From the NCBI RefSeq assembly GCF_008974245.1, contig NZ_BBZI01000005.1, positions 716,180 to 780,179 of the forward strand: 64,000 nucleotides of DNA, read 5' to 3'. Shown here in pieces: positions 1-64,000 of this stretch. Source of the stretch: Streptomyces abyssomicinicus. GTDB lineage: Bacteria > Actinomycetota > Actinomycetes > Streptomycetales > Streptomycetaceae. The notes beneath the pieces are model-generated. The model did no database searches and had not been told where the DNA came from. It saw only the letters and a program-made list of their open reading frames with translations. Numbering within the stretch: the stretch's first letter is position 1; the number at the start of each line of letters is the position of its first letter. A program made the position numbers and the translations under genes.

Positions 1-133
1 CGGGCGCGCCCGCCCCGCCGCAGGGCGCCCGGCCCGCGAGGGGGCGGACGGAGGAACCGCCCGCACGTCTTGACGCGGGCCGCCCACGGGCCGACACTCC
101 GTGCAGGAAACCCTGGTGAAGTGGTGGGGAATC

Positions 134-289
134 ATGGGCAGTTCCACGCTGGACCTCGGGAGCGACACCGTCCGTGTCGCCGTCCGGCCGCTTCCCCTGC
201 TGACGTCCCGTCGCCACATCGATCTCATGCGCGTGTGCAGTGCGACAAGGCGCCCCCACGGCGGTGTCCTCGCCCCCGGTCATGCCTGA
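134..289 (+). CDS. putative cysteine-type leader peptide upstream of GST-like gene
   Basis: The reading frame ends in LLTSRRHIDLMRVCSA followed by a short tail. This matches the [TS]RRHIDLxRVxSxxC signature of short leader peptides found upstream of sulfur-assimilation and related genes in Streptomyces. Those peptides are thought to act in cis by ribosome-mediated attenuation that senses cysteine. The ATG at 134 has a G-rich stretch (GGTGGGGA) just upstream and gives 51 residues, longer than most of the family. An internal ATG, or a start I did not recognise, would give a shorter peptide. It lies about 160 bp before the GST-like gene at 447. The motif is clear; the start and the function are inferred. 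Confidence 0.5.
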   Translation: MGSSTLDLGSDTVRVAVRPLPLLTSRRHIDLMRVCSATRRPHGGVLAPGHA

Positions 290-446
290 CCGGCCGCACA
301 GGAACCGCTTCCCCGGCCCGTCAGGCCGTGCCCCGGCCCCGTGAGGCCCTTGTCCCGGTCCCTCAAGGAACCGCGTCCCGGCCGCGCCGGTCCCGTCGCG
401 TGCCGTCGCCTTCCCGCACCCGTGCCCGAGCATCCCAGGGAGATCC

Positions 447-1328
447 ATGTCCTCCGCCACACCCCCGTCCGCCGTGCCGTCGTTCCGTGGCCGGATCGGC
501 CGTGACGCGCGCAGCGGCTACTACGCCGCGTCGCACCGCTACCGGCTCCACCTCTCGCTCTCGTGTCCCGACTGCCTCCAGATCGCCGTCACGCACGGCC
601 TCCTCGGCCTCGACGACACCCTTCCGCTGACCCTGCTGCCCGCGGTGCCCGACGCGCCCGGCGGGGGCCACCGGGCCCTGCGGCCCCTGTACGAGGCCAG
701 CTCCCACCTGTACCCCGGCCCGGCCGTCGCGCCGGTTCTCAGCGACCGGTGGACCGGGCGGATCGTCAGCACCCACACCCCCGACATCCTGCGCGACATG
801 ATCCGGCACTTCGGCGGCCCCGGCCCGGGCCTCCACCCGGGCGACGCCGCGGAGGCGATCGCGGGCGTGGGCCGGCTCTGCGAGGAGGACATCACCGCGG
901 CCGCCCAGCGCGCCGGGCAGTCCGGTGCGCCGGACCCCGCGGAGCGCGACGCCGCGCTGGCCACCCTGCTGGGCGCGCTGGACGCGCTGGAGAGCAGGCT
1001 CGGCCGCCAGGAGTACGTGGCGGGCGACCGGCTCACCCTCGCCGACGTGCAGGCGTGGGTGACGCTGCTGCAGCTCGACACGGTGCACCGCCACCACCTC
1101 GACGCCGCCGCGGTGCACCGGATCACGGACCACCCGCGGCTGTGGGCCTACGCGCGGAGGCTGGCCGCGCACCCGGCCTTCGGCGTCCACCTCGACCTCG
1201 ACGGCATCGCGCGCAGGCATCACGCCCACTGCCGGGGCGAGGAGGCGGCGGGCGCGGCGGTACAGATCGTGGACTGGGCGGCCTACGCGTGCCGGGAGGC
1301 CGCCGAGCCGGTGCGGCAGGTCGGCTGA
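447..1328 (+). CDS. glutathione S-transferase-like / glutathionyl-hydroquinone-reductase-type protein
   Basis: A 293-residue protein. Residues about 30-50 hold a thioredoxin-fold entry motif, RYRLHLSLSCPDC, which corresponds to the catalytic-Cys region of Xi/Omega-class GSTs (ECM4/YqjG type, normally CPWA). Residues about 160-250 form an all-helical GST C-terminal domain (DRLTLADVQAWVTLLQLD). Xi-class enzymes reduce glutathionyl-quinone adducts. Streptomyces makes mycothiol rather than glutathione, so the natural thiol may differ. The ATG follows an AGGGAG ribosome site. The gene sits behind a cysteine-type leader peptide, which fits thiol or sulfur regulation. It converges on the FAD-binding protein gene across a shared hairpin. 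Family confident, substrate unknown. Confidence 0.8.
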   Translation: MSSATPPSAVPSFRGRIGRDARSGYYAASHRYRLHLSLSCPDCLQIAVTHGLLGLDDTLPLTLLPAVPDAPGGGHRALRPLYEASSHLYPGPAVAPVLSDRWTGRIVSTHTPDILRDMIRHFGGPGPGLHPGDAAEAIAGVGRLCEEDITAAAQRAGQSGAPDPAERDAALATLLGALDALESRLGRQEYVAGDRLTLADVQAWVTLLQLDTVHRHHLDAAAVHRITDHPRLWAYARRLAAHPAFGVHLDLDGIARRHHAHCRGEEAAGAAVQIVDWAAYACREAAEPVRQVG

Positions 1329-1336
1329 CCGGCCCC

Positions 1337-1363
1337 GCGGGGCGTCCGCGACGGACGCCCCGC
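1337..1363. terminator. bidirectional hairpin terminator
   Basis: A perfect 12-bp inverted repeat (GCGGGGCGTCCG, loop CGA) lies between two convergent genes. It starts 9 bp after the GST stop. Short GGGTCACCCGCAG direct repeats follow it. Confidence 0.75.
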
Positions 1364-1401
1364 AGGGGTGGGTCACCCGCAGGGTCACCCGCAGGGGCGG
1401 G

Positions 1402-3408
1402 TCACGCGCGGGCCCCCGACGGCCCGCTCGCCACGTCCCGGGCCCCGAGGACGGGCTCCCCGGGCGCGGGGGCCGGGTACGAGGCCAGCGACCGCAGCAG
1501 ACTGCGGGCGGTGGCGTCGTTCTGCTGGAAGGAGGGCGCGTCGGTGCGGGGCCTGGCGAAGGCGCCGACGGCACGCTGGTTGGTCGTCACCCCGAGGGCC
1601 ATGCGACGCGGATGCGGGCGGCCGCCCAGCCGGGGGTCGACCAGGCGGCCGTCCGGGGACGAGACGGTGAGCAGTCCGGACCGGTGGGTGTGGGTGGCGT
1701 CGGCGAGGACCTCCTCCGCCACCGCCCGCCTGGCCCGCAGGTCCCGCAGGAGCGGGTCCGCGGTGAGGTGCACGGAGGAGCCGGGGAGGCGCGCCTCCAC
1801 CAGGGCCGTGGCGTGCACGACGTGCCCGGGGACGGTCGGGCCGGTGCCGGTGAACGTGCCGGTCTCCTCGTCGGTGCCGATCCGCAGGCCGGCGCCCAGG
1901 AACCGGACCACGCCGGCCTCGGACAGGGCCAGGAGCTGCCGCAGCCGGAAGCCGGGCGGGCCGGAGGCGAAGAAGCTGAAGAACCCCTGCCACCAGCCGT
2001 CGAGGTGGTCGGCGACGGAACGGGCCGTCAGTGCCCCCGCCGCGTCCAGGCGGGCGAGCTGCCCGTACACGGACAGCAGGGCGAGGAAGGCGCCCAGGTC
2101 GGCGCTGTGCGCGGGGTCCGCGCGGCGTGCCACGTCCCGGAGGACGTATCCGCGCAGGTGTTCCTGGAACGCCTCGGGGGTGGCGAAGGCGAGGCCGTCC
2201 AGGGGGCGGTCCAGTGCCGCGACGTCCAGCCGGTCGGCGGGGTCCGGTACGGCGGCCGCGACCAGGTCCGGCACCCCGGGCACGTACGGGTCGAGCCTGT
2301 CGTAGGCGGCCCGGAACTCCGGCCAGGGCACGGTGGTGCGCTCCGGGTGGGCGAGGAACAGTTCGTGGTAGTGGCCGAAGCCGATCTCCTTCGCCATCAG
2401 CGGCCAGACGTCCCCGCGCAGGTCGAGCGGACCCGCCGCGGACAGCTCCGCCACCTGCGCGGGCCCGAAGTACCGGGGCAGCGGGGGCGGCGGGCCCTGG
2501 AGCCGGTAATGGGTCTTGGAGTGGTAGGGGACGCCGCGCCGCGATCCGACGTGCAGCACCGGCTCGCGGCCGGACGGCCGGTAGACGAGCCCGCCGGCGG
2601 CGTCGTCGTCGTCGTGGTAGGCGCCGCCGCGGCCCTCGGTGAGCAGGGACATCAGGTCGACGAAGGCGAGGCCGAAGCCGCGGACCAGCACGTGCTGCCC
2701 GGGCCGCAGCGCGGACAGGTCGGCGTCCGCGGTGTACGCGGGCGGAAGGTGGAACAGGCCGTGCCTGCGGGCGAACTCGGCGTGCGCGCGGTGCTCGTCG
2801 GGCGGCGCGGAGTCCAGGTGGCCCTGGGCGAGGACGACCAGGTCGGCGGTGAGCGGCCCGGCGCGGCCGGCCAGGTGGACCCGCTGCGGGCCGTCGGGCG
2901 GGCCGGTGACCGAGGTCGCCGTGGTGGCGTTCCACTCCACGGTCACCCACGGCGGGAGTTCGGCGAGCACCCGCCTGAACACCCAGTCCAGATAGGCGCT
3001 CTGGGCCCGCCGGGTGGGGAAGTCCGAACCCGTCAGCGTCCGCAGCTCCGCCAGCGTGCCGGGGTCGGAGGGCTCGGCCCACGGCTCGTACCGGGGCGCC
3101 CGCCCGGAGAACTGGGCGGCCCACTCGGCGAGCGAGGGGCCGGGGCGCACCGGGCCCTCGACGGTGGAGGCCTCGTCGGTGAACATGGTGACGTCCTCGG
3201 CCATGGAGTTCATCCGCAGCAGCGGCGACTGCTCGTGCCGCCATATCCGCCCCGGACCCGGCGGGTGCGGGTCGACGAGATGGATGAGCAACTCACGTTC
3301 GTGCGGCCAGAGTTCGGGCAGGCTGGCGGAGATCCGCTCCAGCAGCCCGGTGGCGCGCGGGCCCGCGCCGACGACGGCCAGCACCGCGGGGCGGCCGGCG
3401 GCGCTCAC
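1402..3408 (-). CDS. FAD/NAD(P)-binding protein
   Basis: 668 residues. The N-terminus has a Rossmann FAD-binding motif in the form VLAVVGAGPRATG (about residues 10-23). It is followed by LLRMNSMAEDVTMF, typical of the FAD-NAD(P)-binding family with an N-terminal GAGPRG signature. A second nucleotide-binding stretch (LVVLAQGHLDS) lies near residues 190-200. Members act as flavin-dependent oxidases or N-hydroxylase-like proteins in secondary metabolism, but no reaction can be assigned. The GTG start overlaps the stop of the upstream 70-codon frame (GTGA at 3405-3408) and has no strong ribosome site of its own, so it looks translationally coupled. It diverges from the monooxygenase operon that begins with the leader peptide at 3828. 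Confidence 0.85.
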   Translation of the reverse strand: MSAAGRPAVLAVVGAGPRATGLLERISASLPELWPHERELLIHLVDPHPPGPGRIWRHEQSPLLRMNSMAEDVTMFTDEASTVEGPVRPGPSLAEWAAQFSGRAPRYEPWAEPSDPGTLAELRTLTGSDFPTRRAQSAYLDWVFRRVLAELPPWVTVEWNATTATSVTGPPDGPQRVHLAGRAGPLTADLVVLAQGHLDSAPPDEHRAHAEFARRHGLFHLPPAYTADADLSALRPGQHVLVRGFGLAFVDLMSLLTEGRGGAYHDDDDAAGGLVYRPSGREPVLHVGSRRGVPYHSKTHYRLQGPPPPLPRYFGPAQVAELSAAGPLDLRGDVWPLMAKEIGFGHYHELFLAHPERTTVPWPEFRAAYDRLDPYVPGVPDLVAAAVPDPADRLDVAALDRPLDGLAFATPEAFQEHLRGYVLRDVARRADPAHSADLGAFLALLSVYGQLARLDAAGALTARSVADHLDGWWQGFFSFFASGPPGFRLRQLLALSEAGVVRFLGAGLRIGTDEETGTFTGTGPTVPGHVVHATALVEARLPGSSVHLTADPLLRDLRARRAVAEEVLADATHTHRSGLLTVSSPDGRLVDPRLGGRPHPRRMALGVTTNQRAVGAFARPRTDAPSFQQNDATARSLLRSLASYPAPAPGEPVLGARDVASGPSGARA

Positions 3409-3617
3409 CGCCCACCGCCCGCGGAGCGGAGCTCGGCGGGGAACCGGCCGGCGCTCGGCGCCGGCAGCGGCCCCGGCCGGAAGGTCCGGACGTGGCCCCG
3501 GCCCAGGACGGTCGGCACCGGGCCGGACGGCAGGCGCGTCGAGGGCGGTTCACCGGACGGACGCGGGCGGGCCTGGGCGGCAGGGGGAGAGGTGGCGGTA
3601 CCGGTCGGGGTGACCAT
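3405..3617 (-). CDS. small Pro/Arg-rich hypothetical protein coupled to FAD-binding protein
   Basis: A 70-residue frame, rich in Pro, Arg, Ser and Gly, with no recognisable domain. The case for reality is positional: the ATG at 3617 has a strong GGAGG 6 nt upstream, and its stop overlaps the next gene's GTG by four bases. It may be a genuine small protein or only a translational lead-in. It could also be an unconserved N-terminal region, although the frame differs from that of the downstream gene. I see no Cys-type leader motif in it. Confidence 0.45.
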   Translation of the reverse strand: MVTPTGTATSPPAAQARPRPSGEPPSTRLPSGPVPTVLGRGHVRTFRPGPLPAPSAGRFPAELRSAGGGR

Positions 3618-3791
3618 CGAGGTCCTCCGGGAGGGAGTTCACGGGCGTCGGGGAGCGGTCCGGGGCGCGGGATGGTGCGCGCCCGTGGACGGGTGTCGTC
3701 ACGCCCGGCGTGTCCCTCAACACGGCCGGTACGCCCACCGTACGCCGGTGTCCCGGACGGGTGTCAACAACTCGGCCCGGTGGACAGCTTG

Positions 3792-3820
3792 TTGACGAAC
3801 CGCCTTGGGTGGTGCTCAAT
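3792..3820 (+). promoter_or_regulatory. candidate sigma-70 promoter for leader peptide
   Basis: TTGACG at 3792-3797 and CTCAAT at 3815-3820 are separated by 17 bp. The predicted start is at or next to the ATG of the leader peptide at 3828, so the leader could be translated from a leaderless transcript. Confidence 0.45.
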
Positions 3821-3827
3821 GGGCGGC

Positions 3828-3911
3828 ATGAACTCCCGGCAGCAGCGCCTCGTCACGCGCGGCCACATCGACTTCGGTCGGGTGTGGTCCGCCTCGTGTC
3901 GCCCCTGCTGA
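3828..3911 (+). CDS. cysteine-type leader peptide upstream of monooxygenase pair
   Basis: A 27-residue peptide ending in LVTRGHIDFGRVWSASC, then RPC and stop. It matches the R(G)HIDxxRVxSAxC signature of the cysteine-type leader peptides common in Streptomyces, with Cys codons at positions 24 and 27. A family-typical role is ribosome stalling on Cys codons when cysteine is short, which alters transcription of the downstream genes. Here those genes are the flavin monooxygenases at 4318 and 5568. An alternative ATG at 3819 adds three residues. Confidence 0.65.
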   Translation: MNSRQQRLVTRGHIDFGRVWSASCRPC

Positions 3912-4317
3912 CCGGGCAGTCGCAGGCCGTCCGGAACGGCCCGATCCCTCCCTCGGTGACCCCGTCGCGGGCCGAGATCCCTCTGTCGCACCCCTGAACG
4001 GACGGCGGTTCCGCCGGCCGTGGCCGCGGGTGTGAGCCGGACACACACTGCCCGTCCCGGCCTTCCGTCGTCACGCGTCCCGTTCGCCGGCCGTCACGGG
4101 CGGCGTCCTGCGCGTACCCGCCGTCGCTCCCGTCCGGGAGCCGTCGCTCCCGTCCAGAAGCTGGTCGCTCTGAAGCGGTGGGGGCTGTCCGGCGAGGCGC
4201 TGGAGAAGTCGCAGATCAATCCCCCGGCCTGCCGAAGACCAACCAGTAGCGCCCGCCCGCCACTGCGTGAGCCCGTCCGGCACGTCCGGCCCGCACGCAC
4301 GTCAGGAAGGTTCCGTC
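3912..4317 (+). promoter_or_regulatory. 406-bp leader region between leader peptide and monooxygenases
   Basis: No gene seen. The region would be the untranslated part of the attenuated transcript. It contains a GC-rich self-complementary stretch near 4003-4030 and a repeated CCGTCGCTCCCGTCC sequence near 4122-4157. I could not assign a clear terminator/antiterminator pair by eye. The AGGAAGG at its end is the ribosome site for the gene at 4318. Confidence 0.35.
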
Positions 4318-5547
4318 ATGCCCTCGTCGTCCGCCAGCTCCGCGTCCCCGCCGGCGCCCCTGCACCTCGCCGTCGCCCTGGACGGCGCGGGCTGGCACCC
4401 CGCCGCCTGGCGGGAGCCGGAGTCCCGCCCCCGCGAACTGACCACCGCCCGCTACTGGGCGGACCTGATCACCGAGGCCGAGCGCGGCCTGCTCGACCTC
4501 GTCACCCTCGAGGACGGGCTCGCCCCGCAGTCCTCCCACCCGTTCCGCCGCGACGACCGCACCGACCGGGTCCGCGGCAGGCTCGACGCGGTGCTGACCG
4601 CCGCCCGCGTGGCACCACTGACCCGCCACATAGGACTGGTCCCCACGGTGGTGACCACGCACACGGAGCCGTTCCACATCTCCAAGGCGATCGCCACCCT
4701 CGACCATGTGAGCAGCGGCCGGGCAGGGGTCCGCGTCAAGGTGTCCGCCCGGTCCGACGAGGCGGCGCACTTCGGCCGCCGCGACATCCCGCCCGTCGAC
4801 CTGTCCGACCTGGACGGCCCCGCCTCCGCGGCCGTCGTCGCGGAACTCTTCGACGAGGCCGCCGACCACGTCGAGGTGGTGCGCCGGCTCTGGGACAGCT
4901 GGGAGGACGACGCGGAGATCCGAGACGTCGCCACCGGACGCTTCATCGACCGGGACAAGGTGCACCACATCGACTTCCGGGGACGGCACTTCGACGTCAA
5001 GGGCCCCTCCATCACCCCGCGGCCCCCGCAGGGCCAGCCCCTGGTGACCGCGCTCGCCCACGCGACCGTTCCCTACCGGCTGGTCGCCCGCGCCGCCGAC
5101 ATCGGGTACGTCACCCCGCACGACGTGGACGACGCCCGCGCCGTCACCGAGGAGATCCACGCCGAACAGGCGGCCGCCGGACGCGAGGGCGAACCCCTGC
5201 ACGTCTTCGGCGACCTCGTGGTGTTCCTCGACGAGACCCCGGCCCGGGCGGCAGCCCGCCGCGACCGGCTCGACGACCTGGCGGGGGAGGAGTACACCTC
5301 GGACGCGGAGATCTTCACCGGCACCCCCGCCCAGCTCGCCGACCTGCTGCTGCACTGGCGCGAGGGCGGCCTCACCGGCTTCCGGCTGCGCCCCGCCGTC
5401 GCCGCCCACGACCTGCGCGCGATCACCCGCGGCCTCGTCCCCGAACTCCGCGGCCGGAACGTCTTCCGTCGCGCCTACGAGGCCGACACCCTGCGAGGGC
5501 TGCTCGGCCTCGCCCGCCCCGCCAGCCGCTACGCGTCCACCGCCTGA
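4318..5547 (+). CDS. LLM class flavin-dependent monooxygenase
   Basis: 409 residues, bacterial luciferase-like TIM-barrel family. Family features are the N-terminal strand (LHLAVALDGAGWHPAAWRE), the TLEDG segment at the end of an early barrel strand, the TRHIGLVPTVVTTHTEPFH strand, and LDHVSSGRAGVRVKVSA, equivalent to the common LDxLSxGRxxxxV motif. Such enzymes use FMNH2 and O2, often for C-S or C-N bond oxidation, as in sulfonate and EDTA/NTA degradation. The leader peptide upstream suggests sulfur scavenging or sulfur-dependent expression. The ATG is preceded by AGGAAGG, and only 20 bp separate it from the next monooxygenase. It is a paralogue of the gene at 9097. Substrate unknown. Confidence 0.85.
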   Translation: MPSSSASSASPPAPLHLAVALDGAGWHPAAWREPESRPRELTTARYWADLITEAERGLLDLVTLEDGLAPQSSHPFRRDDRTDRVRGRLDAVLTAARVAPLTRHIGLVPTVVTTHTEPFHISKAIATLDHVSSGRAGVRVKVSARSDEAAHFGRRDIPPVDLSDLDGPASAAVVAELFDEAADHVEVVRRLWDSWEDDAEIRDVATGRFIDRDKVHHIDFRGRHFDVKGPSITPRPPQGQPLVTALAHATVPYRLVARAADIGYVTPHDVDDARAVTEEIHAEQAAAGREGEPLHVFGDLVVFLDETPARAAARRDRLDDLAGEEYTSDAEIFTGTPAQLADLLLHWREGGLTGFRLRPAVAAHDLRAITRGLVPELRGRNVFRRAYEADTLRGLLGLARPASRYASTA

Positions 5548-5567
5548 CCGGAAGGAGACGGACCGCC

Positions 5568-6962
5568 ATGACCGCGAACGGCCGGGCCGGCACCGCACGC
5601 AAGCAGATCCACCTCGCCGCACACTTCCCCGGCGTCAACAACACGACCGTCTGGAGCGACCCGGAGTCGGGAAGCCAGATCGACTTCAGCTCCTTCGTCC
5701 ACCTCGCGCGCACCGCCGAACGCGCCAAGTTCGACTTCCTGTTCCTCGCCGAGGGCCTGCGCCTGCGCGAACACGCGGGGGAGATCTACGACCTGGACGT
5801 CGTCGGCCGGCCGGACACCTTCACCGTGCTGTCCGCGCTGGCCGCCGTCACCGACCGGATCGGCCTGACCGGCACCATCAACTCCACCTTCAACGAGCCC
5901 TACGAGGTGGCGCGGCAGTTCGCGAGCCTGGACCACCTCACCGAGGGCCGCGCGGCGTGGAACGTGGTCACCTCCTGGGACGCCTTCACCGGCGAGAACT
6001 TCCGCCGCGGCGGCTTCCTGCCGGAGTCCCGCCGGTACGCCCGCGCCAAGGAGTTCCTCGCCACCGCCACCGAACTCTTCGACTCCTGGCGCGGCGACGA
6101 GATCGTGGCGGACCGGACCAGCGGCCGGTTCCTGCGGGACGCCGAGGCGGGCGCCTTCGTCCACCGGGGCGAGGAGTTCGACATCGAGGGACGGTTCGAC
6201 GTCCCGCGCAGCCCCCAGGGCCGCCCGGTGATCTTCCAGGCGGGAGACTCCGAGGAAGGGCGCGAGTTCGCCGCCTCCTCCGCCGACGCGATCTTCAGCC
6301 GACACGGCACCCTCGAGGAGGGCAAGGCGTTCTACGCCGACGTCAAACGGCGCCTCGCCCGCTACGGACGCACCCCGGGCCAGCTGCTGATCCTTCCGTC
6401 CGCCACGTTCGTGGTCGCCGACACCGACGAGGAGGCCGCCGAACGCGCCCAGGAGGTGCGCCGCCGGCAGGTCAGCGGCGCCACGGCGCTGCGCCACCTG
6501 GAGTTCGTCTGGAACCGGGACCTGTCCGGATACGACCCGGACGGCCCGCTGCCGGAGGTGGATCCCGTCGTCGGCGAGCACACCATGGCCCGCGGGCGGG
6601 CCCAGGTACGGATGTACCGCGACCCGGTGGCCACCGCCCGCGAATGGCGGGAGCTGGCCGAGGCCAACAAGTGGTCCATCCGGGAGCTGGTCATCCACAC
6701 CGGCAACCGGCAGTCCTTCGTCGGCTCCCCGGCCACCGTCGCCCGCGCCCTCGACGAGTTCGTCCAGGCGGACGCCGCCGACGGGTTCATCCTGGTCCCG
6801 CACCTGGTTCCCGGTGGCCTGGACGTCTTCGCCGACACGGTGGTCCCGCTGCTGCAGGAACGCGGTGTCTTCCGCACCGAGTACGAGGGCACCACCCTCC
6901 GCGAACACCTGGGCCTCGCCCACCCCGACACCCTCCCCGGCCCCTCGGCCCCGCCCCGCTGA
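5568..6962 (+). CDS. NtaA/DmoA family FMN-dependent monooxygenase
   Basis: 464 residues. The opening segment, with HFPGVNNTTVWSDPES near the N-terminus, is characteristic of the NtaA/SnaA/DszA/DmoA group, whose members oxidise nitrilotriacetate, dibenzothiophene sulfone or dimethyl sulfide with reduced FMN. Further family segments are LDHLTEGRAAWNVVTSWD and FQAGDSEEGREFAA. The length is normal for the group. A GAAGGAG ribosome site precedes the ATG, and the gene is co-transcribed with the monooxygenase at 4318. A hairpin follows 41 bp after the stop. With the cysteine-type leader upstream, oxidation of an organosulfur compound is the simplest guess, but nothing in the sequence fixes the substrate. 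Confidence 0.9.
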   Translation: MTANGRAGTARKQIHLAAHFPGVNNTTVWSDPESGSQIDFSSFVHLARTAERAKFDFLFLAEGLRLREHAGEIYDLDVVGRPDTFTVLSALAAVTDRIGLTGTINSTFNEPYEVARQFASLDHLTEGRAAWNVVTSWDAFTGENFRRGGFLPESRRYARAKEFLATATELFDSWRGDEIVADRTSGRFLRDAEAGAFVHRGEEFDIEGRFDVPRSPQGRPVIFQAGDSEEGREFAASSADAIFSRHGTLEEGKAFYADVKRRLARYGRTPGQLLILPSATFVVADTDEEAAERAQEVRRRQVSGATALRHLEFVWNRDLSGYDPDGPLPEVDPVVGEHTMARGRAQVRMYRDPVATAREWRELAEANKWSIRELVIHTGNRQSFVGSPATVARALDEFVQADAADGFILVPHLVPGGLDVFADTVVPLLQERGVFRTEYEGTTLREHLGLAHPDTLPGPSAPPR

Positions 6963-7003
6963 CACCCCCGCACACCCGCCTCCGCCTCCGCCTCCGCGCC
7001 CCC

Positions 7004-7027
7004 GCCCCGCCGCTCGCCCGGCGGGGC
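7004..7027 (+). terminator. hairpin terminator after monooxygenase operon
   Basis: Inverted repeat GCCCCGCCG / CGGCGGGGC (9 bp, 6-nt loop), 41 bp after the stop at 6962. Confidence 0.6.
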
Positions 7028-7423
7028 GGGGCGCGGGGTCGCCACTGCGGTGTCGGTCCGTGCGGGGGCCGGTGCCCGGGGCCCATGGGTGCCGGTCCGG
7101 GTGCGCCGGGGGTGTTCCAGGCCGTGCCGCTGCCACCGCTGCTGCCTGCTGGGGCGGGTTCTCCGGCGCGCGCCCGAGGGGCTTGCCCCGGCTCGCCGTC
7201 GTGAAGAGGCCACTCGGGGCCGCCGCTCGGGGCGGAGCAGGGCGCGGGAGCGCCACGGCGGTGGCGGTCCGTGCGGGGCGTCAGGTGCTCCGGGGCGGTG
7301 CCGGTCGGGCGGGGGCTGACCGGGGCCCGGCGCCCCGGGGCGACCGTGGGGGTGCGACCGGGGGCCGGCAGCGGGTGTGCCGCCTGCCGTGTCCGCCCCG
7401 GCACGGCAGGCGGCCCCGGACGG
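7028..7423. other. intergenic region, no gene seen
   Basis: About 396 bp between the terminator and the end of the MerR gene on the other strand. The open frames across it are low-complexity GC-rich readings without domains or ribosome sites. No motif found. Confidence 0.5.
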
Positions 7424-7792
7424 CTACGCGCGGCCCGTGTGTTCCGCCAGGCGCTCGCGCAGCCGGCTCAGGCGGTCGATCTCGGCGTCGATCACCGCCA
7501 GCCGCCGGTCCACCACGACGGAGGCGGGAGACGCCGCGTCGGCGCCCGCGCAGCGACGCCCGGGCTCGTCCGTCAGGAGCTGGATCCGGTCGGAGATGCC
7601 GCGCAGGTCCTCGATGGTGAGGCCGAGGGCCAGCAGCCCGCGGATGACGCGGACCCGGGCCACCTCGTCGGGCCCGTACCGGCGTTGACCGGTGGAGGAG
7701 CGCGACGGAGGCGGCAGCAGACCGCACTCCTCGTAGAACCGCAGGGCCCGGGGAGTGGTTCCGGCGGCCGCCGCCGCGTCTCCGATCCGCAT
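7424..7792 (-). CDS. MerR family transcriptional regulator
   Basis: 122 residues. The N-terminal winged helix-turn-helix begins MRIGDAAAAAGTTPRALRFY and continues EECGLLPPPSR and GQRRYGPDEVARVRVI, the MerR signature. A helical region and a C-terminal coiled coil (IDRLSRLRERLAEHTG) follow. The segment DEPGRRCAGAD carries one Cys, but there is no MerR-type metal-binding set. The gene is the second of a two-gene operon behind the MDR-type reductase, 53 bp downstream. It probably controls that operon through the inverted repeat at 8959-8980. Confidence 0.85.
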   Translation of the reverse strand: MRIGDAAAAAGTTPRALRFYEECGLLPPPSRSSTGQRRYGPDEVARVRVIRGLLALGLTIEDLRGISDRIQLLTDEPGRRCAGADAASPASVVVDRRLAVIDAEIDRLSRLRERLAEHTGRA

Positions 7793-7845
7793 ACCGACCT
7801 CGTCTCGTCCTGTGCCCTGGCCCGTACGGGGGCGAGGGCGATCCG

Positions 7846-8886
7846 TCACCCGTGCGGCAGCTCCACCACGACCGTGCCGAAGTGCCGCCCCTCGAACAGT
7901 TCCGACAACGCCTGCGGGGCCCGTTCGATGCCCGGAACCGCCACATGCGGGAACGTGAGATCGCCGGAGCGCAGCCAGGCACCGAACCGGGTGGCCCACT
8001 CGTCCGCCACGTCGGGGTGGTCCGTGCCGCTGTAACCGCGCAGCGTGATGCCGTGGGTGACGACCCGGTACGTGTCGATGCCGACCGGCGCGCTGCCACC
8101 CCTGGTGTCGGGGGACAACTGTCCGGACAGCGCGCCGACCAGCGCGAACCGGGCGCCCCGGCGGGCTGCCGCGAGGGCGGCGGTCAGCTGCTCCCCGCCC
8201 ACGGTGTCCACCACGACGTCGATGCCCTCGGGAGCGGCCTCGCCCAGTTGCTCGCCGAGCGTGCCGCCCGGGGCTCCGGGCACCACGACCGCGTCGTAGC
8301 CCAGCTCGGCGACCAGCCGGTCGGCCTTGGCGGGGGAGCGGGTGCTGCCGACGACCCTGCCGGCCCCCAGCAGCCGCGCGACGGGACCCGCCAGGGTTCC
8401 CACCCCGCCCGCCGCCCCGGTGACGAACACCGTTTCGCCTGTGCGGAGTTCGGCGAGCCGGGTGAGCGCGCCGTAGGCGGCCGCGCCCGACGAGAGGTGG
8501 GCCACCGGGGAAGGCAGCACGCCACCGACGGGGCCGCACCGGTCCGCCTCGACCAGCGCGTACTCGCGCCAGCCGAGCAGGTGGGTGACGACGTCCCCCG
8601 GCCGGAACGGGCTGCCCGCGCCCACGGCGACGACCTCGCCGACGGCGGGACCGAACATCAGGTCACCGGCGTGCACCGGCGGCAGCGGTACGCCCTCGAC
8701 CTCCCCTCCGATGAGGGTCCGCAGGCCCGGGAAGACGAGGAAGTGCTGGTTGCGCACGACCACCTGTCCGGGGCCGGGAGCGCCGAGGGGCTGGGTGACG
8801 ACGTCGAAGTGTTCCGGCCCGGGCAGCCCCTTCGGGGTGGCGGCGAGCTGGATCGCGCGGGTGCCGGAGGGCGGGGCGGCGGCCAT
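7846..8886 (-). CDS. zinc-independent MDR-family NADP-dependent oxidoreductase
   Basis: 346 residues, resembling the leukotriene-B4 12-hydroxydehydrogenase/CurA type of medium-chain reductases that reduce alkenal or enone double bonds. The N-terminal GroES-like half includes VHAGDLMFGPAVGEVVAVG. The Rossmann half has the NADP-binding VTGAAGGVGTLAG near residues 150-162. I see no zinc ligands. It heads an operon with a MerR regulator. The ATG at 8886 is followed upstream by a MerR-type operator. A role in detoxifying reactive electrophiles is the usual one for such pairs and is inferred here. Confidence 0.85.
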   Translation of the reverse strand: MAAAPPSGTRAIQLAATPKGLPGPEHFDVVTQPLGAPGPGQVVVRNQHFLVFPGLRTLIGGEVEGVPLPPVHAGDLMFGPAVGEVVAVGAGSPFRPGDVVTHLLGWREYALVEADRCGPVGGVLPSPVAHLSSGAAAYGALTRLAELRTGETVFVTGAAGGVGTLAGPVARLLGAGRVVGSTRSPAKADRLVAELGYDAVVVPGAPGGTLGEQLGEAAPEGIDVVVDTVGGEQLTAALAAARRGARFALVGALSGQLSPDTRGGSAPVGIDTYRVVTHGITLRGYSGTDHPDVADEWATRFGAWLRSGDLTFPHVAVPGIERAPQALSELFEGRHFGTVVVELPHG

Positions 8887-8958
8887 GAGTACTCCTGGGA
8901 CGGGGTGGCGGAGGCCGTGGCGAGCGACGGCCGGCCGTGATCGGCGCGCCGACGCTAA

Positions 8959-8980
8959 CCCCTGACGTACGCGTCAGGGG
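8959..8980 (-). promoter_or_regulatory. MerR-type operator/promoter of the MDR-MerR operon
   Basis: A perfect 9-bp inverted repeat, CCCCTGACG / CGTCAGGGG with spacer TACG. On the minus strand it lies between a TTGCCC -35-like hexamer (8978-8983) and a TAGCGT -10-like hexamer (8952-8957). The spacer is about 20 bp, longer than normal, as expected for MerR-activated promoters. Confidence 0.6.
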
Positions 8981-9056
8981 CAAGGCGCCGACGAGCCGTC
9001 ACGGACCCGGCGCGCGGGCCGCCCGCCTCGATTCCCGGCGATCCGCCGGCCGGCGG

Positions 9057-9089
9057 TTGACCCTCACACTGGTGTGAGTGCTCTGGGAT
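9057..9089 (+). promoter_or_regulatory. MerR-type promoter of monooxygenase gene
   Basis: TTGACC at 9057-9062 is followed by the perfect inverted repeat CTCACAC-TG-GTGTGAG (9063-9078) inside a long spacer, then TCTGGGAT. The ATG at 9097 is so close that the transcript should be nearly leaderless. The site closely matches the one at 10670, which lies next to a MerR gene. Confidence 0.6.
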
Positions 9090-9096
9090 CGTCGCC

Positions 9097-10215
9097 ATGA
9101 CGGATGACACTTCGTTCCGCGTGGGCATCGCACTCGAGGGCGTCGGCCGGCACCCGGCGTCGTGGTCGCAGTCGTCGGTGACGGATCCCGCCGAGCTCTT
9201 CACCGGCGACCACTGGGTCGGCCGGGCCAGGGAGGCGGCGTCCGGCGGCGTCGGCTTCCTCACCATCGAGGACGGTCCGACCCTTCGCACCGACCGGTTC
9301 GGCACCGCCGACGACGACACCGGCCACCGGGTCCGCGGACGCCTCGACCCGGTGGTGGTCGCCACGCTCCTGCTGGCGACGAGCGACATTCCGGAGGTCG
9401 TCGTCACGCGGAACGTGACGCACTCCAACCCCTTCCACGTGGCGGCCCAACTGGCGTCGCCGGCGGCCGTCGGGCCGGGCCGCGTGGTGTGGCGCCCGCA
9501 GGTGTCGGCGGACGCCCGCGACGCGGCCGTGGTCGGCGGTGTCCCCACACCAGCCCTCCGGCCCGAGGACGTCTACGTCCCGACCCGGATCGCGCGGCGG
9601 CTGCGGGACCTGTTCAAGGACGCCGAGGACCACGTGGGCACGGTGCGGGGCCTGTGGGCCACCTTCCCTGCGGAGGCCCTCGGCGGCGGGGGCGACGCCT
9701 TCTGGCAGCCCGGGAGGATCCGTCCGGTGACGCCGCAGGGCGGGCCGGGCCACGCGGCCGCCGGTCCGCTGACGGTGCCGGTCGCGGACCCGCCGCCGGT
9801 GGCCGTCCTGGCCCATCACGCACTCGAGCCGTACCGGCTCGCCGCCGCCGTGGCCGACCGGGTGTTCGTCACGCCGACCGACGAACACCCCCTGCCGGAG
9901 CTGCTGGAGACGCTCCACCGGGTCGAGGCCCTCACCCCGGACGCCGGACCGACCCGGGCCTACGCGGACCTCGCCATCGTGCTGGGGGACACCGACCGGC
10001 ACGCGCAGGACCGGCTCACGCTGCTGAACGAGACCGCCGGCGGGCCCTGGGCGTCCGACACCGGCGTCTTCGTGGGCACGGCGGACCGCCTCGCGCACGA
10101 ACTGGCCCGGTGGCGCGACGGTACCGGCCTCTTTGGGGTGCGGTTGCGGCCGGCGGTGCACTCCGAGGACGCCGGACGCGTCATCCACGACCTCCTGCCC
10201 CTGCTGCGGACGTAG
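9097..10215 (+). CDS. LLM class flavin-dependent oxidoreductase
   Basis: 372 residues, a paralogue of the protein at 4318. Shared segments include the N-terminal strand with GVGRHPASW, TIEDGPTLR, the HRVRGRLDPVVVATLL barrel region, and a C-terminal RLRPAV...DLLPLLR. The middle is shorter and less regular than in typical luciferase-like enzymes. It should bind reduced flavin. It has its own MerR-type promoter and sits upstream of a convergent MerR gene and an MFS exporter with the same operator, so it probably belongs to a three-gene inducible detoxification or biosynthesis module. Substrate unknown. Confidence 0.8.
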   Translation: MTDDTSFRVGIALEGVGRHPASWSQSSVTDPAELFTGDHWVGRAREAASGGVGFLTIEDGPTLRTDRFGTADDDTGHRVRGRLDPVVVATLLLATSDIPEVVVTRNVTHSNPFHVAAQLASPAAVGPGRVVWRPQVSADARDAAVVGGVPTPALRPEDVYVPTRIARRLRDLFKDAEDHVGTVRGLWATFPAEALGGGGDAFWQPGRIRPVTPQGGPGHAAAGPLTVPVADPPPVAVLAHHALEPYRLAAAVADRVFVTPTDEHPLPELLETLHRVEALTPDAGPTRAYADLAIVLGDTDRHAQDRLTLLNETAGGPWASDTGVFVGTADRLAHELARWRDGTGLFGVRLRPAVHSEDAGRVIHDLLPLLRT

Positions 10216-10245
10216 GCCGGAGGGAAGGCCCCGGCCGGGGAAGCC

Positions 10246-10644
10246 TCAGCCGGGGACCGGTCCGGACGAGGGGCGGGGCAGGGCCCGGTGCTTCTCCACC
10301 TCGGCCAGATACTCGCTCATCGCGTCGCGGTTGCGGATCAGCACGTCGATCCGCTCGCTCAGCCTGTCCCGCTCACCCGCCAGCAGCGCCAGCATCTCCG
10401 GCGTGGCGTCCGGGAAATGGATCGACCGGGGCTTGTCCAGGCACGGCAGTATCTGCTTGATGATGCGGGTCGGCAGCCCGGCCGCCAGCAGGCCGCGGAT
10501 CTGCCTGACCCGGTCCACGTACCGGTCGTCGTACTCCCGGTACCCGTTGACGCCCCGCTCCGGGACGATCAGGCCCTGCTCCTCGTAGTAGCGCAGCAGC
10601 CGGCGTGACGCCCCGGTCAGCCGCGACAGTTCACCGATGCGCAT
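10246..10644 (-). CDS. MerR family transcriptional regulator
   Basis: 132 residues. MRIGELSRLTGASRRLLRYY, EEQGLIVPER and YREYDDRYVDRVRQIRGLL form a standard MerR DNA-binding domain (residues 1-70). A C-terminal coiled coil (ALLAGERDRLSERIDVLIRNRDAM) provides the dimer interface. No conserved Cys for metal or redox sensing is evident, so a small-molecule inducer is likely. It diverges from the MFS exporter at 10710. The shared TCACAY-N2-RTGTGA operators at 9057 and 10670 suggest it regulates both the exporter and the monooxygenase. Confidence 0.88.
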   Translation of the reverse strand: MRIGELSRLTGASRRLLRYYEEQGLIVPERGVNGYREYDDRYVDRVRQIRGLLAAGLPTRIIKQILPCLDKPRSIHFPDATPEMLALLAGERDRLSERIDVLIRNRDAMSEYLAEVEKHRALPRPSSGPVPG

Positions 10645-10669
10645 CCCGCCAGCCTAGCCACGTACCCGC

Positions 10670-10700
10670 TTGACCGTCACATCAATGTGAGGGTTCCAGG
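10670..10700 (+). promoter_or_regulatory. MerR-type promoter of MFS exporter
   Basis: TTGACC (10670-10675), then the inverted repeat TCACAT-CA-ATGTGA (10677-10690) and a weak -10 (TCCAGG at 10695-10700) after a 19-bp spacer. The layout is the same as at 9057-9089. The ATG is at 10710. Confidence 0.65.
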
Positions 10701-10709
10701 ATTCCTCCC

Positions 10710-11921
10710 ATGACCACCACGACACCTTCCCGGGGTGCCCGACGGGACGCCCTGCCACGGTCGGCGCTGCTGGCGCTGGGAACCGCCGTCTTCATCACCA
10801 GCCTGACCGAGACGCTGCCCGCCGGGGTCCTGCCGGAGATCTCCTCCACGACGGGCGTGAGCCCCGGTGCCGCCGGCCAGGCGGTCACCGTCTACGCGGC
10901 CGGCACCGCGCTGACCGCCGTCCCGCTCGCGGCCGCCACCGCCTCCGTCCCGCGAAAGCCCCTGCTGCTCGGCGCCATGACGGTCTTCCTGGTCGCCAAC
11001 ACCCTCACCTTCGCCGCGCCCGGCTACGCCGTGCTCCTCGCGGCCCGGTTCCTCGCGGGGATCGCCGCCGGCCTCGCCTGGGCGATCCTCGCGGGGTACG
11101 CCCGGGGCATCGCCCCGCCCGGACTGGAGGGGCGGGCCATCGCCGTCACGATGACCGGCATCCCGGTGGCGCTGTCGCTGGGCGTGCCCGCCGGAACCCT
11201 GGTGGGGCAGCGGGTGGGGTGGCAGGCGGCGTTCGCGGGGGTGTCGCTGGTCACCCTCGCCGTCATCGCCTGGATCGTCCGCTCCGTGCCCGCCCTGGAC
11301 CGGCCGGATCCGGCGAACGCGGCGAGAGCGACCGTCCGGCGGACCCTGAAGGTCCCCGGCGTCGCGGCCGTGATGACGGTGGTCGTGACGTTCGTGCTCG
11401 GCCACACGGTCGTCCACGCCTACGTCGCGCCCTATCTCCGGCAGGCCGGCCTGGGCCGTTCCACCGACGCGGTCCTGCTCGCGTTCGGCGTGGCCTGCCT
11501 GGCCAGCATCTGGTACGTCGGGCGACGCGTCGACCAGTACCTGCGGGCGTCGGCGCTGACCGGGGCGGCACTGTTCACCCTCGCCACCGCCGCGCTCGCC
11601 GCCACGACCGCGCACCCGGTGGTCTGGGCCGCCGCCGTCGCGTGGGGGCTGGGCTGGGGCGGCATACCCACCCTGCTGCAGACCGCCGCCGGGCGGGCCG
11701 GCGCCCCCCACGGCCCGGCCGTCGCCGACACCGCCCAGGCCGTCCTCGTCACCCTGTGGAACGTCGCGATGATGCTCGGCGGCATCCTGGGGGGCGTCCT
11801 GCTCGAGGACGTCGGCGCGAAGGCGGTGGCGGCCGTGGCCGCCCTCCTCGGCGTGGTGTCCACGGCCGTCGTCGCCCTCGCGCGTCACCACGCCTTCCCC
11901 TCGCACCGGACCACGCCCTGA
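10710..11921 (+). CDS. MFS transporter (DHA1-type efflux)
   Basis: 403 residues with about 12 hydrophobic segments. The first helix reads LALGTAVFITSLTETLPAGV, and a family-typical stretch is AARFLAGIAAGLAWAILAGYARG in TM4. The overall pattern resembles the AraJ/CmlA-like DHA1 drug and sugar efflux proteins. It lies in the inner membrane and probably uses proton antiport. It has a short leader behind a MerR-type promoter divergent from the MerR gene, a common arrangement for inducible efflux. A strong hairpin follows 40 bp after the stop, separating it from the PLP-enzyme operon. Confidence 0.88.
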   Translation: MTTTTPSRGARRDALPRSALLALGTAVFITSLTETLPAGVLPEISSTTGVSPGAAGQAVTVYAAGTALTAVPLAAATASVPRKPLLLGAMTVFLVANTLTFAAPGYAVLLAARFLAGIAAGLAWAILAGYARGIAPPGLEGRAIAVTMTGIPVALSLGVPAGTLVGQRVGWQAAFAGVSLVTLAVIAWIVRSVPALDRPDPANAARATVRRTLKVPGVAAVMTVVVTFVLGHTVVHAYVAPYLRQAGLGRSTDAVLLAFGVACLASIWYVGRRVDQYLRASALTGAALFTLATAALAATTAHPVVWAAAVAWGLGWGGIPTLLQTAAGRAGAPHGPAVADTAQAVLVTLWNVAMMLGGILGGVLLEDVGAKAVAAVAALLGVVSTAVVALARHHAFPSHRTTP

Positions 11922-11961
11922 CGGGACGACGGCGGTTCCGTCGAGGGCGGACACCGGCCAG

Positions 11962-12005
11962 GATCCGGTGGGGAGACCGACGGGGCACGGCCGCCCCACC
12001 GGATC
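11962..12005 (+). terminator. hairpin terminator after MFS gene
   Basis: Perfect 12-bp inverted repeat GATCCGGTGGGG / CCCCACCGGATC with a 20-nt loop that is itself GC-rich. Confidence 0.7.
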
Positions 12006-12110
12006 ACGAGCCCGGGACAGCTCCGCGATCCGCGCTTAGGCGACGGGACGAACGGAAAGAATGCATCCCGAACGGATATCCGGCCGACGGGTGCGAGGGG
12101 AGGGCCTGCC

Positions 12111-13616
12111 GTGGCGCTGCCGGACATGGCGCTGCCCCTGTACCTGCGCCCACGGCTGGAACCGCTGCTCAGCACCCTGCTGGACGAAGGGGCGCTGCTG
12201 CACTCCCTGGTCGACGCGCTCGGCTCCCCGCTGAACCTGCTCCTGCCCGAGCACATCACGGAGAACGCCCGCCGCTTCCGCGACGTCTACCGCAGGCACC
12301 ACCTGGCAGGCCGGATCCACTTCGCGCACAAGGCGAACGGCTCCCACTGCCTGGTGCGCGCCCTCGCGGCGGCCGGCCCCTCCGTGGCCGGCGTGGACGT
12401 CGCCTCGCTGGGCGAGTTGCGGCACGCCCTGGAGTCCGGCGTCGGTCCGGACCGGATCCTGGCCACCGGACCCAAGGACCCCGAGTTCCTGTGGCTCGCC
12501 GCCCGCACGGGGACACGCGTGCACCTCGACTCGCCCGCGGAACTCGAACAACTGGCCGCACTGGTACGCGGATACGCCCTGCCCCGGGCCGAAGTGCTGC
12601 TGCGGCTCGCGGAGTTCGCGCCGACGGCCGGGTCGGGCGGGGTGCGGCTGCTGTCGCGGCGCAGCCGCTTCGGCACTCCCGTCCGCGAGCTGGAAGCGGC
12701 CCTGGACCTCGTGGAACGCCACCGGGACGCGGTGGAACTCACCGGCGTCGGATACCACCTGGACACCACCGGGATCGAGGAGAAGGCCCTCGCCCTGGAG
12801 AACTGCGTCCAGGCGCTGGACCTCTGCCGCGCCCGCGGACTGGACCCGCGCTCCGTCGACATCGGCGGCGGCTTCGGCGTCGGTTACGCCCGGGACGCCG
12901 GCGAATGGGAGCGCTGGACCACCGCGCTCGGCCAGGCGGTCCTGGGCAACCGGCCCGCCCTCACCTGGCGGGGCCACGGCTACGGCCTGCGGAACGAGGG
13001 TGGCACCCTGCGCGGATCGCCGGCCCTCTACCCGGCGCACCGCGCGTCCGCGGGCCCCGCGTACCTCGACGACCTGCTGCGCCACCCGGGCCCTTCCACC
13101 GGCCGTCCCCTCGGCTCCCTCCTGCTGGAGCACCTGTACGACCTGGACTGCGAGCCGGGCCGCGCCCTGGTGGACCAGTGCGGAGTCTCCCTGGCCAGGG
13201 TGGTGGAGGTGCGCCGGGACTCCGGGGACGTCCTGGTGCGCCTCGCGGCGAACGCCGGGGACATCGCGCTGGAGGAGCACGGTGTCCTCGTCGACCCCGT
13301 CCTCGTACCCCGGGGCGGATCCCCGGAGGAGAGCGGTGAACCGCGGGGCGGCGCCGGGGTGTTCCTGATGGGCAATCTCTGTCTGGAGGCCGACCTGATC
13401 ACCCGTCGCAAGGTCTTCCTGCCCCGGCTCCCGCGCCCCGGCGACCTGCTGGCCTTCGCCAACACCGCCGGCTACGCGATGGACTTCCACGCCCACCGGG
13501 CCCAACGGCAGCCCGTGGCCCGCACGGTCGCCGTCACCCGCGAGGGAACCTCCTGGCGGTGGTGCCCGGACGAACGGTACTGGCCGATCAGCCCGTCGGG
13601 AGGGAGCGCGTCATGA
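12111..13616 (+). CDS. Y4yA family PLP-dependent enzyme (fold III, decarboxylase/racemase-like)
   Basis: 501 residues. The alanine-racemase/diaminopimelate-decarboxylase-type barrel shows GRIHFAHKANGSHCLVRAL (about residues 67-85), where the HKAN lysine corresponds to the PLP-binding lysine of YAxKAN/HKAN motifs. The phosphate-binding SVDIGGGFGVGYARD is near residue 247. The C-terminal barrel includes LVDQCGVSLARVVEVR and GYAMDFHAHRA. The length and these motifs fit the Y4yA group named after a rhizobial gene. Those genes occur beside cysteine-synthase homologues, as here. The likely reaction is PLP-dependent decarboxylation of an amino-acid-derived substrate (inferred). It is the first gene of the operon and overlaps the next by 4 bp (ATGA). 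Confidence 0.82.
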   Translation: MALPDMALPLYLRPRLEPLLSTLLDEGALLHSLVDALGSPLNLLLPEHITENARRFRDVYRRHHLAGRIHFAHKANGSHCLVRALAAAGPSVAGVDVASLGELRHALESGVGPDRILATGPKDPEFLWLAARTGTRVHLDSPAELEQLAALVRGYALPRAEVLLRLAEFAPTAGSGGVRLLSRRSRFGTPVRELEAALDLVERHRDAVELTGVGYHLDTTGIEEKALALENCVQALDLCRARGLDPRSVDIGGGFGVGYARDAGEWERWTTALGQAVLGNRPALTWRGHGYGLRNEGGTLRGSPALYPAHRASAGPAYLDDLLRHPGPSTGRPLGSLLLEHLYDLDCEPGRALVDQCGVSLARVVEVRRDSGDVLVRLAANAGDIALEEHGVLVDPVLVPRGGSPEESGEPRGGAGVFLMGNLCLEADLITRRKVFLPRLPRPGDLLAFANTAGYAMDFHAHRAQRQPVARTVAVTREGTSWRWCPDERYWPISPSGGSAS

Positions 13617-14938
13617 GGTACGACAGCATCGTCGAGGCCATCGGCAACACGCCGCTGGTGCGCATCGACCCGGCCGTGCACGGCCTCGGCCACATCGACC
13701 TCTACGCCAAGCTCGAGATGCTCAACCCCTTCGGATCGGTCAAGGACCGGGCCGCCTGGAACATGGCACGCGACCGGCTGGTCACGGCCGCCGACGGCGG
13801 CGCGACGGTGGTGGAGCTGTCCAGCGGCAACACCGCGAAGGCGCTGGCGCTGCTCGCCGGCCTGCACGGCCTGCCGTTCAAGAGCGTCACCAACCGGATG
13901 CGGGTCCCCGAGATCAAGGAACTCCTCCTCCTGCTGGGGGCCGAGATCGAGGAACTCCCGGGACGGAGCGAATGCCTGGACCCGACCGACACCGAGGACC
14001 CGCTCACCCGGTTCCACCAGGCGCTGGCCGAGGAGGGCGGCGCCTACCTGCACACCGACCAGTACTTCAACCCGCGCAACACCGAGGCGCACAGCACCGG
14101 GACCGGTCCCGAGATCGTGAAGGACCTCGACGGCAGGGTGCCCGACTGGTTCATCGCCTGCGTGGGGACCGCCGGTTCGTCGACCGGGGTGGCCCGGGTG
14201 CTGCGCGAACACGACCCGCGGGTGGGGGTGGTGGGGCTCGTCGCGGACAAGTCGGACTTCATCCCCGGCATCCGCACCCTCGACGAGGTGCACCAGGTCG
14301 GCCTGTTCGACCCGGCGACGTACGACACCATCGAGCCGGTGACCTCCGACGAGGCCATCGACGGCATGCTCACCCTGATCCGCCGCTGCGGTCTCCTCTC
14401 CGGGCCGACCGGCGGCGCCGCCTACCACGGCGCCGTCCGCCACCTCCGTCCGCTGGACGCGCGGCTGACCGAGCGGCGCACCGCCGTCTTCATCGTCTGC
14501 GACCGGGCCGAGAGCTACCTGAGCTACGTCCGGCAGCGCCGTCCCGAACTCCTTGGACGGCCCCCGCGGAAGAACTCGGTGGAGAGCCTCGGGGCCGAGG
14601 AGACGGCCCGGCTCGCGAAGGAGACCACGGTCGAGGAGGCCCGCCGCCGGCTCTCCGAGCAGGCGCCGCCCCTGGTGGTCGACCTGCGCGGCCCGCACGC
14701 CTACGCCGCCCTGCACATCGAGGGATCCGTGAACATCCCCGACGAGCTCTTCGCCGAACTCGTGCGCGGCGGCCTGCCGTTCGCCCGCAGCCGGCCGGTC
14801 CTGCTGGCCTGCCCCGTCGGTGAACGCTCGGCCCGCTACGCCGCCCTGCTGACCCGCATGGGCCACCCCGACGTCCGCAGTCTGGCCGGCGGCGTCGTCG
14901 CCTGGCGGGACTCCGGCGGGCCGCTGGTCCGGGACTGA
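13613..14938 (+). CDS. cysteine-synthase-like PLP enzyme fused to a rhodanese domain
   Basis: 441 residues in two parts. Residues 1-315 form a fold-type II PLP domain. It has SIVEAIGNTPLVRID, the lysine motif NPFGSVKDRAAWNM, and the phosphate/substrate loop ELSSGNTAKALA, where cysteine synthases usually have TSGNTG. CVGTAGSSTGVARVL matches the GTGGT-type phosphate loop. Residues about 330-441 form a rhodanese-like domain (VVDLRGPHAYAALHIEGSVNIPDELFAEL, then LLACPVGERSARYAALL). CPVGERS occupies the position of the active-site Cys loop. The fusion suggests a persulfide or thiosulfate sulfur donor delivered to a beta-replacement reaction. SbnA-like chemistry without sulfur is an alternative. Confidence 0.85.
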   Translation: MRYDSIVEAIGNTPLVRIDPAVHGLGHIDLYAKLEMLNPFGSVKDRAAWNMARDRLVTAADGGATVVELSSGNTAKALALLAGLHGLPFKSVTNRMRVPEIKELLLLLGAEIEELPGRSECLDPTDTEDPLTRFHQALAEEGGAYLHTDQYFNPRNTEAHSTGTGPEIVKDLDGRVPDWFIACVGTAGSSTGVARVLREHDPRVGVVGLVADKSDFIPGIRTLDEVHQVGLFDPATYDTIEPVTSDEAIDGMLTLIRRCGLLSGPTGGAAYHGAVRHLRPLDARLTERRTAVFIVCDRAESYLSYVRQRRPELLGRPPRKNSVESLGAEETARLAKETTVEEARRRLSEQAPPLVVDLRGPHAYAALHIEGSVNIPDELFAELVRGGLPFARSRPVLLACPVGERSARYAALLTRMGHPDVRSLAGGVVAWRDSGGPLVRD

Positions 14939-14941
14939 GCC

Positions 14942-16165
14942 GTGCCGTCACCCGCCTACGATCCCGAGCGCGAGCTGAAGGACCTGGAGCCCTGGCAGCG
15001 CGAGTTGCGCGAGCAGTTCCCCATCATCACCGGCAACTCCCACCTCGCCTACCTGGACAGCGCGGCCACCGCGCAGAAGCCGCAGGCCGTCCTCGACGCC
15101 GTCCACACCTACCTGACCACCACCAACGCCAACGCGGCGCGCGGCGCCTACCTCTGGGCCAACCGCACCACGGAGCTGGTGGAACGCACCAAGGACGTGG
15201 TCCGCCACTTCCTGGGGGACCCGGAGGCCGGCCGCCGCGACGCCCGCTCGGGCGTCCATTTCACCGGCGGCACCACCGACGGCCTGCGGGCCGTCGCCCG
15301 CGACTGGCTGGCCGGCCGGCTCACCGACGGAGACGTGATCCTGGTCCCGGCGGCCGACCACCGGGCCAACCACGAACCGTGGCTGGAGGTGCAGCGGCTC
15401 CTCGCCGCCCGGGGCGTCCACATCACGGTCCGGGAACTGCCGTACCAGGAGAGCTCCGGCGACTACGACCACCGCGCGTTCCCCGGCGTGGTGGACCCGC
15501 GGACCCGGTTCGTCGCCGCCACCCACGTGCACCACGTCCACGGCGGCGACATGAACGTCCACCGCATCCGCGAGGCAGTCGGCCCCGACGTGCCGATCTG
15601 CCTGGACGCCGCTCAGAGCGTCGGCCACCTGCCCCTCTCGGTGGCCCGCCTGGACGTGGACTTCGTCGTGTTCTCCGGCCACAAGGCCCTGGCCCTGCCC
15701 GGGGTCGGGGCCGTGTGGTCGCGCGACACACGTGGGCCCGCCTTCCGCCCCGGAGGATGGCAGGGGACCCCGAACACGGTGGGGATCGCCTCCCTGGAGG
15801 CAGCGCTGCGCTGGCTCGACGCCGCGGGCACGGACCGGATCGACCGCTGGACCACCGCCCTCGCGGCCCGGCTGACCGACGCGCTCCGCCGCCTGCCCGC
15901 CTACCAGGTGCTCGGCTGCCAGGCGGGGCTGGCAGCCGGGGCGGCCGTCCAGCGGCGCCACGGCATCGTGACCTTCCGCCACCGCGACATCCCCTCCGAC
16001 GACCTCGGCTTCATCCTGGACAGCCACGGCCTCATGGTGCGGGCCGACGACCTCTGCCAGGCGGGGAGAACCGACGGGCAAGGATCGGTCCGGGTCAGCG
16101 TGCACGTGTACAACACGGTTCAGGAGATCGACCGCCTGCTGACCGTTCTTGGCGAACTCGCGTGA
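14942..16165 (+). CDS. class V aminotransferase / SufS-like cysteine desulfurase homologue
   Basis: 407 residues. The order of motifs follows SufS/CsdA: LAYLDSAATAQKPQAVLDA, GAYLWANRTTELVERTKDVV, FTGGTTDGLRAVA, and the PLP lysine in VVFSGHKALALPGVGAVW (about residue 243). Near the C-terminus VRADDLCQAG aligns with the VRTGHHCAQP catalytic Cys loop, so a Cys is kept although the surrounding residues differ. It could supply persulfide to the upstream rhodanese fusion or act as another beta-lyase or aminotransferase. The GTG start lies 3 bp after the previous stop, with no strong ribosome site, consistent with coupled translation. Confidence 0.85.
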   Translation: MPSPAYDPERELKDLEPWQRELREQFPIITGNSHLAYLDSAATAQKPQAVLDAVHTYLTTTNANAARGAYLWANRTTELVERTKDVVRHFLGDPEAGRRDARSGVHFTGGTTDGLRAVARDWLAGRLTDGDVILVPAADHRANHEPWLEVQRLLAARGVHITVRELPYQESSGDYDHRAFPGVVDPRTRFVAATHVHHVHGGDMNVHRIREAVGPDVPICLDAAQSVGHLPLSVARLDVDFVVFSGHKALALPGVGAVWSRDTRGPAFRPGGWQGTPNTVGIASLEAALRWLDAAGTDRIDRWTTALAARLTDALRRLPAYQVLGCQAGLAAGAAVQRRHGIVTFRHRDIPSDDLGFILDSHGLMVRADDLCQAGRTDGQGSVRVSVHVYNTVQEIDRLLTVLGELA

Positions 16166-16267
16166 CAGGCCCCGCGCTGCGAAATGGAAACCGTTTGCAG
16201 CAGTAGATTGCCCGCAGCCGCGGACACCTCGGGAACGCGGCGCTGCGGAAGGGCGAGAACGGGCGCA

Positions 16268-17146
16268 ATGGGCGTGAGCATGTCGACGGCGCGGCGGTGG
16301 GTGGAGCGCTGGGAGCTGCAGCAGCAGCGCTACGCGGTCGACCGCGAGACGCGGTTCACCGTGATCACCGACGTGGTCCAGAACGTGGTCCAGGAGGCGG
16401 TCCAGGACGTCGTCGAGGACGTCGTCGAGGACCGGGCGGAGAACGCGGCGGGGGACCCGGCGTGCGGCGTCGCGGGGGACCCGGCGCACGACGCGGCGGG
16501 GGAGCGGGGGCGGCCGCTCCTGCTGGACCTGGGATGCGGCCCGGGCTCCCTGGCCGCCAGGCTCGCCGCGCGCCTGCCCCACGCCGAGATCGTCGCCGTG
16601 GACATGGACCCGCTGCTCCTGGAACTCGGCCGCACCCACCGCCCGGACGCCGCCCGCTACGTGGACGCCGTGATCGGGGCCGAGGGCTGGACGGACGCCC
16701 TGGCCCTGGACCGTCCGCTCGACGCCGCCGTCTCCACCACCGCGCTGCACTACCTGCCGGAGGCCGCCCTCCTGGCCGTCTACCGGGAGCTCGCCCGGCG
16801 GATACGCCCGGGAGGGGTACTGGTCAACGGGGACCACTTCCCCGCCGACGACCCGTGGCGCGGGCGTCTCGCCACCGCCCTGGGGCGCCGGTTCGCGGAA
16901 CGGTCCCGTACCGGCGGCCACGACGACTGGGAGTCCTGGTGGCGGGGCGCCGCCCGGGAGCAGGAGTTCGCCGGGCTGCTGGAGCTGCGGGAGCGCCGGC
17001 GGGCGGCTCTCGGGGGATCCGCGGGCGAGGGCAACGGCCTGGGGGCGGCCCGCCACGCGGCCCTCCTGCGCCGGGCGGGATTCGCCCGCGCGGGCCTGGT
17101 GTGGCAGTACGGGGACAGCGGTGTCCTGGTGGCCCGGAAGGAGTGA
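16268..17146 (+). CDS. SAM-dependent class I methyltransferase with low-complexity N-terminal insert
   Basis: 292 residues. Motif I is LLLDLGCGPGSLAARLAARL, motif II EIVAVDMDPLLLELG, and post-motif segments are AVSTTALHYLPE and RIRPGGVLVNGDHF, as in methyltransferase-12/25 proteins. Between the N-terminal helix and motif I is a degenerate repeat of VVQ/VVE units followed by Ala/Gly/Asp-rich repeats. It is encoded by near-repeated GACGTGGTCCAG-like DNA (16368-16500). The last gene of the PLP-enzyme operon, it starts about 100 bp downstream of the previous gene. An ATG at 16280 is an alternative start. It probably methylates the pathway product (inferred). Confidence 0.8.
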   Translation: MGVSMSTARRWVERWELQQQRYAVDRETRFTVITDVVQNVVQEAVQDVVEDVVEDRAENAAGDPACGVAGDPAHDAAGERGRPLLLDLGCGPGSLAARLAARLPHAEIVAVDMDPLLLELGRTHRPDAARYVDAVIGAEGWTDALALDRPLDAAVSTTALHYLPEAALLAVYRELARRIRPGGVLVNGDHFPADDPWRGRLATALGRRFAERSRTGGHDDWESWWRGAAREQEFAGLLELRERRRAALGGSAGEGNGLGAARHAALLRRAGFARAGLVWQYGDSGVLVARKE

Positions 17147-17257
17147 CACCACGGACCCCGCGCCCCGGAAGGAGGTTCCCCCGGGACGCGGGACGTGGAA
17201 TCGGAATCGCGGCCGCACCCGCGCCTGCCCGGCCGCCGAGGACGCCGCGGCGGCCGG

Positions 17258-17300
17258 CGGCAAGCAGCGGCAAGCAGCGGCGATCCGCGGCGATCAGCGG
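17258..17300. repeat. four tandem 10-bp repeats at the 3' end of the arabinofuranosidase gene
   Basis: Two copies of CGGCAAGCAG are followed by CGGCGATCCG and CGGCGATCAG. They end inside the stop-codon region of the GH51 gene. No function is apparent; probably replication slippage. Confidence 0.6.
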
Positions 17301-18793
17301 AGGTCGATCGCCGTCCACGACACCGGCGGCAGCTCGATCGTGAGGACGCCGTCCGCGAGCGCCGCGGTGGTGTTCGCGGACGGGGACACCCGGTCCTGCT
17401 CGGCCGCCGTGTTCTTCGCGTACACGTCGGCGTCGGCGAGCGTGAGCGCCTCGGCGACCCGCGAGGACCCGAGGCCGCGTACGTCGATCGTGACCTGGGC
17501 CGCCTCCCGCAGGTCGCGGTTGACCAGGAACACCGCGGCCCGGTCCTCGTCGGCGGTCGCGACCGCGTCGACGACGGACGCCTCGCCGTGGCGCGCCGTC
17601 TCGTACACCGGCGACTCGATCACGGGCCGGATCACCTCGCCGGAGGCGAGCCGGCTGGTGATCGAGAACGGGTGGAAGGTCGTCTGCCGCCAGGCCGGGC
17701 CCCCGGGCTCCGTCATGATCGGCGCGATCACGTTCACCAGCTGGGCGAGCGACGCCGAGGTGACGCGGTCGCTGCGCTTGAGCAGCGTCATCAGCAGGTT
17801 GCCGACCACCACGGCGTCCGCCACCGTGTAGACGTCCTCGAGCTGCCGGGGCGCGTGGCGCCACTCGGTCTCGTCCTTCTGCGACTCCTGGTGCTCCTTG
17901 AGGTACCAGACGTTCCACTCGTCGAAGGAGATGTCGATCCTCTTCCTCGAGCGCTTCTTGCCCCCCACGTGGTCGGCGGTCGCGACGACGGTGTCGATGA
18001 AGAAGTCCATGTCGACCGCGGAGGCGAGGAAGGAGCCGAGGTCGCCGTCGAGCTCCTGGTAGTACGCGTGGCAGGAGATGTAGTCGACGTGCTCGTAGCT
18101 GTGCTCGAGCACCGTGCGCTCCCAGTCGCCGAAGGTCGGCATGCCGGACCCGGAGGAGCCGCAGACGACCAGTTCGAGGTCCTTGTCGGCCGTCTTCATC
18201 GCGGCGGCGGTCCGGGCGGCGATCTTGCCGTAGTCGTCCGCCGTCATGAAGCCGGTCTGCCAGGGGCCGTCCATCTCGTTGCCGAGACACCACATCCGCA
18301 CGTTGTGCGGCTCCGGCGTGCCGTTGGCGATGCGCAGGTCCGACAGGGCCGTGCCGGACGGGTGGTTGGCGTACTCGAGCAGGTCCAGGGCCGGGAGGAT
18401 GCCCCGGGTGGCGACGTTGACCGCGAGCATCAGCTCGGAGCCGGTGAGCTTGAGCCACCTGGCGAACTCGTCGAGGCCGACCTGGTTCGACTCGAGCGAG
18501 TGCCAGGCGAGGTCACGGCGCACCGGGCGCTTCTCGCGCGGGCCGACCGAGTCCTCCCAGCGGAAACCGGAGACGAAGTTGCCGCCCGGGTAACGGATCG
18601 TCGTACTGCCGAGCTCCCTGACGAGTTCGACGACGTCCATGCGGAAGCCGTCCTCGTTCGCGCTCGGGTGCTCCGGCTCGTAGATCCCGGTGTACACGCA
18701 GCGGCCGAGATGCTCGACGAACGAGCCGAAGGTACGGCGCCGGACGGGGGCGACGACGGCCTTCCGGTCGAGCTCGATGTGGACGCGGGGCAT
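17294..18793 (-). CDS. intracellular alpha-L-arabinofuranosidase, GH51
   Basis: 499 residues, normal for GH51. It contains FGSFVEHLGRCVYTGIYEPEH, TTIRYPGGNFVSGFRW, the acid/base glutamate in MWCLGNEMDGPWQTG, and the nucleophile in RIDISFDEWNVWYL. A C-terminal beta-domain follows (AVFLVNRDLREAAQVTIDVRG). There is no signal peptide, so it acts in the cytoplasm on imported arabino-oligosaccharides. The ATG at 18793 has GGAAGGA upstream. It follows the ABC transporter genes on the same strand, separated by a large hairpin. With the secreted GH62 enzyme it completes an arabinoxylan or arabinan use pathway. Confidence 0.93.
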   Translation of the reverse strand: MPRVHIELDRKAVVAPVRRRTFGSFVEHLGRCVYTGIYEPEHPSANEDGFRMDVVELVRELGSTTIRYPGGNFVSGFRWEDSVGPREKRPVRRDLAWHSLESNQVGLDEFARWLKLTGSELMLAVNVATRGILPALDLLEYANHPSGTALSDLRIANGTPEPHNVRMWCLGNEMDGPWQTGFMTADDYGKIAARTAAAMKTADKDLELVVCGSSGSGMPTFGDWERTVLEHSYEHVDYISCHAYYQELDGDLGSFLASAVDMDFFIDTVVATADHVGGKKRSRKRIDISFDEWNVWYLKEHQESQKDETEWRHAPRQLEDVYTVADAVVVGNLLMTLLKRSDRVTSASLAQLVNVIAPIMTEPGGPAWRQTTFHPFSITSRLASGEVIRPVIESPVYETARHGEASVVDAVATADEDRAAVFLVNRDLREAAQVTIDVRGLGSSRVAEALTLADADVYAKNTAAEQDRVSPSANTTAALADGVLTIELPPVSWTAIDLR

Positions 18794-18854
18794 TGCGGTG
18801 GTCCTTCCTGGGCGGCGCGGCCGCGGTGTGCGGGGCGCCGCCACGGTGAACGGG

Positions 18855-18891
18855 GCCTGCCCCTGCCGCGAGGGACGCGGCAGGGGCAGGC
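18855..18891 (-). terminator. 16-bp perfect hairpin between ABC permease and GH51 genes
   Basis: GCCTGCCCCTGCCGCG and its exact complement around a 5-nt loop, in the 129-bp gap between two same-strand genes. It could terminate most transporter transcripts or protect their 3' ends, leaving lower GH51 expression. Confidence 0.7.
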
Positions 18892-18922
18892 GTGGAACGG
18901 TCCGGAGCGGATCCCTGCGGGC

Positions 18923-19825
18923 TCAGCCCTTCACGGCGCCGGTCAGGCCGCCGACGATCTTCTTCTCGAAGACCGAGAAGAAGATCAGGGCGGGCAGCAT
19001 GGCGAGCGAGGTGAACGCGAGGATCTTCGCGGTGTCCTGGGAGTACTGCGAGGCGGACAGCGCCTGGACGCCGAGCGGCAGGGTGTAGTTGGCCTGCGAG
19101 TTCAGCACGTACAGCGGCAGGAGGTAGTTGTTCCAGCTGCCGAGGAAGCCGAGGATGCTGACCGTGACCACGCCGGGCGTCGACAGCGGGATCACCATCC
19201 GGAAGAAGAACCCGAGCCGGCTCGTACCGTCGATCGACGCGGCCTCCTCGAGCTCCTTGGGGATGGCCTTGAGGAACGGCACCAGGATGATGACGGTCGT
19301 CGGCAGACCGAACGCGATCTGCGGGATGATGATGCCCAGCAGGTTGTCGATCAGGCCCAGGTTCTTGATCATGATGTACAGCGGCGTGATCGCGATGACC
19401 AGGGGGAACATCAGGCCCGCCGCGAACAGCGAGTACATCGCGCCCTTGAACTTGAACTCGTAGCGCGCGATCACGAAGCTCACCATCAGGCCGAGCACCA
19501 CGATGCCCGCCGTGCTCGCCAGACCGACGGCGATCGAGTTGGCGAACTGGCCCCAGAACGTCTGCGTCGAGAGGACGTCCGTGTAGTTGCCGACGGACCA
19601 CGGGCTCGGCAGCCCCGACGGGTCCGTGGTGAACTGCGAGTTGGTGCGGAACCCGCCGAGCACGATGAACAGCACCGGCGCGATGCACGCCACGATGAAC
19701 AGCAGCGCGACGAGGTAGGTGAAGGGGTTGCCCCACTTCTGCTTGACCTGGTCGCCGCCACGGTCGGGGCGCCTGCGTCGTGCGATCCCCGTGAGGTTCG
19801 CGGACTTTGCGGTCGTCGCGCTCAT
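18923..19825 (-). CDS. carbohydrate ABC transporter permease (MalG-like)
   Basis: 300 residues. About six membrane segments. The inner-membrane component motif EEAASIDGTSRLGFFFRMVIPLS carries the EAA loop that contacts the ATPase. The C-terminus ends with FFSVFEKKIVGGLTGAVKG, typical of MalG/MsmG permeases. The start overlaps the upstream permease stop (ATGA at 19822-19825). No ATPase gene lies nearby; in Streptomyces such importers generally share the MsiK ATPase encoded elsewhere. Arabino-oligosaccharide uptake is inferred from the adjacent GH51 and GH62 genes. Confidence 0.92.
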   Translation of the reverse strand: MSATTAKSANLTGIARRRRPDRGGDQVKQKWGNPFTYLVALLFIVACIAPVLFIVLGGFRTNSQFTTDPSGLPSPWSVGNYTDVLSTQTFWGQFANSIAVGLASTAGIVVLGLMVSFVIARYEFKFKGAMYSLFAAGLMFPLVIAITPLYIMIKNLGLIDNLLGIIIPQIAFGLPTTVIILVPFLKAIPKELEEAASIDGTSRLGFFFRMVIPLSTPGVVTVSILGFLGSWNNYLLPLYVLNSQANYTLPLGVQALSASQYSQDTAKILAFTSLAMLPALIFFSVFEKKIVGGLTGAVKG

Positions 19826-20850
19826 CGGTCGCCTCCTTCGGTGACGGCGCCCTGCAGGTCACGGCGCAGGACGAAGCGCTGGTAGAACAGCGCGACGACC
19901 ATCGAGATCACGAACATCACGACCGCGATGGCGCTGCCGTAGCCGAAGTTGGCCGCGTTACGGCCCTCGGCGACCATGTAGATCGCCATCGTCGACGTTC
20001 CCGCGGTTCCCGCGATGTACGGGCCCCAGATGATGAAGACGAGGTCGAACAGCTGAAGCGATCCGATGATCGACAGGAAGCCCCAGATGCGGATCGTCGG
20101 GCCCAGCAGCGGAAGCGTGATGCGGCGCTGGATCTGCCAGTAGGAAGCGCCGTCGATCTCCGCGGCCTCGAAGAGCTCGTCGGGTATGGACTGCAGGCCG
20201 GCGAGCATCAGGATCACCGCGAACCCGATGTACTTCCAGGTGATGATGGCCATCAGCGTCCACAGCGCCAGATCCGGGTCGGACAGCCAGTCGTGCTGCC
20301 AGGACTCCAGCCCGAGCTTGCCCAAGAGGTCGTTGACGGCGCCGTTGGACTGCAGCAGCAGACCCCAGCCGGTGCCGACGATGATCTCGGAGATGACGTA
20401 GGGCACGAAGATCAGGATGCGGATGATCGAGCGTCCGCGGATCTTCTGGTTGAGCAGGAGTGCGAGGCCGATCGCCAGCGGTCCCTGGATCAGGAGGGAG
20501 AGGACCACGATCAGCAGGTTGTGCGTCAGCACCTCGTGGAACGCCGGATCGGTGAGGATCAGCTTGTAGTTGTCGAACCCCACCCAGTCGGTCGGGTCTC
20601 CATAACCCTTCCACCGGTAGAAGCCGTAGTACGCGGCGAGTGCCACGGGGAAGATCACAAATGCGAGGAAGACGATGATCGCCGGTCCGGAGAGAATCGC
20701 GATCTCGAGTCGCATCCGGGCACGGCCACTGCGGCGGCGTCCAGCCGCTCGCGGTGAAGCCGGGGACGCGGACTTGCCCGCGTCCCCGGCTTCAGGCGTG
20801 CCCTGCGACTGACGGCCGGAGGCCGTTTCAGTACCCAGGGTGTCGCTCAT
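19822..20850 (-). CDS. carbohydrate ABC transporter permease (MalF-like)
   Basis: 342 residues. A hydrophilic N-terminal 45 residues (Ser/Gly/Ala/Arg-rich) precede six membrane helices. The EAA-type loop is ELFEAAEIDGASYWQIQRRITLPLL, followed by QLFDLVFIIWG, both typical of MalF/UgpA permeases. It pairs with the MalG-like protein at 18923 and the lipoprotein at 20861. Ten bases separate it from the binding-protein gene, so all three form one transcript. It spans the cytoplasmic membrane and forms half of the import channel. Confidence 0.92.
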   Translation of the reverse strand: MSDTLGTETASGRQSQGTPEAGDAGKSASPASPRAAGRRRSGRARMRLEIAILSGPAIIVFLAFVIFPVALAAYYGFYRWKGYGDPTDWVGFDNYKLILTDPAFHEVLTHNLLIVVLSLLIQGPLAIGLALLLNQKIRGRSIIRILIFVPYVISEIIVGTGWGLLLQSNGAVNDLLGKLGLESWQHDWLSDPDLALWTLMAIITWKYIGFAVILMLAGLQSIPDELFEAAEIDGASYWQIQRRITLPLLGPTIRIWGFLSIIGSLQLFDLVFIIWGPYIAGTAGTSTMAIYMVAEGRNAANFGYGSAIAVVMFVISMVVALFYQRFVLRRDLQGAVTEGGDR

Positions 20851-20860
20851 GGTTCTTTAC

Positions 20861-22156
20861 TCAGCCCTTCGCGGCAGCCGCGTTGGTGTTCTTGGCGATG
20901 TCCTCGGGCGAGCCCTTGCCGGCCATCAGGTTCACGACGGCGGTGTTCATCGCGTTGCCGGCGTTCTGGCCGTACTGGGTGTCGAGGAACATGACGGAGT
21001 AGGCGGCCTTGTTGAAGGCCTCCAGCGCCGAGACGTTGTAGGAGTCGGTGACGACGCCCTGGGCCTCCTTGTTCACCGGGATGGTGCTGAAGCCCTTGGC
21101 GTACTTCTCCTGCTCCTCCTTCGTGGCGAGCCACCGGAGGAACTCGAAGGCCTCCTTCGGCGCGGCCTTCGCGACCGAGTAGCCGTCGCTGCCGCCCATG
21201 ATGGCGCTGGGGTCACCCTGACCGCCCTCCACGGCGGGGAAGGGGAACCAGCCGAGGTCCGGGAGCGGCTTCTTGTCCGGGGTGAGACCCGCGATCACGC
21301 CCGGGTTCCAGTTGCCCATGAGCTCCATGCCCGCCTTGTGGTTGGCGAGCATGCCCGCCGACGAACCGGCGCCCTGCTGGGCGGGGGTCGTCAGGTAGCC
21401 CTTCTGGAACGGCTCGACCTTGAGGAACTTCTGCAGGTCCTCGCCGGCCTTGGTCCAGCACGGGTCGTCGAACTTGAGCTCGGCGCCGGCCTTGTTGATC
21501 GCGTCCTCGCTACAGTGGCGCAGGGCGAAGTTGTAGTACCAGTGCGCGGCCGGCCACGCGTCCTTGGCGCCGACCGCGATCGGGGCGACGTCGATCTTCT
21601 TCAGCTTGGCGATGGCGTCCTCGAGCTCGGCCATCGTGGTCGGCGTCGACTTGATGCCGGCCTTCTCGAAGAGGTCCTTGCTGTAGTAGATGCCCTCGGG
21701 CTGCGTGGACAGCGGGACGGCGTAGACCTTGCCGTCGATCGTCGCGCCGGCGACCTGCGCGCCCGCGTTCGTCTTGTCCTGGTCGTTGAAGGGCAGCTCC
21801 TGGAGCTGGCCGGCCTCGACCATGGCGCGCATCTTGCCGCCACCACGCTGGAGGAAGATGTCCGGCGCGGAGTTGGAGTTGAGCGCGGTCTGCAGCTTGC
21901 CGTCGAAGTCCTCGTTCTGGACCGTCTGCAGCTTGATGGTGACCTTCGGGTTCGCCGCCATGTACTCCTTGACGGCGGTCTTCCAGAACTCCTCGCCCGG
22001 ACCGGGGGAGGCGTTCTCCCACACGGTCAGCGTGACCTTGCCGCCCTCCGCCGCGTTGTCGTCGGCCTCGCCGTTGCCGGCGCAGCCGGTGGCAGCGAGA
22101 GCGATACCCAGGCCGACCGCGAGGGCCGTCGTGGTGCGTGTCTTCCTCGTCATCAT
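20861..22156 (-). CDS. sugar ABC transporter solute-binding lipoprotein
   Basis: 431 residues. The N-terminus MMTRKTRTTTALAVGLGI with ALAATGCAGNG is a lipoprotein signal with Cys at about position 27. The mature protein belongs to the MalE-like family 1 (KVTLTVWENASPGPGEEFWKTAV, GLTPDKKPLPDLGWFPFPAV, AKAAPKEAFEFLRWLATKEEQEKYAKG). It should capture the oligosaccharide outside the membrane for the two permeases. The ATG at 22156 follows AGGAAG with good spacing. A frame extending to 22237 exists but has no ribosome site. The promoter is probably near 22418-22447. Confidence 0.93.
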   Translation of the reverse strand: MMTRKTRTTTALAVGLGIALAATGCAGNGEADDNAAEGGKVTLTVWENASPGPGEEFWKTAVKEYMAANPKVTIKLQTVQNEDFDGKLQTALNSNSAPDIFLQRGGGKMRAMVEAGQLQELPFNDQDKTNAGAQVAGATIDGKVYAVPLSTQPEGIYYSKDLFEKAGIKSTPTTMAELEDAIAKLKKIDVAPIAVGAKDAWPAAHWYYNFALRHCSEDAINKAGAELKFDDPCWTKAGEDLQKFLKVEPFQKGYLTTPAQQGAGSSAGMLANHKAGMELMGNWNPGVIAGLTPDKKPLPDLGWFPFPAVEGGQGDPSAIMGGSDGYSVAKAAPKEAFEFLRWLATKEEQEKYAKGFSTIPVNKEAQGVVTDSYNVSALEAFNKAAYSVMFLDTQYGQNAGNAMNTAVVNLMAGKGSPEDIAKNTNAAAAKG

Positions 22157-22417
22157 GGCAACTTCCTGATCAGTCGTAATCAACGCAAGGAGCGTCAAGG
22201 GCGTGCGATAGGTCATGGGCCTGCTGGGTGGTGCCAAGAACTGCGTGCGCGTCGATCGGGTTGATCAAGCGACAGGCTGGTCGTGACGGCTTGAGACCTG
22301 ATCGCGGCGCGCAATTTCCGTGCTTCCCGCTCCAGGCATGCGGGTGTGCACGTGCCAGGCAGACGGGGGGTGACCGCGAGGGGTGATTTTCGTTACGGAG
22401 GGTTGCGATCGCACGAG

Positions 22418-22447
22418 AGTATGCGCTCGGCGCGGAGCGGCAGTCAA
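22418..22447 (-). promoter_or_regulatory. candidate sigma-70 promoter of the sugar ABC operon
   Basis: On the minus strand TTGACT (22442-22447) and CATACT (22418-22423) are 18 bp apart. This leaves an untranslated leader of about 255 nt. Confidence 0.5.
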
Positions 22448-22503
22448 TGACTAATGTTCCGAAAATTCCTCGAAACTTATGATCGGTTGCCGGGGTCCGT
22501 CGC

Positions 22504-22515
22504 CGAAACATTTCG
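22504..22515. promoter_or_regulatory. CGAAA-CA-TTTCG palindrome
   Basis: A perfect 12-bp palindrome lies about 57 bp upstream of the ABC-operon -35. A degenerate partner (CGAAAATTCCTCGAAAC) lies at about 22460-22476. It resembles a LacI/GntR-type operator and may bind a regulator specific to the transporter. Confidence 0.35.
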
Positions 22516-22677
22516 AAGCCTTCCCTCGATCGGCACACAGACCCGCTGGTGGGCGCAGCCTGCGCCTTCCCTCGCCGAGGGCCTGGCCGGTGAGGTCGGG
22601 GCCGGTGCCGGCAACCCTCGTGCTTGCGCAAGATCAGTGGTGAAAGATCGACCGTTGCCTGGGCATCTCCGGGCACA

Positions 22678-22691
22678 TGTGAGCGCTAACA
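22678..22691. promoter_or_regulatory. LacI-type operator TGTGAGCGCTAACA
   Basis: A near-palindromic 14-mer centred on GCGC. Its exact reverse complement occurs at 22799. Related sites lie upstream of the second GH62 gene (52445, 52766). Confidence 0.65.
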
Positions 22692-22798
22692 CCGGTCAGC
22701 CCTCCTGTTCGGCAAGCGTTTCACCCTTGCGATTACTGGGCTCCCTGCCACCGCCGCCGCTTCCGGCACAGTCGACGCACGCCCCTTGCTCCGAGAAC

Positions 22799-22812
22799 TG
22801 TTAGCGCTCACA
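22799..22812. promoter_or_regulatory. LacI-type operator TGTTAGCGCTCACA
   Basis: Exact reverse complement of the site at 22678, 121 bp away and 204 bp before the GH62 start. The pair could support looping by a LacI-family dimer of dimers. Confidence 0.65.
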
Positions 22813-23015
22813 CTGACTGCCGAACGCCGGACGGATGCCGGACGGACGCAGGGCCCTCGCAGGGCCCACGCCGGGCCCCCACAGGGATCCACGTCCGCCG
22901 CACCCCGGTCCCGCCGTGGCGGCGCCACGGCGCAACGGCCCGGCGCTCCCCCCACCGAACCGGCTTCCCTCCGGCGCCCGCGCCGGGCGGAAGTCGAAAC
23001 CTTTAGGAGGCAGAG

Positions 23016-24509
23016 ATGGCACCAGCAAAGGTCTTACCCGCGCGCCTGCTGTGGCGATGGCGGAGAGGAACGGTCGCGATCGCCGTCACCGCCCTGCTCG
23101 CCGGGCTGTGCCTGACCCTCGGCAGCACCCCGGCGTCGGCCGCCACGGTCGACACCGGCGCCACGTACGTCCTCGTCAACCGCAGCAGCGGCAAGGCGCT
23201 GGATGTGTACAATCTGGCCACCGGCGACGGCGCCCGCATCGTCCAGTGGGCGCGCAACGACCAGGCGCAGCAGCAGTGGCAGTTCGTGGACTCCGGGAGC
23301 GGTTACTATCGGCTCAGGTCGAAGCACTCCGGCAAGGTCCTGGACGTCTACAACTGGTCGTCCTCCGACGGTGGGCAGATCGTGCAGTGGCCCGATCTGA
23401 ACGGCGCCAACCAGCAGTTCCGTCTCGCCGACTCCTCGGACGGGTACGTGCGTCTGATCAACCGCAACAGCGGCAAGGCGTTCGGCCCGGAGAACGCCTC
23501 CACCGGTGACGGCGCGAACATCGTCCAGTCCACCGACACCGGCGCCGGCCACCAGCAGTGGCAGCTGGTCAAGGTGGGCGGCAGCACCACGCCGCCGGGC
23601 GGCACGTGTTCGCTGCCCTCGTCGTACCGGTGGTCCTCGACGGGTGCGCTGGCGCAGCCGAGGAGCGGGTGGGTGTCGTTGAAGGACTTCTCCGCGGTGA
23701 AGCACAACGGCAAGTACCTGGTCTACGGGTCGTACTCGACGGGTTCGTCGTACGGTTCGATGGCCTTCAGCCAGTTCACGAACTGGTCGGACATGGCCTC
23801 GGCGGGCCAGAACGCGATGAGTCAGGCCGCGGTGGCGCCGACGTTGTTCTACTTCGCGCCGAAGAACATCTGGGTGCTGGCCTACCAGTGGGGTTCGGCG
23901 GCGTTCATGTACCGCACGTCGAGCGACCCGACGAACCCCAACGGGTGGTCGGCGCCGCAGGCGCTGTTCACGGGCAGCATCTCCGGTTCCGACACCGGTC
24001 CGATCGACCAGACGCTGATCGCCGACGGTCAGAACATGTACCTGTTCTTCGCCGGTGACAACGGCAAGATCTACCGGGCGAGCATGCCGATCGGGAACTT
24101 CCCGGGCAGCTTCGGTTCCTCGTACACGACGATCATGAGTGACACCAAGGCCAACCTGTTCGAGGCGGTGCAGGTGTACAAGGTGCAGGGGCAGAACCAG
24201 TACCTGATGATCGTGGAGGCGATGGGCGCCAACGGGCGTTACTTCCGTTCCTTCACGTCCTCGAGCCTGAGTGGTTCGTGGACCCCGCAGGCGGCCTCCG
24301 AGAGCAACCCGTTCGCGGGCAAGGCCAACAGCGGCGCGACCTGGACCAACGACATCAGTCACGGCGACCTGGTCCGCAGCAACCCCGACCAGACCATGAC
24401 CATCGACCCCTGCAACCTCCAGCTCCTGTACCAGGGCAAGGCGCCGAACTCGGGCGGCGACTACAACGCGCTGCCCTACCGGCCGGGCGTCCTCACCCTC
24501 CAGCGCTGA
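23016..24509 (+). CDS. secreted alpha-L-arabinofuranosidase: RICIN-type lectin domain + GH62
   Basis: 497 residues. A long Sec signal peptide ends near TPASAA (about residue 43). Residues about 47-190 are a beta-trefoil lectin domain with three repeats ([27 protein letters not shown], each followed by a Q-rich QQWQ/QQFR strand). After a short GGSTTPPGG linker comes the GH62 domain ([26 protein letters not shown] to PGVLTLQR). GH62 enzymes release arabinose from arabinoxylan by inversion. An AGGAGG site precedes the ATG. From residue about 204 on, the protein is almost identical to the GH62 enzyme at 53148, while the lectin part is unrelated. LacI-type operators lie upstream. Confidence 0.93.
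23625..24509 (+). repeat. 885-bp near-identical direct repeat, copy 1 (GH62 catalytic domain)
   Basis: The DNA encoding the GH62 domain is nearly identical to 53703-54587. There are no length differences, and the matching continues about 28 bp past the stop codon. The upstream lectin-coding DNA does not match. Confidence 0.9.
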
Positions 24510-24552
24510 CCCACACGGTCCAGGTGATCGCACCGTGCGCGCACCGGACGCC

Positions 24553-24587
24553 GGGGGCCCTTCCAGCGTCTCGCCGGAGGGGCCCCC
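24553..24587 (+). terminator. hairpin terminator after GH62 gene
   Basis: GGGGGCCCTTCC / GGAGGGGCCCCC with an 11-nt loop and one mismatch, 44 bp after the stop. Confidence 0.65.
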
Positions 24588-24680
24588 CGCCCCGCGCGCC
24601 CCAGAGCCCCGCTGCCGGGCGCCGACGGCTCACCGCGCCGCGGGCACCCGCCCGGGTGGCGTCGGCGTCCAGGCGGGCCG

Positions 24681-26042
24681 TCACGAGGGGCGGCGGTCCA
24701 GGGTGTAGCGCCGCTGGAACCAGAGGGCGGCGGCCATCAGCGCGGCCGGTACGGCGGTGAAGCCGGCGAGCAGCGCGGTCGTCGCCGAGCCGGGCTGGGT
24801 GACGTGCTCACCGGCGGTGCTGGAGACGAAACCGCCCAGCGCCAGGACGGCCGAGTACAGGTACGGTCCGACGGCGGTGCCGGTCGCCTCCGTCGCGGTC
24901 CACATCCCGGTGTACGCGCCCGCCTTCGCGGATCCGGACGCCTCCGCCGCCGCGACGACGTCGGGCACCATCGAGAAGGCGAACAGCTGCAGCCCGGCGA
25001 ACGCGATGCCCATCACCATCACCACGACGGCGGTGACGGCCACGCCGGGCGCCCCGCCGAGCACCGCACCCAGCAGGAGGGCCAGGGAGCCCGCCGCGAA
25101 GGCGGCCTGGGAGAGCAGCAGCCCGCGCTGCTTGCCGAAGCGCCGCGACCAGGCGGTCCACAGCGGGCCGGCGAACAGCGCCGGGGCGAGGAACAGGCCC
25201 ATCAGCAGGGCGGTGAGCCCGGAGTTCTCGAAGACGTACTCGGTGAAGTAGGGCAGCGCGGCGAGGAACAGGTGCGTGGTCGTTCCGGTGAACAGGTACG
25301 ACAGCACCAGCGCGCGGTAGTCCCGGTCCCGCCAGGCCAGCCGCAGGTCGGCCAGGGTGGAGTGGCCGCCCGCCCCGTCGGGCGCGCGGACGCCGCAGCC
25401 GTCGGTGAGCCGGCGCACCCCGGACAGCGCGACCAGCGACGTGACGGCCATGACCGTCGCGAGCAGGAGCGCCATGCGGGTGTAGTCGCCCCGGCCCCCG
25501 GCGGCGGTCAGGGCGGGCGCGGCGACGCCGGCGCACAGCAGCCCCACGGTCAGGCAGAGCATGCGGAACATGAAGACCCGCGTCCGCTCGTGGTACCCGA
25601 CCAGCAGGTCGGAGGCCGTGGTGAGGTACGGCACCTGGAAACCGGCGAAGAGCAGGTTGCCCACCACGAACCAGCAGCCCACCCAGAGCGCCGCGGACCC
25701 GCCGGTGAGGGCGGACGGCACGCTGAACATCGCGACCATGGCGGCCCCGAGCAGCACACCGGAACGCATCATCCGGCGGCGGTGGCCGAACCGGACCGCC
25801 TCCCGGTCGGAGCGCGAGCCGAGGAACGGGTGGACGACGATGTCCACGACCTTGGGCAGCAGCAGGGTCAGCCCGGCGAGGAAGGCGGGCACGCCCAGGA
25901 CGTCGGTGAGGAAGTAGAGGAGCAGCAGCCCGGGCACGGTGACCCAGACCCCCATGCCCAGCGAGCCGGCGGCGTAGGCGGCCAGGGGACCACCGCCCGC
26001 CCGCGCCCCGGTCGTGGCGGCCGGCGCGACCGGGGCGCTCAC
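24681..26042 (-). CDS. MFS / GPH-type sugar-like symporter
   Basis: 453 residues with about 12 membrane segments. The motifs GLTLLLPKVVDIVVHPFLGSRSD and FGHRRRMM near the first cytoplasmic loop are those of the glycoside-pentoside-hexuronide (MelB) cation symporter group. KQRGLLLSQAAFAAGS marks the second half. The GTG start overlaps the SDR stop (GTGA at 26039-26042), making it the last gene of the FMO-SDR-transporter operon. It probably moves the substrate or product of the two oxidoreductases. A sugar substrate is not certain, since GPH-like transporters in such operons can carry steroids or terpenoids. Confidence 0.85.
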   Translation of the reverse strand: MSAPVAPAATTGARAGGGPLAAYAAGSLGMGVWVTVPGLLLLYFLTDVLGVPAFLAGLTLLLPKVVDIVVHPFLGSRSDREAVRFGHRRRMMRSGVLLGAAMVAMFSVPSALTGGSAALWVGCWFVVGNLLFAGFQVPYLTTASDLLVGYHERTRVFMFRMLCLTVGLLCAGVAAPALTAAGGRGDYTRMALLLATVMAVTSLVALSGVRRLTDGCGVRAPDGAGGHSTLADLRLAWRDRDYRALVLSYLFTGTTTHLFLAALPYFTEYVFENSGLTALLMGLFLAPALFAGPLWTAWSRRFGKQRGLLLSQAAFAAGSLALLLGAVLGGAPGVAVTAVVVMVMGIAFAGLQLFAFSMVPDVVAAAEASGSAKAGAYTGMWTATEATGTAVGPYLYSAVLALGGFVSSTAGEHVTQPGSATTALLAGFTAVPAALMAAALWFQRRYTLDRRPS

Positions 26043-26884
26043 GCGCCGCTCCTGTGCCGCTCGACCACGCCGGCCGCGAGCGGCGCCCCGTCGAAGGCGC
26101 CGGCCCTGGCCCGGGCGGTGAGGGTGCGGGCCACGACCCGGTCGGTGACGGCGGGCAGGTGGCGGGCCAGGAAGAACTCCACCGCGCCCTTGCGGGTGGT
26201 GGTCACGTCCCGTCGCGGACGCCTGGCCAGCGCGGCCCGCTCGATGGCGTCGACCACGCCCTCGAGCGGCTCGTACACGCTCATGCCCTCCAGCGACAGC
26301 CCGGCCTCCTTCGTGGAGTCGTGGATGGGGCTGCGCACCGCGGACGGATACACGCAGCTGACCGAGACGTGCGTGCCGAGTTCCAGGCGCAGCGCGTCGG
26401 CGTACGCGACCATGGCCCGCTTGGAGGCCCCGTACGCCGCGGCGAGCGGCAGTTGCATGGCCGCCATCCTGGAGGTCACCATCACCACCCGGCCCCGCCC
26501 GGCCACCAGGGCGCCGACGCAGGCGGCGGTCACCCGCCAGGTGCCGAGGAGGTTGATCTCCAGCTGGCGGAGCACCTCGGTTCCGGGGGGCAGCTCCGCG
26601 GGCGCGGGACCGCCGATCCCGGCGTTGTTCACCAGGACGTCGAGTCCGCCCAGGCGGGAGAGGGCGTCCGCGACGGCGGACCGCACGCTCCGGTCGTCGG
26701 TGACGTCGCAGCGGACGACGTCGAACGGCTCGTCGCCGGAGGGCCGCAGGTCGAGGCCGACCACGTGCGCACCGGCGCGTGCCAGCCGCTCGCCGAGGGC
26801 GCGCCCGATGGTGCCCGAGGCGCCCGTGATCAGGAAGCGCCGCCCGCGGGGGTCGTGGCGTCGGTCGAGGAAGAAGAGGGTCAT
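26039..26884 (-). CDS. short-chain dehydrogenase/reductase (SDR)
   Basis: 281 residues. The cofactor motif TGASGTIG (residues 21-28), VLVNNAGIGG, the catalytic Ser region VMVTSRMAAMQ and the YGASK motif (AAAYGASKRAMVAYADAL) define a classical SDR. The extended C-terminus (EFFLARHLPAVTDRVVARTL) resembles SDRs paired with flavin monooxygenases in steroid or terpenoid catabolism. It probably oxidises or reduces a hydroxyl/keto group. ATGA overlap with the FMO gene (26881-26884) and GTGA overlap with the transporter show tight coupling. Confidence 0.9.
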   Translation of the reverse strand: MTLFFLDRRHDPRGRRFLITGASGTIGRALGERLARAGAHVVGLDLRPSGDEPFDVVRCDVTDDRSVRSAVADALSRLGGLDVLVNNAGIGGPAPAELPPGTEVLRQLEINLLGTWRVTAACVGALVAGRGRVVMVTSRMAAMQLPLAAAYGASKRAMVAYADALRLELGTHVSVSCVYPSAVRSPIHDSTKEAGLSLEGMSVYEPLEGVVDAIERAALARRPRRDVTTTRKGAVEFFLARHLPAVTDRVVARTLTARARAGAFDGAPLAAGVVERHRSGA

Positions 26885-28230
26885 GCGTGGGCCTTCGTAG
26901 CAGGGGTGTGGACGGTGGCGCCGCGGGCGGCCCGGCGGACACCCGCCCGGATCTCCCGGGGCAGCGCGGAGACGTACTGGTCGAAGTCGACGCGCATCAT
27001 CGGCCGTTTGTCCCCCCACCGCCGGACGGCCGCGGTGTGGGCGCGGCGGACCGCCGCGCGCTGCTCGGCCGGTGACGGCAGGGCGTAGCGGCCGCCGAGG
27101 TAGGCGGCCACGAGCTTGGCCTGCGCCTCCACGACCGGCAGTGCCGCGCCGGTGGACTGCATGAGGCCGACGAAGGCCAGCGTCGGGTCGTCGAGGTGGA
27201 AGACGCGCTGGTACAGCGGCATCGCCTCGGGGTCCTCACCGGTCCGGTCGCGGTCCAGGAACGGGAGGGTCACCCGGTAGCCGGTCGCCCACACGATCAC
27301 GTCGACGTCCTCGACGGTGCCGTCGGTGAACACCACCCTGCCGCCGTCGAGCCGCTCGACGCCGGGCCGGGCGACGACCTCCCCGTGGGTGAGGCGGTGC
27401 AGGATCGTGTCGCTGATGGTGGGGTGGTCCTGGAAGAGGCCGCCGGCGGGCCTCGGCAGCCCGTACTTCTCGGGGGTGCCCACCGCCAGCCGCAGCGCGG
27501 CCTGCGCGACCCTCTGGCGGATGCGCCACGGCAGTACCGCGAGTGCCTTGCCGGTCAGGTCCGAAGGGCGGCCGAAGAGGTACTTGGGGACGATGTGCGT
27601 GCCGTGCCGGGCCGAGAGCAGGACCGGCCCGGCACTGACGTACGACGCGTCGACGGCGATGTCCATGGCGGAGTTGCCCATCCCCACGACCAGCACCCGC
27701 TTGCCGGCGAACGGGCCGGGGTCGCGGTAGTCGTGGGCGTGGAGCTGCAGGCCGTCGAAGTGGCCCGGATACGCCGGGGACGGCCACTTCGGGTCCCGGT
27801 TGTGCCCGTTGGCCACCACCACGGCGTCGTAGTCCTTCGTCACGGTGGCGTCCCCGGCCTCCATGCCGACCCGCCAGGCGGGTCCGGAGCGGCGGACGGC
27901 GGTGACGGTGGTGCCGAACCGGATGTGCCCGGTGACCTGGAAGGCGTCGGAGTACCGCGCGAGGTACTCGGCGACCCGGGCGGCCGACGGGTAGTCCGGC
28001 CACCCGGCCGGCATCGGGAAGTCGGCGAACTCGGTACGGCCCTTGCTGGTGTTGAGGTGCAGGCTGTCGTAGGCCGGGGACGACCCGTCGGCGCCGCCCT
28101 CGGCCCACAGTCCGCCGGGGCGGTCGCCCCGCTCCAGGACGGTGACCTCCGCACCTTCGTCCAGCAGCGCCTTCGCCGCGGCCAGCCCCGCGGCCCCCGC
28201 ACCGATCACCGCCACCCTCGTCGCGTCCAT
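26881..28230 (-). CDS. flavin-containing monooxygenase (FMO/Baeyer-Villiger type)
   Basis: 449 residues. FAD-binding GxGxxG in VAVIGAGAAGLAAAKALL (residues 6-23), then ERGDRPGGLW. The FMO fingerprint FxGxxxHxxxY appears as FDGLQLHAHDY. The NADPH-binding site is RVLVVGMGNSAMDIA, and the ATGYR motif is IVWATGYRVTLPF. It inserts oxygen into a soft nucleophile or a ketone. First gene of an operon with SDR and transporter; a GAGGAGG ribosome site precedes the ATG. It is divergent from a TetR gene with palindromes between, so probably repressed until its substrate appears. Confidence 0.92.
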   Translation of the reverse strand: MDATRVAVIGAGAAGLAAAKALLDEGAEVTVLERGDRPGGLWAEGGADGSSPAYDSLHLNTSKGRTEFADFPMPAGWPDYPSAARVAEYLARYSDAFQVTGHIRFGTTVTAVRRSGPAWRVGMEAGDATVTKDYDAVVVANGHNRDPKWPSPAYPGHFDGLQLHAHDYRDPGPFAGKRVLVVGMGNSAMDIAVDASYVSAGPVLLSARHGTHIVPKYLFGRPSDLTGKALAVLPWRIRQRVAQAALRLAVGTPEKYGLPRPAGGLFQDHPTISDTILHRLTHGEVVARPGVERLDGGRVVFTDGTVEDVDVIVWATGYRVTLPFLDRDRTGEDPEAMPLYQRVFHLDDPTLAFVGLMQSTGAALPVVEAQAKLVAAYLGGRYALPSPAEQRAAVRRAHTAAVRRWGDKRPMMRVDFDQYVSALPREIRAGVRRAARGATVHTPATKAHA

Positions 28231-28257
28231 GCGCGGTCCTCCTCACTCGAGGGCGGT

Positions 28258-28273
28258 CATTCAATCGAATGAT
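28258..28273. promoter_or_regulatory. TetR-type operator 1
   Basis: Inverted repeat TCATTC-AATC-GAATGA, 28 bp upstream of the FMO start, in the divergent FMO/TetR intergenic region. Confidence 0.6.
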
Positions 28274-28322
28274 GGAGAGCGCGACAACCCCTCCCCACCT
28301 CCTCTTTTCCTCCCCGGCGACT

Positions 28323-28336
28323 GATTGAATTCGATC
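28323..28336. promoter_or_regulatory. TetR-type operator 2
   Basis: Near-palindrome GATTGAATTCGATC, 26 bp before the TetR gene. It shares TTCAATC/GATTGAA with operator 1, which suggests autoregulation. Confidence 0.5.
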
Positions 28337-28361
28337 CGCGGCCTCGGGTAGCCTCGGCCGC

Positions 28362-29024
28362 ATGAGCGCTCAGCCGGACGACGGTTCCAGTCGCGAACGC
28401 ATCCTGGCGGCGGCCACCCGGCTGTTCGCCGAGCGCGGCTACGACGCGACCAGCACCCGTGCCATCGCGGAGGCCGTGGGACTCAACATCGCGACGGTCG
28501 CCTACCACGTGGGCGGGAAGGCGGAGCTCTACCTCGCGGTGATGCGCCGGGCGCACCTGGCCCAGCGGGAGGTGGTCGCCGCCGCCCTGGAGCAACTGCA
28601 CACGTGCGGCGCGTCGGAGACGGAGACCAGGGCCGCGCTGCTCGGCTTCGTCGACGCCTACCTGACCTTCTGCATGAACCGTCCCGAGGTCCCCGCGCTG
28701 TGGATGCGCCGGTGGCTGTCGGAGGGGGCCGACCTGGCCGAGATCGAGTCGGAGTTCGCCGGCCCGCTCATCACCGAGGTCGCCGCCTCGGTACGGGAGG
28801 TGCTCGACCGCGTCGGCCTCGGCTCAGGGGTCGACGTCGAGATGCTGGTCTTCACGATCGTCTGGACCGCGCACTCCTTCGGCCAAGCGGGCATCATCGA
28901 TCCGACGGGGCGTCGGCTCGGCCCGCGTGACCTGGCCGTCCTCGACCGGTTCCGCCGCCACCTGCACGACATCGTGACCAGCGTGCTGGACCGCGGCGCC
29001 GGCGGCGGCGAGCGGATCCGCTGA
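28362..29024 (+). CDS. TetR family transcriptional regulator
   Basis: 220 residues. The helix-turn-helix is residues 10-56 (SRERILAAATRLFAERGYDATSTRAI with AEAVGLNIATVAYHVGGKAELY). The C-terminal ligand domain includes LLGFVDAYLTFCMNRPEVPALWMRRWL, similar to AcrR/CerR-like C-terminal domains. It is divergent from the FMO operon and presumably represses that operon and itself through the palindromes at 28258 and 28323. A bidirectional hairpin follows the stop. Confidence 0.92.
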   Translation: MSAQPDDGSSRERILAAATRLFAERGYDATSTRAIAEAVGLNIATVAYHVGGKAELYLAVMRRAHLAQREVVAAALEQLHTCGASETETRAALLGFVDAYLTFCMNRPEVPALWMRRWLSEGADLAEIESEFAGPLITEVAASVREVLDRVGLGSGVDVEMLVFTIVWTAHSFGQAGIIDPTGRRLGPRDLAVLDRFRRHLHDIVTSVLDRGAGGGERIR

Positions 29025-29029
29025 CGGAC

Positions 29030-29062
29030 GCCGGCGGGCGCGGCCGCTCATGGCCCGCCGGC
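29030..29062. terminator. bidirectional hairpin terminator
   Basis: Perfect 10-bp inverted repeat GCCGGCGGGC / GCCCGCCGGC with a 13-nt loop between the convergent TetR and GH15 genes. Confidence 0.7.
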
Positions 29063-29081
29063 CCGCGCGCTCACCGCCCGC

Positions 29082-30938
29082 TCACCGTCTGCCCGCCCGC
29101 GCACGGCCGAGGGTCACTCCGCTGGCGATGACCCCGATGTGGCTGAACGCCTGCGGGAAGTTGCCCATGAACTCGCCCGTGGACGGATGGATCTGCTCCG
29201 AGAGGAGTCCGGTCGTGCCGGCCCGCGCGCACAGGGACACGTACAGCTCCTCGGCCTCGTCCAGCCGGCCCTGGCCGACCAGGTTGTCGACCAGCCAGAA
29301 GCTGCACAGCAGGAACGCCCCCTCGTCACCGTCGAGCCCGTCGGGGGACTCGTCGTGCAGGTAGCGGTAGAGCAGCCCGCCGCCCGCCGAGAGACGCTCG
29401 GCCACGGCGGCCGTCGTCGCCACCATCCGCGGATGGTCCACCGGGACGACCCCGCGGAGCGGCAGGGCGAGCAGGCTGGCGTCCACGGCGCCCCCGCCGG
29501 AGAGGGACACGCTCAGGGTCTTCGCGTCCTCGTCCCAGGAGCGGTTCAGGATCAGTTCACGCAGCTCGTCGGCCGCGGCCCGCCACTCCTCGACGCGTCC
29601 CGGCAGCCCGTGCCGCTCGGCGATGCGCACCGCCCGGTCCAGGGCCACGTGGCACAGTCCCGCCGAGTAGGTGAAGGCGTCACCCTCGTTGCGCACCTCC
29701 CAGATGCCCTGGTCCGGCTCGCGCCAGGCGGTGGCCGCCTGGTCCGCGAGCCCGGCCAGACTGGACCACAGGCCGGGCTGGATCTCGCCGCCTGCCAGCA
29801 GCCACTGGTCGGCGCAGTCCAGGATCTCGCCGTAGACGTCGTGCTGGCGCTGGTCGGTCGCGCCGTTGCCCCAACGCACGGGGGCCGAGCGCCGGTAACC
29901 CTCCAGCTCGCCGTCCACCATCTCGTCGGGGACCGCGAGCCCGTCGAGGGTGTACATGATGCGGGGCCGTCCACTCTGCTCGAACGCGTCGAGGACCCAG
30001 CCGAGGAACGAGTCGGCCTCGCCCTGGAAGCCGATGCGCCGCAGGGCGAACACGGCGAAGGCCGCGTCCCGGATCCAGGCGTAGCGGTAGTCCCAGTTGC
30101 GGATGCCGCCGATGGGGGCGGGGAGGGAGGAGGTGGGTGCGGCGACGAGCGAGCCGTTGGACCAGTCGTCGCACATCTTCAGGCTGAGCGCGGCCCGCCT
30201 GACCAGGGGCTCCTCCGGGCCCTCGTAGGTGAACCCCGTCATCCAGCGACGCCACGCCTCACCGGTGGCGGCGAGCATGGCATCGGTGTCGAAGCGGTGA
30301 TGACGGTGGAAGCGCCCCCAGGAGAGGACCAGGTCGAGACGGTCGCCCTCCCGCATGTCGTAGCTGTTGCGCAGTCCCTCGAGGGGCCGGCTGCCGCGCA
30401 GGTGCAGCCGCAGCCCTCGCTGCCGGTAGGGCCGCACCTCGACCCCGCTGAACAGGGCCCGCGCCTGCGCGCCGCCCCTGGGCCGAAGATCCGCCCGCAG
30501 CCGGACGTGGCCGGAGAGGACCTGGGCCGAACGCACGAGCTCGGCGCGCCCGGCGGGAGTGTCGTCGGTGAGGTCGGCGCCCGGGCGGAGCGTGAGGGCG
30601 TCCGTGAGGCGCACGACCCCGTCGGGGGTGCGCAGGTCGGTGACGAGCACCCCGGTGTCCCGCACGTACCACTGCCGGGCCTCGACCAGACCCTCCGGAG
30701 CGACGGTGAAGTGCCCGCCACGGCTGTGGTCCAGAAGCCCGCAGAACAGCGGCTCCGAGTCGAACCGGGGCAGGCACATCCAGGGAATGGACCCGTCGAG
30801 CCCGACCAGCGCCGCGGTCGTGCCGTCACCGATGAGCCCGAGGTCCTCCAGCGGCATGTACCCGTCCCGTCTGCGGACCGGCCGGAACGGTGGATCGGGG
30901 TCGTACATGAGACCTCGCTCTTCCGGGGACGTGGACAT
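29082..30938 (-). CDS. glycoside hydrolase family 15 protein
   Basis: 618 residues. The N-terminal beta-domain begins YMPLEDLGLIGDGTTAALVGLDGSIPWMCLPRFDSEPLF, the standard opening of actinobacterial GH15 proteins. The (alpha/alpha)6 barrel shows GGIRNWDYRYAWIRDAAFAVFALRRIGF, with a catalytic-pocket NWDYRYxWxRD, and FLLCSFWLVDNLVGQGRLDEAEELY. Family members are glucoamylases, glucodextranases or trehalases; many Streptomyces paralogues act on trehalose. No signal peptide, so cytoplasmic. An ATG at 30908 with a GAGG site is an alternative start. Single gene, convergent to TetR. Confidence 0.92.
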   Translation of the reverse strand: MSTSPEERGLMYDPDPPFRPVRRRDGYMPLEDLGLIGDGTTAALVGLDGSIPWMCLPRFDSEPLFCGLLDHSRGGHFTVAPEGLVEARQWYVRDTGVLVTDLRTPDGVVRLTDALTLRPGADLTDDTPAGRAELVRSAQVLSGHVRLRADLRPRGGAQARALFSGVEVRPYRQRGLRLHLRGSRPLEGLRNSYDMREGDRLDLVLSWGRFHRHHRFDTDAMLAATGEAWRRWMTGFTYEGPEEPLVRRAALSLKMCDDWSNGSLVAAPTSSLPAPIGGIRNWDYRYAWIRDAAFAVFALRRIGFQGEADSFLGWVLDAFEQSGRPRIMYTLDGLAVPDEMVDGELEGYRRSAPVRWGNGATDQRQHDVYGEILDCADQWLLAGGEIQPGLWSSLAGLADQAATAWREPDQGIWEVRNEGDAFTYSAGLCHVALDRAVRIAERHGLPGRVEEWRAAADELRELILNRSWDEDAKTLSVSLSGGGAVDASLLALPLRGVVPVDHPRMVATTAAVAERLSAGGGLLYRYLHDESPDGLDGDEGAFLLCSFWLVDNLVGQGRLDEAEELYVSLCARAGTTGLLSEQIHPSTGEFMGNFPQAFSHIGVIASGVTLGRARAGRR

Positions 30939-31412
30939 CGAGGATCACCCTCGTCCCCACGGTGGCAGAGGGCCCCGGGTGGCGCGAGACGGCCAGGGGG
31001 GAACTGGTACGAGCGGGTGAAGGGCGGGGCCGTGGCACCGTGCCCGGGCCCGCGGGCGGGCGCACCCGGCGTCGAGGGCGCGGTCGTGCGTGCGTATGCG
31101 GCCCCCTCGGCGCATCGCCTGCACCGGTGAGGGACGGGCCGTCCATGAAGCTCGCGCGGCGCGAGGTGAACTGCCGCCCGTGGCACAGGAGTCGGGGCCG
31201 ATGGCCGGCCATCTCCCGACAACCGCACTGCCCAGGGCGGACGGTGACGTCACGTCAGCCCCCGCGGCTGCGCCCTCCAGGGGATTCGATGGAAGGTTGA
31301 GAAACACCGCGGCCCCTGATTTAGCGGACGCTTAAATCTCGAAAAAACAGGGCATACTGCGCGGATTTGCTGCTCGGCGTCCGGCGGAAGGTAATGAAGT
31401 AACCAAGAGATC
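30939..31412. other. intergenic region upstream of the RiPP-like cluster
   Basis: About 474 bp. The frames here are shadow readings. From about 31300 the DNA becomes markedly AT-richer, with a run of six A near 31343, unlike the surrounding GC-rich DNA. This fits a regulatory region ahead of the cluster promoter. No operator palindrome was identified with confidence. Confidence 0.45.
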
Positions 31413-31441
31413 TTGACGCTTTCGATCGCTCCCCATACGTT
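31413..31441 (+). promoter_or_regulatory. candidate sigma-70 promoter of the RiPP-like cluster
   Basis: TTGACG (31413-31418) and TACGTT (31436-31441) with a 17-bp spacer. It is the best promoter match in the region and would give a leader of about 300 nt before the peptide gene. Confidence 0.55.
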
Positions 31442-31748
31442 CTACGTGCGCCTTGGAGGGGGAGGCGAAAGGAAGCGGGGGCTTCTCGATCGGGGCAACG
31501 ACTCGGTAAGGGTCGATGCGAATCCGATTCTTCTGCCGATTTTATCGTGGGCATTTTCTCATCTATCCGCATCTGGGCGGTCCGGACGTTCTGGCGACGT
31601 CCGGATCTGCTCGATGCCGGATTGCTCAGGGTTTCCGTTGCGCTGCGCGGGCTTGCTTTCCCGTGCAGGGCTCCGGAAGGGGGACCGGTCCGCCGGCCCC
31701 ACCGCGCCCCGCAACGGGGCGACTTCGCGCGGAAAGGGGGTGGAGTAC
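31442..31748 (+). promoter_or_regulatory. approximately 300-nt untranslated leader with hairpin
   Basis: No gene supported. A perfect 9-bp inverted repeat, TCCGGACGT / ACGTCCGGA with a 7-nt loop, lies at 31581-31605. The leader ends in a strong purine-rich ribosome site (GGGGGTGGAG) 3 nt before the ATG at 31749. The hairpin may influence mRNA stability or regulation. Confidence 0.4.
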
Positions 31749-31928
31749 ATGGAGAACATCGACGTCATCGAGCTGGACGACGACATCGTCGAGTTCGAGT
31801 CCGCGGAGGACAACGCGGCGAACGTGGCCAACGTGGCGAACGTCGCCAACGTGGCGAATGTCGCCAACGTCGCCAACGTCGCCAACGTGGCGAACGTGGC
31901 GAACGTCGCCAACGTGGCGAACGTCTAG
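31749..31928 (+). CDS. candidate RiPP precursor peptide with twelve Ala-Asn-Val repeats
   Basis: 59 residues: a 23-residue acidic N-terminus (MENIDVIELDDDIVEFESAE, then DNA), followed by exactly twelve ANV triplets to the stop. The N-terminus looks like a leader (ten Asp/Glu, amphipathic VIELDDDIVEFE). The repetitive C-terminus looks like a core, or several identical cores. There is no Cys, Ser or Thr in the repeats, so lanthionine, azole or thiopeptide chemistry is excluded; Asn side chains or the backbone would be the only targets. It is the first gene of the cluster, with a strong ribosome site, and a hairpin separates it from the enzymes. The product class is not recognised. A structural repeat peptide is an alternative. 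Confidence 0.75.
   Translation: MENIDVIELDDDIVEFESAEDNAANVANVANVANVANVANVANVANVANVANVANVANV
31818..31925 (+). repeat. twelve 9-bp tandem repeats encoding Ala-Asn-Val
   Basis: The unit is GCSAAYGTS. All variation lies at third codon positions (GCG/GCC, AAC/AAT, GTG/GTC), so the encoded tripeptide is invariant. Array ends coincide with the reading frame and the stop codon. Confidence 0.95.
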
Positions 31929-31937
31929 TTGAGGCCG

Positions 31938-31964
31938 GGTGGCGGGAAAATCCCTCCCGTCACC
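31938..31964 (+). terminator. hairpin between precursor peptide and biosynthetic genes
   Basis: GGTGGCGGGA / TCCCGTCACC with a 7-nt loop (one G-U pair), 10 bp after the peptide stop. As in many RiPP operons it may act as a partial terminator or 3' stabiliser, giving excess peptide mRNA over enzyme mRNA. Confidence 0.55.
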
Positions 31965-31996
31965 CCGTCCTTTCCTCATGGAAGAACTCCGAATTG

Positions 31997-33160
31997 ATGG
32001 CGGGACCCTCTGGCGGGGCTCCTGCGCAACCTGCTGAAAGGCAAAACGTAACTGTGGCGCGCTCGGTGATCGAAGAAAAGCTGCAAGCGGCCCGCATATT
32101 GGCGGAGGCCCTTACCGCTGACGACAACGGATCGATCGATTCGATGTACATAGCGGGAAGTCTGACGGCCGGCCTCGGTAATCCCACGAGTGATGCCGAC
32201 CTTTTCGTTCTCTACACCGACGAGTCCGCAATGGGCGACGACGTCACGCAGTACAACGTGAACGGCCACCGGGTCGACGTGGAGCGGTACACGCTCGCGT
32301 ACGTCGAGGAGGCGGTCGACACGATCACCTCGTTCGAGCTGCGCCGTGACAACCTGACGGAACTTCACAAGCTGCCGGGCCAACTGGACTTCGTGTGCCG
32401 CCTGTACACGTCAGAGATCGTCGCGCCCTCGCCCGCGCTCGACGGGTTCAAGCAGCGGATCGACTCGTCCATCGCCAACATCCGCCAGGTAGCGGTCAAT
32501 TACTCCGCCATCGCGGTCAACGGGCACCTCGAGGACTTCCTCGGCGCCTCCGTCGACGGCGACTACGAGACCGCCGCGCTCGTCGGTCAGGAGTTGACCG
32601 CCTACGCCGGCAAAGCCGTCGTGGCCGCCTCCGGCGATCTTTATTACAGCAAGAAGTGGGTCTACAAGCAGCTCGACCGCACGCCTGTCGAGGGGTTCCC
32701 CAAGGACACCTTCGTCGACTTCCAGCGAGGCAACTGGACCGACCGCGGCAACAGCGCCGCCGAGGACCTGGTGTTCTTCGTGCAGACCTGTGTGGCCGCG
32801 AGCCAGCTGCTCAGCCGCCACGACGTCTCCCTGGACGCCTGGCCCTGGACGGTACCGGCCGGGCAGTCCGGCGAGCGCCTCTGGCGCAACCCCTCGTACA
32901 ACGTGCTCGGGCAGAGCGACGGAATCCTGCTCCACTGGGAGCTGCGCCGCCAGCTGATGCTGCGTGACCCCGCCGCCTTCGTGTGGGCACTGTGCGACGG
33001 CCGCGACCCGCAGGGCGTCGTCGATGCCGTGCAGCGGCTGGCCGAGCACGTCCCCGCGCTCAAGACCCTGACCCCCGAGCGCATCGAGCGTCTGCTCGAA
33101 TCCCTGCGCTCGCGTGACCTTGTCAGCGACGAGCCGTACTCCGTGCTCGGCACCATCTGA
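31997..33160 (+). CDS. nucleotidyltransferase-domain protein with PqqD-like C-terminal domain
   Basis: 387 residues. Residues 50-70 read MYIAGSLTAGLGNPTSDADLF, the GSx(n)SDxD motif of the minimal-nucleotidyltransferase/pol-beta fold. D66 and D68 of SDAD should bind metal, and a further Asp (VDVER) follows. The middle is a helical region. Residues about 298-387 (NPSYNVLGQSDGILLHW, AFVWALCDGRDPQGVVDAV, then ERIERLLESLRSRDLVS) resemble a PqqD-type winged helix, the leader-binding RRE domain of RiPP enzymes. An enzyme that transfers a nucleotidyl group to a leader-bound peptide is the inferred role. The start could also be GTG 32054. It is not the short MNT antitoxin type. Confidence 0.75.
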   Translation: MAGPSGGAPAQPAERQNVTVARSVIEEKLQAARILAEALTADDNGSIDSMYIAGSLTAGLGNPTSDADLFVLYTDESAMGDDVTQYNVNGHRVDVERYTLAYVEEAVDTITSFELRRDNLTELHKLPGQLDFVCRLYTSEIVAPSPALDGFKQRIDSSIANIRQVAVNYSAIAVNGHLEDFLGASVDGDYETAALVGQELTAYAGKAVVAASGDLYYSKKWVYKQLDRTPVEGFPKDTFVDFQRGNWTDRGNSAAEDLVFFVQTCVAASQLLSRHDVSLDAWPWTVPAGQSGERLWRNPSYNVLGQSDGILLHWELRRQLMLRDPAAFVWALCDGRDPQGVVDAVQRLAEHVPALKTLTPERIERLLESLRSRDLVSDEPYSVLGTI

Positions 33161-33175
33161 TCGGCAGCGAGACCC

Positions 33176-34540
33176 ATGGCAGTGACGACGAGCCGGACCA
33201 CACCGGCCAACGGAACCGAGGAACTGCTCGAGGTGGCCCGGTGGGCCGTCGAGCAGCTCGGCAGGTCGGCGCAGTACGCGCAGGCCTACGCGGAGCGCAC
33301 CGTCGAGGTGCGCGTGGAGTGCCTGGACGGAGAGGCGCTCGCCACCTGCGTCGAGCCCCGCGAGGGACTGGCGTGCATGGTCCGGCAGGACGGCCGCTGG
33401 CGCCACCGCACGTTCTCCGTCGTCGAACTGCCCTCACTGCCCCGGTGGCTCGGCTCCGGCGAGGTGCCCGGCGCGGAGGGCCCCCCGCCGTGGCCGGACC
33501 CGCAGGAGGTGGAGTTCACGGCCGTCGCCGCGCGGGACTGGCTGATCCAGGACGCGCCCGCGGCCCACTCCCTGCGCACCATGGAGGACTTCACCGCCCG
33601 CGGCATCGCCGTCGTCGACACCGACGGCGTGCGCTCGGCGGCCACCTCGCGGCTGGTGCGACGCCGTGTGGAAGCCACCGTCGAGCACGACGGGAACCGC
33701 TTCCGCGGACTGAACCGCTGGCTGGAGCGCGGCCCGCGGGCCGGCGGAGCCGACCGCGACGGCGTGCCGCAGGACGTGGCGCGGACCGCGCTGGAGCACG
33801 CGCGCAACTCCGCGCGGGCGGACCTCGGCGGTCGCCACCGCACCCCCGTCGTCTTCGGGCCGTCCGCCGCGGTGGGCCTGTTGCACGAACTCGTCGGGCA
33901 CGCCCTCGAGGGCGACAACTTCGCGATGCAGAGCGACTACATCGCCAAGCTCCGCAAGCCGGGCGCCGTCCCCGCATCGGTCACGATGTACGACGACGCC
34001 ACCCTCGCGGACGGCTACGGCTCCTACGACATCGACGACGAGGGCTTCGCCGGCGGCACCACCGTGCTGGTGTCCCAGGGCGAACTCGGCTCGCCGCTGT
34101 CCTCCGTCCGTACGGCGCAGCGCCACGGCTACCGGCCCACCGGCAACGGGCGCCGCCGCGACTACCGGGCACTGCCGCTGCCCCGCGCCAGCAACACCGT
34201 GGTGCCACGCGGCACGGAGGATCCGCGGGCACTGCTCGCCCCGTCCGCCGACGGCCTGCTCCAGGTCGGATGCCTGGGCGCCGGGATGATCGACCTCCGC
34301 AGCGGAGAGTTCCATTTCGCCGCGCTGAACTGCACCTACATCACTCCGGAAGGGCACCGCGTCCCGGTACGCGACGTCAGCCTCTTCGGCGACGCCCTGG
34401 AGACCCTCGCCCGCCTGGAGGGCACGGGTTCGGACTTCGGCGGCGACAGCGTCACGTGCGGGAAGCAGGGCCAGATGCTCGGCATCGGCCTGTTCTCCCC
34501 GTCGATGCGCTTCTCCGCACTGGATTGGAGCGCAGCGTGA
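33176..34540 (+). CDS. TldD-like metalloprotease subunit
   Basis: 454 residues. The active site HELVGH (residues 237-242, in AVGLLHELVGHALEGDNF) is the HExxxH motif of TldD. The conserved metal-ligand Cys is in VTCGKQGQMLGIG (about residue 428). A glycine-rich YGSYDIDDEGF precedes the second half, as in the family. TldD works with TldE to digest unfolded peptides, and the pair removes leaders in microcin B17 and other RiPP pathways. Here it probably matures or degrades the ANV peptide. GTGA overlap with the TldE-like gene supports complex formation. Confidence 0.92.
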   Translation: MAVTTSRTTPANGTEELLEVARWAVEQLGRSAQYAQAYAERTVEVRVECLDGEALATCVEPREGLACMVRQDGRWRHRTFSVVELPSLPRWLGSGEVPGAEGPPPWPDPQEVEFTAVAARDWLIQDAPAAHSLRTMEDFTARGIAVVDTDGVRSAATSRLVRRRVEATVEHDGNRFRGLNRWLERGPRAGGADRDGVPQDVARTALEHARNSARADLGGRHRTPVVFGPSAAVGLLHELVGHALEGDNFAMQSDYIAKLRKPGAVPASVTMYDDATLADGYGSYDIDDEGFAGGTTVLVSQGELGSPLSSVRTAQRHGYRPTGNGRRRDYRALPLPRASNTVVPRGTEDPRALLAPSADGLLQVGCLGAGMIDLRSGEFHFAALNCTYITPEGHRVPVRDVSLFGDALETLARLEGTGSDFGGDSVTCGKQGQMLGIGLFSPSMRFSALDWSAA

Positions 34541-35889
34541 AGGTCCTCAACCGCCGGGCGGACCAGGCGATCGCCGTGGCCGAGACCGTGCAGGCGGCTC
34601 TGCACCCCACGGAGAGCGCGGCCACGTTCCTGGAACGGTCGGCGCGCCGCCGGCTCGTGTGCGACGCGAGCGGGAAGAAGCAACTCCTCGTCGAGGACCC
34701 CGCCTTCAGCGGATTCGTACGGCTGGAGCGCGACGGGCGGGAGCTGTACCTCAACGCCGGCCAGCCGACCGTCCCGACCGCGGCCCGGCTTCTGGCGACG
34801 GGCCGCCCCCTCTTCTCCCTGGGCAGCCCCGCCGCGGACGGGGGACGTCCGCACGCCCACCCGTCCCGGCAGACCGCCCAGGGGGACTGGCACACCACCC
34901 GGGACCGCCTCGACATGAGCGCCGCGGCCTCCCGAACGGGCGCGCTCATGGAGGCCGTGGGCGAAGGGCTGCGGCCCGGGCAGGCCGTGGCCGGACTGCA
35001 CGTGAGCGACATCCTGCGCGAGGCCGTGTTCCTGGACAGCGGCGGCGCCCGGCTCGAGGACCAGTGCTACGGCGTCGAGCTGACGGCCGTGGTCGTCGGC
35101 GAGGACGGCTCGCACATGGTGTCGGCCACGCGCTACGCGACCGCGCTCGACGACATCGACCCGGTGGAACTGGGACGCGAACTGAGCGTGCTGCAGACCG
35201 CCATGGGTGCCGCCGGGCAGCCGTTCACGGGCACCCGCGTCGTCCTCACCCCGTCCGCCACCGCCCAGCTGCTCCGGGCCCTGGTGAACACCATCCTGCT
35301 CAACCCCCTCGCCCACCCCGTGCCCCTGGCCGCCTCCCTCCTCGACGAGGGACCGTGCGCGGCGGGCTACGGCGCCCGGACCTTCGACTGCGAGGGCACC
35401 CCGACCGGAAGCGCGGAACTGGTCGGCCGCGACGGCCGCCAGCGCCCCGTCGCCACGCGCAAGACGGCTCTCGCCGACGACGGTCCCCTCGCGGCGGCGC
35501 CCCTGACCGGCCACGCCTGGTGGAACCCGCTGAAGAACTTCCCGCAGCCGACCGCCGGCAACGTCCGGATGACCCCGACGGCCGGCACCACCGCCCGCGG
35601 CCTGCTGGCCGGCGAGCGCTGCGTGGTCGCGGACGCCCGGACGCTGGGCGTCGAGGAGTTCCGCTCCGGCGGTCAGCTGGCGTTCCGGCTCCTGGCGGCC
35701 CGCACCGTGGACGGTGTCCCCCAGGAGGCCTACGCCCCGTTGTCCGTGGAGGGACCGGCCATCGACTTCCTCTCCTCGGTCACCGCGGTCGGCGACGACG
35801 TGTCCTATTTCCCGGGCCAGATCTCGGCGGGCGGAGCCTACCTGGAGATGGACCTCACCCGGATCACCTCGAAGGCAGTGCGATCATGA
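34537..35889 (+). CDS. TldE/PmbA-like protease subunit
   Basis: 450 residues. N-terminal region similar to TldD/PmbA (ADQAIAVAETVQAALHP). The C-terminal half ends with a family-typical GPAIDFLSSVTAVGDDVSYFPG and a closing strand. No HExxxH motif is present, as expected for the non-catalytic TldE partner. Two Cys near residues 275-285 (EGPCAAGYGARTFDCEGTP) are unusual. Coupled to TldD by GTGA and to the ABC ATPase by ATGA. The ATG-less start (GTG 34537) is fixed by the overlap. Confidence 0.85.
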   Translation: MKVLNRRADQAIAVAETVQAALHPTESAATFLERSARRRLVCDASGKKQLLVEDPAFSGFVRLERDGRELYLNAGQPTVPTAARLLATGRPLFSLGSPAADGGRPHAHPSRQTAQGDWHTTRDRLDMSAAASRTGALMEAVGEGLRPGQAVAGLHVSDILREAVFLDSGGARLEDQCYGVELTAVVVGEDGSHMVSATRYATALDDIDPVELGRELSVLQTAMGAAGQPFTGTRVVLTPSATAQLLRALVNTILLNPLAHPVPLAASLLDEGPCAAGYGARTFDCEGTPTGSAELVGRDGRQRPVATRKTALADDGPLAAAPLTGHAWWNPLKNFPQPTAGNVRMTPTAGTTARGLLAGERCVVADARTLGVEEFRSGGQLAFRLLAARTVDGVPQEAYAPLSVEGPAIDFLSSVTAVGDDVSYFPGQISAGGAYLEMDLTRITSKAVRS

Positions 35890-36833
35890 CTCTGACAGAC
35901 GGAGGGCTCGAAGCCCGCGGGCTCGTACGCGAGTTCACAGCGAAGGACGGCTCCGTACGGCGCGCGGTCGACGACGTGTCCCTGGTCGTGCGACCCGGTG
36001 AACTCGTCTCCGTGCTCGGCCCCAACGGCGCGGGCAAGACCACCACGGTCAAGATGCTCACCGGCCTGCTCCTGCCGACCGCCGGACAGGTCCTCGTCGA
36101 CGGGCACGACGTCGTGCGCGCCCGCCGTCGCGCGGCCATGGCCTGCGGCTTCAGCCTCGGCGGCGACACCGGTCTGTACCCGAGACTGACCGCCCACCAG
36201 AACCTGGAATTCTTCGGCCTCATGTACGGGCTGCGCGGCGCCCGCCTCGCGGAGCGGGCCCGCCACCTGCTCGCGGAGGTGGACCTCGAGGACCGCTCGG
36301 GCGACCTCGTGGGCTCCTTCTCGCGCGGCATGAAGCAGCGCCTGCACCTGGCGCGGGCGCTCCTGCACGAGCCGTCCGTGCTGATCCTGGACGAGCCCTC
36401 CGCCGGCCTCGACCCCCAGTCGGCCGCCGCCATGCGAGCCCTCGTCGCCCGCCTCACCGGGGAGGGCCGCAGCATCCTGCTGACCACCCACGACATGCGG
36501 GAGGCCGAGGAGCTCAGCAGCCGCGTGGTCCTGATGAAGGGCGGTCGCATCCACGTGGAGTCGACCGCCGGCGAGCTGCGGCTGAACGCGGCGGGCCGCC
36601 TGGGCCACGTCGTCAACGTGGTCTTCTCCACCCCCGAGGCACCGGACGGACTCCAGGAGTGCCCGGGCGTCATGAACGTGGAGCACGCGGGCTCCGCCGT
36701 CACCCTGCGCGTGTCCGACGGGGCGGCCGCGGTGCAGTGGGTGCTGGCCCGGTTCCCCGGCCGGACCACCAGCGTCGCCGTCACCCCGCCCACCCTCGAA
36801 GAGGTCTTCCTCGACATGGTGGCGGCGTCATGA
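35886..36833 (+). CDS. ABC transporter ATP-binding protein
   Basis: 315 residues. Walker A GPNGAGKTTT (about residues 44-53), Q-loop region LTAHQNLEFFGL, an atypical signature FSRGMKQRLHLARALL, Walker B VLILDEPSAGLD and H-loop LLTTHD. A C-terminal extension follows, as in ABC-2-type exporters (DrrA/NatA). It partners the two permease genes downstream and probably exports the finished peptide or provides self-immunity. ATGA overlaps on both sides place it firmly in the operon. Confidence 0.93.
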   Translation: MTLTDGGLEARGLVREFTAKDGSVRRAVDDVSLVVRPGELVSVLGPNGAGKTTTVKMLTGLLLPTAGQVLVDGHDVVRARRRAAMACGFSLGGDTGLYPRLTAHQNLEFFGLMYGLRGARLAERARHLLAEVDLEDRSGDLVGSFSRGMKQRLHLARALLHEPSVLILDEPSAGLDPQSAAAMRALVARLTGEGRSILLTTHDMREAEELSSRVVLMKGGRIHVESTAGELRLNAAGRLGHVVNVVFSTPEAPDGLQECPGVMNVEHAGSAVTLRVSDGAAAVQWVLARFPGRTTSVAVTPPTLEEVFLDMVAAS

Positions 36834-37684
36834 CCCCCTCACCCACCGGCACCGGCACCGGCACCGGCACCGGCACCGGCACCGGCACCGGCACCGGCAC
36901 CGCGGCCGCGCCGCGGCGGCGCGGCGGACGGTCCGGCACCGGAGCGACCTTCGTCCGGGCCGTCACGGACCAGCTGCGGATGCACGCGACCAGCCCGATG
37001 GCCATCTTCTCCACCCTGGCCATGCCGTGCGTCTTCGCGTTCGTCGTGCACGCCAACGCCACGGACGGCTTCTCCCGGCACACCACCGACGACATGGCCG
37101 TGGGCTCGGCGGGCATCGGCATGCTCGACTCGATCATCGTGCTGCTCCTGTTCAGCATGCTCGGCGAGAAGCAGTGGCGGACGCTCCACGCCGCGCTGGG
37201 CAGCCCCGGAGGCCTCGTCCCCGTGGTCCTGGGCAGGCTGACCGGCACCGCCCTCCAGTCGGTGACCGCCCTGCCGGGAACCCTGATCGTCCTGGGCCTG
37301 CTGTTCGGCATCGACGGCGGGTTCGACTGGGGCCGCTGGCTCGTCGGCGGGGTCCTGCTGGCCTTCGCCACCGCCTCCGTGATCGGGCTCCTCGGCTTCG
37401 CCGTCCTGCGCTTCCCCTTCTCGGCCGGCATGACCAACGGCCTGACCGGTCTGGTCATGGCGCTCAGTGCCCTGATCGTGCCCCAGTCCGCCCTCCCGGC
37501 CCCCGTGCAGAAGCTCGCCCTGATCCTGCCGCAGTCCCACGTCATGGCCTGGATCCGCGGCGCCGGGCCGGAACAGCTGCTCGCGGCGGTCGCCCTGACC
37601 GGTTTCTTCTGCGCACTGGTCGTGGTCGCCGTCCAGCGGCTCGAGACCACCGTGCGCCGGAACGCCCTGCCGCTGGAGGCCTGA
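36830..37684 (+). CDS. ABC-2 type transporter permease
   Basis: 284 residues. An N-terminal Thr-Gly repeat (nine TG units) encoded by a hexanucleotide microsatellite precedes an Arg-rich stretch. About six membrane segments follow (AIFSTLAMPCVFAFVVHA, LPGTLIVLGLLFG, LVGGVLLAFATASVIGLLGFAV, GLTGLVMALSALIVP, AVALTGFFCALVVVAVQRL). The pattern matches ABC-2 permeases. The TG repeat is probably cytoplasmic and non-essential. It pairs with the permease at 37686. Confidence 0.88.
   Translation: MTPSPTGTGTGTGTGTGTGTGTGTAAAPRRRGGRSGTGATFVRAVTDQLRMHATSPMAIFSTLAMPCVFAFVVHANATDGFSRHTTDDMAVGSAGIGMLDSIIVLLLFSMLGEKQWRTLHAALGSPGGLVPVVLGRLTGTALQSVTALPGTLIVLGLLFGIDGGFDWGRWLVGGVLLAFATASVIGLLGFAVLRFPFSAGMTNGLTGLVMALSALIVPQSALPAPVQKLALILPQSHVMAWIRGAGPEQLLAAVALTGFFCALVVVAVQRLETTVRRNALPLEA
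36845..36898 (+). repeat. nine tandem ACCGGC hexanucleotides inside the permease gene
   Basis: Perfect microsatellite encoding (Thr-Gly)9. Unit changes keep the frame, so length variation would be tolerated. Confidence 0.95.
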
Positions 37685-37685
37685 C

Positions 37686-38480
37686 ATGCGAACCCCCACC
37701 CCGGCCCCCCAGGGCGGTGCGCTGCGCGCCGCGCTGCGTGGCGCGGCGCTCTCCTACCGGGCCCTGTTCACCTGGTTCAACCCGCTGGGCTACCTCAGCT
37801 CGCGCATCGTCCGGCCGATCGGCATGGCCATCGCCTTCACCTCCCTGGCGACCCACTACGGCGCGGGAGCCGACCGCATGATGATCGCCTCCAGCCTGCT
37901 GGCCGGCGCCGGCGCGGTCGTGTACGGAATGGCCCTTTCGATCGGCAACGAGCGCTCCTTCAACACGCTCGGCGCATGGCTGGCCTCGCCCCAGAACAAG
38001 GTCGCGGCGGCCGGCCAGCGCGCCCTGCCGCACATCGTGGACGGGTTCGTCGGAGGCCTGTGCACCTACCTCGTGTGCGCCCTGCTGTACATGACACTGC
38101 CGATCGGCGTCCCGCAGTACGCCCTCCTGCTGGCCGTGGGCGTGCTGACGACCGCGGGGTTCGGGCTGACGCTCTCGGCCGTGGCCCTGCTCCTCGAGGA
38201 CCTCTTCGTCGGCCCCAACATGGCCGAACTCGTCCTCATGGTCCTGTCGGGGACGCTGGTCCCCCAGGACCGGCTGCCGGCCTTCCTGGTCCCGCTGAGC
38301 CGGGCGATGCCCCTCAGCCACGTCATGGAGGCCGTCGACGGCCTCCTCGCCGGCCGGCCGCACGGTACTCCCTTGCTGGTCGAACTCGCCGTCGGCGGCG
38401 CATGGGCCCTCGCCGGTGTGCTCTTCGTGCACCTGGCCGCCCGCCGCGCGACGACGCGTCTCGCGCTCGGCACCTCCTGA
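37686..38480 (+). CDS. ABC-2 type transporter permease
   Basis: 264 residues with about six membrane segments (FNPLGYLSSRIVRPIGMAIAF, LLAGAGAVVYGMALSIG, YLVCALLYMTLPIGV, LLAVGVLTTAGFGLTLSAVALLLE, MAELVLMVLSGTLVP, LLVELAVGGAWALAGVLFV). The LVPQDRLPAFLVPLSRAMPLSHVMEAV segment is typical of ABC-2 permeases before the last helix. It starts 1 bp after the first permease's stop. The two unlike permeases and one ATPase make a heteromeric exporter. Confidence 0.88.
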   Translation: MRTPTPAPQGGALRAALRGAALSYRALFTWFNPLGYLSSRIVRPIGMAIAFTSLATHYGAGADRMMIASSLLAGAGAVVYGMALSIGNERSFNTLGAWLASPQNKVAAAGQRALPHIVDGFVGGLCTYLVCALLYMTLPIGVPQYALLLAVGVLTTAGFGLTLSAVALLLEDLFVGPNMAELVLMVLSGTLVPQDRLPAFLVPLSRAMPLSHVMEAVDGLLAGRPHGTPLLVELAVGGAWALAGVLFVHLAARRATTRLALGTS

Positions 38481-38508
38481 ACATCCTTCGGAAAGAGAAA
38501 GAAGACAA

Positions 38509-39789
38509 GTGAGCAACCCTCAGATGTCCGCGTGGTCCGCGAACGCGTGGATCGACCCGCGCGGCACCTTCGCCGGCCCGGTCCAGCACAAGGACGGCCT
38601 CGTCACCCCCGGCGCACTGACGGCCGCCCCGCTGGGCGACACCGAGCCCTACCTGGTCCCGTCGCTGCCCGTCGAGGTCCACTGCCACGGCCTGGGCAAG
38701 GTCGACTTCTCCAACTTCGCCGAGATCGACCTCTTCGAGGTCGACAAGCACGCCGCCTCCGAAGGCCTGCTCTGCATCCCCACGCTGTACCTGCGCCAGG
38801 AGCGCCTGGACGGCTTCGTCGAGTTCATGCGCGGCTTCGCCGCCCTCAAGGCCGACGGCCAACTCCCCTTCGTCCCGGCCATCGCCCTCGAGGGCCCGCT
38901 CGTCGCCAGCTTCGGCGGCACGCCCGCCAGCTCGGTGTGGGCGCCCTCCAAGGAGGAGTGGGAGAAGCTCGCGAGCTGTGGCCCCCTCGGCCTCGTCTAC
39001 ATCATGCTGTCGCCCGACGCCCTGCAGTCCAGCTCCTACCTGGCCGCGCAGTTCACCCCGGACCACCCGTCCCTGGAGTGGATCGTCACCCGGCTCGTCG
39101 AGAGCGGCGTCCGGCCGGCCCTGGGCCACTTCGCCAAGGAGGACCCGCAGCTCGGAGCCGACTGCGTCGAGGAGGTCCTCGCCACGGCCGAGGCCGCCGA
39201 GTGCCCGCACTCCGGCGTCCGGGTCGTCACCGACCACCTCTTCAACGAGATGCCGCTGCTGATCAAGCACGCCTTCCGCACCTCCAAGGCGCGCGCCAAC
39301 CGCGACGCGCTGCTCGCCGGCTACGACCTGCCGTCGTGGAACCTGGCAGACCTCCACGAACAGGTCGGCCCGGTCCCCGCCGCCATCATGCGCGGCGCCC
39401 ACGCGGGACGCATCGCCGCCTGCCTCAACTTCGACGGCGAGCACGTCGACTTCGCCATCGCCAAGCGCGCCATCGAGATCGTCGGCCCGCAGAACATGAT
39501 GCTGATGACGGACCGCAGCGACGTCGCCCGGCTCGCCGGCCAGGACCTGCACCAGGAACCCGGAAGCGACCTGTGGTACCAGGAGAAGGGCGTGGTCGCC
39601 GCGGGCACGCAGCCCATCGACCAGCAGATCGCCAACGTCCGTGCCCTGGGCGTAGCCGAGGCCGACATCTGGCACCTCGTGTCCTTCACGGCGTACCGCA
39701 CCTTCTTCCCCGAACTGGACCTCGCCGCTTCGGAGTTCACCCAGAGCTGCCACGTCGACGCCGAGCGCCTGCGCCGCGCGCTGATCTGA
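38509..39789 (+). CDS. NagA-like amidohydrolase
   Basis: 426 residues. It resembles N-acetylglucosamine-6-phosphate deacetylase: metal motif VEVHCHG (HxH), then FVPAIALEGPLVASFGGTP equivalent to the HLEGPF motif, VVTDHLFNEMP equivalent to THLFNAM, LNFDGEHVDFAIAKRA equivalent to DGxHV, and MMLMTDRSDVARLAG equivalent to the catalytic VTDA Asp region. Amino-sugar metabolism is not evident around it, so it may deacylate or deamidate a pathway intermediate, for instance an N-acyl group or Asn side chain of the peptide (speculative). The GTG at 38509 is chosen; ATG 38524 is possible. Confidence 0.78.
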   Translation: MSNPQMSAWSANAWIDPRGTFAGPVQHKDGLVTPGALTAAPLGDTEPYLVPSLPVEVHCHGLGKVDFSNFAEIDLFEVDKHAASEGLLCIPTLYLRQERLDGFVEFMRGFAALKADGQLPFVPAIALEGPLVASFGGTPASSVWAPSKEEWEKLASCGPLGLVYIMLSPDALQSSSYLAAQFTPDHPSLEWIVTRLVESGVRPALGHFAKEDPQLGADCVEEVLATAEAAECPHSGVRVVTDHLFNEMPLLIKHAFRTSKARANRDALLAGYDLPSWNLADLHEQVGPVPAAIMRGAHAGRIAACLNFDGEHVDFAIAKRAIEIVGPQNMMLMTDRSDVARLAGQDLHQEPGSDLWYQEKGVVAAGTQPIDQQIANVRALGVAEADIWHLVSFTAYRTFFPELDLAASEFTQSCHVDAERLRRALI

Positions 39790-39826
39790 GCGCACCGCGC
39801 GCACCACCCGAGAGACCGAGGCGAAC

Positions 39827-40783
39827 ATGAGGAGCACCGGAATGGAGACGCAGCGTTCCACCGAACGCCCCCACGACATCCCGCGGGAACTGCTGGACGC
39901 CGTCACACGCTCGCCCGTCAAGGCGCACCTGTTCGGCATCGACACCTACACGCGGGAAGCCGCCTGGACGTTCCGCGACCACACAGGCGAACTGCTGCGC
40001 ACCGCGCTGTGCGTCCTCAAGCCCGATGCCGCCGTGGGGCGGCGCTACGGCGCCGCCCTCCAGGCACTGGCGGACAACGGGTTCCGTCCCGTCGACGTCC
40101 TGCGCTTCCGGCACGACCGGTTGTCGATCCGCGAGACCTGGCGCTTCCAGCTCAACTTCGCCGACCGCGAGCGCATCGCCACCATGGAGCTGTACCTGCG
40201 CTCCCTGGACTGCGTCCTGCTCGTCCTGCGCGACGAGCGCCACCGGGCCGGTGCGGTGCCGGCCGCCGTCCGGCTCGCCGCCCTCAAGGGCCCCGCCACC
40301 GCCGAACTGCGCAGGCCCGAGCATCTGCGGGAGCGCCTGGGCGCGCTCAACGGCCTGTTCAACTTTCTCCACACGACCGACGAGCCCATCGACGTCCTGC
40401 GCGACCTCGGGCTGCTGCTCGAGCCCTCGCGTCGCGAACTCGTGCGTGAGCGCATGGTCTCGGGTCACGACGCGACCGACGAGACGCGGCGGATCCGCGA
40501 GGAGGTCGAGGGCTCCGTCCCCGAGCACGACCTCGACCCGGACGCCGGCTGGCGACGGCTGGAGAAGTCCGGCTCCCCCGCGGGGGCACTGGCCCGCGCC
40601 CGTGCCCGGGGAGCCGCCGTCACCCCTGCCGAACTGCTCCGTGCGGCACACCATCCGGACGCCGACCCGGGCGACCTGTGGGACCTGCTCGCGGTCCTCA
40701 CCGCCACCGTGCGCTTCAACACCCCCGGCATCGAGCGTATCTACCCCAACGTCCTGCTCGGCGCCTGGCAGGAGCCGGCATGA
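39827..40783 (+). CDS. NDPK-like domain protein 1
   Basis: 318 residues. Residues about 56-195 follow nucleoside diphosphate kinase. CVLKPDAAVGRRYGAAL matches the KPDA strand (K65), the FRPVDVLRF segment follows, and NGLFNFLHTTDEPIDVLRDL aligns with the NxxHGSDS active-site loop, so the phosphorylatable His (H182) is kept. The usual GPV and GTIRGDF parts are altered, and an extra C-terminal domain of about 110 residues is present. It is unlikely to be a housekeeping Ndk (about 140 residues). A phosphotransfer or nucleotide-supply role in the pathway is inferred. ATG 39842 is an alternative start. A paralogue is at 41965. Confidence 0.75.
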   Translation: MRSTGMETQRSTERPHDIPRELLDAVTRSPVKAHLFGIDTYTREAAWTFRDHTGELLRTALCVLKPDAAVGRRYGAALQALADNGFRPVDVLRFRHDRLSIRETWRFQLNFADRERIATMELYLRSLDCVLLVLRDERHRAGAVPAAVRLAALKGPATAELRRPEHLRERLGALNGLFNFLHTTDEPIDVLRDLGLLLEPSRRELVRERMVSGHDATDETRRIREEVEGSVPEHDLDPDAGWRRLEKSGSPAGALARARARGAAVTPAELLRAAHHPDADPGDLWDLLAVLTATVRFNTPGIERIYPNVLLGAWQEPA

Positions 40784-40995
40784 GCCCGGTCACCATCTGC
40801 GTGTGCCACCACGTCACCGAGGACGAGATCGTCGGCTGGATCCGCCGCGGCGTGACCACCGTCGAGGGCCTGGGCGAGCACTGCGACGCCGGACAGGGAT
40901 GCGGGGACTGCCGCGAGTCGCTCGAGGAACTGATCGAGGACTTCGGCGACGAGTCCGGTGCCGACGGCGCGCTGGCGGTGAGCCGTGCGCAGTGA
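40780..40995 (+). CDS. Bfd-like [2Fe-2S]-binding protein
   Basis: 71 residues. CVCHHVTEDEIVGWIRRG and GQGCGDCRESLEELI contain the CxC...CxxC four-cysteine pattern of the BFD-like [2Fe-2S] domain found in bacterioferritin-associated ferredoxin and at the end of NirB-type reductases. It should carry electrons. Possible partners in the operon are the MOSC and cupin-like proteins (inferred). ATGA overlap with the upstream NDPK-like gene and an 11-bp overlap with the next gene. Confidence 0.88.
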   Translation: MSPVTICVCHHVTEDEIVGWIRRGVTTVEGLGEHCDAGQGCGDCRESLEELIEDFGDESGADGALAVSRAQ

Positions 40996-41968
40996 CCCCG
41001 CGGAGATGACGCGCTTCTGGCGTGCCGCACTCGACGAGGCCACCCGGCCGCCCCTGGAGGTGAGGCTGACCGAGCAGGACACCCCGCTGGCCGGCTGCAC
41101 CGTCCACGACGCCTCCTTCGCCGGGGCCCGCGGCCACCGCGTCGCGGCCTGGTACATCCGCCCCGCCGGACACGCCGACGGCCGACAGCTGCCCTGCACC
41201 GTGCAGTTCCTCGGCTACGGCGAGGGCCGCGGGCACGCCCTGGACCGCCTCCTGTGGCCGGCCCTCGGCTACGCCACGCTGGTCGTCGACACCCGCGGCC
41301 AGAGCGGCGCCGGGGGCCGCGCGGGCGCCACCCCCGACCCCGTCGGGCTGACGCATCCGCAGATCCCGGGCTTCACCACGCGCGGCATCCTCGACCCGGA
41401 CACCTACTACTACAGGGACGCGTACATCGACGCGGTGCGCGCCGTCGCCGCCGCCGCGGAACTCCCCGGCGTCGACGCCGGGCGCATCGCGACCACCGGC
41501 TGCAGCCAGGGCGGGCAGCTGGCGCTCGCCGCCGCCGTGCTCAGCCCCCAGGTCGCCGCCGCGCTCGTCGAGTCGCCCTTCCTCGCCGCGCTGCCCGACC
41601 TCACCCGGGTCCCCGACCGGCAGCCCTACCGGGAGCTGCTGCGCTTCGCCGAGGCGTACCCCGGCCTGGCCGCCCGCGCGTCCAGGACCCTCGGTCTCTT
41701 CGACGTGGCGGAACTCGCCTCCCACGGCCGCTGTCCCGCACTGTTCTCGGTGGCCGGCAAGGACCAGCGGTGCCTGCCGGACACGGGGTACGCCACGCAC
41801 GACCGCTACCCGGCGGAGAAACGGCTGGTGACCTGGCCGCTGGCCGAGCACGCCGCCCCCAACACGCCGCTGCGCCTCGCCGAGGCGGAGTTCCTGGCCG
41901 ACGTCTTCGCCCAGGCACCGGCCTCCCACCGGGCCCCCGCCTTCTGGCAGGAAGGACACGACAGATGA
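40985..41968 (+). CDS. alpha/beta hydrolase, acetylxylan-esterase (CE7)-like
   Basis: 327 residues. CE7 signatures are seen in modified form: DTRGQSGAG (usual RGQ), the nucleophile elbow TTGCSQGGQLALAAA (usual GGSQGG), and WPLAEHAAPN carrying the catalytic His. The N-terminal AAWYIRPAG-type segment is also family-like. CE7 enzymes deacetylate xylo-oligosaccharides and cephalosporin C. In this cluster it may remove an O-acyl protecting group or cleave an ester in the pathway product. GTG start overlapping the ferredoxin gene; ATGA overlap with the next. Confidence 0.85.
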   Translation: MRSDPAEMTRFWRAALDEATRPPLEVRLTEQDTPLAGCTVHDASFAGARGHRVAAWYIRPAGHADGRQLPCTVQFLGYGEGRGHALDRLLWPALGYATLVVDTRGQSGAGGRAGATPDPVGLTHPQIPGFTTRGILDPDTYYYRDAYIDAVRAVAAAAELPGVDAGRIATTGCSQGGQLALAAAVLSPQVAAALVESPFLAALPDLTRVPDRQPYRELLRFAEAYPGLAARASRTLGLFDVAELASHGRCPALFSVAGKDQRCLPDTGYATHDRYPAEKRLVTWPLAEHAAPNTPLRLAEAEFLADVFAQAPASHRAPAFWQEGHDR

Positions 41969-42921
41969 GACGCCTGCACCCCGACAGTCCGCCCGTCGCC
42001 CAGCTGACCGAGGTCCCGTCCGACCTCCTCGACACCGTCACCTGGTCGGAGCGCAAGGCCGACCTGTACGCGGTCGACCAGTACTTCCGCGAGGCGAGCT
42101 GGACCTTCGGCGACATCGTCCCGCAGATGCTCGGCATCGCCCTGTGCATGCTCAAGTCCGAGGCGACCGCCGGCCGCAGGCTGCGGCCCGCGCTGCGCAT
42201 CCTGCGGGAGGCGGGCTTCTGCCCCGTCGACGTCATCCCGTTCCGGCACGACCGGCTGACCATCCGCGAGGTGTGGCGCTACCAGTTCAACATCGCCGAC
42301 CGCCGGCGCATCGAGGCCATGGACGTCATCCTGCCGAGCACCCGGACCGTCGCCCTGGTCCTGAAGGACGAGCGGTGGCACCCCGGCGCGATCCCCGCCG
42401 CGGTCAGGCTGAACGGTCTCAAGGGGCCGGCCGACCCGCGCCTGCGCCGGCCGGAGCACCTGCGCCACCAACTCGGCGTGGTCAACGGCCTGTTCAACTT
42501 CACCCACATCTCGGACGAGCCGGCGGACGTGCTCCGCGAACTCGCCGTCATCTGCGACGAGCCGCGGCGCGAACTGGTACGCCGGCGGATCCTCCAGGAC
42601 CACGACGCCAGGCCCGAGGCCCTGGCCGTCTTCCAGGAGCTGGAGGACCGGCACCCGGAGCACGACTTCGACCTCGAGAACAGCTGGCAGCGCCTCGCCG
42701 CCGGGCCCGGCCCGCTCGGGGAGGCCGGCACGCGGCGCCCGGACCTGGAGGAGATGCTCGACCTTACCCGGCGCACCCCGCTGGACAGCCCGCACCGCTG
42801 GGACCTGCTGACCGTGGTCACCCACCTGCTGACCGAGATGAACGTCGGCGACGTGGGCCCCATCGTCCCGAACGTGACCGAGGCATGGGCGCCGGAACGA
42901 CTTCAGGAGGCCGCCTCGTGA
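41965..42921 (+). CDS. NDPK-like domain protein 2
   Basis: 318 residues, the same length as and collinear with the protein at 39827. The lysine motif reads CMLKSEATAGRR instead of KPDA, but the active-site loop NGLFNFTHISDEPADVLREL keeps the His (H181). Both proteins share a C-terminal block ending in VPNVTEAW / YPNVLLGAW. The divergent phosphate-binding motif suggests the two act on different substrates, or form a heteromer with one fully active subunit. ATGA overlap with the CE7-like gene and GTGA overlap with MOSC. Confidence 0.75.
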   Translation: MRRLHPDSPPVAQLTEVPSDLLDTVTWSERKADLYAVDQYFREASWTFGDIVPQMLGIALCMLKSEATAGRRLRPALRILREAGFCPVDVIPFRHDRLTIREVWRYQFNIADRRRIEAMDVILPSTRTVALVLKDERWHPGAIPAAVRLNGLKGPADPRLRRPEHLRHQLGVVNGLFNFTHISDEPADVLRELAVICDEPRRELVRRRILQDHDARPEALAVFQELEDRHPEHDFDLENSWQRLAAGPGPLGEAGTRRPDLEEMLDLTRRTPLDSPHRWDLLTVVTHLLTEMNVGDVGPIVPNVTEAWAPERLQEAAS

Positions 42922-43577
42922 CCGCGGTGCTCGCCACGCTCAACCTCGGCGTGGAGCGGCGCGGTCCCTGGACCGGCACCGGCCGCAGCGGTATCGACAA
43001 ACGTCCCGTGGAGCACCGCGTGACGGCCCGCCGCGAGGGACTCGAAGGCGACCTGGTCGCCGACCGGCGCGTCCACGGCGGACCGGACAAGGCGGTGTAC
43101 GCCTTCGCCCGCGAGGACGCCGCGTTCTGGGAGGAGGAGCTCGGTCGGGAGATCGCCCCGGGGAACTTCGGCGAGAACTTCTCGACCACGGGCCTGAACG
43201 TCACGGACGCCGAGGTCGGTGAGCAATGGGCCATCGGCGAGGCGGTCTTCGAGGTCATCCGCGCCCGCAAGCCCTGCCGCGTCTTCGCGGGCTTCTGGGA
43301 GGTCCCGGACCTGGTCAAGCGCTTCATCGCGCACGGGGCGCCCGGCGCCTATCTGCGGGTCCTGAAGGAGGGCACGGTCGGAGCGGGCGACCCCGTCGAG
43401 ATCATCAAGCGGCCCGGCCACGGGGTGACCATCGGCTACATGCTCAGGGCGCTGACCACGGAACCGCACCTGATGCCCCGTTTCCTGGACGCCCCGGAAA
43501 TGCTGCCCAAACACCATGAGAAGGCCCGCAAGTGGCTGGCCGCCCGAGAACAGGAACTGGAGAGATCCACCCCATGA
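42918..43577 (+). CDS. MOSC domain protein (YiiM-like)
   Basis: 219 residues. DRRVHGGPDKAVYAFAREDAAFWEEELGREIAPGNFGENFSTTGL is the classic MOSC N-terminal segment. The conserved Cys lies in VIRARKPCRVFAGF (about residue 118), and a YiiM-like alpha-helical C-terminus follows. MOSC proteins bind molybdenum cofactor and take part in sulfur transfer or N-hydroxylamine reduction. With the Bfd-like ferredoxin next door, a reductase acting on an N-oxygenated intermediate is conceivable. GTGA overlap with the preceding gene, ATGA with the next. Confidence 0.88.
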   Translation: MTAVLATLNLGVERRGPWTGTGRSGIDKRPVEHRVTARREGLEGDLVADRRVHGGPDKAVYAFAREDAAFWEEELGREIAPGNFGENFSTTGLNVTDAEVGEQWAIGEAVFEVIRARKPCRVFAGFWEVPDLVKRFIAHGAPGAYLRVLKEGTVGAGDPVEIIKRPGHGVTIGYMLRALTTEPHLMPRFLDAPEMLPKHHEKARKWLAAREQELERSTP

Positions 43578-44239
43578 CAACCACCGCATCGCAGCCCCTG
43601 ATCGACCCGGGCCGGCTCGCCGCCCTGGACTGGTCGGACCTGCCCGCCCTGCACCGGCCTATGGAGGACCTGCTCGAGGAACTGGTCTCCCACCCGACGT
43701 GGCTCAACGACGCCTTCGACCACGTCCTGTCCACGCCGGAACTGCTCAACCAGTGCGAGCGGCTCCAGGAGCTCGACCGCGTCGTCCTCGTCAACGACAA
43801 GGCCAGCGACGTCCGGGTCCGGCTGCACGTGTTCACCGGCAGCGACTTCGACCGCCCGCACAACCACCGCTGGAGCTTCGGCTCCCGCATCCTGCACGGC
43901 AGCTACCAGCACCACCTCTTCGGCGACTACGAGGAGCTGGACACCGACACCCGCATCGGCAGCCCCGCGCTGGTGCGTGACGAGGTCGCGGGCTCGGGCT
44001 ACGTGATCCGCCACACCATGGTGCACACCGTCAGCTCCGAGCCGGACACCACGTCCCTCATCGTGCGCGGTCCCTCGGAGAAGGACCGCTTCGTGGTGAT
44101 GAACCGCGACACCGGCGAGGCGTGGTGGCAGTACGGCCAGAAGGACGAGAAGCCCGAGGACCAGGCCCGTCGTCGGCTGGGCGCCGAGCGCGTGGAGGAG
44201 ATCAGGCAGCTCCTCGTCAGCCAGGGCTGCATCCGTTGA
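43574..44239 (+). CDS. cupin-like protein of unknown function
   Basis: 221 residues. The central part reads VRLHVFTGSDFDRPHNHRWSFGSRILHGSYQHHLF, with HxH and further His typical of a cupin metal site. A second strand, GYVIRHTMVHTVSSEPDTTSLIVRG, supplies His in the C-terminal cupin motif. I do not recognise a named family. It could be a non-heme iron oxygenase of the cysteine-dioxygenase shape or a metal-dependent isomerase. The N-terminal 60 residues are helical. Within the operon it is coupled on both sides (ATGA, TTGA). Confidence 0.65.
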   Translation: MTTTASQPLIDPGRLAALDWSDLPALHRPMEDLLEELVSHPTWLNDAFDHVLSTPELLNQCERLQELDRVVLVNDKASDVRVRLHVFTGSDFDRPHNHRWSFGSRILHGSYQHHLFGDYEELDTDTRIGSPALVRDEVAGSGYVIRHTMVHTVSSEPDTTSLIVRGPSEKDRFVVMNRDTGEAWWQYGQKDEKPEDQARRRLGAERVEEIRQLLVSQGCIR

Positions 44240-44946
44240 CCGGCATTCTCCCCGCGCGGGAGCCGGTCGAGCTCGTCGTCTTCGACTGCGACGGCGTGCT
44301 CGTGGACAGCGAGCCCATCGCCGTGCGGACGCACGTCGCCCTGGGCGCCGAACTGGGCTGGCCGCTGAGCGAGTCCGACGTCATGAACCGCTTCGTCGGC
44401 CGCTCGACCACCTCCATCGGCGAGCAGATCGCCGAGCGCCTCGGCGAGGAGACGGCCCGCACCTGGGGCGAGCGGTTCCAGGAGATGCACTCCGTGGCCG
44501 TCGACGAGAGCCTGGCCCCGGTCGACGGCATCGTGGAGGCCCTGGACGGCCTGGAACGAGCCGGCCTCGGACCGGCCAACTGGTGCATCGCCTCCAGCGG
44601 CAGCCACGAGAAGATGCGCCACACCCTGGGCAAGGTGGGCCTTTACGAGAGGTTCGCCGGGCGGATCTTCAGCGCCCACGAGGTCGAACGGGGCAAGCCC
44701 GCACCGGACCTCTTCCTCCACGCCGCGCGGCGGATGGGCGTCGACCCGTCGCGTTGCGTCGTCGTGGAGGACAGCAAGTTCGGGGTCCAGGCGGCCACCG
44801 CCGCCGGGATGCGTTCCGTCGGATACGCGGGGGGCCTCACCCCGGCGCAATGGCTCACCGGGCTCGCGACGGCCGTCCTCACCGACATGCGCCTCCTGCC
44901 CGCCCTGGTCACGGCGAGGGAGACGGCGGATGCCACTGGAGATTGA
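44236..44946 (+). CDS. HAD family hydrolase (beta-phosphoglucomutase-like)
   Basis: 236 residues if the rare TTG at 44236, which overlaps the previous stop, is the start. I see no better start before the first motif. Motif I is LVVFDCDGVLVDSE (DxDG), motif II CIASSGSHEKM, motif III GKPAPDLFLHAARRMG with the Lys, and motif IV CVVVEDSKFGVQAA. This is HAD subfamily I of phosphatases and phosphomutases. It may dephosphorylate a pathway intermediate or a released nucleotide. It overlaps the CYTH gene by 17 bp. Confidence 0.88.
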   Translation: MTGILPAREPVELVVFDCDGVLVDSEPIAVRTHVALGAELGWPLSESDVMNRFVGRSTTSIGEQIAERLGEETARTWGERFQEMHSVAVDESLAPVDGIVEALDGLERAGLGPANWCIASSGSHEKMRHTLGKVGLYERFAGRIFSAHEVERGKPAPDLFLHAARRMGVDPSRCVVVEDSKFGVQAATAAGMRSVGYAGGLTPAQWLTGLATAVLTDMRLLPALVTARETADATGD

Positions 44947-45454
44947 GCGCAAGTTCCTGCTCGGGGCCGAGACTGCTGCCGGGGCCGGGGCCGGGGCCGG
45001 GGCCGGGGCCGGAGCCGGGGCCGTTCCGCCCGCGACGGCGACGGAGTCCATCGAGCAGGGCTACCTCGCCGTCACCGACGACGGCACCGAGGTGCGCCTG
45101 CGCCGCATCGCGGGCCGGTGCGTCCTCGGGGTCAAGCGGGGCAACGGGGGACTCTCCCGCACCGAGGTCGAGTGCCCGCTCACGGAGCAGGAGTTCGAGG
45201 AGCTCTGGCCCGCCACGGCGGGGGCCAGGCTGGTGAAGACCCGGTACTCGGTCCCCGCGCAGGGCACCGTCGCCTCCGTGGACGTCTACGGGGCGGAGCT
45301 GTCCGGCCTGCGCACCGTCGAGGTCGAGTTCCCCTCCGAGGAGGCGGCGAGGGCGTTCACACCGCCCGACTGGTTCGGCGCCGAGATCACCGGGGCGAAG
45401 GAGTACAAGAACCGCCGCCTGGCGGTCGAGGGAATCCCCGGTACGAGGGGCTGA
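44930..45454 (+). CDS. CYTH domain protein
   Basis: 174 residues. It starts MPLEIERKFLL with the ExExK motif of CYTH (triphosphate tunnel) enzymes. Basic and acidic tunnel strands follow (TEVRLRRIAGRCVLGVKRG, RTEVECPLTEQEF, TRYSVPAQGTVASVDVY, RTVEVEFPSEEAARAF, KEYKNRRLAV). The fold hydrolyses or binds triphosphates such as polyphosphate, thiamine triphosphate or ATP. A Gly-Ala repeat loop, encoded by a GGGGCC microsatellite, interrupts the first beta-hairpin. It is the last gene of the operon, followed by a strong hairpin. Confidence 0.88.
   Translation: MPLEIERKFLLGAETAAGAGAGAGAGAGAGAVPPATATESIEQGYLAVTDDGTEVRLRRIAGRCVLGVKRGNGGLSRTEVECPLTEQEFEELWPATAGARLVKTRYSVPAQGTVASVDVYGAELSGLRTVEVEFPSEEAARAFTPPDWFGAEITGAKEYKNRRLAVEGIPGTRG
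44981..45022 (+). repeat. seven GGGGCC hexanucleotides inside the CYTH gene
   Basis: Six perfect GGGGCC units and one GGAGCC, encoding an alternating Gly-Ala stretch. This is a second in-frame microsatellite within the same operon. Confidence 0.93.
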
Positions 45455-45473
45455 CCCGGGGCCACACGCAGGC

Positions 45474-45522
45474 GCCCCGTCGCCCCGTCGCCCCGTCGCC
45501 CCGTCGACCCGTCGACGGGGCG
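45474..45522 (+). terminator. octamer repeats merging into a 12-bp hairpin, end of RiPP-like operon
   Basis: Four tandem GCCCCGTC units (45474-45505) lead into a perfect inverted repeat, CGCCCCGTCGAC / GTCGACGGGGCG (45497-45522). It lies 20-70 bp after the CYTH stop. Confidence 0.65.
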
Positions 45523-45576
45523 CGGCCGGGCGGCCGGGCGTCCTCGGCGCACTCCCCGGTGCGGGATACTCTCCGG

Positions 45577-46065
45577 ATGGGTTCACGCACTTCCCGGGGC
45601 GGCCGGACGGTCACGGTGCGGAGGGCTGTCGCGCGGGATGCCAAACGGCTCACACGGCTCGTGCGTGGCTCAGGCGCCTACGCGGGCATGTACGCGGCCG
45701 CGGTCGCGGGCTACCGGGTCGGTCCCGATTACATCGAGGCCCACCGCGTCTTCGTGGCCGTCGACGGCGACGAGCAGGGCGGCCGGGTCCTCGGGTTCTA
45801 CTCGCTCGTCCTCGATCCACCGGAGCTCGATCTGCTGTTCGTCGCCGACGAAGCGCAGGGACGGGGCATCGGACGACTGCTCGTCGAGCACATGAAGTCG
45901 CAGGCCCGTGCCGCCGGGCTCGACCATGTCGCGGTCGTGTCGCATCCTCCCGCCGAGGACTTCTACCACCGCGTCGGTGCGGTGCGGACCGGAACCGCGC
46001 CGGCGAACCCACCCGCCGTGCCGTGGGACCGCCCCGCGTTCGAGTTCCGCATCCCTTCGCCATGA
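45577..46065 (+). CDS. GNAT family N-acetyltransferase
   Basis: 162 residues. Acetyl-CoA-binding motif A is LDLLFVADEAQGRGIGRLLVEHM, with the (Q/R)GxGxG element. The preceding strand is RVLGFYSLVLD, and motif B includes FYHRVGAVRTG. It acetylates an unknown amine. It lies after the terminator of the RiPP-like operon and before its own hairpin, so it is probably independent, although resistance by acetylation cannot be excluded. The ATG at 45577 gives the normal family length; its ribosome site is weak. Confidence 0.88.
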   Translation: MGSRTSRGGRTVTVRRAVARDAKRLTRLVRGSGAYAGMYAAAVAGYRVGPDYIEAHRVFVAVDGDEQGGRVLGFYSLVLDPPELDLLFVADEAQGRGIGRLLVEHMKSQARAAGLDHVAVVSHPPAEDFYHRVGAVRTGTAPANPPAVPWDRPAFEFRIPSP

Positions 46066-46081
46066 CTGACACGGTGTGTCG

Positions 46082-46100
46082 GCCGGTTCACGGAACCGGC
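46082..46100 (+). terminator. hairpin after GNAT gene
   Basis: Perfect inverted repeat GCCGGTTC-ACG-GAACCGGC, 16 bp after the stop. Confidence 0.6.
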
Positions 46101-46180
46101 TCCACCCGCCGTGCCGGGTCCGCGGCCGCCTCGCAGGCGGAGGGCGAGAGGCACCTGTCGCCGACGAACTCTTGCCGCAC

Positions 46181-46207
46181 TGTCGGATCCGGCAGAGGCC
46201 CTTCGTC
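46181..46207 (+). promoter_or_regulatory. candidate ECF-type promoter of the DGPF-sigma operon
   Basis: TGTCGG (46181-46186) and CGTC (46204-46207) with a 17-bp spacer. Autoregulated ECF42-type promoters are expected to have a TGTCGA-like -35, so this is a fair candidate only. Confidence 0.4.
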
Positions 46208-46239
46208 GTTCTCGTGAAACGTTCGGAAGGAGAACGGTC

Positions 46240-46941
46240 ATGAAGTACGTGTTGTTCGTCGCCACCGACCCCGCTGGAGAGCCGGCCGACGAGAACCCGG
46301 AGGCATGGGTCGAGAAGTGGAACGACCGCGGCGTCCGCGTGGAGGGAATGCGGCTCAAGCCGGTCACCGAGACCACGACGGTCCGCGTGCGCGGTGACCG
46401 TGTGCTGGTCACCGACGGCCCGTTCGCCGAGACGGCCGAGTGGATCGCCGGGTACGACCTCATCGAGGCCGCCGACCTCGACGAGGCGATCGAGGTCGCC
46501 GCCTCGCACCCGATGGCGACCGGCGGGCGCATCGAGATCCGGCCGGTCGAACCGCTCGATCTCGGTCCGGGCACCGGGAACGTCCCGCACGAGGGCGACG
46601 CGCCCGCCTCACGCTTCCTCGGGATCCTCCGGACGGACCCGGGCGCGCCGTCCTTCACCCCGGATCCGGCCGCGGTGGCCCACTGGGTCCTCGACGGTCT
46701 CGCCTCCGGCCGCTACCTCGGCGGCGAGCACCTGCGTCCCGTCCAGGACGCCACACTCGTGCGCCGCCGTGCAGGGGAACTGCTGATCACCGATGGCCCG
46801 TACGCGGACGTGCAGGAGTGGGTGTCCGGCATCGTGTTCATCGACGGCGAGCGGGAGGAGGCGATCGACTATCTGACCCGCTGTCCCATGGCACGGTCGG
46901 GGATCGCCGAGCTGCGCGAGTTCTGGACGGACCTCTCGTGA
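46240..46941 (+). CDS. YCII-related DGPF-domain protein (two domains)
   Basis: 233 residues made of two YCII/DGPF repeats. The first has RVLVTDGPFAETAEWIAGYDLIEAADLDEAIEVAASHP, the second ELLITDGPYADVQEWVSGIVFIDGEREEAIDYLTRCP. DGPF proteins are the standard genomic partners of ECF42 sigma factors, and their biochemical role is poorly known. A GGAAGGAG site precedes the ATG. The stop overlaps the sigma gene start (GTGA). Confidence 0.92.
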   Translation: MKYVLFVATDPAGEPADENPEAWVEKWNDRGVRVEGMRLKPVTETTTVRVRGDRVLVTDGPFAETAEWIAGYDLIEAADLDEAIEVAASHPMATGGRIEIRPVEPLDLGPGTGNVPHEGDAPASRFLGILRTDPGAPSFTPDPAAVAHWVLDGLASGRYLGGEHLRPVQDATLVRRRAGELLITDGPYADVQEWVSGIVFIDGEREEAIDYLTRCPMARSGIAELREFWTDLS

Positions 46942-48167
46942 CCACCGGGCCGGCGGAGGTCCGGGCGACGCTCGCCGAGGCCCACCGCGGCGAGTGGGGC
47001 GTCGTCTTCGGCACGGTCGTGCGCCTGACCGGAGACTGGGAGCTGGCCGAGGACTGCGCCCAGGACGCGTTCGCCCGCGCCCTGCCGGCCTGGGAGCGCG
47101 ACGGAGTGCCGCGGCGGCCGGGAGCGTGGCTGGTGGCCGCCGCCCGGAACCGCGCCCTCGACGTGCTGCGCCGCCGGACGACCGAACGCGGAAAGCTCGC
47201 CGAGGCCGCCGCGGTCGAGGCGGCCCGCGAACCGGCGCCGCCCGGGGACGAGAGGCTGCGGCTGGTGTTCACCTGCTGCCACCCGGCGCTCCCCATCGAG
47301 GCCCGGGTGGCACTGACCCTCCGGGCGGTCGGCGGCCTCACCACGCGTGAGATCGCCCGCGCCTTCCTGATCGGCGAGGACACCGTGTCGCAGCGGATCC
47401 TGCGGGCGAAGCGCAAGATCGCGGCTGCGGGAATCCCCTACCGGGTGCCGCCACCCGGTGCACGCTCCGAACGGCTGGGCGGGGTTCTCGCCGTCATCTA
47501 CCTCGTGTTCACCGAGGGATACGCGCCGAGCGACGGCAACACGACCCGCGACGCCCTCGCCGAGGAGGCCATCCGGCTCGCCCGGCTCGTCGCCGCCGAG
47601 GCACCGGACGAGCCGGAGGCACGAGGACTGCTCTCGCTGCTCCTGCTCCAGCATTCCCGGCGCGCCGCCCGTCTCGACGGGGACGGCGGCCTGGTCACGC
47701 TGGAGCACCAGGACCGGACGCGATGGGATCGGGCACTCGTCGTCGAGGGCGTGGCCCTCGCCCGTGAGGCGGCCCCGGCGGGCGGCCCCTACGCGATCCA
47801 GGCGGCGATCGCCGCGCAGCACGCCCTCGCCCCGGTCGCCGCCGCTACCGACTGGGGCGGGATCGTGGCCCTGTACGACCGCCTCCTGGCGCTGCGCACC
47901 AATCCGGTGGTCGCCCTCAACCGGGCGGTCGCCGTCGGGATGCGCGACGGTCCACAGGCGCAGCTGGACGCCGTCGACGCCCTGGGAGCGCCCAAGGAGC
48001 TGACCGGCAACCACGCCCTGCCCGCCGTCCGCGCGGACGCGCTGCGCCGCCTCGGCCGTACCCGCGACGCGGCGAAGATGTACCGGGTGGCGAAGAGCGT
48101 CGCTCCGAACGAGGCGATCGCCCGGGAATACGCCCGCCGTCTGGCCGAGTTGGGACCGGGAGGCTGA
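46938..48167 (+). CDS. ECF42-type RNA polymerase sigma factor
   Basis: 409 residues. Sigma region 2 lies near residues 20-75 (VVRLTGDWELAEDCAQDAFARAL, PGAWLVAAARNRALDVLRRR). Region 4 lies near 125-170 (EARVALTLRAVGGLTTREIARAFLIGEDTVSQRILRAKRKI). A C-terminal extension of about 200 residues with TPR-like helices (LLSLLLLQHSRRAARLD, NPVVALNRAVAVGMRDGPQAQLDAVDAL) is characteristic of ECF42. No anti-sigma gene is nearby; the extension is thought to control activity in this group. Translationally coupled to the DGPF protein. Confidence 0.92.
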   Translation: MTTGPAEVRATLAEAHRGEWGVVFGTVVRLTGDWELAEDCAQDAFARALPAWERDGVPRRPGAWLVAAARNRALDVLRRRTTERGKLAEAAAVEAAREPAPPGDERLRLVFTCCHPALPIEARVALTLRAVGGLTTREIARAFLIGEDTVSQRILRAKRKIAAAGIPYRVPPPGARSERLGGVLAVIYLVFTEGYAPSDGNTTRDALAEEAIRLARLVAAEAPDEPEARGLLSLLLLQHSRRAARLDGDGGLVTLEHQDRTRWDRALVVEGVALAREAAPAGGPYAIQAAIAAQHALAPVAAATDWGGIVALYDRLLALRTNPVVALNRAVAVGMRDGPQAQLDAVDALGAPKELTGNHALPAVRADALRRLGRTRDAAKMYRVAKSVAPNEAIAREYARRLAELGPGG

Positions 48168-48229
48168 GGACGTAGCCGTTCGGCGGGCCGCCGCCGGCCG
48201 CCTTCGGTCCGGCAGGGCTGTCCGGCGGA

Positions 48230-48277
48230 CTGTCAGGGGCCCTTGATTCGCGATGCGAGGACAAGGGCCCCTGACAG
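48230..48277. terminator. 16-bp perfect bidirectional hairpin
   Basis: CTGTCAGGGGCCCTTG and its exact complement around a 16-nt loop, between the convergent sigma and xylanase genes. Confidence 0.85.
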
Positions 48278-48335
48278 GATCACGATGACAGCGATTCGGC
48301 TCTACCGGCCGTTCCCTTCCCGGTGTCTCCTCCCG

Positions 48336-49946
<1,611 letters not shown>

Positions 49947-49963
49947 TCACGGCCCCGCCAGGG

Positions 49964-50929
49964 TCAGTAGCCGTAGATCATCTTGTAGGCGGCCTCGGGG
50001 AGGAACTGGCCGGCCGAGGAGCCGGCTCCGACGCCGCAGTTTCCGTCGGACTCACCCGGAGTCTTGATCCACAGCAGCATCTCGGCGCCCCCGCCCAGCC
50101 GGGTGGGCGTGCCGATGCGGCGGCCGGAAGGGTTGCACCACTGGCCGTTGGAGCCGTTGCCGTTGCGGCTGGTGTCCACGACGAACGGCTTGGTGTAGCC
50201 GTAGCGAGCGCTCAGTTGACTGTTGACGGCGTTGCCGAAGGCGGTGTTCTGGGCCGTGGTGAAGTAGTTGGAGACGTTCAGCGAGAAGCCGTGCGCCTGT
50301 CGGAGGCCGGCCTCGTGGAGCCGGCGTGCCATGGTCGCCGCGTCGGTCCAGCCCGGGTTGCCGGCGTCGAGGTAGACCCAGGTGTTGGGGGCCTGGCGGC
50401 CGAACTCGGAGAGGGCGCCGGTGAGCATGGCTTCGCGCTCGTCGATCTGGGCCTGCGTCATGCACCCGTAGTCGCCGAGGGAGTCCGGTTCCAGGACGAC
50501 GACGGCCGGACGGTTGGCGATACCCCCGGCGAACTGGGCTATCCAGCTCGCGTAGGCGGACGGTGACGTGGCCCCGCCCGCGGAGTGTCCGCCGCAGTAG
50601 TCGCGGTTGTAGATGTTGTAGGCGACGAGAAGGGGCAGCTTGTCCCTGCTGTCCGCGGCACCCACGTATGCCCCGGTGGCAGTGCCGATGGTGCCGCTCC
50701 AGGAGCCGAACCAGCGCGCCATGGGCGTGTTGGCTATCGAGGAGTTGATCGCCGCGGCCCGGCCGTCGCCGGGGTTGGCGGCGGCCCACCGCTTGGCGCT
50801 GGAGTCGGGGTCCACGTAGAACCCGCTGGTCATGGTGGTCGGGTCGGCCGCGTGGGCGGACGGGGCGACGGCGAACGCGAGCGGCAGGGCGAGGAACGCT
50901 GCCACCAGGGTGCGGAGTCTGCGGCCCAT
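49964..50929 (-). CDS. secreted GH6 cellulase
   Basis: 321 residues. Signal peptide to about residue 27 (APSAHAAD). GH6 motifs are LLVAYNIYNRDYCGGHSAGG, VVVLEPDSLGDYGC, WVYLDAGNPGW, FVVDTSRNGNG and LLWIKTPGESDGNCG. The conserved Asp residues in EPDSLG and NRDYC/GESDG regions act in catalysis. No CBM is attached, so this is a compact single-domain enzyme, most like Streptomyces endoglucanases such as CelA/CelA1 of about 32 kDa. Its upstream region carries three CebR-type operators, so expression is probably cello-oligosaccharide induced. Confidence 0.95.
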   Translation of the reverse strand: MGRRLRTLVAAFLALPLAFAVAPSAHAADPTTMTSGFYVDPDSSAKRWAAANPGDGRAAAINSSIANTPMARWFGSWSGTIGTATGAYVGAADSRDKLPLLVAYNIYNRDYCGGHSAGGATSPSAYASWIAQFAGGIANRPAVVVLEPDSLGDYGCMTQAQIDEREAMLTGALSEFGRQAPNTWVYLDAGNPGWTDAATMARRLHEAGLRQAHGFSLNVSNYFTTAQNTAFGNAVNSQLSARYGYTKPFVVDTSRNGNGSNGQWCNPSGRRIGTPTRLGGGAEMLLWIKTPGESDGNCGVGAGSSAGQFLPEAAYKMIYGY

Positions 50930-51074
50930 GTCTGTACCTCGGTTTCCTGGCAGGGATGCGCCACCCGCCCTCGTCCCGAGCGGGCGACGCGCTGAAGGAA
51001 GTGCGGTGGTGCGACGTCCCCGCGCGGCTTCGGCCTTCCGGGGGACGTCACGGGCAAGAGTTCGACCCGGATCC

Positions 51075-51088
51075 CGGGAGCGCTCCCA
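51075..51088. promoter_or_regulatory. CebR-like operator CGGGAGCGCTCCCA
   Basis: Differs by one base from TGGGAGCGCTCCCA, the palindrome bound by the Streptomyces cellulose-utilisation repressor CebR. Located 146 bp upstream of the GH6 start. Confidence 0.8.
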
Positions 51089-51090
51089 AC

Positions 51091-51104
51091 TGGAAGCGCT
51101 TCCA
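51091..51104. promoter_or_regulatory. CebR-like operator TGGAAGCGCTTCCA
   Basis: A perfect 14-bp palindrome, 2 bp from the previous box. It is a variant of the CebR site with A/T at positions 4 and 11. Confidence 0.7.
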
Positions 51105-51210
51105 GCCTGGGGTCAGGGGTGCCTTCGGTATGGTTGTGCCGTTCCGCTTGCTGTGTCAAGGGTCCGATCGCGAGCATCGGTCATGCCGCAGGGAGACGGC
51201 CGATCCCAAC

Positions 51211-51224
51211 TGGAAGCGCTCCCA
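51211..51224. promoter_or_regulatory. CebR-like operator TGGAAGCGCTCCCA
   Basis: A near-perfect palindrome 107 bp upstream of the LacI start. It suggests autoregulation or CebR control of the regulator. Confidence 0.7.
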
Positions 51225-51330
51225 GTTTTCGGACCGTGACCGCGTCGCTCGGGCCGACCCGCCCTCCGACGGGAGCGTCGCCATGGGCGAGGATGGGACG
51301 CCGTCCGGTCGACAGGAGAGGATCGCGTTC

Positions 51331-52344
51331 ATGGCAGAGGATGCGCCCCGCCGGCAGCCGACGCTCGACGAGGTGGCCGAACTGGCAGGCGTCTCCCGAT
51401 CCGTCGCCTCACGCGCCCTCAACAACGCCCCGCACGTCAGCCGGGTCAAACGCGAGGCGGTCGAGAGGGCCGTCCGGCGACTCGGGTACGTGCCCAACTC
51501 CACCGCCCGGGCGCTGGCCACCCGGCAGACAGGTGCGGCCGCTCTGGTCGTCTCGGGGGAAGACCCGTCGATCTTCGCCGACCCGTTCTTCGCCCAGGTG
51601 ATCGTCGGCGCGTCGGCCGCTCTGGAGGAGGCCGACCTGCATCTGATGCTGTGTCTGGCCGCCTCCGACCGGGGCCGCAAGCGGGTGGAGGAACTCTTCC
51701 GGTCCAAGGGCGCCGACGGCGTGATGCTGATGGCGCTGCGCGAGGACGATCCGCTCGCCCGGATGGCCGAGAGGGCGACGATGCCCGTCGTGTTCGGCGG
51801 GCGACCGGTCGGTTCGGTGCCGCGCTGGTACGTGGACGTCGACAACGCCGGGGGCGCGCGTGAGGCGACCGAGTACCTGATCTCGCTCGGTCGCACCCGG
51901 GTGGCCGCCCTCTGCGGGCGGCTGGACACCGAAGCCGGACGCACCCGGTACCGCGGGTACCGGGACGCCATGCTGGCGGCCGGTCTCGACCCGTTCCCGC
52001 CCCGGGAGGGGGACTTCACCGAGAGCAGCGGAGCCACCGCCATGGCCGCACTGCTCACGGAGCGTCCCGATGTCGACGCGGTGTTCGCCGCCAACGACAA
52101 CATGGGGGTGGGGGCGCTGCGCGCGTTGCGCGGGGCCGGCCGGAGGGTCCCCGACGATGTCGCGGTGGTGGGCTTCGACGACCTGGCCGTCGCGCAGGTC
52201 TCGGATCCTCCGCTCACCACCGTGCACCAGCCCATACAGGCCCTCGGGAGGGAGATGGCGCGCATGCTCGCCGCTCTCGTCAACGGACAGAGTCCCACGG
52301 CGCTGATCCTGCCCACCCGCCTGGTCGTCCGCGCCAGCGCCTGA
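51331..52344 (+). CDS. LacI family transcriptional regulator (CebR-like)
   Basis: 337 residues. N-terminal helix-turn-helix and hinge PTLDEVAELAGVSRSVASRALNNAPHVSRVKR and AVRRLGYVPNSTARALATRQ, then a periplasmic-binding-like sensor domain (VFAANDNMGVGALRALRGAG, VAVVGFDDLAVAQVSDPPLTTV). The ATG at 51331 follows GGAGAGG; an in-frame ATG at 51284 is possible. Divergent from the GH6 cellulase with three GCGC-centred palindromes between them. It could be a CebR paralogue that controls this island, including the related but different TGTTAGCG sites at the GH62 genes. Confidence 0.93.
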   Translation: MAEDAPRRQPTLDEVAELAGVSRSVASRALNNAPHVSRVKREAVERAVRRLGYVPNSTARALATRQTGAAALVVSGEDPSIFADPFFAQVIVGASAALEEADLHLMLCLAASDRGRKRVEELFRSKGADGVMLMALREDDPLARMAERATMPVVFGGRPVGSVPRWYVDVDNAGGAREATEYLISLGRTRVAALCGRLDTEAGRTRYRGYRDAMLAAGLDPFPPREGDFTESSGATAMAALLTERPDVDAVFAANDNMGVGALRALRGAGRRVPDDVAVVGFDDLAVAQVSDPPLTTVHQPIQALGREMARMLAALVNGQSPTALILPTRLVVRASA

Positions 52345-52444
52345 CGAACGGCCGGTCCGCCCCGGGGCGCCGCGCCCCCCGGGGTGCGGGCCCGCCGAAG
52401 ACGCCGTCAGGTGGTCATGCCTGCAGGTAGGCGTGGAAATGCGG

Positions 52445-52458
52445 TGTTAGCGATAACA
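52445..52458. promoter_or_regulatory. LacI-type operator TGTTAGCGATAACA
   Basis: Shares TGTTAGCG and the terminal ACA with the sites at the first GH62 locus (22678, 22799). It lies 100 bp after the LacI stop. Confidence 0.65.
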
Positions 52459-52765
52459 ACTCGCCTGGCGAGAGGCGTCCGTTGTCCCACTGGGTCAAGC
52501 GCGCGGCCCGATCGGGGGAGACGTGGTGCGAACGGGTGGCGGAGGCGGAGTTCTCATCCGCGGCCGACGCGGACCCGGGGACGCGCCTGCCGGGTGTCGG
52601 CCCCGGCGGCCTGTGGGCGCGGGAAAGTGCTGGTCAGCGCCGTGAGTCGGCGTCCCGGACTGCTCGGCGAGGCGTAGTCCGCTGAACCTCGCCGGCGGCG
52701 GGGACATCGCGCCCGTCGCCGGCCCGGCGATGATTTTCGCTGCACGAGCCTTGGCTGACGGGCCG

Positions 52766-52779
52766 TGTTAGCGGTAACA
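52766..52779. promoter_or_regulatory. LacI-type operator TGTTAGCGGTAACA
   Basis: Fourth member of the TGTTAGCGNTMACA set. Next to a TTGACG element (52781-52786) that could be the -35 of the GH62 promoter. Confidence 0.65.
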
Positions 52780-53147
52780 ATTGACGACGTCACAGTTCCG
52801 CCTGCTCAACCTGGCTTGATGGCACTCGACCCCCTGCGCGGGGTGGGGCGCGGTGTGCATTGAGCTGTTCGGGTCCCCAGTCGCACCCGCTCACGCGCGG
52901 TCACGGCCGGGCCGCATCCACCGGTGCGGCCTCGGTCCCGATCGTTGCTGGAACGGCTCGCGGAGCCGGTGGGGACTCCCCACGGCGGCTCGCACCACAA
53001 CGATCAAGGCCGGCACAGGCCGGTGCGCTTCGCAGCCACAAGAAGCCACCGGGTGTCACCGGTCCGTTCGCGCCGCACCACATCGACAGTCCGGACGGTC
53101 CCCTTCGGGGCAGGCCGGAGCCGTTTGCCCAAGACGAGGAAGTCTTC

Positions 53148-54587
53148 ATGCGCAGAGGAACTCTCCACCGCAGGCACCTGTCCGCGGTGTTCTCCGCCGC
53201 GGTCGCGGTGCTCGCCGCGTTGGCGGCGACGCTGGTGGCCAACCCGGCCCAGGCGGCCACCAGCGGCGCCTTGCGTCACGCCGCCTCCGGCCGGTGTCTC
53301 GACCTGCCGAACTCCGACACCGCCAACGGCGTGTCCCTGCAGATCTGGGACTGTTCCGGAAGGTCCAACCAGCAATGGACCTTGACGGACAGCAACCAGT
53401 TGACCGTGCTCGGCAAGTGCCTGGACGTTCCGAACCACTCCACCACGGCCGGCGTCCAGTTGCAGACCTATTCCTGCAGCGGCGGCGCGAACCAGCAGTG
53501 GCGGGTGAACTCCGACGGCACGATCGTCGGCGTGGAGTCCGGGCTGTGCCTGGACGCGAAGGACAACGGCACGGCCAACGGCACGAAGGTGCAGCTGTGG
53601 ACGTGCACCGGCCAGAACAACCAGAAGTGGAGCGGCCTGACCGGAGGCGGGACGCCCCCGACGACGCCCCCGCCGAGCGGCTCCTGCTCCCTCCCCTCCA
53701 CCTACCGGTGGTCCTCGACGGGTGCGTTGGCGCAGCCGAAGAGTGGTTGGGTGTCGTTGAAGGACTTCTCCGCGGTGAAGCACAACGGGAAGTACCTGGT
53801 CTACGGGTCGTACTCGACGGGGTCGTCGTACGGTTCGATGGCGTTCAGCCAGTTCACGAACTGGTCGGACATGGGGTCGGCGGGCCAGAACGCGATGAGT
53901 CAGGCCGCGGTGGCGCCGACGCTGTTCTACTTCGCGCCGAAGAACATCTGGGTGCTGGCCTACCAGTGGGGTTCGGCGGCGTTCATGTACCGCACGTCGA
54001 GCGACCCCACGAACCCCAACGGCTGGTCGGCGCCGCAGGCGCTGTTCACGGGCAGCATCTCCGGTTCCGACACGGGTCCGATCGACCAGACGCTGATCGC
54101 CGACGGTCAGAACATGTACCTGTTCTTCGCCGGTGACAACGGCAAGATCTACCGGGCGAGCATGCCGATCGGGAACTTCCCGGGCAGTTTCGGTTCGTCC
54201 TACACGACGATCATGAGTGACACCAAGGCCAACCTGTTCGAGGCGGTGCAGGTGTACAAGGTGCAGGGGCAGAACCAGTACCTGATGATCGTGGAGGCGA
54301 TGGGCGCCAACGGGCGTTACTTCCGTTCCTTCACGTCCTCGAGCCTGAGTGGTTCGTGGACCCCGCAGGCGGCCTCCGAGAGCAACCCGTTCGCGGGCAA
54401 GGCCAACAGCGGCGCGACCTGGACCAACGACATCAGTCACGGCGACCTGGTCCGCAGCAACCCCGACCAGACCATGACCATCGACCCCTGCAACCTGCAG
54501 CTCCTGTACCAGGGCAAGGCGCCGAACTCGGGTGGCGACTACAACGCGCTGCCCTACCGGCCGGGCGTCCTCACCCTCCAGCGCTGA
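53148..54587 (+). CDS. abfB: secreted alpha-L-arabinofuranosidase: CBM13 + GH62
   Basis: 479 residues. Signal peptide to about residue 37 (ANPAQAAT). Residues about 40-165 are a CBM13 trefoil with three repeats ([24 protein letters not shown], each followed by a QxWxC and NQQW/NQKW strand). [11 protein letters not shown] linker follows, then the GH62 domain from about residue 186. The layout is that of S. lividans AbfB, which strips arabinose from arabinoxylan and binds xylan through CBM13. The catalytic domain is nearly identical to that of the protein at 23016, but the lectin differs. The ATG at 53148 has a GAGGAAG site. Confidence 0.94.
53703..54587 (+). repeat. 885-bp near-identical direct repeat, copy 2 (GH62 catalytic domain)
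   Basis: Matches 23625-24509 without gaps; differences are scattered and mostly synonymous. Similarity ends shortly after the stop, before the terminator, which is different in each copy. Confidence 0.9.
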
Positions 54588-54617
54588 CCCACCCGGTCCA
54601 GGCGCTCGCACCACATC

Positions 54618-54652
54618 GAGGAACCCCGGCCGCGCTCCGGCCGGGGTTCCTC
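54618..54652 (+). terminator. hairpin terminator after second GH62 gene
   Basis: Perfect 14-bp inverted repeat GAGGAACCCCGGCC with a 7-nt loop, followed by TCTCCTT. Confidence 0.85.
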
Positions 54653-54800
54653 TCCTTCGGGTGTGGGGCCGCCTGGGGTGGCGAGGACGGGCGGCACGGC
54701 GCACTCGGGGGAGGGCAGGTCCGGTTCGCGGGTGCACCAACCGGCCGGTAGGTTGCGGGAGTTACCGACCCAGCCATACAGAACCGTGCCGGAGAGTGTC

Positions 54801-55781
54801 GTGGTCCGCCCCTTCGACGTCAACGAGATCTATCCCGACGACCCGGCCGACTCGGTGCGGCTTCCCCGGCGGAGGGCCGGGGGGTCACCGCAGAGTCTCG
54901 CGGTGACGCTGCTGGCCGACTACACGTTGCGCACCCGCGCGCCCGTGCCGTCGGGGGCGATCGTGGCGCTCCTGGGGGAGTTCGGTGTCACCCCCGCCGC
55001 CAGTCGCACCGCCATCAGCCGGCTGGCGCGGCGGGGCGTGCTGGAGAGCAGCAGGCACGGCCGGCACAGCTCCTACCGGCTGAGTGACCCCGCCGCGGTC
55101 AACCTCTCCCTCTCAGGGCATTCGATCGTGGCGTTCACCGAGCGGGCCGAGAAGTGGGACGGCTCGTGGACGGTCATCTCCTTCTCGCTTCCCGAAGGCC
55201 GTAGCGCCGAGCGGCGGACGCTGCGGGGACGACTGCGCTGGCTCGGGTACGCGCCGCTGTACGACGGGCTGTGGCTGTCGCCCCGGCCGTTCACCCCGAG
55301 GGCGCGCGAGGAACTGGCCCAGGTCGGCCCCGGATCGCTGACGGTCTTCCGGGCCCAGCACGTGGAACTGGAGTCGGCCGCCCGCCGTGATCCGCTGGAC
55401 GCCTGGGACGTCGAGGCCATCGCCGAGGAGTACACGTCCTTCGTCGACCGGTGGAGTCCGCTGCTCGACCGGATGCGGGCCGGTGGGGTGAGCGGCGTCG
55501 AGGCCGTCTGCGCGCGTACCGAGGTCATGGACACCTACCGCCGGTTCCACGTCCTCGACCCGCGGCTGCCGATGCGGTGCATGCCGCGGGGCTGGCGAAG
55601 GGAGCAGGTCAGGGACGTCTTCACCGCTGTCTACGACGGCCTCGCCGAGACCGCCCAGGAGCACGTCCGGACGGTGGCCGCACTGCCCTCGGCCGCGGAC
55701 GGCGGTGTCGGGGCGCACACCACCTCGGATCTGCTCGCGGGAGTGTGGCTCGGGGATCCTCCGTCGGCCAACTCCGAGTGA
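54801..55781 (+). CDS. PaaX family transcriptional regulator
   Basis: 326 residues. The N-terminal winged helix is SLAVTLLADYTLRTRAPVPSGAIVALLGEFGVTPAASRTAISRLARRGVLESSRHGRHSSYRLS. The middle (WDGSWTVISFSLPEGRSAERRTLRGRLRWLGYAPLYDGLWLSP) and the C-terminal part (FHVLDPRLPMRCMPRGW) are typical of PaaX. PaaX represses phenylacetate genes in E. coli; Streptomyces has many paralogues of unknown ligand. GTG 54801 with GGAGAG was chosen; GTG 54786 is possible. It could regulate the adjacent CE1 esterase or an aromatic-acid response after ferulate release (inference). Confidence 0.88.
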   Translation: MVRPFDVNEIYPDDPADSVRLPRRRAGGSPQSLAVTLLADYTLRTRAPVPSGAIVALLGEFGVTPAASRTAISRLARRGVLESSRHGRHSSYRLSDPAAVNLSLSGHSIVAFTERAEKWDGSWTVISFSLPEGRSAERRTLRGRLRWLGYAPLYDGLWLSPRPFTPRAREELAQVGPGSLTVFRAQHVELESAARRDPLDAWDVEAIAEEYTSFVDRWSPLLDRMRAGGVSGVEAVCARTEVMDTYRRFHVLDPRLPMRCMPRGWRREQVRDVFTAVYDGLAETAQEHVRTVAALPSAADGGVGAHTTSDLLAGVWLGDPPSANSE

Positions 55782-56084
55782 GTGCCGATTGATTGACGGT
55801 TTTCTGTCCGGGGGATACGGTCATTGTTATATGAGGTAGGGGCTCCTGGGGCTCTGGTGGCCGCCCGCGGCCCTCGTTCCTTGTCCGCGAGGGACGCGGG
55901 CGGCCACCACCCTGATCGGCCGCGGCCTCGTCGTTCGCAGCCTCAGGTCCGCAGCCTCAGGTCCGCAGCTCCATCGGCCTCATGCAGTCGCGCCCACGTC
56001 GCGGGTCCGCACGTGGGTGTTCCCCCCACCGCCGTACGGACGGCCGCGGCCGCGTGCCGTACGGCGCATCCCGAGGAGTCCGCA
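55782..56084 (+). promoter_or_regulatory. promoter and leader of CE1 esterase gene
   Basis: TTGACG (55793-55798) and TACGGT (55816-55821) with a 17-bp spacer form a strong sigma-70 promoter, giving a leader of about 257 nt. The leader holds a direct repeat of CCGCAGCCTCAGGT (near 55937-55965). No gene seen. GAGGAG precedes the GTG start. Confidence 0.6.
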
Positions 56085-57401
56085 GTGAAGAGTCCCCGCA
56101 GACCGTTAGCAAGGCTGGCCGCCGCGGTGGTGGCGGTCGGCATCGTGTTCATCGGCCTCGTCACCGTGGCGCCGGCCCAGGCCGCGTCGCTGAACCAGGT
56201 GACCAACTTCGGTGACAATCCCGGCAACATGCAGATGCACGTCTACGTACCGGACAGCCGCCCCGCGAAGCCGGCCGTCGTGGTGGCCATGCACGGCTGT
56301 GGCGGCACCGGTCCCAACTTCTACTCCGGCAGCGAGTTCGCCTCACTCGCCGACCGGTACGGATTCATCGTCGTCTACCCGACCGCGACCCAGTCGGCGG
56401 GCTTCGGCAAGTGCTTCGACACCTGGTCGGACGCGGCCAAGCGCCGCGGCGGCGGCAGTGACCCCGTCTCGATCATCTCGATGATCAACTACGTGAAGCA
56501 GCAGTACAACGGCGACCCGAACCAGGTGTACGCCACCGGGAGTTCTTCCGGCGGCATGATGACCCAGCACATGCTGGCCCTGTACCCGGACGTGTTCAAG
56601 GCCGGCGCCTCCTTCATGGGTGTTCCGTTCGGATGCTTCGCCAACGCGGCGGACTACCCTCCCGGTACGAGCAAGTGCACTGGCGGAAGCATGAACAGGA
56701 CTCCCCAGCAGTGGGGTGACCTGGTGCGGCAGGCGTACCCCGGGTTCAGTGGAACGCGACCGCGGATCCAGCTGTGGCACGGCACCGGCGACACCCTCGT
56801 GCCGTACCAGCTGCTGCAGGAGAGCGTGAAGCAGTGGACCGACGTGTTCGGGCTCGGTCAGACGCCGACGTCCTCCGACACCCCGCAGTCGGGCTGGAAC
56901 CGCCAGCGCTTCGCCAACTCGTCCGGAGCCGTGAACGTGGAGGCGTACAGCATCCAGGGCGCCGGCCACTCCCTGCCGTCGAGCGGGATGGCCGCCCAGG
57001 CCGTCCAGTTCTTCGGACTGACCGGCAGCACCCCGGGCCCCGGTCCGACGACCGGAGGCCCCGGTACCCCGCCGGCCGAAGGGGCCGCGTGCAAGGTGAC
57101 CGCCGCGGTCACCTCCTGGGGCAACGGGCTCACCGAGAACCTCACGATCACGAACACCGGCAGCTCCGCGGTGAACGGATGGTCGCTCGCGTTCACCCTC
57201 CCCGGCGGGCAGACGATCACCAACGGGTGGAACGCCACCTACAAGGGGACCGGTGGCCAGGTGACCGCCACCAACGTGAGCTACAACGGCGCGATCGCCG
57301 CAGGACAGTCCACGACGATCGGCTTCCAGGCGACCCACAGCGGCAACACGGCCCCGCCGACCGGATTCACGCTCAACGGCACCTCCTGCGGCGCGGGCTG
57401 A
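56085..57401 (+). CDS. secreted CE1/PHB-depolymerase-type esterase with CBM2
   Basis: 438 residues. Signal peptide to about residue 30 (TVAPAQAASL). The catalytic domain belongs to the esterase_PHB family: VVVAMHGCGGTGPNF (oxyanion region), nucleophile Ser in VYATGSSSGGMMTQHML, Asp in LWHGTGDTLVPYQ, His in IQGAGHSLPSSG. A Gly/Pro/Thr linker precedes a CBM2 (CKVTAAVTSWGNGLTENLTITNTGSSAVNGWSLAF) that binds cellulose or xylan. Depolymerase annotation is common, but the CBM2 and neighbours favour an acetylxylan or feruloyl esterase. GTG start with GAGGAG. Confidence 0.9.
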   Translation: MKSPRRPLARLAAAVVAVGIVFIGLVTVAPAQAASLNQVTNFGDNPGNMQMHVYVPDSRPAKPAVVVAMHGCGGTGPNFYSGSEFASLADRYGFIVVYPTATQSAGFGKCFDTWSDAAKRRGGGSDPVSIISMINYVKQQYNGDPNQVYATGSSSGGMMTQHMLALYPDVFKAGASFMGVPFGCFANAADYPPGTSKCTGGSMNRTPQQWGDLVRQAYPGFSGTRPRIQLWHGTGDTLVPYQLLQESVKQWTDVFGLGQTPTSSDTPQSGWNRQRFANSSGAVNVEAYSIQGAGHSLPSSGMAAQAVQFFGLTGSTPGPGPTTGGPGTPPAEGAACKVTAAVTSWGNGLTENLTITNTGSSAVNGWSLAFTLPGGQTITNGWNATYKGTGGQVTATNVSYNGAIAAGQSTTIGFQATHSGNTAPPTGFTLNGTSCGAG

Positions 57402-57422
57402 CCGGAGGCCCGACCGGACACC

Positions 57423-57460
57423 GGGCAGGCCGGAACCCCGTCGGGGGTTCCGGCCTGCCC
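57423..57460 (+). terminator. 17-bp perfect hairpin terminator
   Basis: GGGCAGGCCGGAACCCC and its exact complement with loop GTCG, 22 bp after the esterase stop. Confidence 0.88.
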
Positions 57461-57538
57461 TCGTGCCGTCAGGTCGCCCCGGCCCCGCGTGCGCGTACAC
57501 CGCCAGGGGGCCGACGACGTCTGCACGCGTCCGAACCA

Positions 57539-57588
57539 TTGACAGGTTTCCTGATCGTCCCAACACTGGCCATCGATCAGGAAACCTG
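57539..57588 (+). promoter_or_regulatory. MarR-type operator pair and promoter of MHS transporter
   Basis: CAGGTTTCCTG (57543-57553) and CAGGAAACCTG (57578-57588) are each palindromic. They sit in a larger perfect inverted repeat with 15-bp arms (57543-57557 and 57574-57588). A TTGACA -35 (57539-57544) overlaps the first site. The core recurs upstream of the MarR gene. Confidence 0.7.
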
Positions 57589-57625
57589 ACAGTTTTCCGG
57601 GCCGGCAGTGCGAAGGAGCCCTGGC

Positions 57626-58954
57626 ATGAAGCCCTCAGATCCCACCTCCGGCGACAACACGCAGCTGCGCCGTGCCGTCACCTCCAGCTTCCTCGGCAGC
57701 GTCATCGAGTACTACGACTTCCTGCTGTACGCGACCGCCTCCGCGGTGGTCTTCGCCGAGGTGTTCTTCTCCGACCTCGATCCCCTGGCCGGTACGGTGG
57801 CCAGCTTCGGCACCCTGGCCACCGGCTACGTGGCCCGGCCGCTGGGCGGTGTGCTGTTCGGGCATTTCGGGGACCGGCTGGGCCGCAAGAACATGCTGGT
57901 GCTGTCGATGACGCTGATGGGCGTCGCCAGCTTCCTGATCGGCGTGCTTCCCACCCACGCGAGTGCCGGAAGCCTGGCGCCGATCGCGCTGGTGCTGCTG
58001 CGGGTGCTGCAGGGTGTCGCGGTGGGCGGCGAGTGGGGCGGTGCGGTGCTGATGTCCGCCGAACACGCCAAGAGGCGGCGCGGGTTGTGGGCGAGCTTCA
58101 CCAACGCAGGCGCGCCGTGCGGCATGGCGGTGTCCACGGTCGTGATGTCGGCGACCGCCTCGGCCGTCGGCGAGGAGGCGTTCCTCGCCTGGGGCTGGCG
58201 CATACCGTTCCTGCTGAGCGTCGTGCTGCTGGCCATCGGTCTGTTCGTGCGGCTGCGGGTGACGGAGACGCCCGTCTTCACCTCGGCCGCCGCCGAGGCG
58301 GAGCCCCGGCGCACCCCGCTCTGGGACGTGCTGCGCAACCACCCACGGGTACTGCTGCTCGGCGTGGGAGTCGGCCTGAGCGCGTTCGTGATGCAGGGCA
58401 CCCTCACCACGTTCATCATCTCCTACGCGGTACGGGCCGGGTTCGGCCGTGACACGGTGCTGAACGCCCTCACCGTCTCGTCGACGCTGGCCGTGATCGG
58501 CATCATCGGCTGGTCCGCGGTCAGCGACCGGTTCGGCCGCCGGCCAGTGGTGGCCGCGGGCGCGGTGGCGGTGGGTGCCTATGCCTTCGTGCTCTTCCCG
58601 CTGGTCGACAGCGGCAGTACCGCCCTGCTGGTGGTGGCCGTCGTCGTGGGGCAGTCGGTGCTGCACCCGATGATGTACGGGCCGCTGGCCGCGCTGTACG
58701 CGGAACTGTTCGCCACCCGCAGCCGCTACACCGGAGCCTCGCTCGGCTATCAACTCGCGGGTCTGGGGGCCGGCTTCGCGCCGCTGATCTTCGCCCAGGC
58801 GCAGGCGCTCGGCGGCGGTACGACCGCCATCTCCCTGGTCATCGCCGGGTTCTGCGCACTCACCCTGATCTGTGTCCTGGTGCTGGGCGAGACCAGTCGC
58901 AACGAACTCTCCACGCCCGCCGAGCGTCACCCGGAGAGGCGCCAGGCGGTCTGA
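57626..58954 (+). CDS. MHS-family MFS transporter
   Basis: 442 residues, 12 membrane segments. The opening SSFLGSVIEYYDFLLYATASAVVF is the metabolite:H+ symporter signature. Further motifs are GGVLFGHFGDRLGRKNMLVLSM in loop 2-3 and LLRVLQGVAVGGEWGGAVLMSAEHA. MHS transporters import organic acids such as shikimate, alpha-ketoglutarate or aromatic acids. The operator pair shared with the divergent catabolic operon suggests it imports that operon's substrate. AAGGAG precedes ATG 57626. Confidence 0.92.
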   Translation: MKPSDPTSGDNTQLRRAVTSSFLGSVIEYYDFLLYATASAVVFAEVFFSDLDPLAGTVASFGTLATGYVARPLGGVLFGHFGDRLGRKNMLVLSMTLMGVASFLIGVLPTHASAGSLAPIALVLLRVLQGVAVGGEWGGAVLMSAEHAKRRRGLWASFTNAGAPCGMAVSTVVMSATASAVGEEAFLAWGWRIPFLLSVVLLAIGLFVRLRVTETPVFTSAAAEAEPRRTPLWDVLRNHPRVLLLGVGVGLSAFVMQGTLTTFIISYAVRAGFGRDTVLNALTVSSTLAVIGIIGWSAVSDRFGRRPVVAAGAVAVGAYAFVLFPLVDSGSTALLVVAVVVGQSVLHPMMYGPLAALYAELFATRSRYTGASLGYQLAGLGAGFAPLIFAQAQALGGGTTAISLVIAGFCALTLICVLVLGETSRNELSTPAERHPERRQAV

Positions 58955-58991
58955 CCCGCGTGCCGGTGCCGGTCGCCCCGCGCCCGCTCCG

Positions 58992-59438
58992 TCACCGGGG
59001 CGGGCGCAGGGCCCGCCAGGACCCGTCGAGGGACGAGCGCAGACGCGCACGTTCCGCCCTGCTCAGCCCCGAGAGCATCAACTCCTCGATCGCGGCGTGC
59101 GCGTCGGCGTACTCGGCGAGGAGGCGACGGCCTTCCTCCGTCAGGTGCACCAGCAGTTCGCGGCGGCTGGCCGGGTTGGGGGAGCGGGAGATCAGCTCAC
59201 GCTGTTCCAGTGCGCGCAGCATGTCGGCCATGGCCTGCGGCGTGACGAAGGAGTCGCGCGCCAGCTGGGCCGCCGAGATGCCGTCGCGCCGTTCGAGCAC
59301 GGTGAGCGCCGTGTACTGAAGGGTTGTCACCCCGGAACCGCGCAGCATCTCGTCGAGCCGTGCGCGGATGACGAGCTCGAGGCGCTTCACCGCGTACAGC
59401 AAGGACGGCGGCGCACTCCGGCCCTCGGCTTCTTCCAC
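58992..59438 (-). CDS. MarR family transcriptional regulator
   Basis: 148 residues from GTG 59438 (GGGAGGGA site). The winged helix is VTTLQYTALTVLERRDGISAAQLARDSFVTPQAMADMLRALEQRELISRSPNPASRRELLVHLTEEG. N- and C-terminal helices form the dimer. It is convergent with the MHS transporter and divergent from the catabolic operon, with CAGG-N3-CCTG palindromes at both promoters, so it probably represses both until a CoA-thioester or acid ligand binds, as known for related MarR regulators of aromatic and hydroxycinnamate catabolism. Confidence 0.92.
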   Translation of the reverse strand: MEEAEGRSAPPSLLYAVKRLELVIRARLDEMLRGSGVTTLQYTALTVLERRDGISAAQLARDSFVTPQAMADMLRALEQRELISRSPNPASRRELLVHLTEEGRRLLAEYADAHAAIEELMLSGLSRAERARLRSSLDGSWRALRPPR

Positions 59439-59454
59439 CGTTTCCCTCCCAGCT

Positions 59455-59508
59455 ATTGACAGGAATCCTGATGGTATCAACGATGGTTGATCATCAAGAT
59501 TCCTGATG
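59455..59508. promoter_or_regulatory. MarR-type operators between MarR and catabolic operon
   Basis: CAGGAATCCTG (59460-59470), preceded by TTGA, and a near-palindrome ATCAAGATTCCTGAT (59493-59507). Same core as at 57543 and 57578. Confidence 0.65.
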
Positions 59509-59521
59509 GTCTGGAGATGGT

Positions 59522-60391
59522 GTGACCGCAGAGAACAACCTCCCCGCATCCCTGTCGCTGGACCGCCACGGCGACATCGCGGTCCTGACACTGAGCCGCT
59601 CGGCCAAGCGCAACGCCCTGGACGACGCCACCGTACTCGGCCTCGGCGCGTTCTTCGACGCCCCGCCCGCCTGGGCGAAGGCGGTCGTGCTGGCCGCCGA
59701 CGGCGAGCACTTCTGCGCGGGGCTCGACCTCGCGGAGCTCATGGAACGGGACGCGGTGCAGGGCCTGCACCACTCCCGCATGTGGCACCGGGCCTTCGCG
59801 CGGATCGAGGCCGGGACGGTCCCGGTGATCGCGGTGCTCAAGGGCGCCGTGGTGGGAGGCGGCCTGGAACTCGCCGCGGCGGCCCACCTGAGGATCGCCG
59901 AGGACTCCGCCTTCTTCGTCCTGCCGGAAGGCGAGCGCGGCCTGTTCGTCGGGGGAGGAGCCTCCGTCCGGCTGCCGCGGCTGATCGGCGTCGCCCTGAT
60001 GGCCGACATGATGCTCACCGGCCGGGTGCTGAACGCCGACGAGGGGGCCGCCGCCGGGCTCGCCACCTACCGGGCCGCCGACGGGGAAGGGCTGGCCAAG
60101 GCGCTCGAACTCGCCGCCCGCGTCGCCCGCAACTCACCCGTCACCAACTACGCGGTGATCCACGCCCTGCCCAGGATCGCCGAAGCCTCGCCCGAGACCG
60201 GTCTGCTCCTCGAGTCCCTGATGGCCGGCGTCGTCCAGAGCAGCCCCGAGGCCAAGGACCGGATGAACGCCTTCCTGTCCGGCCGGGCCGCCAAGGTCGG
60301 CGCTCCCACCCCCACCCCCACCCCGGCTCCCACCCCCACCCCGGCTCCCACCCCCACCCCCACTCGCACCTCCGCCGACGAGGAGGCATGA
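59522..60391 (+). CDS. enoyl-CoA hydratase/isomerase (crotonase) family protein
   Basis: 289 residues. The first oxyanion-hole segment is LAADGEHFCAGLDLAELM. The second is VVGGGLELAAAAHLRIAEDSAFFVLPEGERGLFVGGGASVRLPRL, including a Glu in PEGERGL suited to catalysis. The C-terminus ends in a Pro-Thr repeat tail (PTPTPTPAPTPT...) not normal for crotonases. GTG start with GGAG. First gene of the MarR-controlled operon; probably hydrates or isomerises the CoA thioester of an imported acid. Confidence 0.88.
   Translation: MTAENNLPASLSLDRHGDIAVLTLSRSAKRNALDDATVLGLGAFFDAPPAWAKAVVLAADGEHFCAGLDLAELMERDAVQGLHHSRMWHRAFARIEAGTVPVIAVLKGAVVGGGLELAAAAHLRIAEDSAFFVLPEGERGLFVGGGASVRLPRLIGVALMADMMLTGRVLNADEGAAAGLATYRAADGEGLAKALELAARVARNSPVTNYAVIHALPRIAEASPETGLLLESLMAGVVQSSPEAKDRMNAFLSGRAAKVGAPTPTPTPAPTPTPAPTPTPTRTSADEEA
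60301..60366 (+). repeat. CCCACC-type microsatellite encoding Pro-Thr tail
   Basis: Degenerate repeats of CCCACC with interspersed GGCTCC, encoding PTPTP/APTPT units at the C-terminus of the crotonase. The third in-frame simple repeat at a protein end or loop in this window. Confidence 0.85.
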
Positions 60392-62379
60392 TGAGCGCCC
60401 CCCTCCCTCCCCGGGAACCCGAACTCCTCCACACGCCCGCCCCGGAGCAGGTCCGCGACGCGCGTGTGCAGGACTTCCTGGTCTGGCTGCGGGACCGCCG
60501 CGGAGCCGACCTCGAGTCCTGGAACGCCCTGTGGGTATGGTCCGTCCGCTCCCTGGAGGACTTCTGGGAGTCGGTCCGGGAGTACTTCGGCGTCCGCTTC
60601 CACACCCCCGCCGAGGAGGTCCTCACCACCCGGCGGATGCCCGGCGCCCGCTGGTTCCCCGGGGCCACCCTCAACTACGCCGAGCACGCCTTCGGCCGGC
60701 CCGAGGACGCGGACACGGTCGCCGTCGTCGCGCACTCCCAGACCAGGGAGCCCGTCGAGCTGACCTTCGCCGAACTCGGCGAGCGGGTACGGAGGGCACG
60801 GGCCGGTTTGCGCCGCCTCGGTGTCCGCGAGGGCGACCGGGTCGCCGGTTACCTGCCCAACATCCCCGAGACGCTGGTCGCCTACCTGGCGACCGCCAGC
60901 CTCGGTGCCGTATGGGCGGGCTGCGCACCGGAGTTCGGGCCGCGCAGCGTGCACGACCGGTTCGGCCAGGTGGAGCCCACGGTCCTGCTCGCCGTCGCCG
61001 GGTACACCTACGGCGACAAGGAGATCGACAAGCGGGCCGAGGTCGCCCAGATCCACGCGGCGCTGCCCGGGGTCCGGCACCTCGTCCATGTCCCGTACGG
61101 ACCACACACCCTGGACGACGCGGTGCCGTGGGCCGACCTGCTCGCCGACACCGACGAGCCCCTGGCCTTCGAGCCCGTTCCGTTCGACCATCCGCTGTGC
61201 GTGCTGTTCTCCTCCGGCACCACCGGAAAGCCCAAGGCGATCGTGCACGGCCACGGCGGCCTGCTGCTCGAACACCTGAAGAACCACGCCTTCCACTGGG
61301 ACCTGGGCCCCGGTGACCGGTTGATGTGGTTCAGCACCACGGCGTGGATGATGTGGAACGCGCTCGTCTCGGCGCTGCTGGTCCGCTCCTCGATCGTGAT
61401 GATCGACGGCAACCCGCTCCATCCCGGGCTGCGCGAGCAGTGGCGGCTCGCCGAGCACACCGGCGCGACCCTGGTGGGCGCGAGCCCCGGCTACCTCATG
61501 GCGTGCCGCAAGGAGGGAGTGCGGCCCGCCGAGGAGTTCGACCTGTCCCGGCTGCGGCAGCTCGGGGTGGCGGGCAGCCCGTTCCCGCCCGAGGGCGCCC
61601 GGTGGGTGGCCGAGCAGTTCGGCAGCCGGGTCCTGCTCAACGTCGGCAGCGGCGGAACGGACGTCTGCACCGGGCTGGTACAGGCGTCGCCGCTCACACC
61701 GGTGTACGCCGGCGAGATGTCGGGCCCGAGCCTGGCCGTCGACGTCAAGGCGTTCGACCAGGACGGGGTGGCCGTGGCCGGGGAACTGGGCGAGCTGGTG
61801 ATCACCTCACCGATGCCGTCCATGCCGGTCGGCCTCTGGGGCGACCGGGACGGCAGCCGGCTGAGGGACGCGTACTTCTCGGCCTATCCGGACGCCTTCC
61901 GCTTCGGCGACTGGTGCCGGTTCTCCGAGGCGGGCTCCTGCCTGATCACCGGCCGTTCCGACGCCACCCTCAACCGGGGCGGCGTGCGGCTGGGCACCGG
62001 CGAGTTCTACCGGGTCCTGCAGGACGCCGACGAGATCACCGACAGCGTCGTCATCCACCTCGAGGACCCCGCCGGCGGCATGGGTGAACTGATCCTCTTC
62101 GTGGTGCCGAGCCCCGGCACCACGGTCGACGACGGCCTGCGCGAGGCCCTGGCCGCACGGATACGGTCCGCCCTGTCTCCACGCCACGTGCCGGACCGGA
62201 TCGTCGCGGTACCGTCCGTGCCGTACTCCCGGACCGGCAAGAAACTGGAAGTGCCGGTCAAACGGATCCTGCTCGGCGCCGACCCGGCCGCCGTCGCCTC
62301 CCCGGGCGCACTCGTCGACCCGTCGGCCCTGGACGCGTTCGCGGAGTACGGCCGCCGGCACGCGGAGGACCTTCGATGA
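60391..62379 (+). CDS. acetoacetate-CoA ligase-like acyl-CoA synthetase
   Basis: 662 residues, the normal size of acetoacetyl-CoA synthetase. N-terminal segment FLVWLRDRRGADLESWNALWVWSVRSLEDFW and LNYAEHAF. AMP-binding P-loop LFSSGTTGKPKAIVHGHGG, then WFSTTAWMMWNALVSALLVRSS, and the catalytic Lys in PYSRTGKKLEVPVKRIL. It activates a short beta-keto or similar acid to its CoA ester. ATG 60391 fits the GGAGG spacing better than ATG 60388, which overlaps the crotonase stop. Confidence 0.92.
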   Translation: MSAPLPPREPELLHTPAPEQVRDARVQDFLVWLRDRRGADLESWNALWVWSVRSLEDFWESVREYFGVRFHTPAEEVLTTRRMPGARWFPGATLNYAEHAFGRPEDADTVAVVAHSQTREPVELTFAELGERVRRARAGLRRLGVREGDRVAGYLPNIPETLVAYLATASLGAVWAGCAPEFGPRSVHDRFGQVEPTVLLAVAGYTYGDKEIDKRAEVAQIHAALPGVRHLVHVPYGPHTLDDAVPWADLLADTDEPLAFEPVPFDHPLCVLFSSGTTGKPKAIVHGHGGLLLEHLKNHAFHWDLGPGDRLMWFSTTAWMMWNALVSALLVRSSIVMIDGNPLHPGLREQWRLAEHTGATLVGASPGYLMACRKEGVRPAEEFDLSRLRQLGVAGSPFPPEGARWVAEQFGSRVLLNVGSGGTDVCTGLVQASPLTPVYAGEMSGPSLAVDVKAFDQDGVAVAGELGELVITSPMPSMPVGLWGDRDGSRLRDAYFSAYPDAFRFGDWCRFSEAGSCLITGRSDATLNRGGVRLGTGEFYRVLQDADEITDSVVIHLEDPAGGMGELILFVVPSPGTTVDDGLREALAARIRSALSPRHVPDRIVAVPSVPYSRTGKKLEVPVKRILLGADPAAVASPGALVDPSALDAFAEYGRRHAEDLR

Positions 62380-63311
62380 GCGCCGGGCACGCCGCTGTGG
62401 CGGGCACCGGCGTCATCGGCGCGGGATGGGCGGCACTGTTCCTGGCCCACGGCCTCGACGTCCGGGCCCACGACCCCGCCGACGGCGCCGAGGAACGGCT
62501 GCGGGAGTCCGTACGGCAAGCGTGGCCGGCCCTGGCCCGGCTCGGCCTCGCCGAGGGCGCGGACCCGGACCGGCTGCGCTTCACGGACAGCGCGGCGGAG
62601 GCCGCCGACGGGGCGCGCTTCGTGCAGGAGAGCGGCCCGGAGACGGAGGACGCCAAGCGGCGGCTGCTCGCCGAACTCGACGAGGCGGCCCCGCCGTCGG
62701 CCCCGCTGGCGAGCAGTTCCTCCGGGCTGATGCCCACCACGCTTCAGGAGATGTGCCCGCGCCGACCGGAACGGGTGCTGGTCGGGCACCCCTTCAACCC
62801 CTCCTACCTGATCCCGCTGGTCGAGGTGGTGCCCGGCACGCGGACCGAGCGGTCCGTCGTCGAGGAGACACTCCGCTTCTACACCGAGCTCGGCAAACGG
62901 CCGGTCCTGGTACGGCGCGAGGTGCCCGGCCACGTCACCAACCGCCTGCAGGCCGCCCTGTGGCGGGAGGCCTACTCGCTGGTGGAACGGGGCGTGGCCA
63001 CCGTCGCCGACATCGACACGGCCGTATCCGAAGGCCCCGGCCTGCGATGGGCGCTGCTCGGCCCCCTGGTCAATCAGCACCTGTCCGGCGGGCCGGGCGG
63101 CATGGCCCACACCCTGCAACACCTCGGACCGCCCGCCCAGCGCTGGATGGACGACCTCGGCGCACCACAGCTCACCCCGGCCCTGGCCGAAGCGCTGGTC
63201 CGCGGCGTCGACGAGGAACTGGCCGGCGTCGACCAGGCGCGCATGGTGGCCGAAAGGGACGCCCTGCTGATCCAGCTCATCGAGGAGAAGCGCCGCCGGT
63301 CCCTGCCCTGA
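62376..63311 (+). CDS. 3-hydroxyacyl-CoA dehydrogenase / L-carnitine dehydrogenase-like protein
   Basis: 311 residues. NAD-binding GTGVIGAGWAALFLAHGLDVRAHDP, catalytic-site SSSSGLMPT, and GHPFNPSYLIPLVEVVPG with the family His. The C-terminal domain has EGPGLRWALLGPLVNQHLSGGPGGM. The last two segments resemble L-carnitine dehydrogenases more than fatty-acid HADs. The likely reaction is NAD-dependent oxidation of a 3-hydroxy acid or its CoA ester. ATGA overlap with the ligase gene. Confidence 0.88.
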   Translation: MSAGHAAVAGTGVIGAGWAALFLAHGLDVRAHDPADGAEERLRESVRQAWPALARLGLAEGADPDRLRFTDSAAEAADGARFVQESGPETEDAKRRLLAELDEAAPPSAPLASSSSGLMPTTLQEMCPRRPERVLVGHPFNPSYLIPLVEVVPGTRTERSVVEETLRFYTELGKRPVLVRREVPGHVTNRLQAALWREAYSLVERGVATVADIDTAVSEGPGLRWALLGPLVNQHLSGGPGGMAHTLQHLGPPAQRWMDDLGAPQLTPALAEALVRGVDEELAGVDQARMVAERDALLIQLIEEKRRRSLP

Positions 63312-63345
63312 CACATCGGCCCACTGCTTCGAGGAGGACCACCAC

Positions 63346-64000
63346 ATGCCCGCCCGTTACAGCCCCCGCGTCGACCCGGACGCCATCGTCGCCCTCGACA
63401 CCCACGTCCACATCGAATGCGACGCCCACGGCCATCTCTCACTGGACCAGGAACTGATGGACGCATCGGCCGCGTACTTCCGTGCCGGCCATCCGCGGAC
63501 GCCCACCCTCGAGCAGACGGCCGAGCACTACCGCGCCCGGAACATGGCCGCGGTCGTCTTCACCGTCGACGCCACCACCGGCCTCGGCCATCCCCCGCTC
63601 TCCAGCGAGGAGATCGCCGAACGCGCCGCCGAACACGCAGACGTGCTCCTGCCGTTCGGCTCGGTCGACCCGCTGCGCGGCGCCCGGGCCGTACGGCAGG
63701 CACGCCGCCTGGCCGAGGAGTACGGCGTCCTCGGCTTCAAGTTCCACCCCAGCCTGCAGAACTTCGAGCCCAACGACCCCGCCCACTACCCGCTGTGGGA
63801 CACGCTCCAGGAACTCGGCACGGTCGCCCTCTTCCACACCGGGCAGACCGGCATCGGCGCCGGACTCCCCGGCGGGCGCGGCATCAAGCTGCGGTACTCC
63901 GACCCGATGCTCCTCGACGACGTGGCCGCGGACTTCCCCCACCTGACCATGGTGCTCGCCCACCCGTCGGTGCCATGGGTGGACTCCTCGATCTCGATCG
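63346..64000 (+). CDS. amidohydrolase family protein (partial, runs off window)
   Basis: At least 218 residues from ATG 63346 (GAGGAGG site), open at the window end. The metal motif HxH is in ALDTHVHIECDAHGH. FGSVDPLRGARAVRQARRL, GVLGFKFHPSLQNFEPND, VALFHTGQTG and LTMVLAHPSVPW follow the amidohydrolase-2/ACMSD decarboxylase pattern. Such enzymes hydrolyse lactones or decarboxylate aromatic or muconate-like acids. It lies 34 bp after the dehydrogenase, in the same operon. Confidence 0.88.
   Translation, partial: MPARYSPRVDPDAIVALDTHVHIECDAHGHLSLDQELMDASAAYFRAGHPRTPTLEQTAEHYRARNMAAVVFTVDATTGLGHPPLSSEEIAERAAEHADVLLPFGSVDPLRGARAVRQARRLAEEYGVLGFKFHPSLQNFEPNDPAHYPLWDTLQELGTVALFHTGQTGIGAGLPGGRGIKLRYSDPMLLDDVAADFPHLTMVLAHPSVPWVDSSISI

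What the first reader, a model, noticed from the sequence alone, without database searches (positions are those of the whole stretch)
31749..45454. Possible undescribed RiPP-like system built around an (Ala-Asn-Val)12 peptide
A 59-residue peptide with an acidic 23-residue head and exactly twelve ANV triplets opens a same-strand, mostly overlapping run of about 15 genes. These encode a nucleotidyltransferase with a PqqD-like end, TldD/TldE, a three-gene ABC exporter, a NagA-like amidohydrolase, two NDPK-like proteins, a Bfd ferredoxin, a CE7-like esterase, and MOSC, cupin-like, HAD and CYTH proteins. TldD/E, PqqD-type domains and ABC exporters are established parts of RiPP pathways. The rest handle nucleotides, phosphate or acyl groups, not the usual radical SAM, YcaO or lanthionine chemistry. 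With no Cys, Ser or Thr in the repeat, modification must fall on Asn side chains or backbone. I cannot match this to a described class.
Basis: partly seen in the sequence, partly recalled or inferred. Interest (0 to 1): 0.95.

Follow-up and report, generated by a model that had tools for sequence, protein, structure and literature searches.

The report
Asn-repeat RiPP with dedicated nucleotidyltransferase
A Streptomyces gene cluster opens with a small peptide gene that repeats Ala-Asn-Val twelve times, and nine related clusters in other actinobacteria carry the same kind of peptide beside the same nucleotidyltransferase and protease genes; it is likely the precursor of an undescribed class of modified peptides, predicted to be tagged on its Asn or Asp residues with a nucleotide-like group.

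Summary
In detail: a 59-residue peptide, acidic head plus (Ala-Asn-Val)12, opens a 15-gene same-strand run (31749-45454). It is not chance. Each of the ten loci I examined that carry the close nucleotidyltransferase-PqqD (NT-PqqD) clade with TldD and TldE has such a peptide gene 60-140 bases upstream: 5 to 18 triplets of the form x-[N/D]-[V/I/A], a head with [DE]DI[VL]EF, and an RNA hairpin soon after the stop. Inside the repeats, 103 of 115 base deviations fall on third codon positions. The constant core is peptide, NT-PqqD, TldD, TldE and, in nine loci, a three-gene ABC exporter; the kinase-like, NagA-like, cupin-like, HAD, MOSC and esterase genes vary. NT-PqqD models as a kanamycin-nucleotidyltransferase fold plus a leader-binding domain; TldD keeps its metal site. 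Two peptides lack any Ser, Thr, Tyr or Cys, so an unmodified hydroxyl cannot be the target there. Most likely mechanism (inferred): the leader docks on PqqD, a nucleotidyl or related phosphoryl-linked group is put on repeated Asn/Asp, TldD/TldE trims, the ABC pump exports. Nine open-access literature searches found no matching class. The chemistry is unproven.

The parts
31736..31745 (+). ribosome-binding-site-like GGGGGTGGAG just upstream of the peptide ATG
   Evidence: sequence; all ten loci have a G/A-rich run there
31749..31928 (+). precursor peptide gene, 59 aa
   Evidence: homologues in nine other loci and four further database proteins
31779..31796 (+). leader motif DDIVEF, predicted recognition site for the PqqD domain
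   Evidence: [DE]DI[VL]EF in 10 of 10 loci, [DE]DI[VI]EF in the database homologues P0037-P0040
31818..31925 (+). (Ala-Asn-Val)12 repeat, predicted core
   Evidence: differences between units only at third codon positions
31933..31969 (+). RNA hairpin between peptide and enzyme genes, probable terminator/attenuator or mRNA stabiliser
   Evidence: window z -4.2 on 61 bases and -3.6 on 65 bases; z -2.0 if the whole 129-base gap is folded; a strong stem near the same place in 10 of 10 loci (z -2.6 to -5.9)
32054..33160 (+). nucleotidyltransferase with C-terminal PqqD/RRE domain (NT-PqqD)
   Evidence: GTG start chosen because homologues begin there
33176..34540 (+). TldD-like metalloprotease subunit, HExxxH and CGKQGQ kept
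34537..35889 (+). TldE-like partner subunit
35886..36833 (+). ABC exporter ATPase
36830..37684 (+). ABC-2 membrane protein 1
   Evidence: matches below Pfam's cut-off
37686..38480 (+). ABC-2 membrane protein 2
38524..39789 (+). accessory: amidohydrolase with NagA fold
39842..40783 (+). accessory: NDPK-like protein 1, His kept
40780..40995 (+). accessory: Bfd-type [2Fe-2S] protein
41006..41968 (+). accessory: AXE1 (CE7-type) esterase
41965..42921 (+). accessory: NDPK-like protein 2, His kept
42918..43577 (+). accessory: MOSC-domain protein
43574..44239 (+). accessory: cupin-like protein (label by eye; no Pfam match)
44236..44946 (+). accessory: HAD-family phosphatase
44930..45454 (+). CYTH-like protein (triphosphate-tunnel type, recalled), last gene
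   Evidence: 16.6 bits, below cut-off 23.2; homologue found by tblastn in 5 of the 9 other loci

Best explanation
The 59-residue (Ala-Asn-Val)12 peptide is conserved beside a nucleotidyltransferase-PqqD fusion, TldD/TldE and usually an ABC exporter in ten actinobacterial loci, and is likely the precursor of a new kind of RiPP in which the nucleotidyltransferase would tag the repeated Asn (in two relatives Asp) side chains. Shown by sequence: the peptide family, its conserved head, variable repeat number, purifying selection on the encoded triplets, the hairpin after the peptide gene, the fixed core genes, and intact catalytic motifs of the nucleotidyltransferase and TldD. Inferred: the PqqD (RRE) domain binds the [DE]DI[VL]EF stretch; the kanamycin-nucleotidyltransferase-like domain transfers a nucleotidyl or related phosphoryl-linked group (with loss of pyrophosphate) onto Asn/Asp side chains along the repeat; TldD/TldE then trims the leader from the N-terminus until the first tagged residue stops it, or cuts the tagged array into short pieces; the ABC pump exports the product. 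In clusters with NDPK-like or FomB-like genes, these would raise a special phosphorylated building block (perhaps a sugar or cyclitol phosphate; the NagA-fold and HAD genes fit this) to a triphosphate-like donor for the same transferase; clusters without them would use a common NTP.
Against: No product, modification or expression is known. Known enzymes of the kanamycin-nucleotidyltransferase fold act on hydroxyls (recalled), and Asn/Asp side chains have none. Asp in two loci means an amide cannot be the universal target. NDPK-like genes are absent from two of the ten genomes, so the donor idea is not general. TldD/E tripeptide release from the N-terminus does not keep one register: the head is 23 residues in the window but 25 in G093. 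In the klebsazolicin and Yersinia microcin cases TldD/E is not encoded in the cluster (PMC10885120). Several neighbourhoods (condensation protein, enolase, ClpX, radical SAM) look like different small-molecule pathways, which favours the carrier rival.
Confidence: 0.45

Rival explanations
1. Carrier (scaffold) peptide, as in pearlins: the peptide is not the product but a reusable handle on whose C-terminus or side chains a small molecule is built by the variable accessory enzymes, and TldD/TldE releases the finished small molecule.
For: Accessory genes differ strongly between clusters while peptide, NT-PqqD and TldD/TldE stay; a TldD/E-like pair, Amm12/13, cuts a C-terminal dipeptide off a scaffold peptide in ammosamide biosynthesis (PMC12715798, abstract and passages); peptides all end in the same phase, [ND][VIA]-stop, 10 of 10.
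Against: No PEARL-type (lanthipeptide-dehydratase-like) Pfam match among the 15 operon proteins; 5 to 18 repeats are hard to explain if only the C-terminus matters; in L006 and G770 no homologue of the window's amidohydrolase, NDPK-like, cupin-like or HAD genes lies in the fetched stretch, although their other neighbours were not annotated.
Confidence: 0.25
2. The nucleotidyl group is only a leaving group: NT-PqqD adenylates Asn amide or Asp carboxylate oxygens, and ring closure or elimination follows (aspartimide-like rings, nitriles or backbone crosslinks), so the product carries no nucleotide.
For: Explains why both Asn and Asp are accepted; amide activation by adenylation to a nitrile is known at a RiPP C-terminus in nitrilobacillins, though by an asparagine-synthetase-like enzyme (PMC13060819, abstract and passages).
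Against: Polymerase-beta-type nucleotidyltransferases are not known to do this (recalled); phosphoryl-handling accessory genes would then be unexplained.
Confidence: 0.18
3. The peptide is an unmodified partner (structural, regulatory or immunity) and NT-PqqD nucleotidylates a small molecule, for example as self-resistance like aminoglycoside nucleotidyltransferases.
For: Best fold matches are antibiotic-modifying ANT(4') enzymes; distant NT relatives occur without a detected repeat peptide.
Against: PqqD/RRE domain on the enzyme, TldD/TldE linkage, leader motif fixed in 10 of 10, Asn/Asp type tracking the NT tree.
Confidence: 0.1
4. The repeat frame is not translated, or is a chance GC-rich tandem repeat.
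For: Simple 9-base repeat detected as such.
Against:: conserved head, third-position bias, ribosome-binding stretch, hairpin, ten loci.
Confidence: 0.02

Closest known systems
Microcin C and McC-like peptide-nucleotides
   Same: Short precursor gene separated from the enzyme genes by a hairpin (PMC6495379, figure legend); Asn-based chemistry; the Yersinia peptide-cytidine is matured by TldD/E (PMC10885120); dedicated exporter.
   Different: Nucleotide is put on one C-terminal Asn by MccB (PMC7136475, passage; that MccB is ThiF-like is recalled); for the Yersinia compound TldD/E is not in the cluster. Here no ThiF-like gene, no C-terminal Asn, many internal Asn/Asp, and a polymerase-beta-type nucleotidyltransferase with a PqqD domain.
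Pearlins (ammosamide, 3-thia-amino acids)
   Same: Ribosomal peptide; the ammosamide cluster encodes a TldD/E-like protease (PMC12715798; PMC10885120).
   Different: No PEARL here; tandem repeats; a nucleotidyltransferase is the fixed enzyme.
Pseudomycoidin lasso peptide with PsmN
   Same: Nucleotidyltransferase homologue that tailors a ribosomal peptide, working with phosphorylation (PMC9266682, passage).
   Different: Lasso fold, phospho-Ser target, no RRE fusion mentioned in that passage; repeats and TldD/TldE not mentioned there.
Daptides with ancillary nucleotidyltransferases
   Same: RRE-guided RiPP clusters that sometimes encode nucleotidyltransferases (PMC10036551, passages).
   Different: There the nucleotidyltransferase is ancillary; here it is the only fixed candidate modifying enzyme besides the protease.
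Kanamycin nucleotidyltransferase / ANT(4')
   Different: 12% identity; extra C-terminal PqqD domain; operon with a peptide.

Membership tests
RiPP pathway (general) | short precursor gene with conserved leader and variable core | tested here: met
RiPP pathway (general) | leader-binding (RRE) domain on a modifying enzyme | tested here: met
RiPP pathway (general) | dedicated protease and exporter in the operon | tested here: met
RiPP pathway (general) | post-translational modification of the core | not testable with these tools
   needs mass spectrometry
Microcin C-like peptide-nucleotide | ThiF-like MccB adenylyl/cytidylyltransferase | tested here: not met
   no ThiF match among the peptide and 15 operon proteins at E 1
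Microcin C-like peptide-nucleotide | C-terminal Asn on the precursor | tested here: not met
   10 of 10 peptides end in V, I or A
Microcin C-like peptide-nucleotide | nucleotide on the product | not testable with these tools
   -
Pearlin | PEptide Aminoacyl-tRNA Ligase | tested here: not met
   no lanthipeptide-dehydratase-type Pfam match among the 15 operon proteins; genes elsewhere in the genome not searched
TldD/TldE (M103) protease | HExxxH metal site on TldD with a TldE partner | tested here: met
   10 of 10 loci (TldE of G770 seen by translation)
Polymerase-beta-type nucleotidyltransferase | GSx10DxD active-site motif on the ANT fold | tested here: met
   activity itself not testable
Nucleoside diphosphate kinase | Pfam NDK above gathering score | tested here: inconclusive
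   window copies 16.9 and 17.8 bits vs 27, G473 fused copy 44.3; His kept in 9 of 9 domains, motif Lys in 8 of 9
NagA deacetylase equivalog | TIGR00221 above cut-off | tested here: not met
   10.6 bits vs 225.65, although the fold is NagA-like
Known NCBIfam or Pfam precursor family | any curated match of the peptide | tested here: not met
   window peptide: Pfam none; ten peptides against NCBIfam: only chance hits at E 2.7-7.3 for two of ten
Anti-phage defence system | PADLOC protein match | tested here: inconclusive
   0 of 9 operon proteins submitted (of 15) match; absence from a library proves little

The most novel reading that the evidence does not exclude
A new RiPP class defined by an RRE-fused polymerase-beta-type nucleotidyltransferase that decorates every Asn or Asp of a tripeptide-repeat ribbon with phosphoryl-linked groups, drawing on an exchangeable donor module (NDPK-like, FomB-like and NMP-kinase-like kinases with sugar-phosphate enzymes), so that the ribosome makes a multivalent backbone and the cluster swaps the cargo.
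Probability: 0.35. Interest if true: 0.92.

Novelty: new variant of a known kind. Interest (0 to 1): 0.78.

Why it matters
If right, this adds a RiPP class whose first enzyme belongs to the antibiotic-resistance nucleotidyltransferase fold and whose core has no Cys, Ser or Thr in its repeats, so the usual RiPP chemistries cannot apply. It would give a genetically programmable multivalent phospho- or nucleotide-peptide, and the conserved leader hexapeptide plus hairpin give a direct search handle for more clusters. It also points to a recurrent kinase plus nucleotidyltransferase partnership across several actinobacterial pathways.

Tried and rejected
Chance repeat or untranslated frame: rejected. 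Defence system: no PADLOC match for the 9 operon proteins submitted. Phosphonate product in the window strain: the best PEP-mutase model match in its genome is 30.9 bits against a cut-off of 319.55, so rejected for the window; no genome of the ten searched passes the cut-off, but G424 has 315.3 bits (over 4 Mb from its cluster), G093 299 bits (same contig as its cluster) and G532 282.3 bits. Tripeptide register set by TldD/E from the N-terminus: head lengths 23 and 25 do not share a register, so not claimed. NDPK-like genes as an obligatory part: rejected by G770 and G093. Plasmid spread: one distant match only, 26% identity, not inspected. Rfam: nothing at gathering score in 31100-46000, so the hairpin is not a listed RNA. 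Sigma-70 scan upstream: none. Sequence search of solved structures gave nothing for the amidohydrolase and only chance-level matches for the cupin-like protein; the NagA relation came from the model. Families absent from the structure lists are not taken as excluded. Literature: searches (open-access PMC only) gave no description of an (xNV)n precursor with a nucleotidyltransferase and TldD/TldE in the listings and passages I saw; subscription papers were not searched. Left out of counts: G639 (L059) and the other NT proteins (36 proteins, 25 of them aligned) whose genome context I could not or did not see; of the 40 peptide hits I read 16, and only P0037-P0040 carry the leader motif.
Full report
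What is there. The peptide gene at 31749-31928 encodes MENIDVIELDDDIVEFESAEDNA followed by twelve ANV. It has a clear ribosome-binding stretch, sits 125 bases before the GTG start chosen for the next gene, and is followed by fifteen same-strand genes to 45454; 8 of the 15 junctions overlap by 4 bases and one by 17. The flanking genes tested look unrelated: a GH15/trehalase-type gene on the other strand upstream, a YCII-domain protein and a sigma-70 family protein downstream. After the CYTH-like gene no gene family is shared with the three closest relatives G400, G424 and G542 in the stretches compared, so I take it as the end.

Relatives. Starting from the NT-PqqD protein I searched public genomes: 3 of 150 relatives at E 1e-10, 15 of 392 genomes of the genus at 1e-10, 5 of 297 of the family at 1e-40, 3 of 394 of the class at 1e-20, 1 of 150 of the family of G770 at 1e-20, 3 of 147 of the order of G093 at 1e-20, and 5 loci in the species-level genome collection; these sets overlap, and some include the window's own genome. 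Ten distinct loci have the close clade together with TldD and TldE: the window, G400 (Streptomyces seoulensis), G424, G542 (Kitasatospora xanthocidica), G473, L006 (S. viridochromogenes), G093 (Catenulispora pinisilvae), L008 (Streptomyces sp. SID14478), G770 and G372.

The peptide is conserved in all ten: (ANV)12, (ANV)11, (ANV)12+ANI, 13 units of A/G-N-V/I, ANV+(VNV)4, (ANV)18, (ANV)11, an N-I-N repeat of 8 units, (DAV)15+DA, and 15 units of V/I-D-V. All ten end in [ND][VIA]. All ten heads carry [DE]DI[VL]EF; in G770 the whole head is MEDILEF. A protein-database search with the peptide listed 40 proteins at E 10 or less; I read 16, and the best four, P0037-P0040, carry [DE]DI[VI]EF heads with ANV-type repeats; the others read are low-complexity matches without the motif. 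Within arrays, base deviations from the unit consensus are 5, 7 and 103 at codon positions 1, 2 and 3. Two peptides (G400, G770) contain no Ser, Thr, Tyr or Cys; two others (G093, G372) have Thr only, and the other six have Ser outside the repeats.

Operon anatomy. In ten of ten loci the 63-65 bases from the peptide stop onward fold into a strong stem-loop (z -2.6 to -5.9, at most 5 of 200 shuffles as good; control stretches inside the NT gene z -1.3 to +1.4). For the window, folding the whole 129-base gap gives only z -2.0. Eight of the ten stretches were aligned and share 5 invariant columns of 77, so the shape rather than the letters seems kept; covariation was not counted. Microcin C operons have a terminator hairpin between precursor and enzyme genes (PMC6495379, figure legend read). 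I infer that it raises peptide mRNA above enzyme mRNA.

Core and accessory genes. NT-PqqD, TldD and TldE are in 10 of 10 loci (the TldE of G770 was missed by tblastn and seen as an open frame). The three ABC genes are in 9 of 10; Catenulispora has an MFS gene in the next place. A CYTH-like gene is in 6 of 10, the NagA-fold gene in 5 of 10, and NDPK-like genes lie in the fetched stretch of 7 of 10 (L008's at its very edge); G770 and G093 have none in the whole genome at E 1e-8, and L006's genome has one on another contig. Other neighbourhoods hold different sets: Catenulispora an ATP-grasp ligase, a luciferase-like monooxygenase, a thioesterase and a carrier-condensation protein; G473 enolase, PhyH, Ppx/GppA, a ClpX-like AAA protein, a double NDPK-like protein, amidase and M28 peptidase; G372 a radical SAM, a carbamoyltransferase and a FomB-family kinase, and further away genes whose first residues look like inositol-phosphate synthase, an oxidoreductase, SDR, RidA and PfkB (labels by eye); L008 a HAD protein, two cupin-like proteins and a weak thymidylate-kinase match below cut-off. 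Whether all of these belong to the same pathway is not shown. Identities of the core proteins to the window fall together (Spearman 0.86 to 0.95 over 8 or 9 loci), as expected of a unit.

How it most likely works. The peptide's head docks on the PqqD domain; the transferase then decorates the repeat. Because the fixed residue of the repeat is Asn in eight loci and Asp in two, and that split follows the transferase tree (common descent alone would also produce it), I take the Asn/Asp side chain as the probable site. TldD/E is known to thread and trim a leader until a modification blocks it, and to mature a peptide-cytidine microcin (PMC10885120, passages), so it is a natural step before ABC export. 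The kinases and sugar-phosphate-type enzymes present in some clusters would make a special donor: NDPK-like genes picked on their own lie near a motif-defined nucleotidyltransferase in 8 of 12 fetched loci (the twelve were taken, mostly the best-scoring, from 24 positive genomes of 246). One of these (L089) has a stand-alone PqqD and an asparagine-synthase-like gene; the thymidylate-kinase-like gene confirmed by Pfam is in L090, which has no nucleotidyltransferase in the stretch. All transfer chemistry is inferred.

Against. The fold's known acceptors are hydroxyls (recalled); NDPK is not universal; several accessory sets look like small-molecule pathways, which keeps the carrier-peptide rival alive at about one in four.

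Known or new. Pfam and NCBIfam hold no family for the peptide (Pfam was asked for the window peptide only), and nine paper searches in open-access PMC found no description of such a precursor with a nucleotidyltransferase and TldD/TldE. It fails the defining enzyme tests of microcin C-like compounds and pearlins, while resembling both in layout. I file it as an undescribed variant within RiPP-type pathways, a candidate new class.

Noticed in passing
L093:12373-12441 (+), L094:12694-12762 (+), L092:4006-4074 (-): 22-residue peptides of the form MK[KQ]YTKPA[TA]KKVA[FY]GTVL..V. in clusters with a motif-defined nucleotidyltransferase and genes that look asparagine-synthase-like and (L093, L094) PqqD-like by eye: lasso-leader-like mini precursors with almost no core.
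   Followed up: partly
L089, L092, L093, L094 and, rearranged, L090, L091: Recurrent module of NagA-like amidohydrolase, two cupin-like proteins, NDPK-like protein, HAD and Bfd; in L090 (Pfam) and L091 (by eye) with a thymidylate-kinase-like gene. It looks like a shared building-block pathway used by several cluster types.
   Followed up: partly
L089:251-15935: Beside that module: carbamoyltransferase (OTC), PALP, ornithine-cyclodeaminase-type, AurF-type N-oxygenase, asparagine-synthase and stand-alone PqqD genes.
   Followed up: no
L095, L096, L097, L099, L035: NDPK-like gene next to a ~550-residue nucleotidyltransferase, with neighbours that look AfsA-like and PEP-synthase-like by eye.
   Followed up: no
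L026-L029: Distant nucleotidyltransferase relatives; in L026 beside a B12-type radical SAM of family TIGR03975 (653.3 bits, cut-off 281.85) and a long protein ending in a cyclophilin domain; L028 looks similar by eye.
   Followed up: partly
L036:4794-8288: Nucleotidyltransferase (Pfam below cut-off), radical SAM/SPASM peptide-maturase-like protein and a 2OG-Fe(II) oxygenase in a row, with a 56-residue ORF downstream.
   Followed up: no
G093:C2:58084-58899 (L061): PEP-mutase-like gene (299 bits, just under the 319.55 cut-off) about 17 kb from the Catenulispora peptide cluster.
   Followed up: no
window 36844-36902 and 44957-45023: Six-base tandem repeats inside coding sequence give a Thr-Gly run in ABC membrane protein 1 and an Ala-Gly run in the CYTH-like protein.
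   Followed up: no
window 23016-24509 and 52860-54587: Two GH62 proteins with ricin-type lectin domains lie on either side of the region at a distance, with GH10 and GH6 genes near the second.
   Followed up: no
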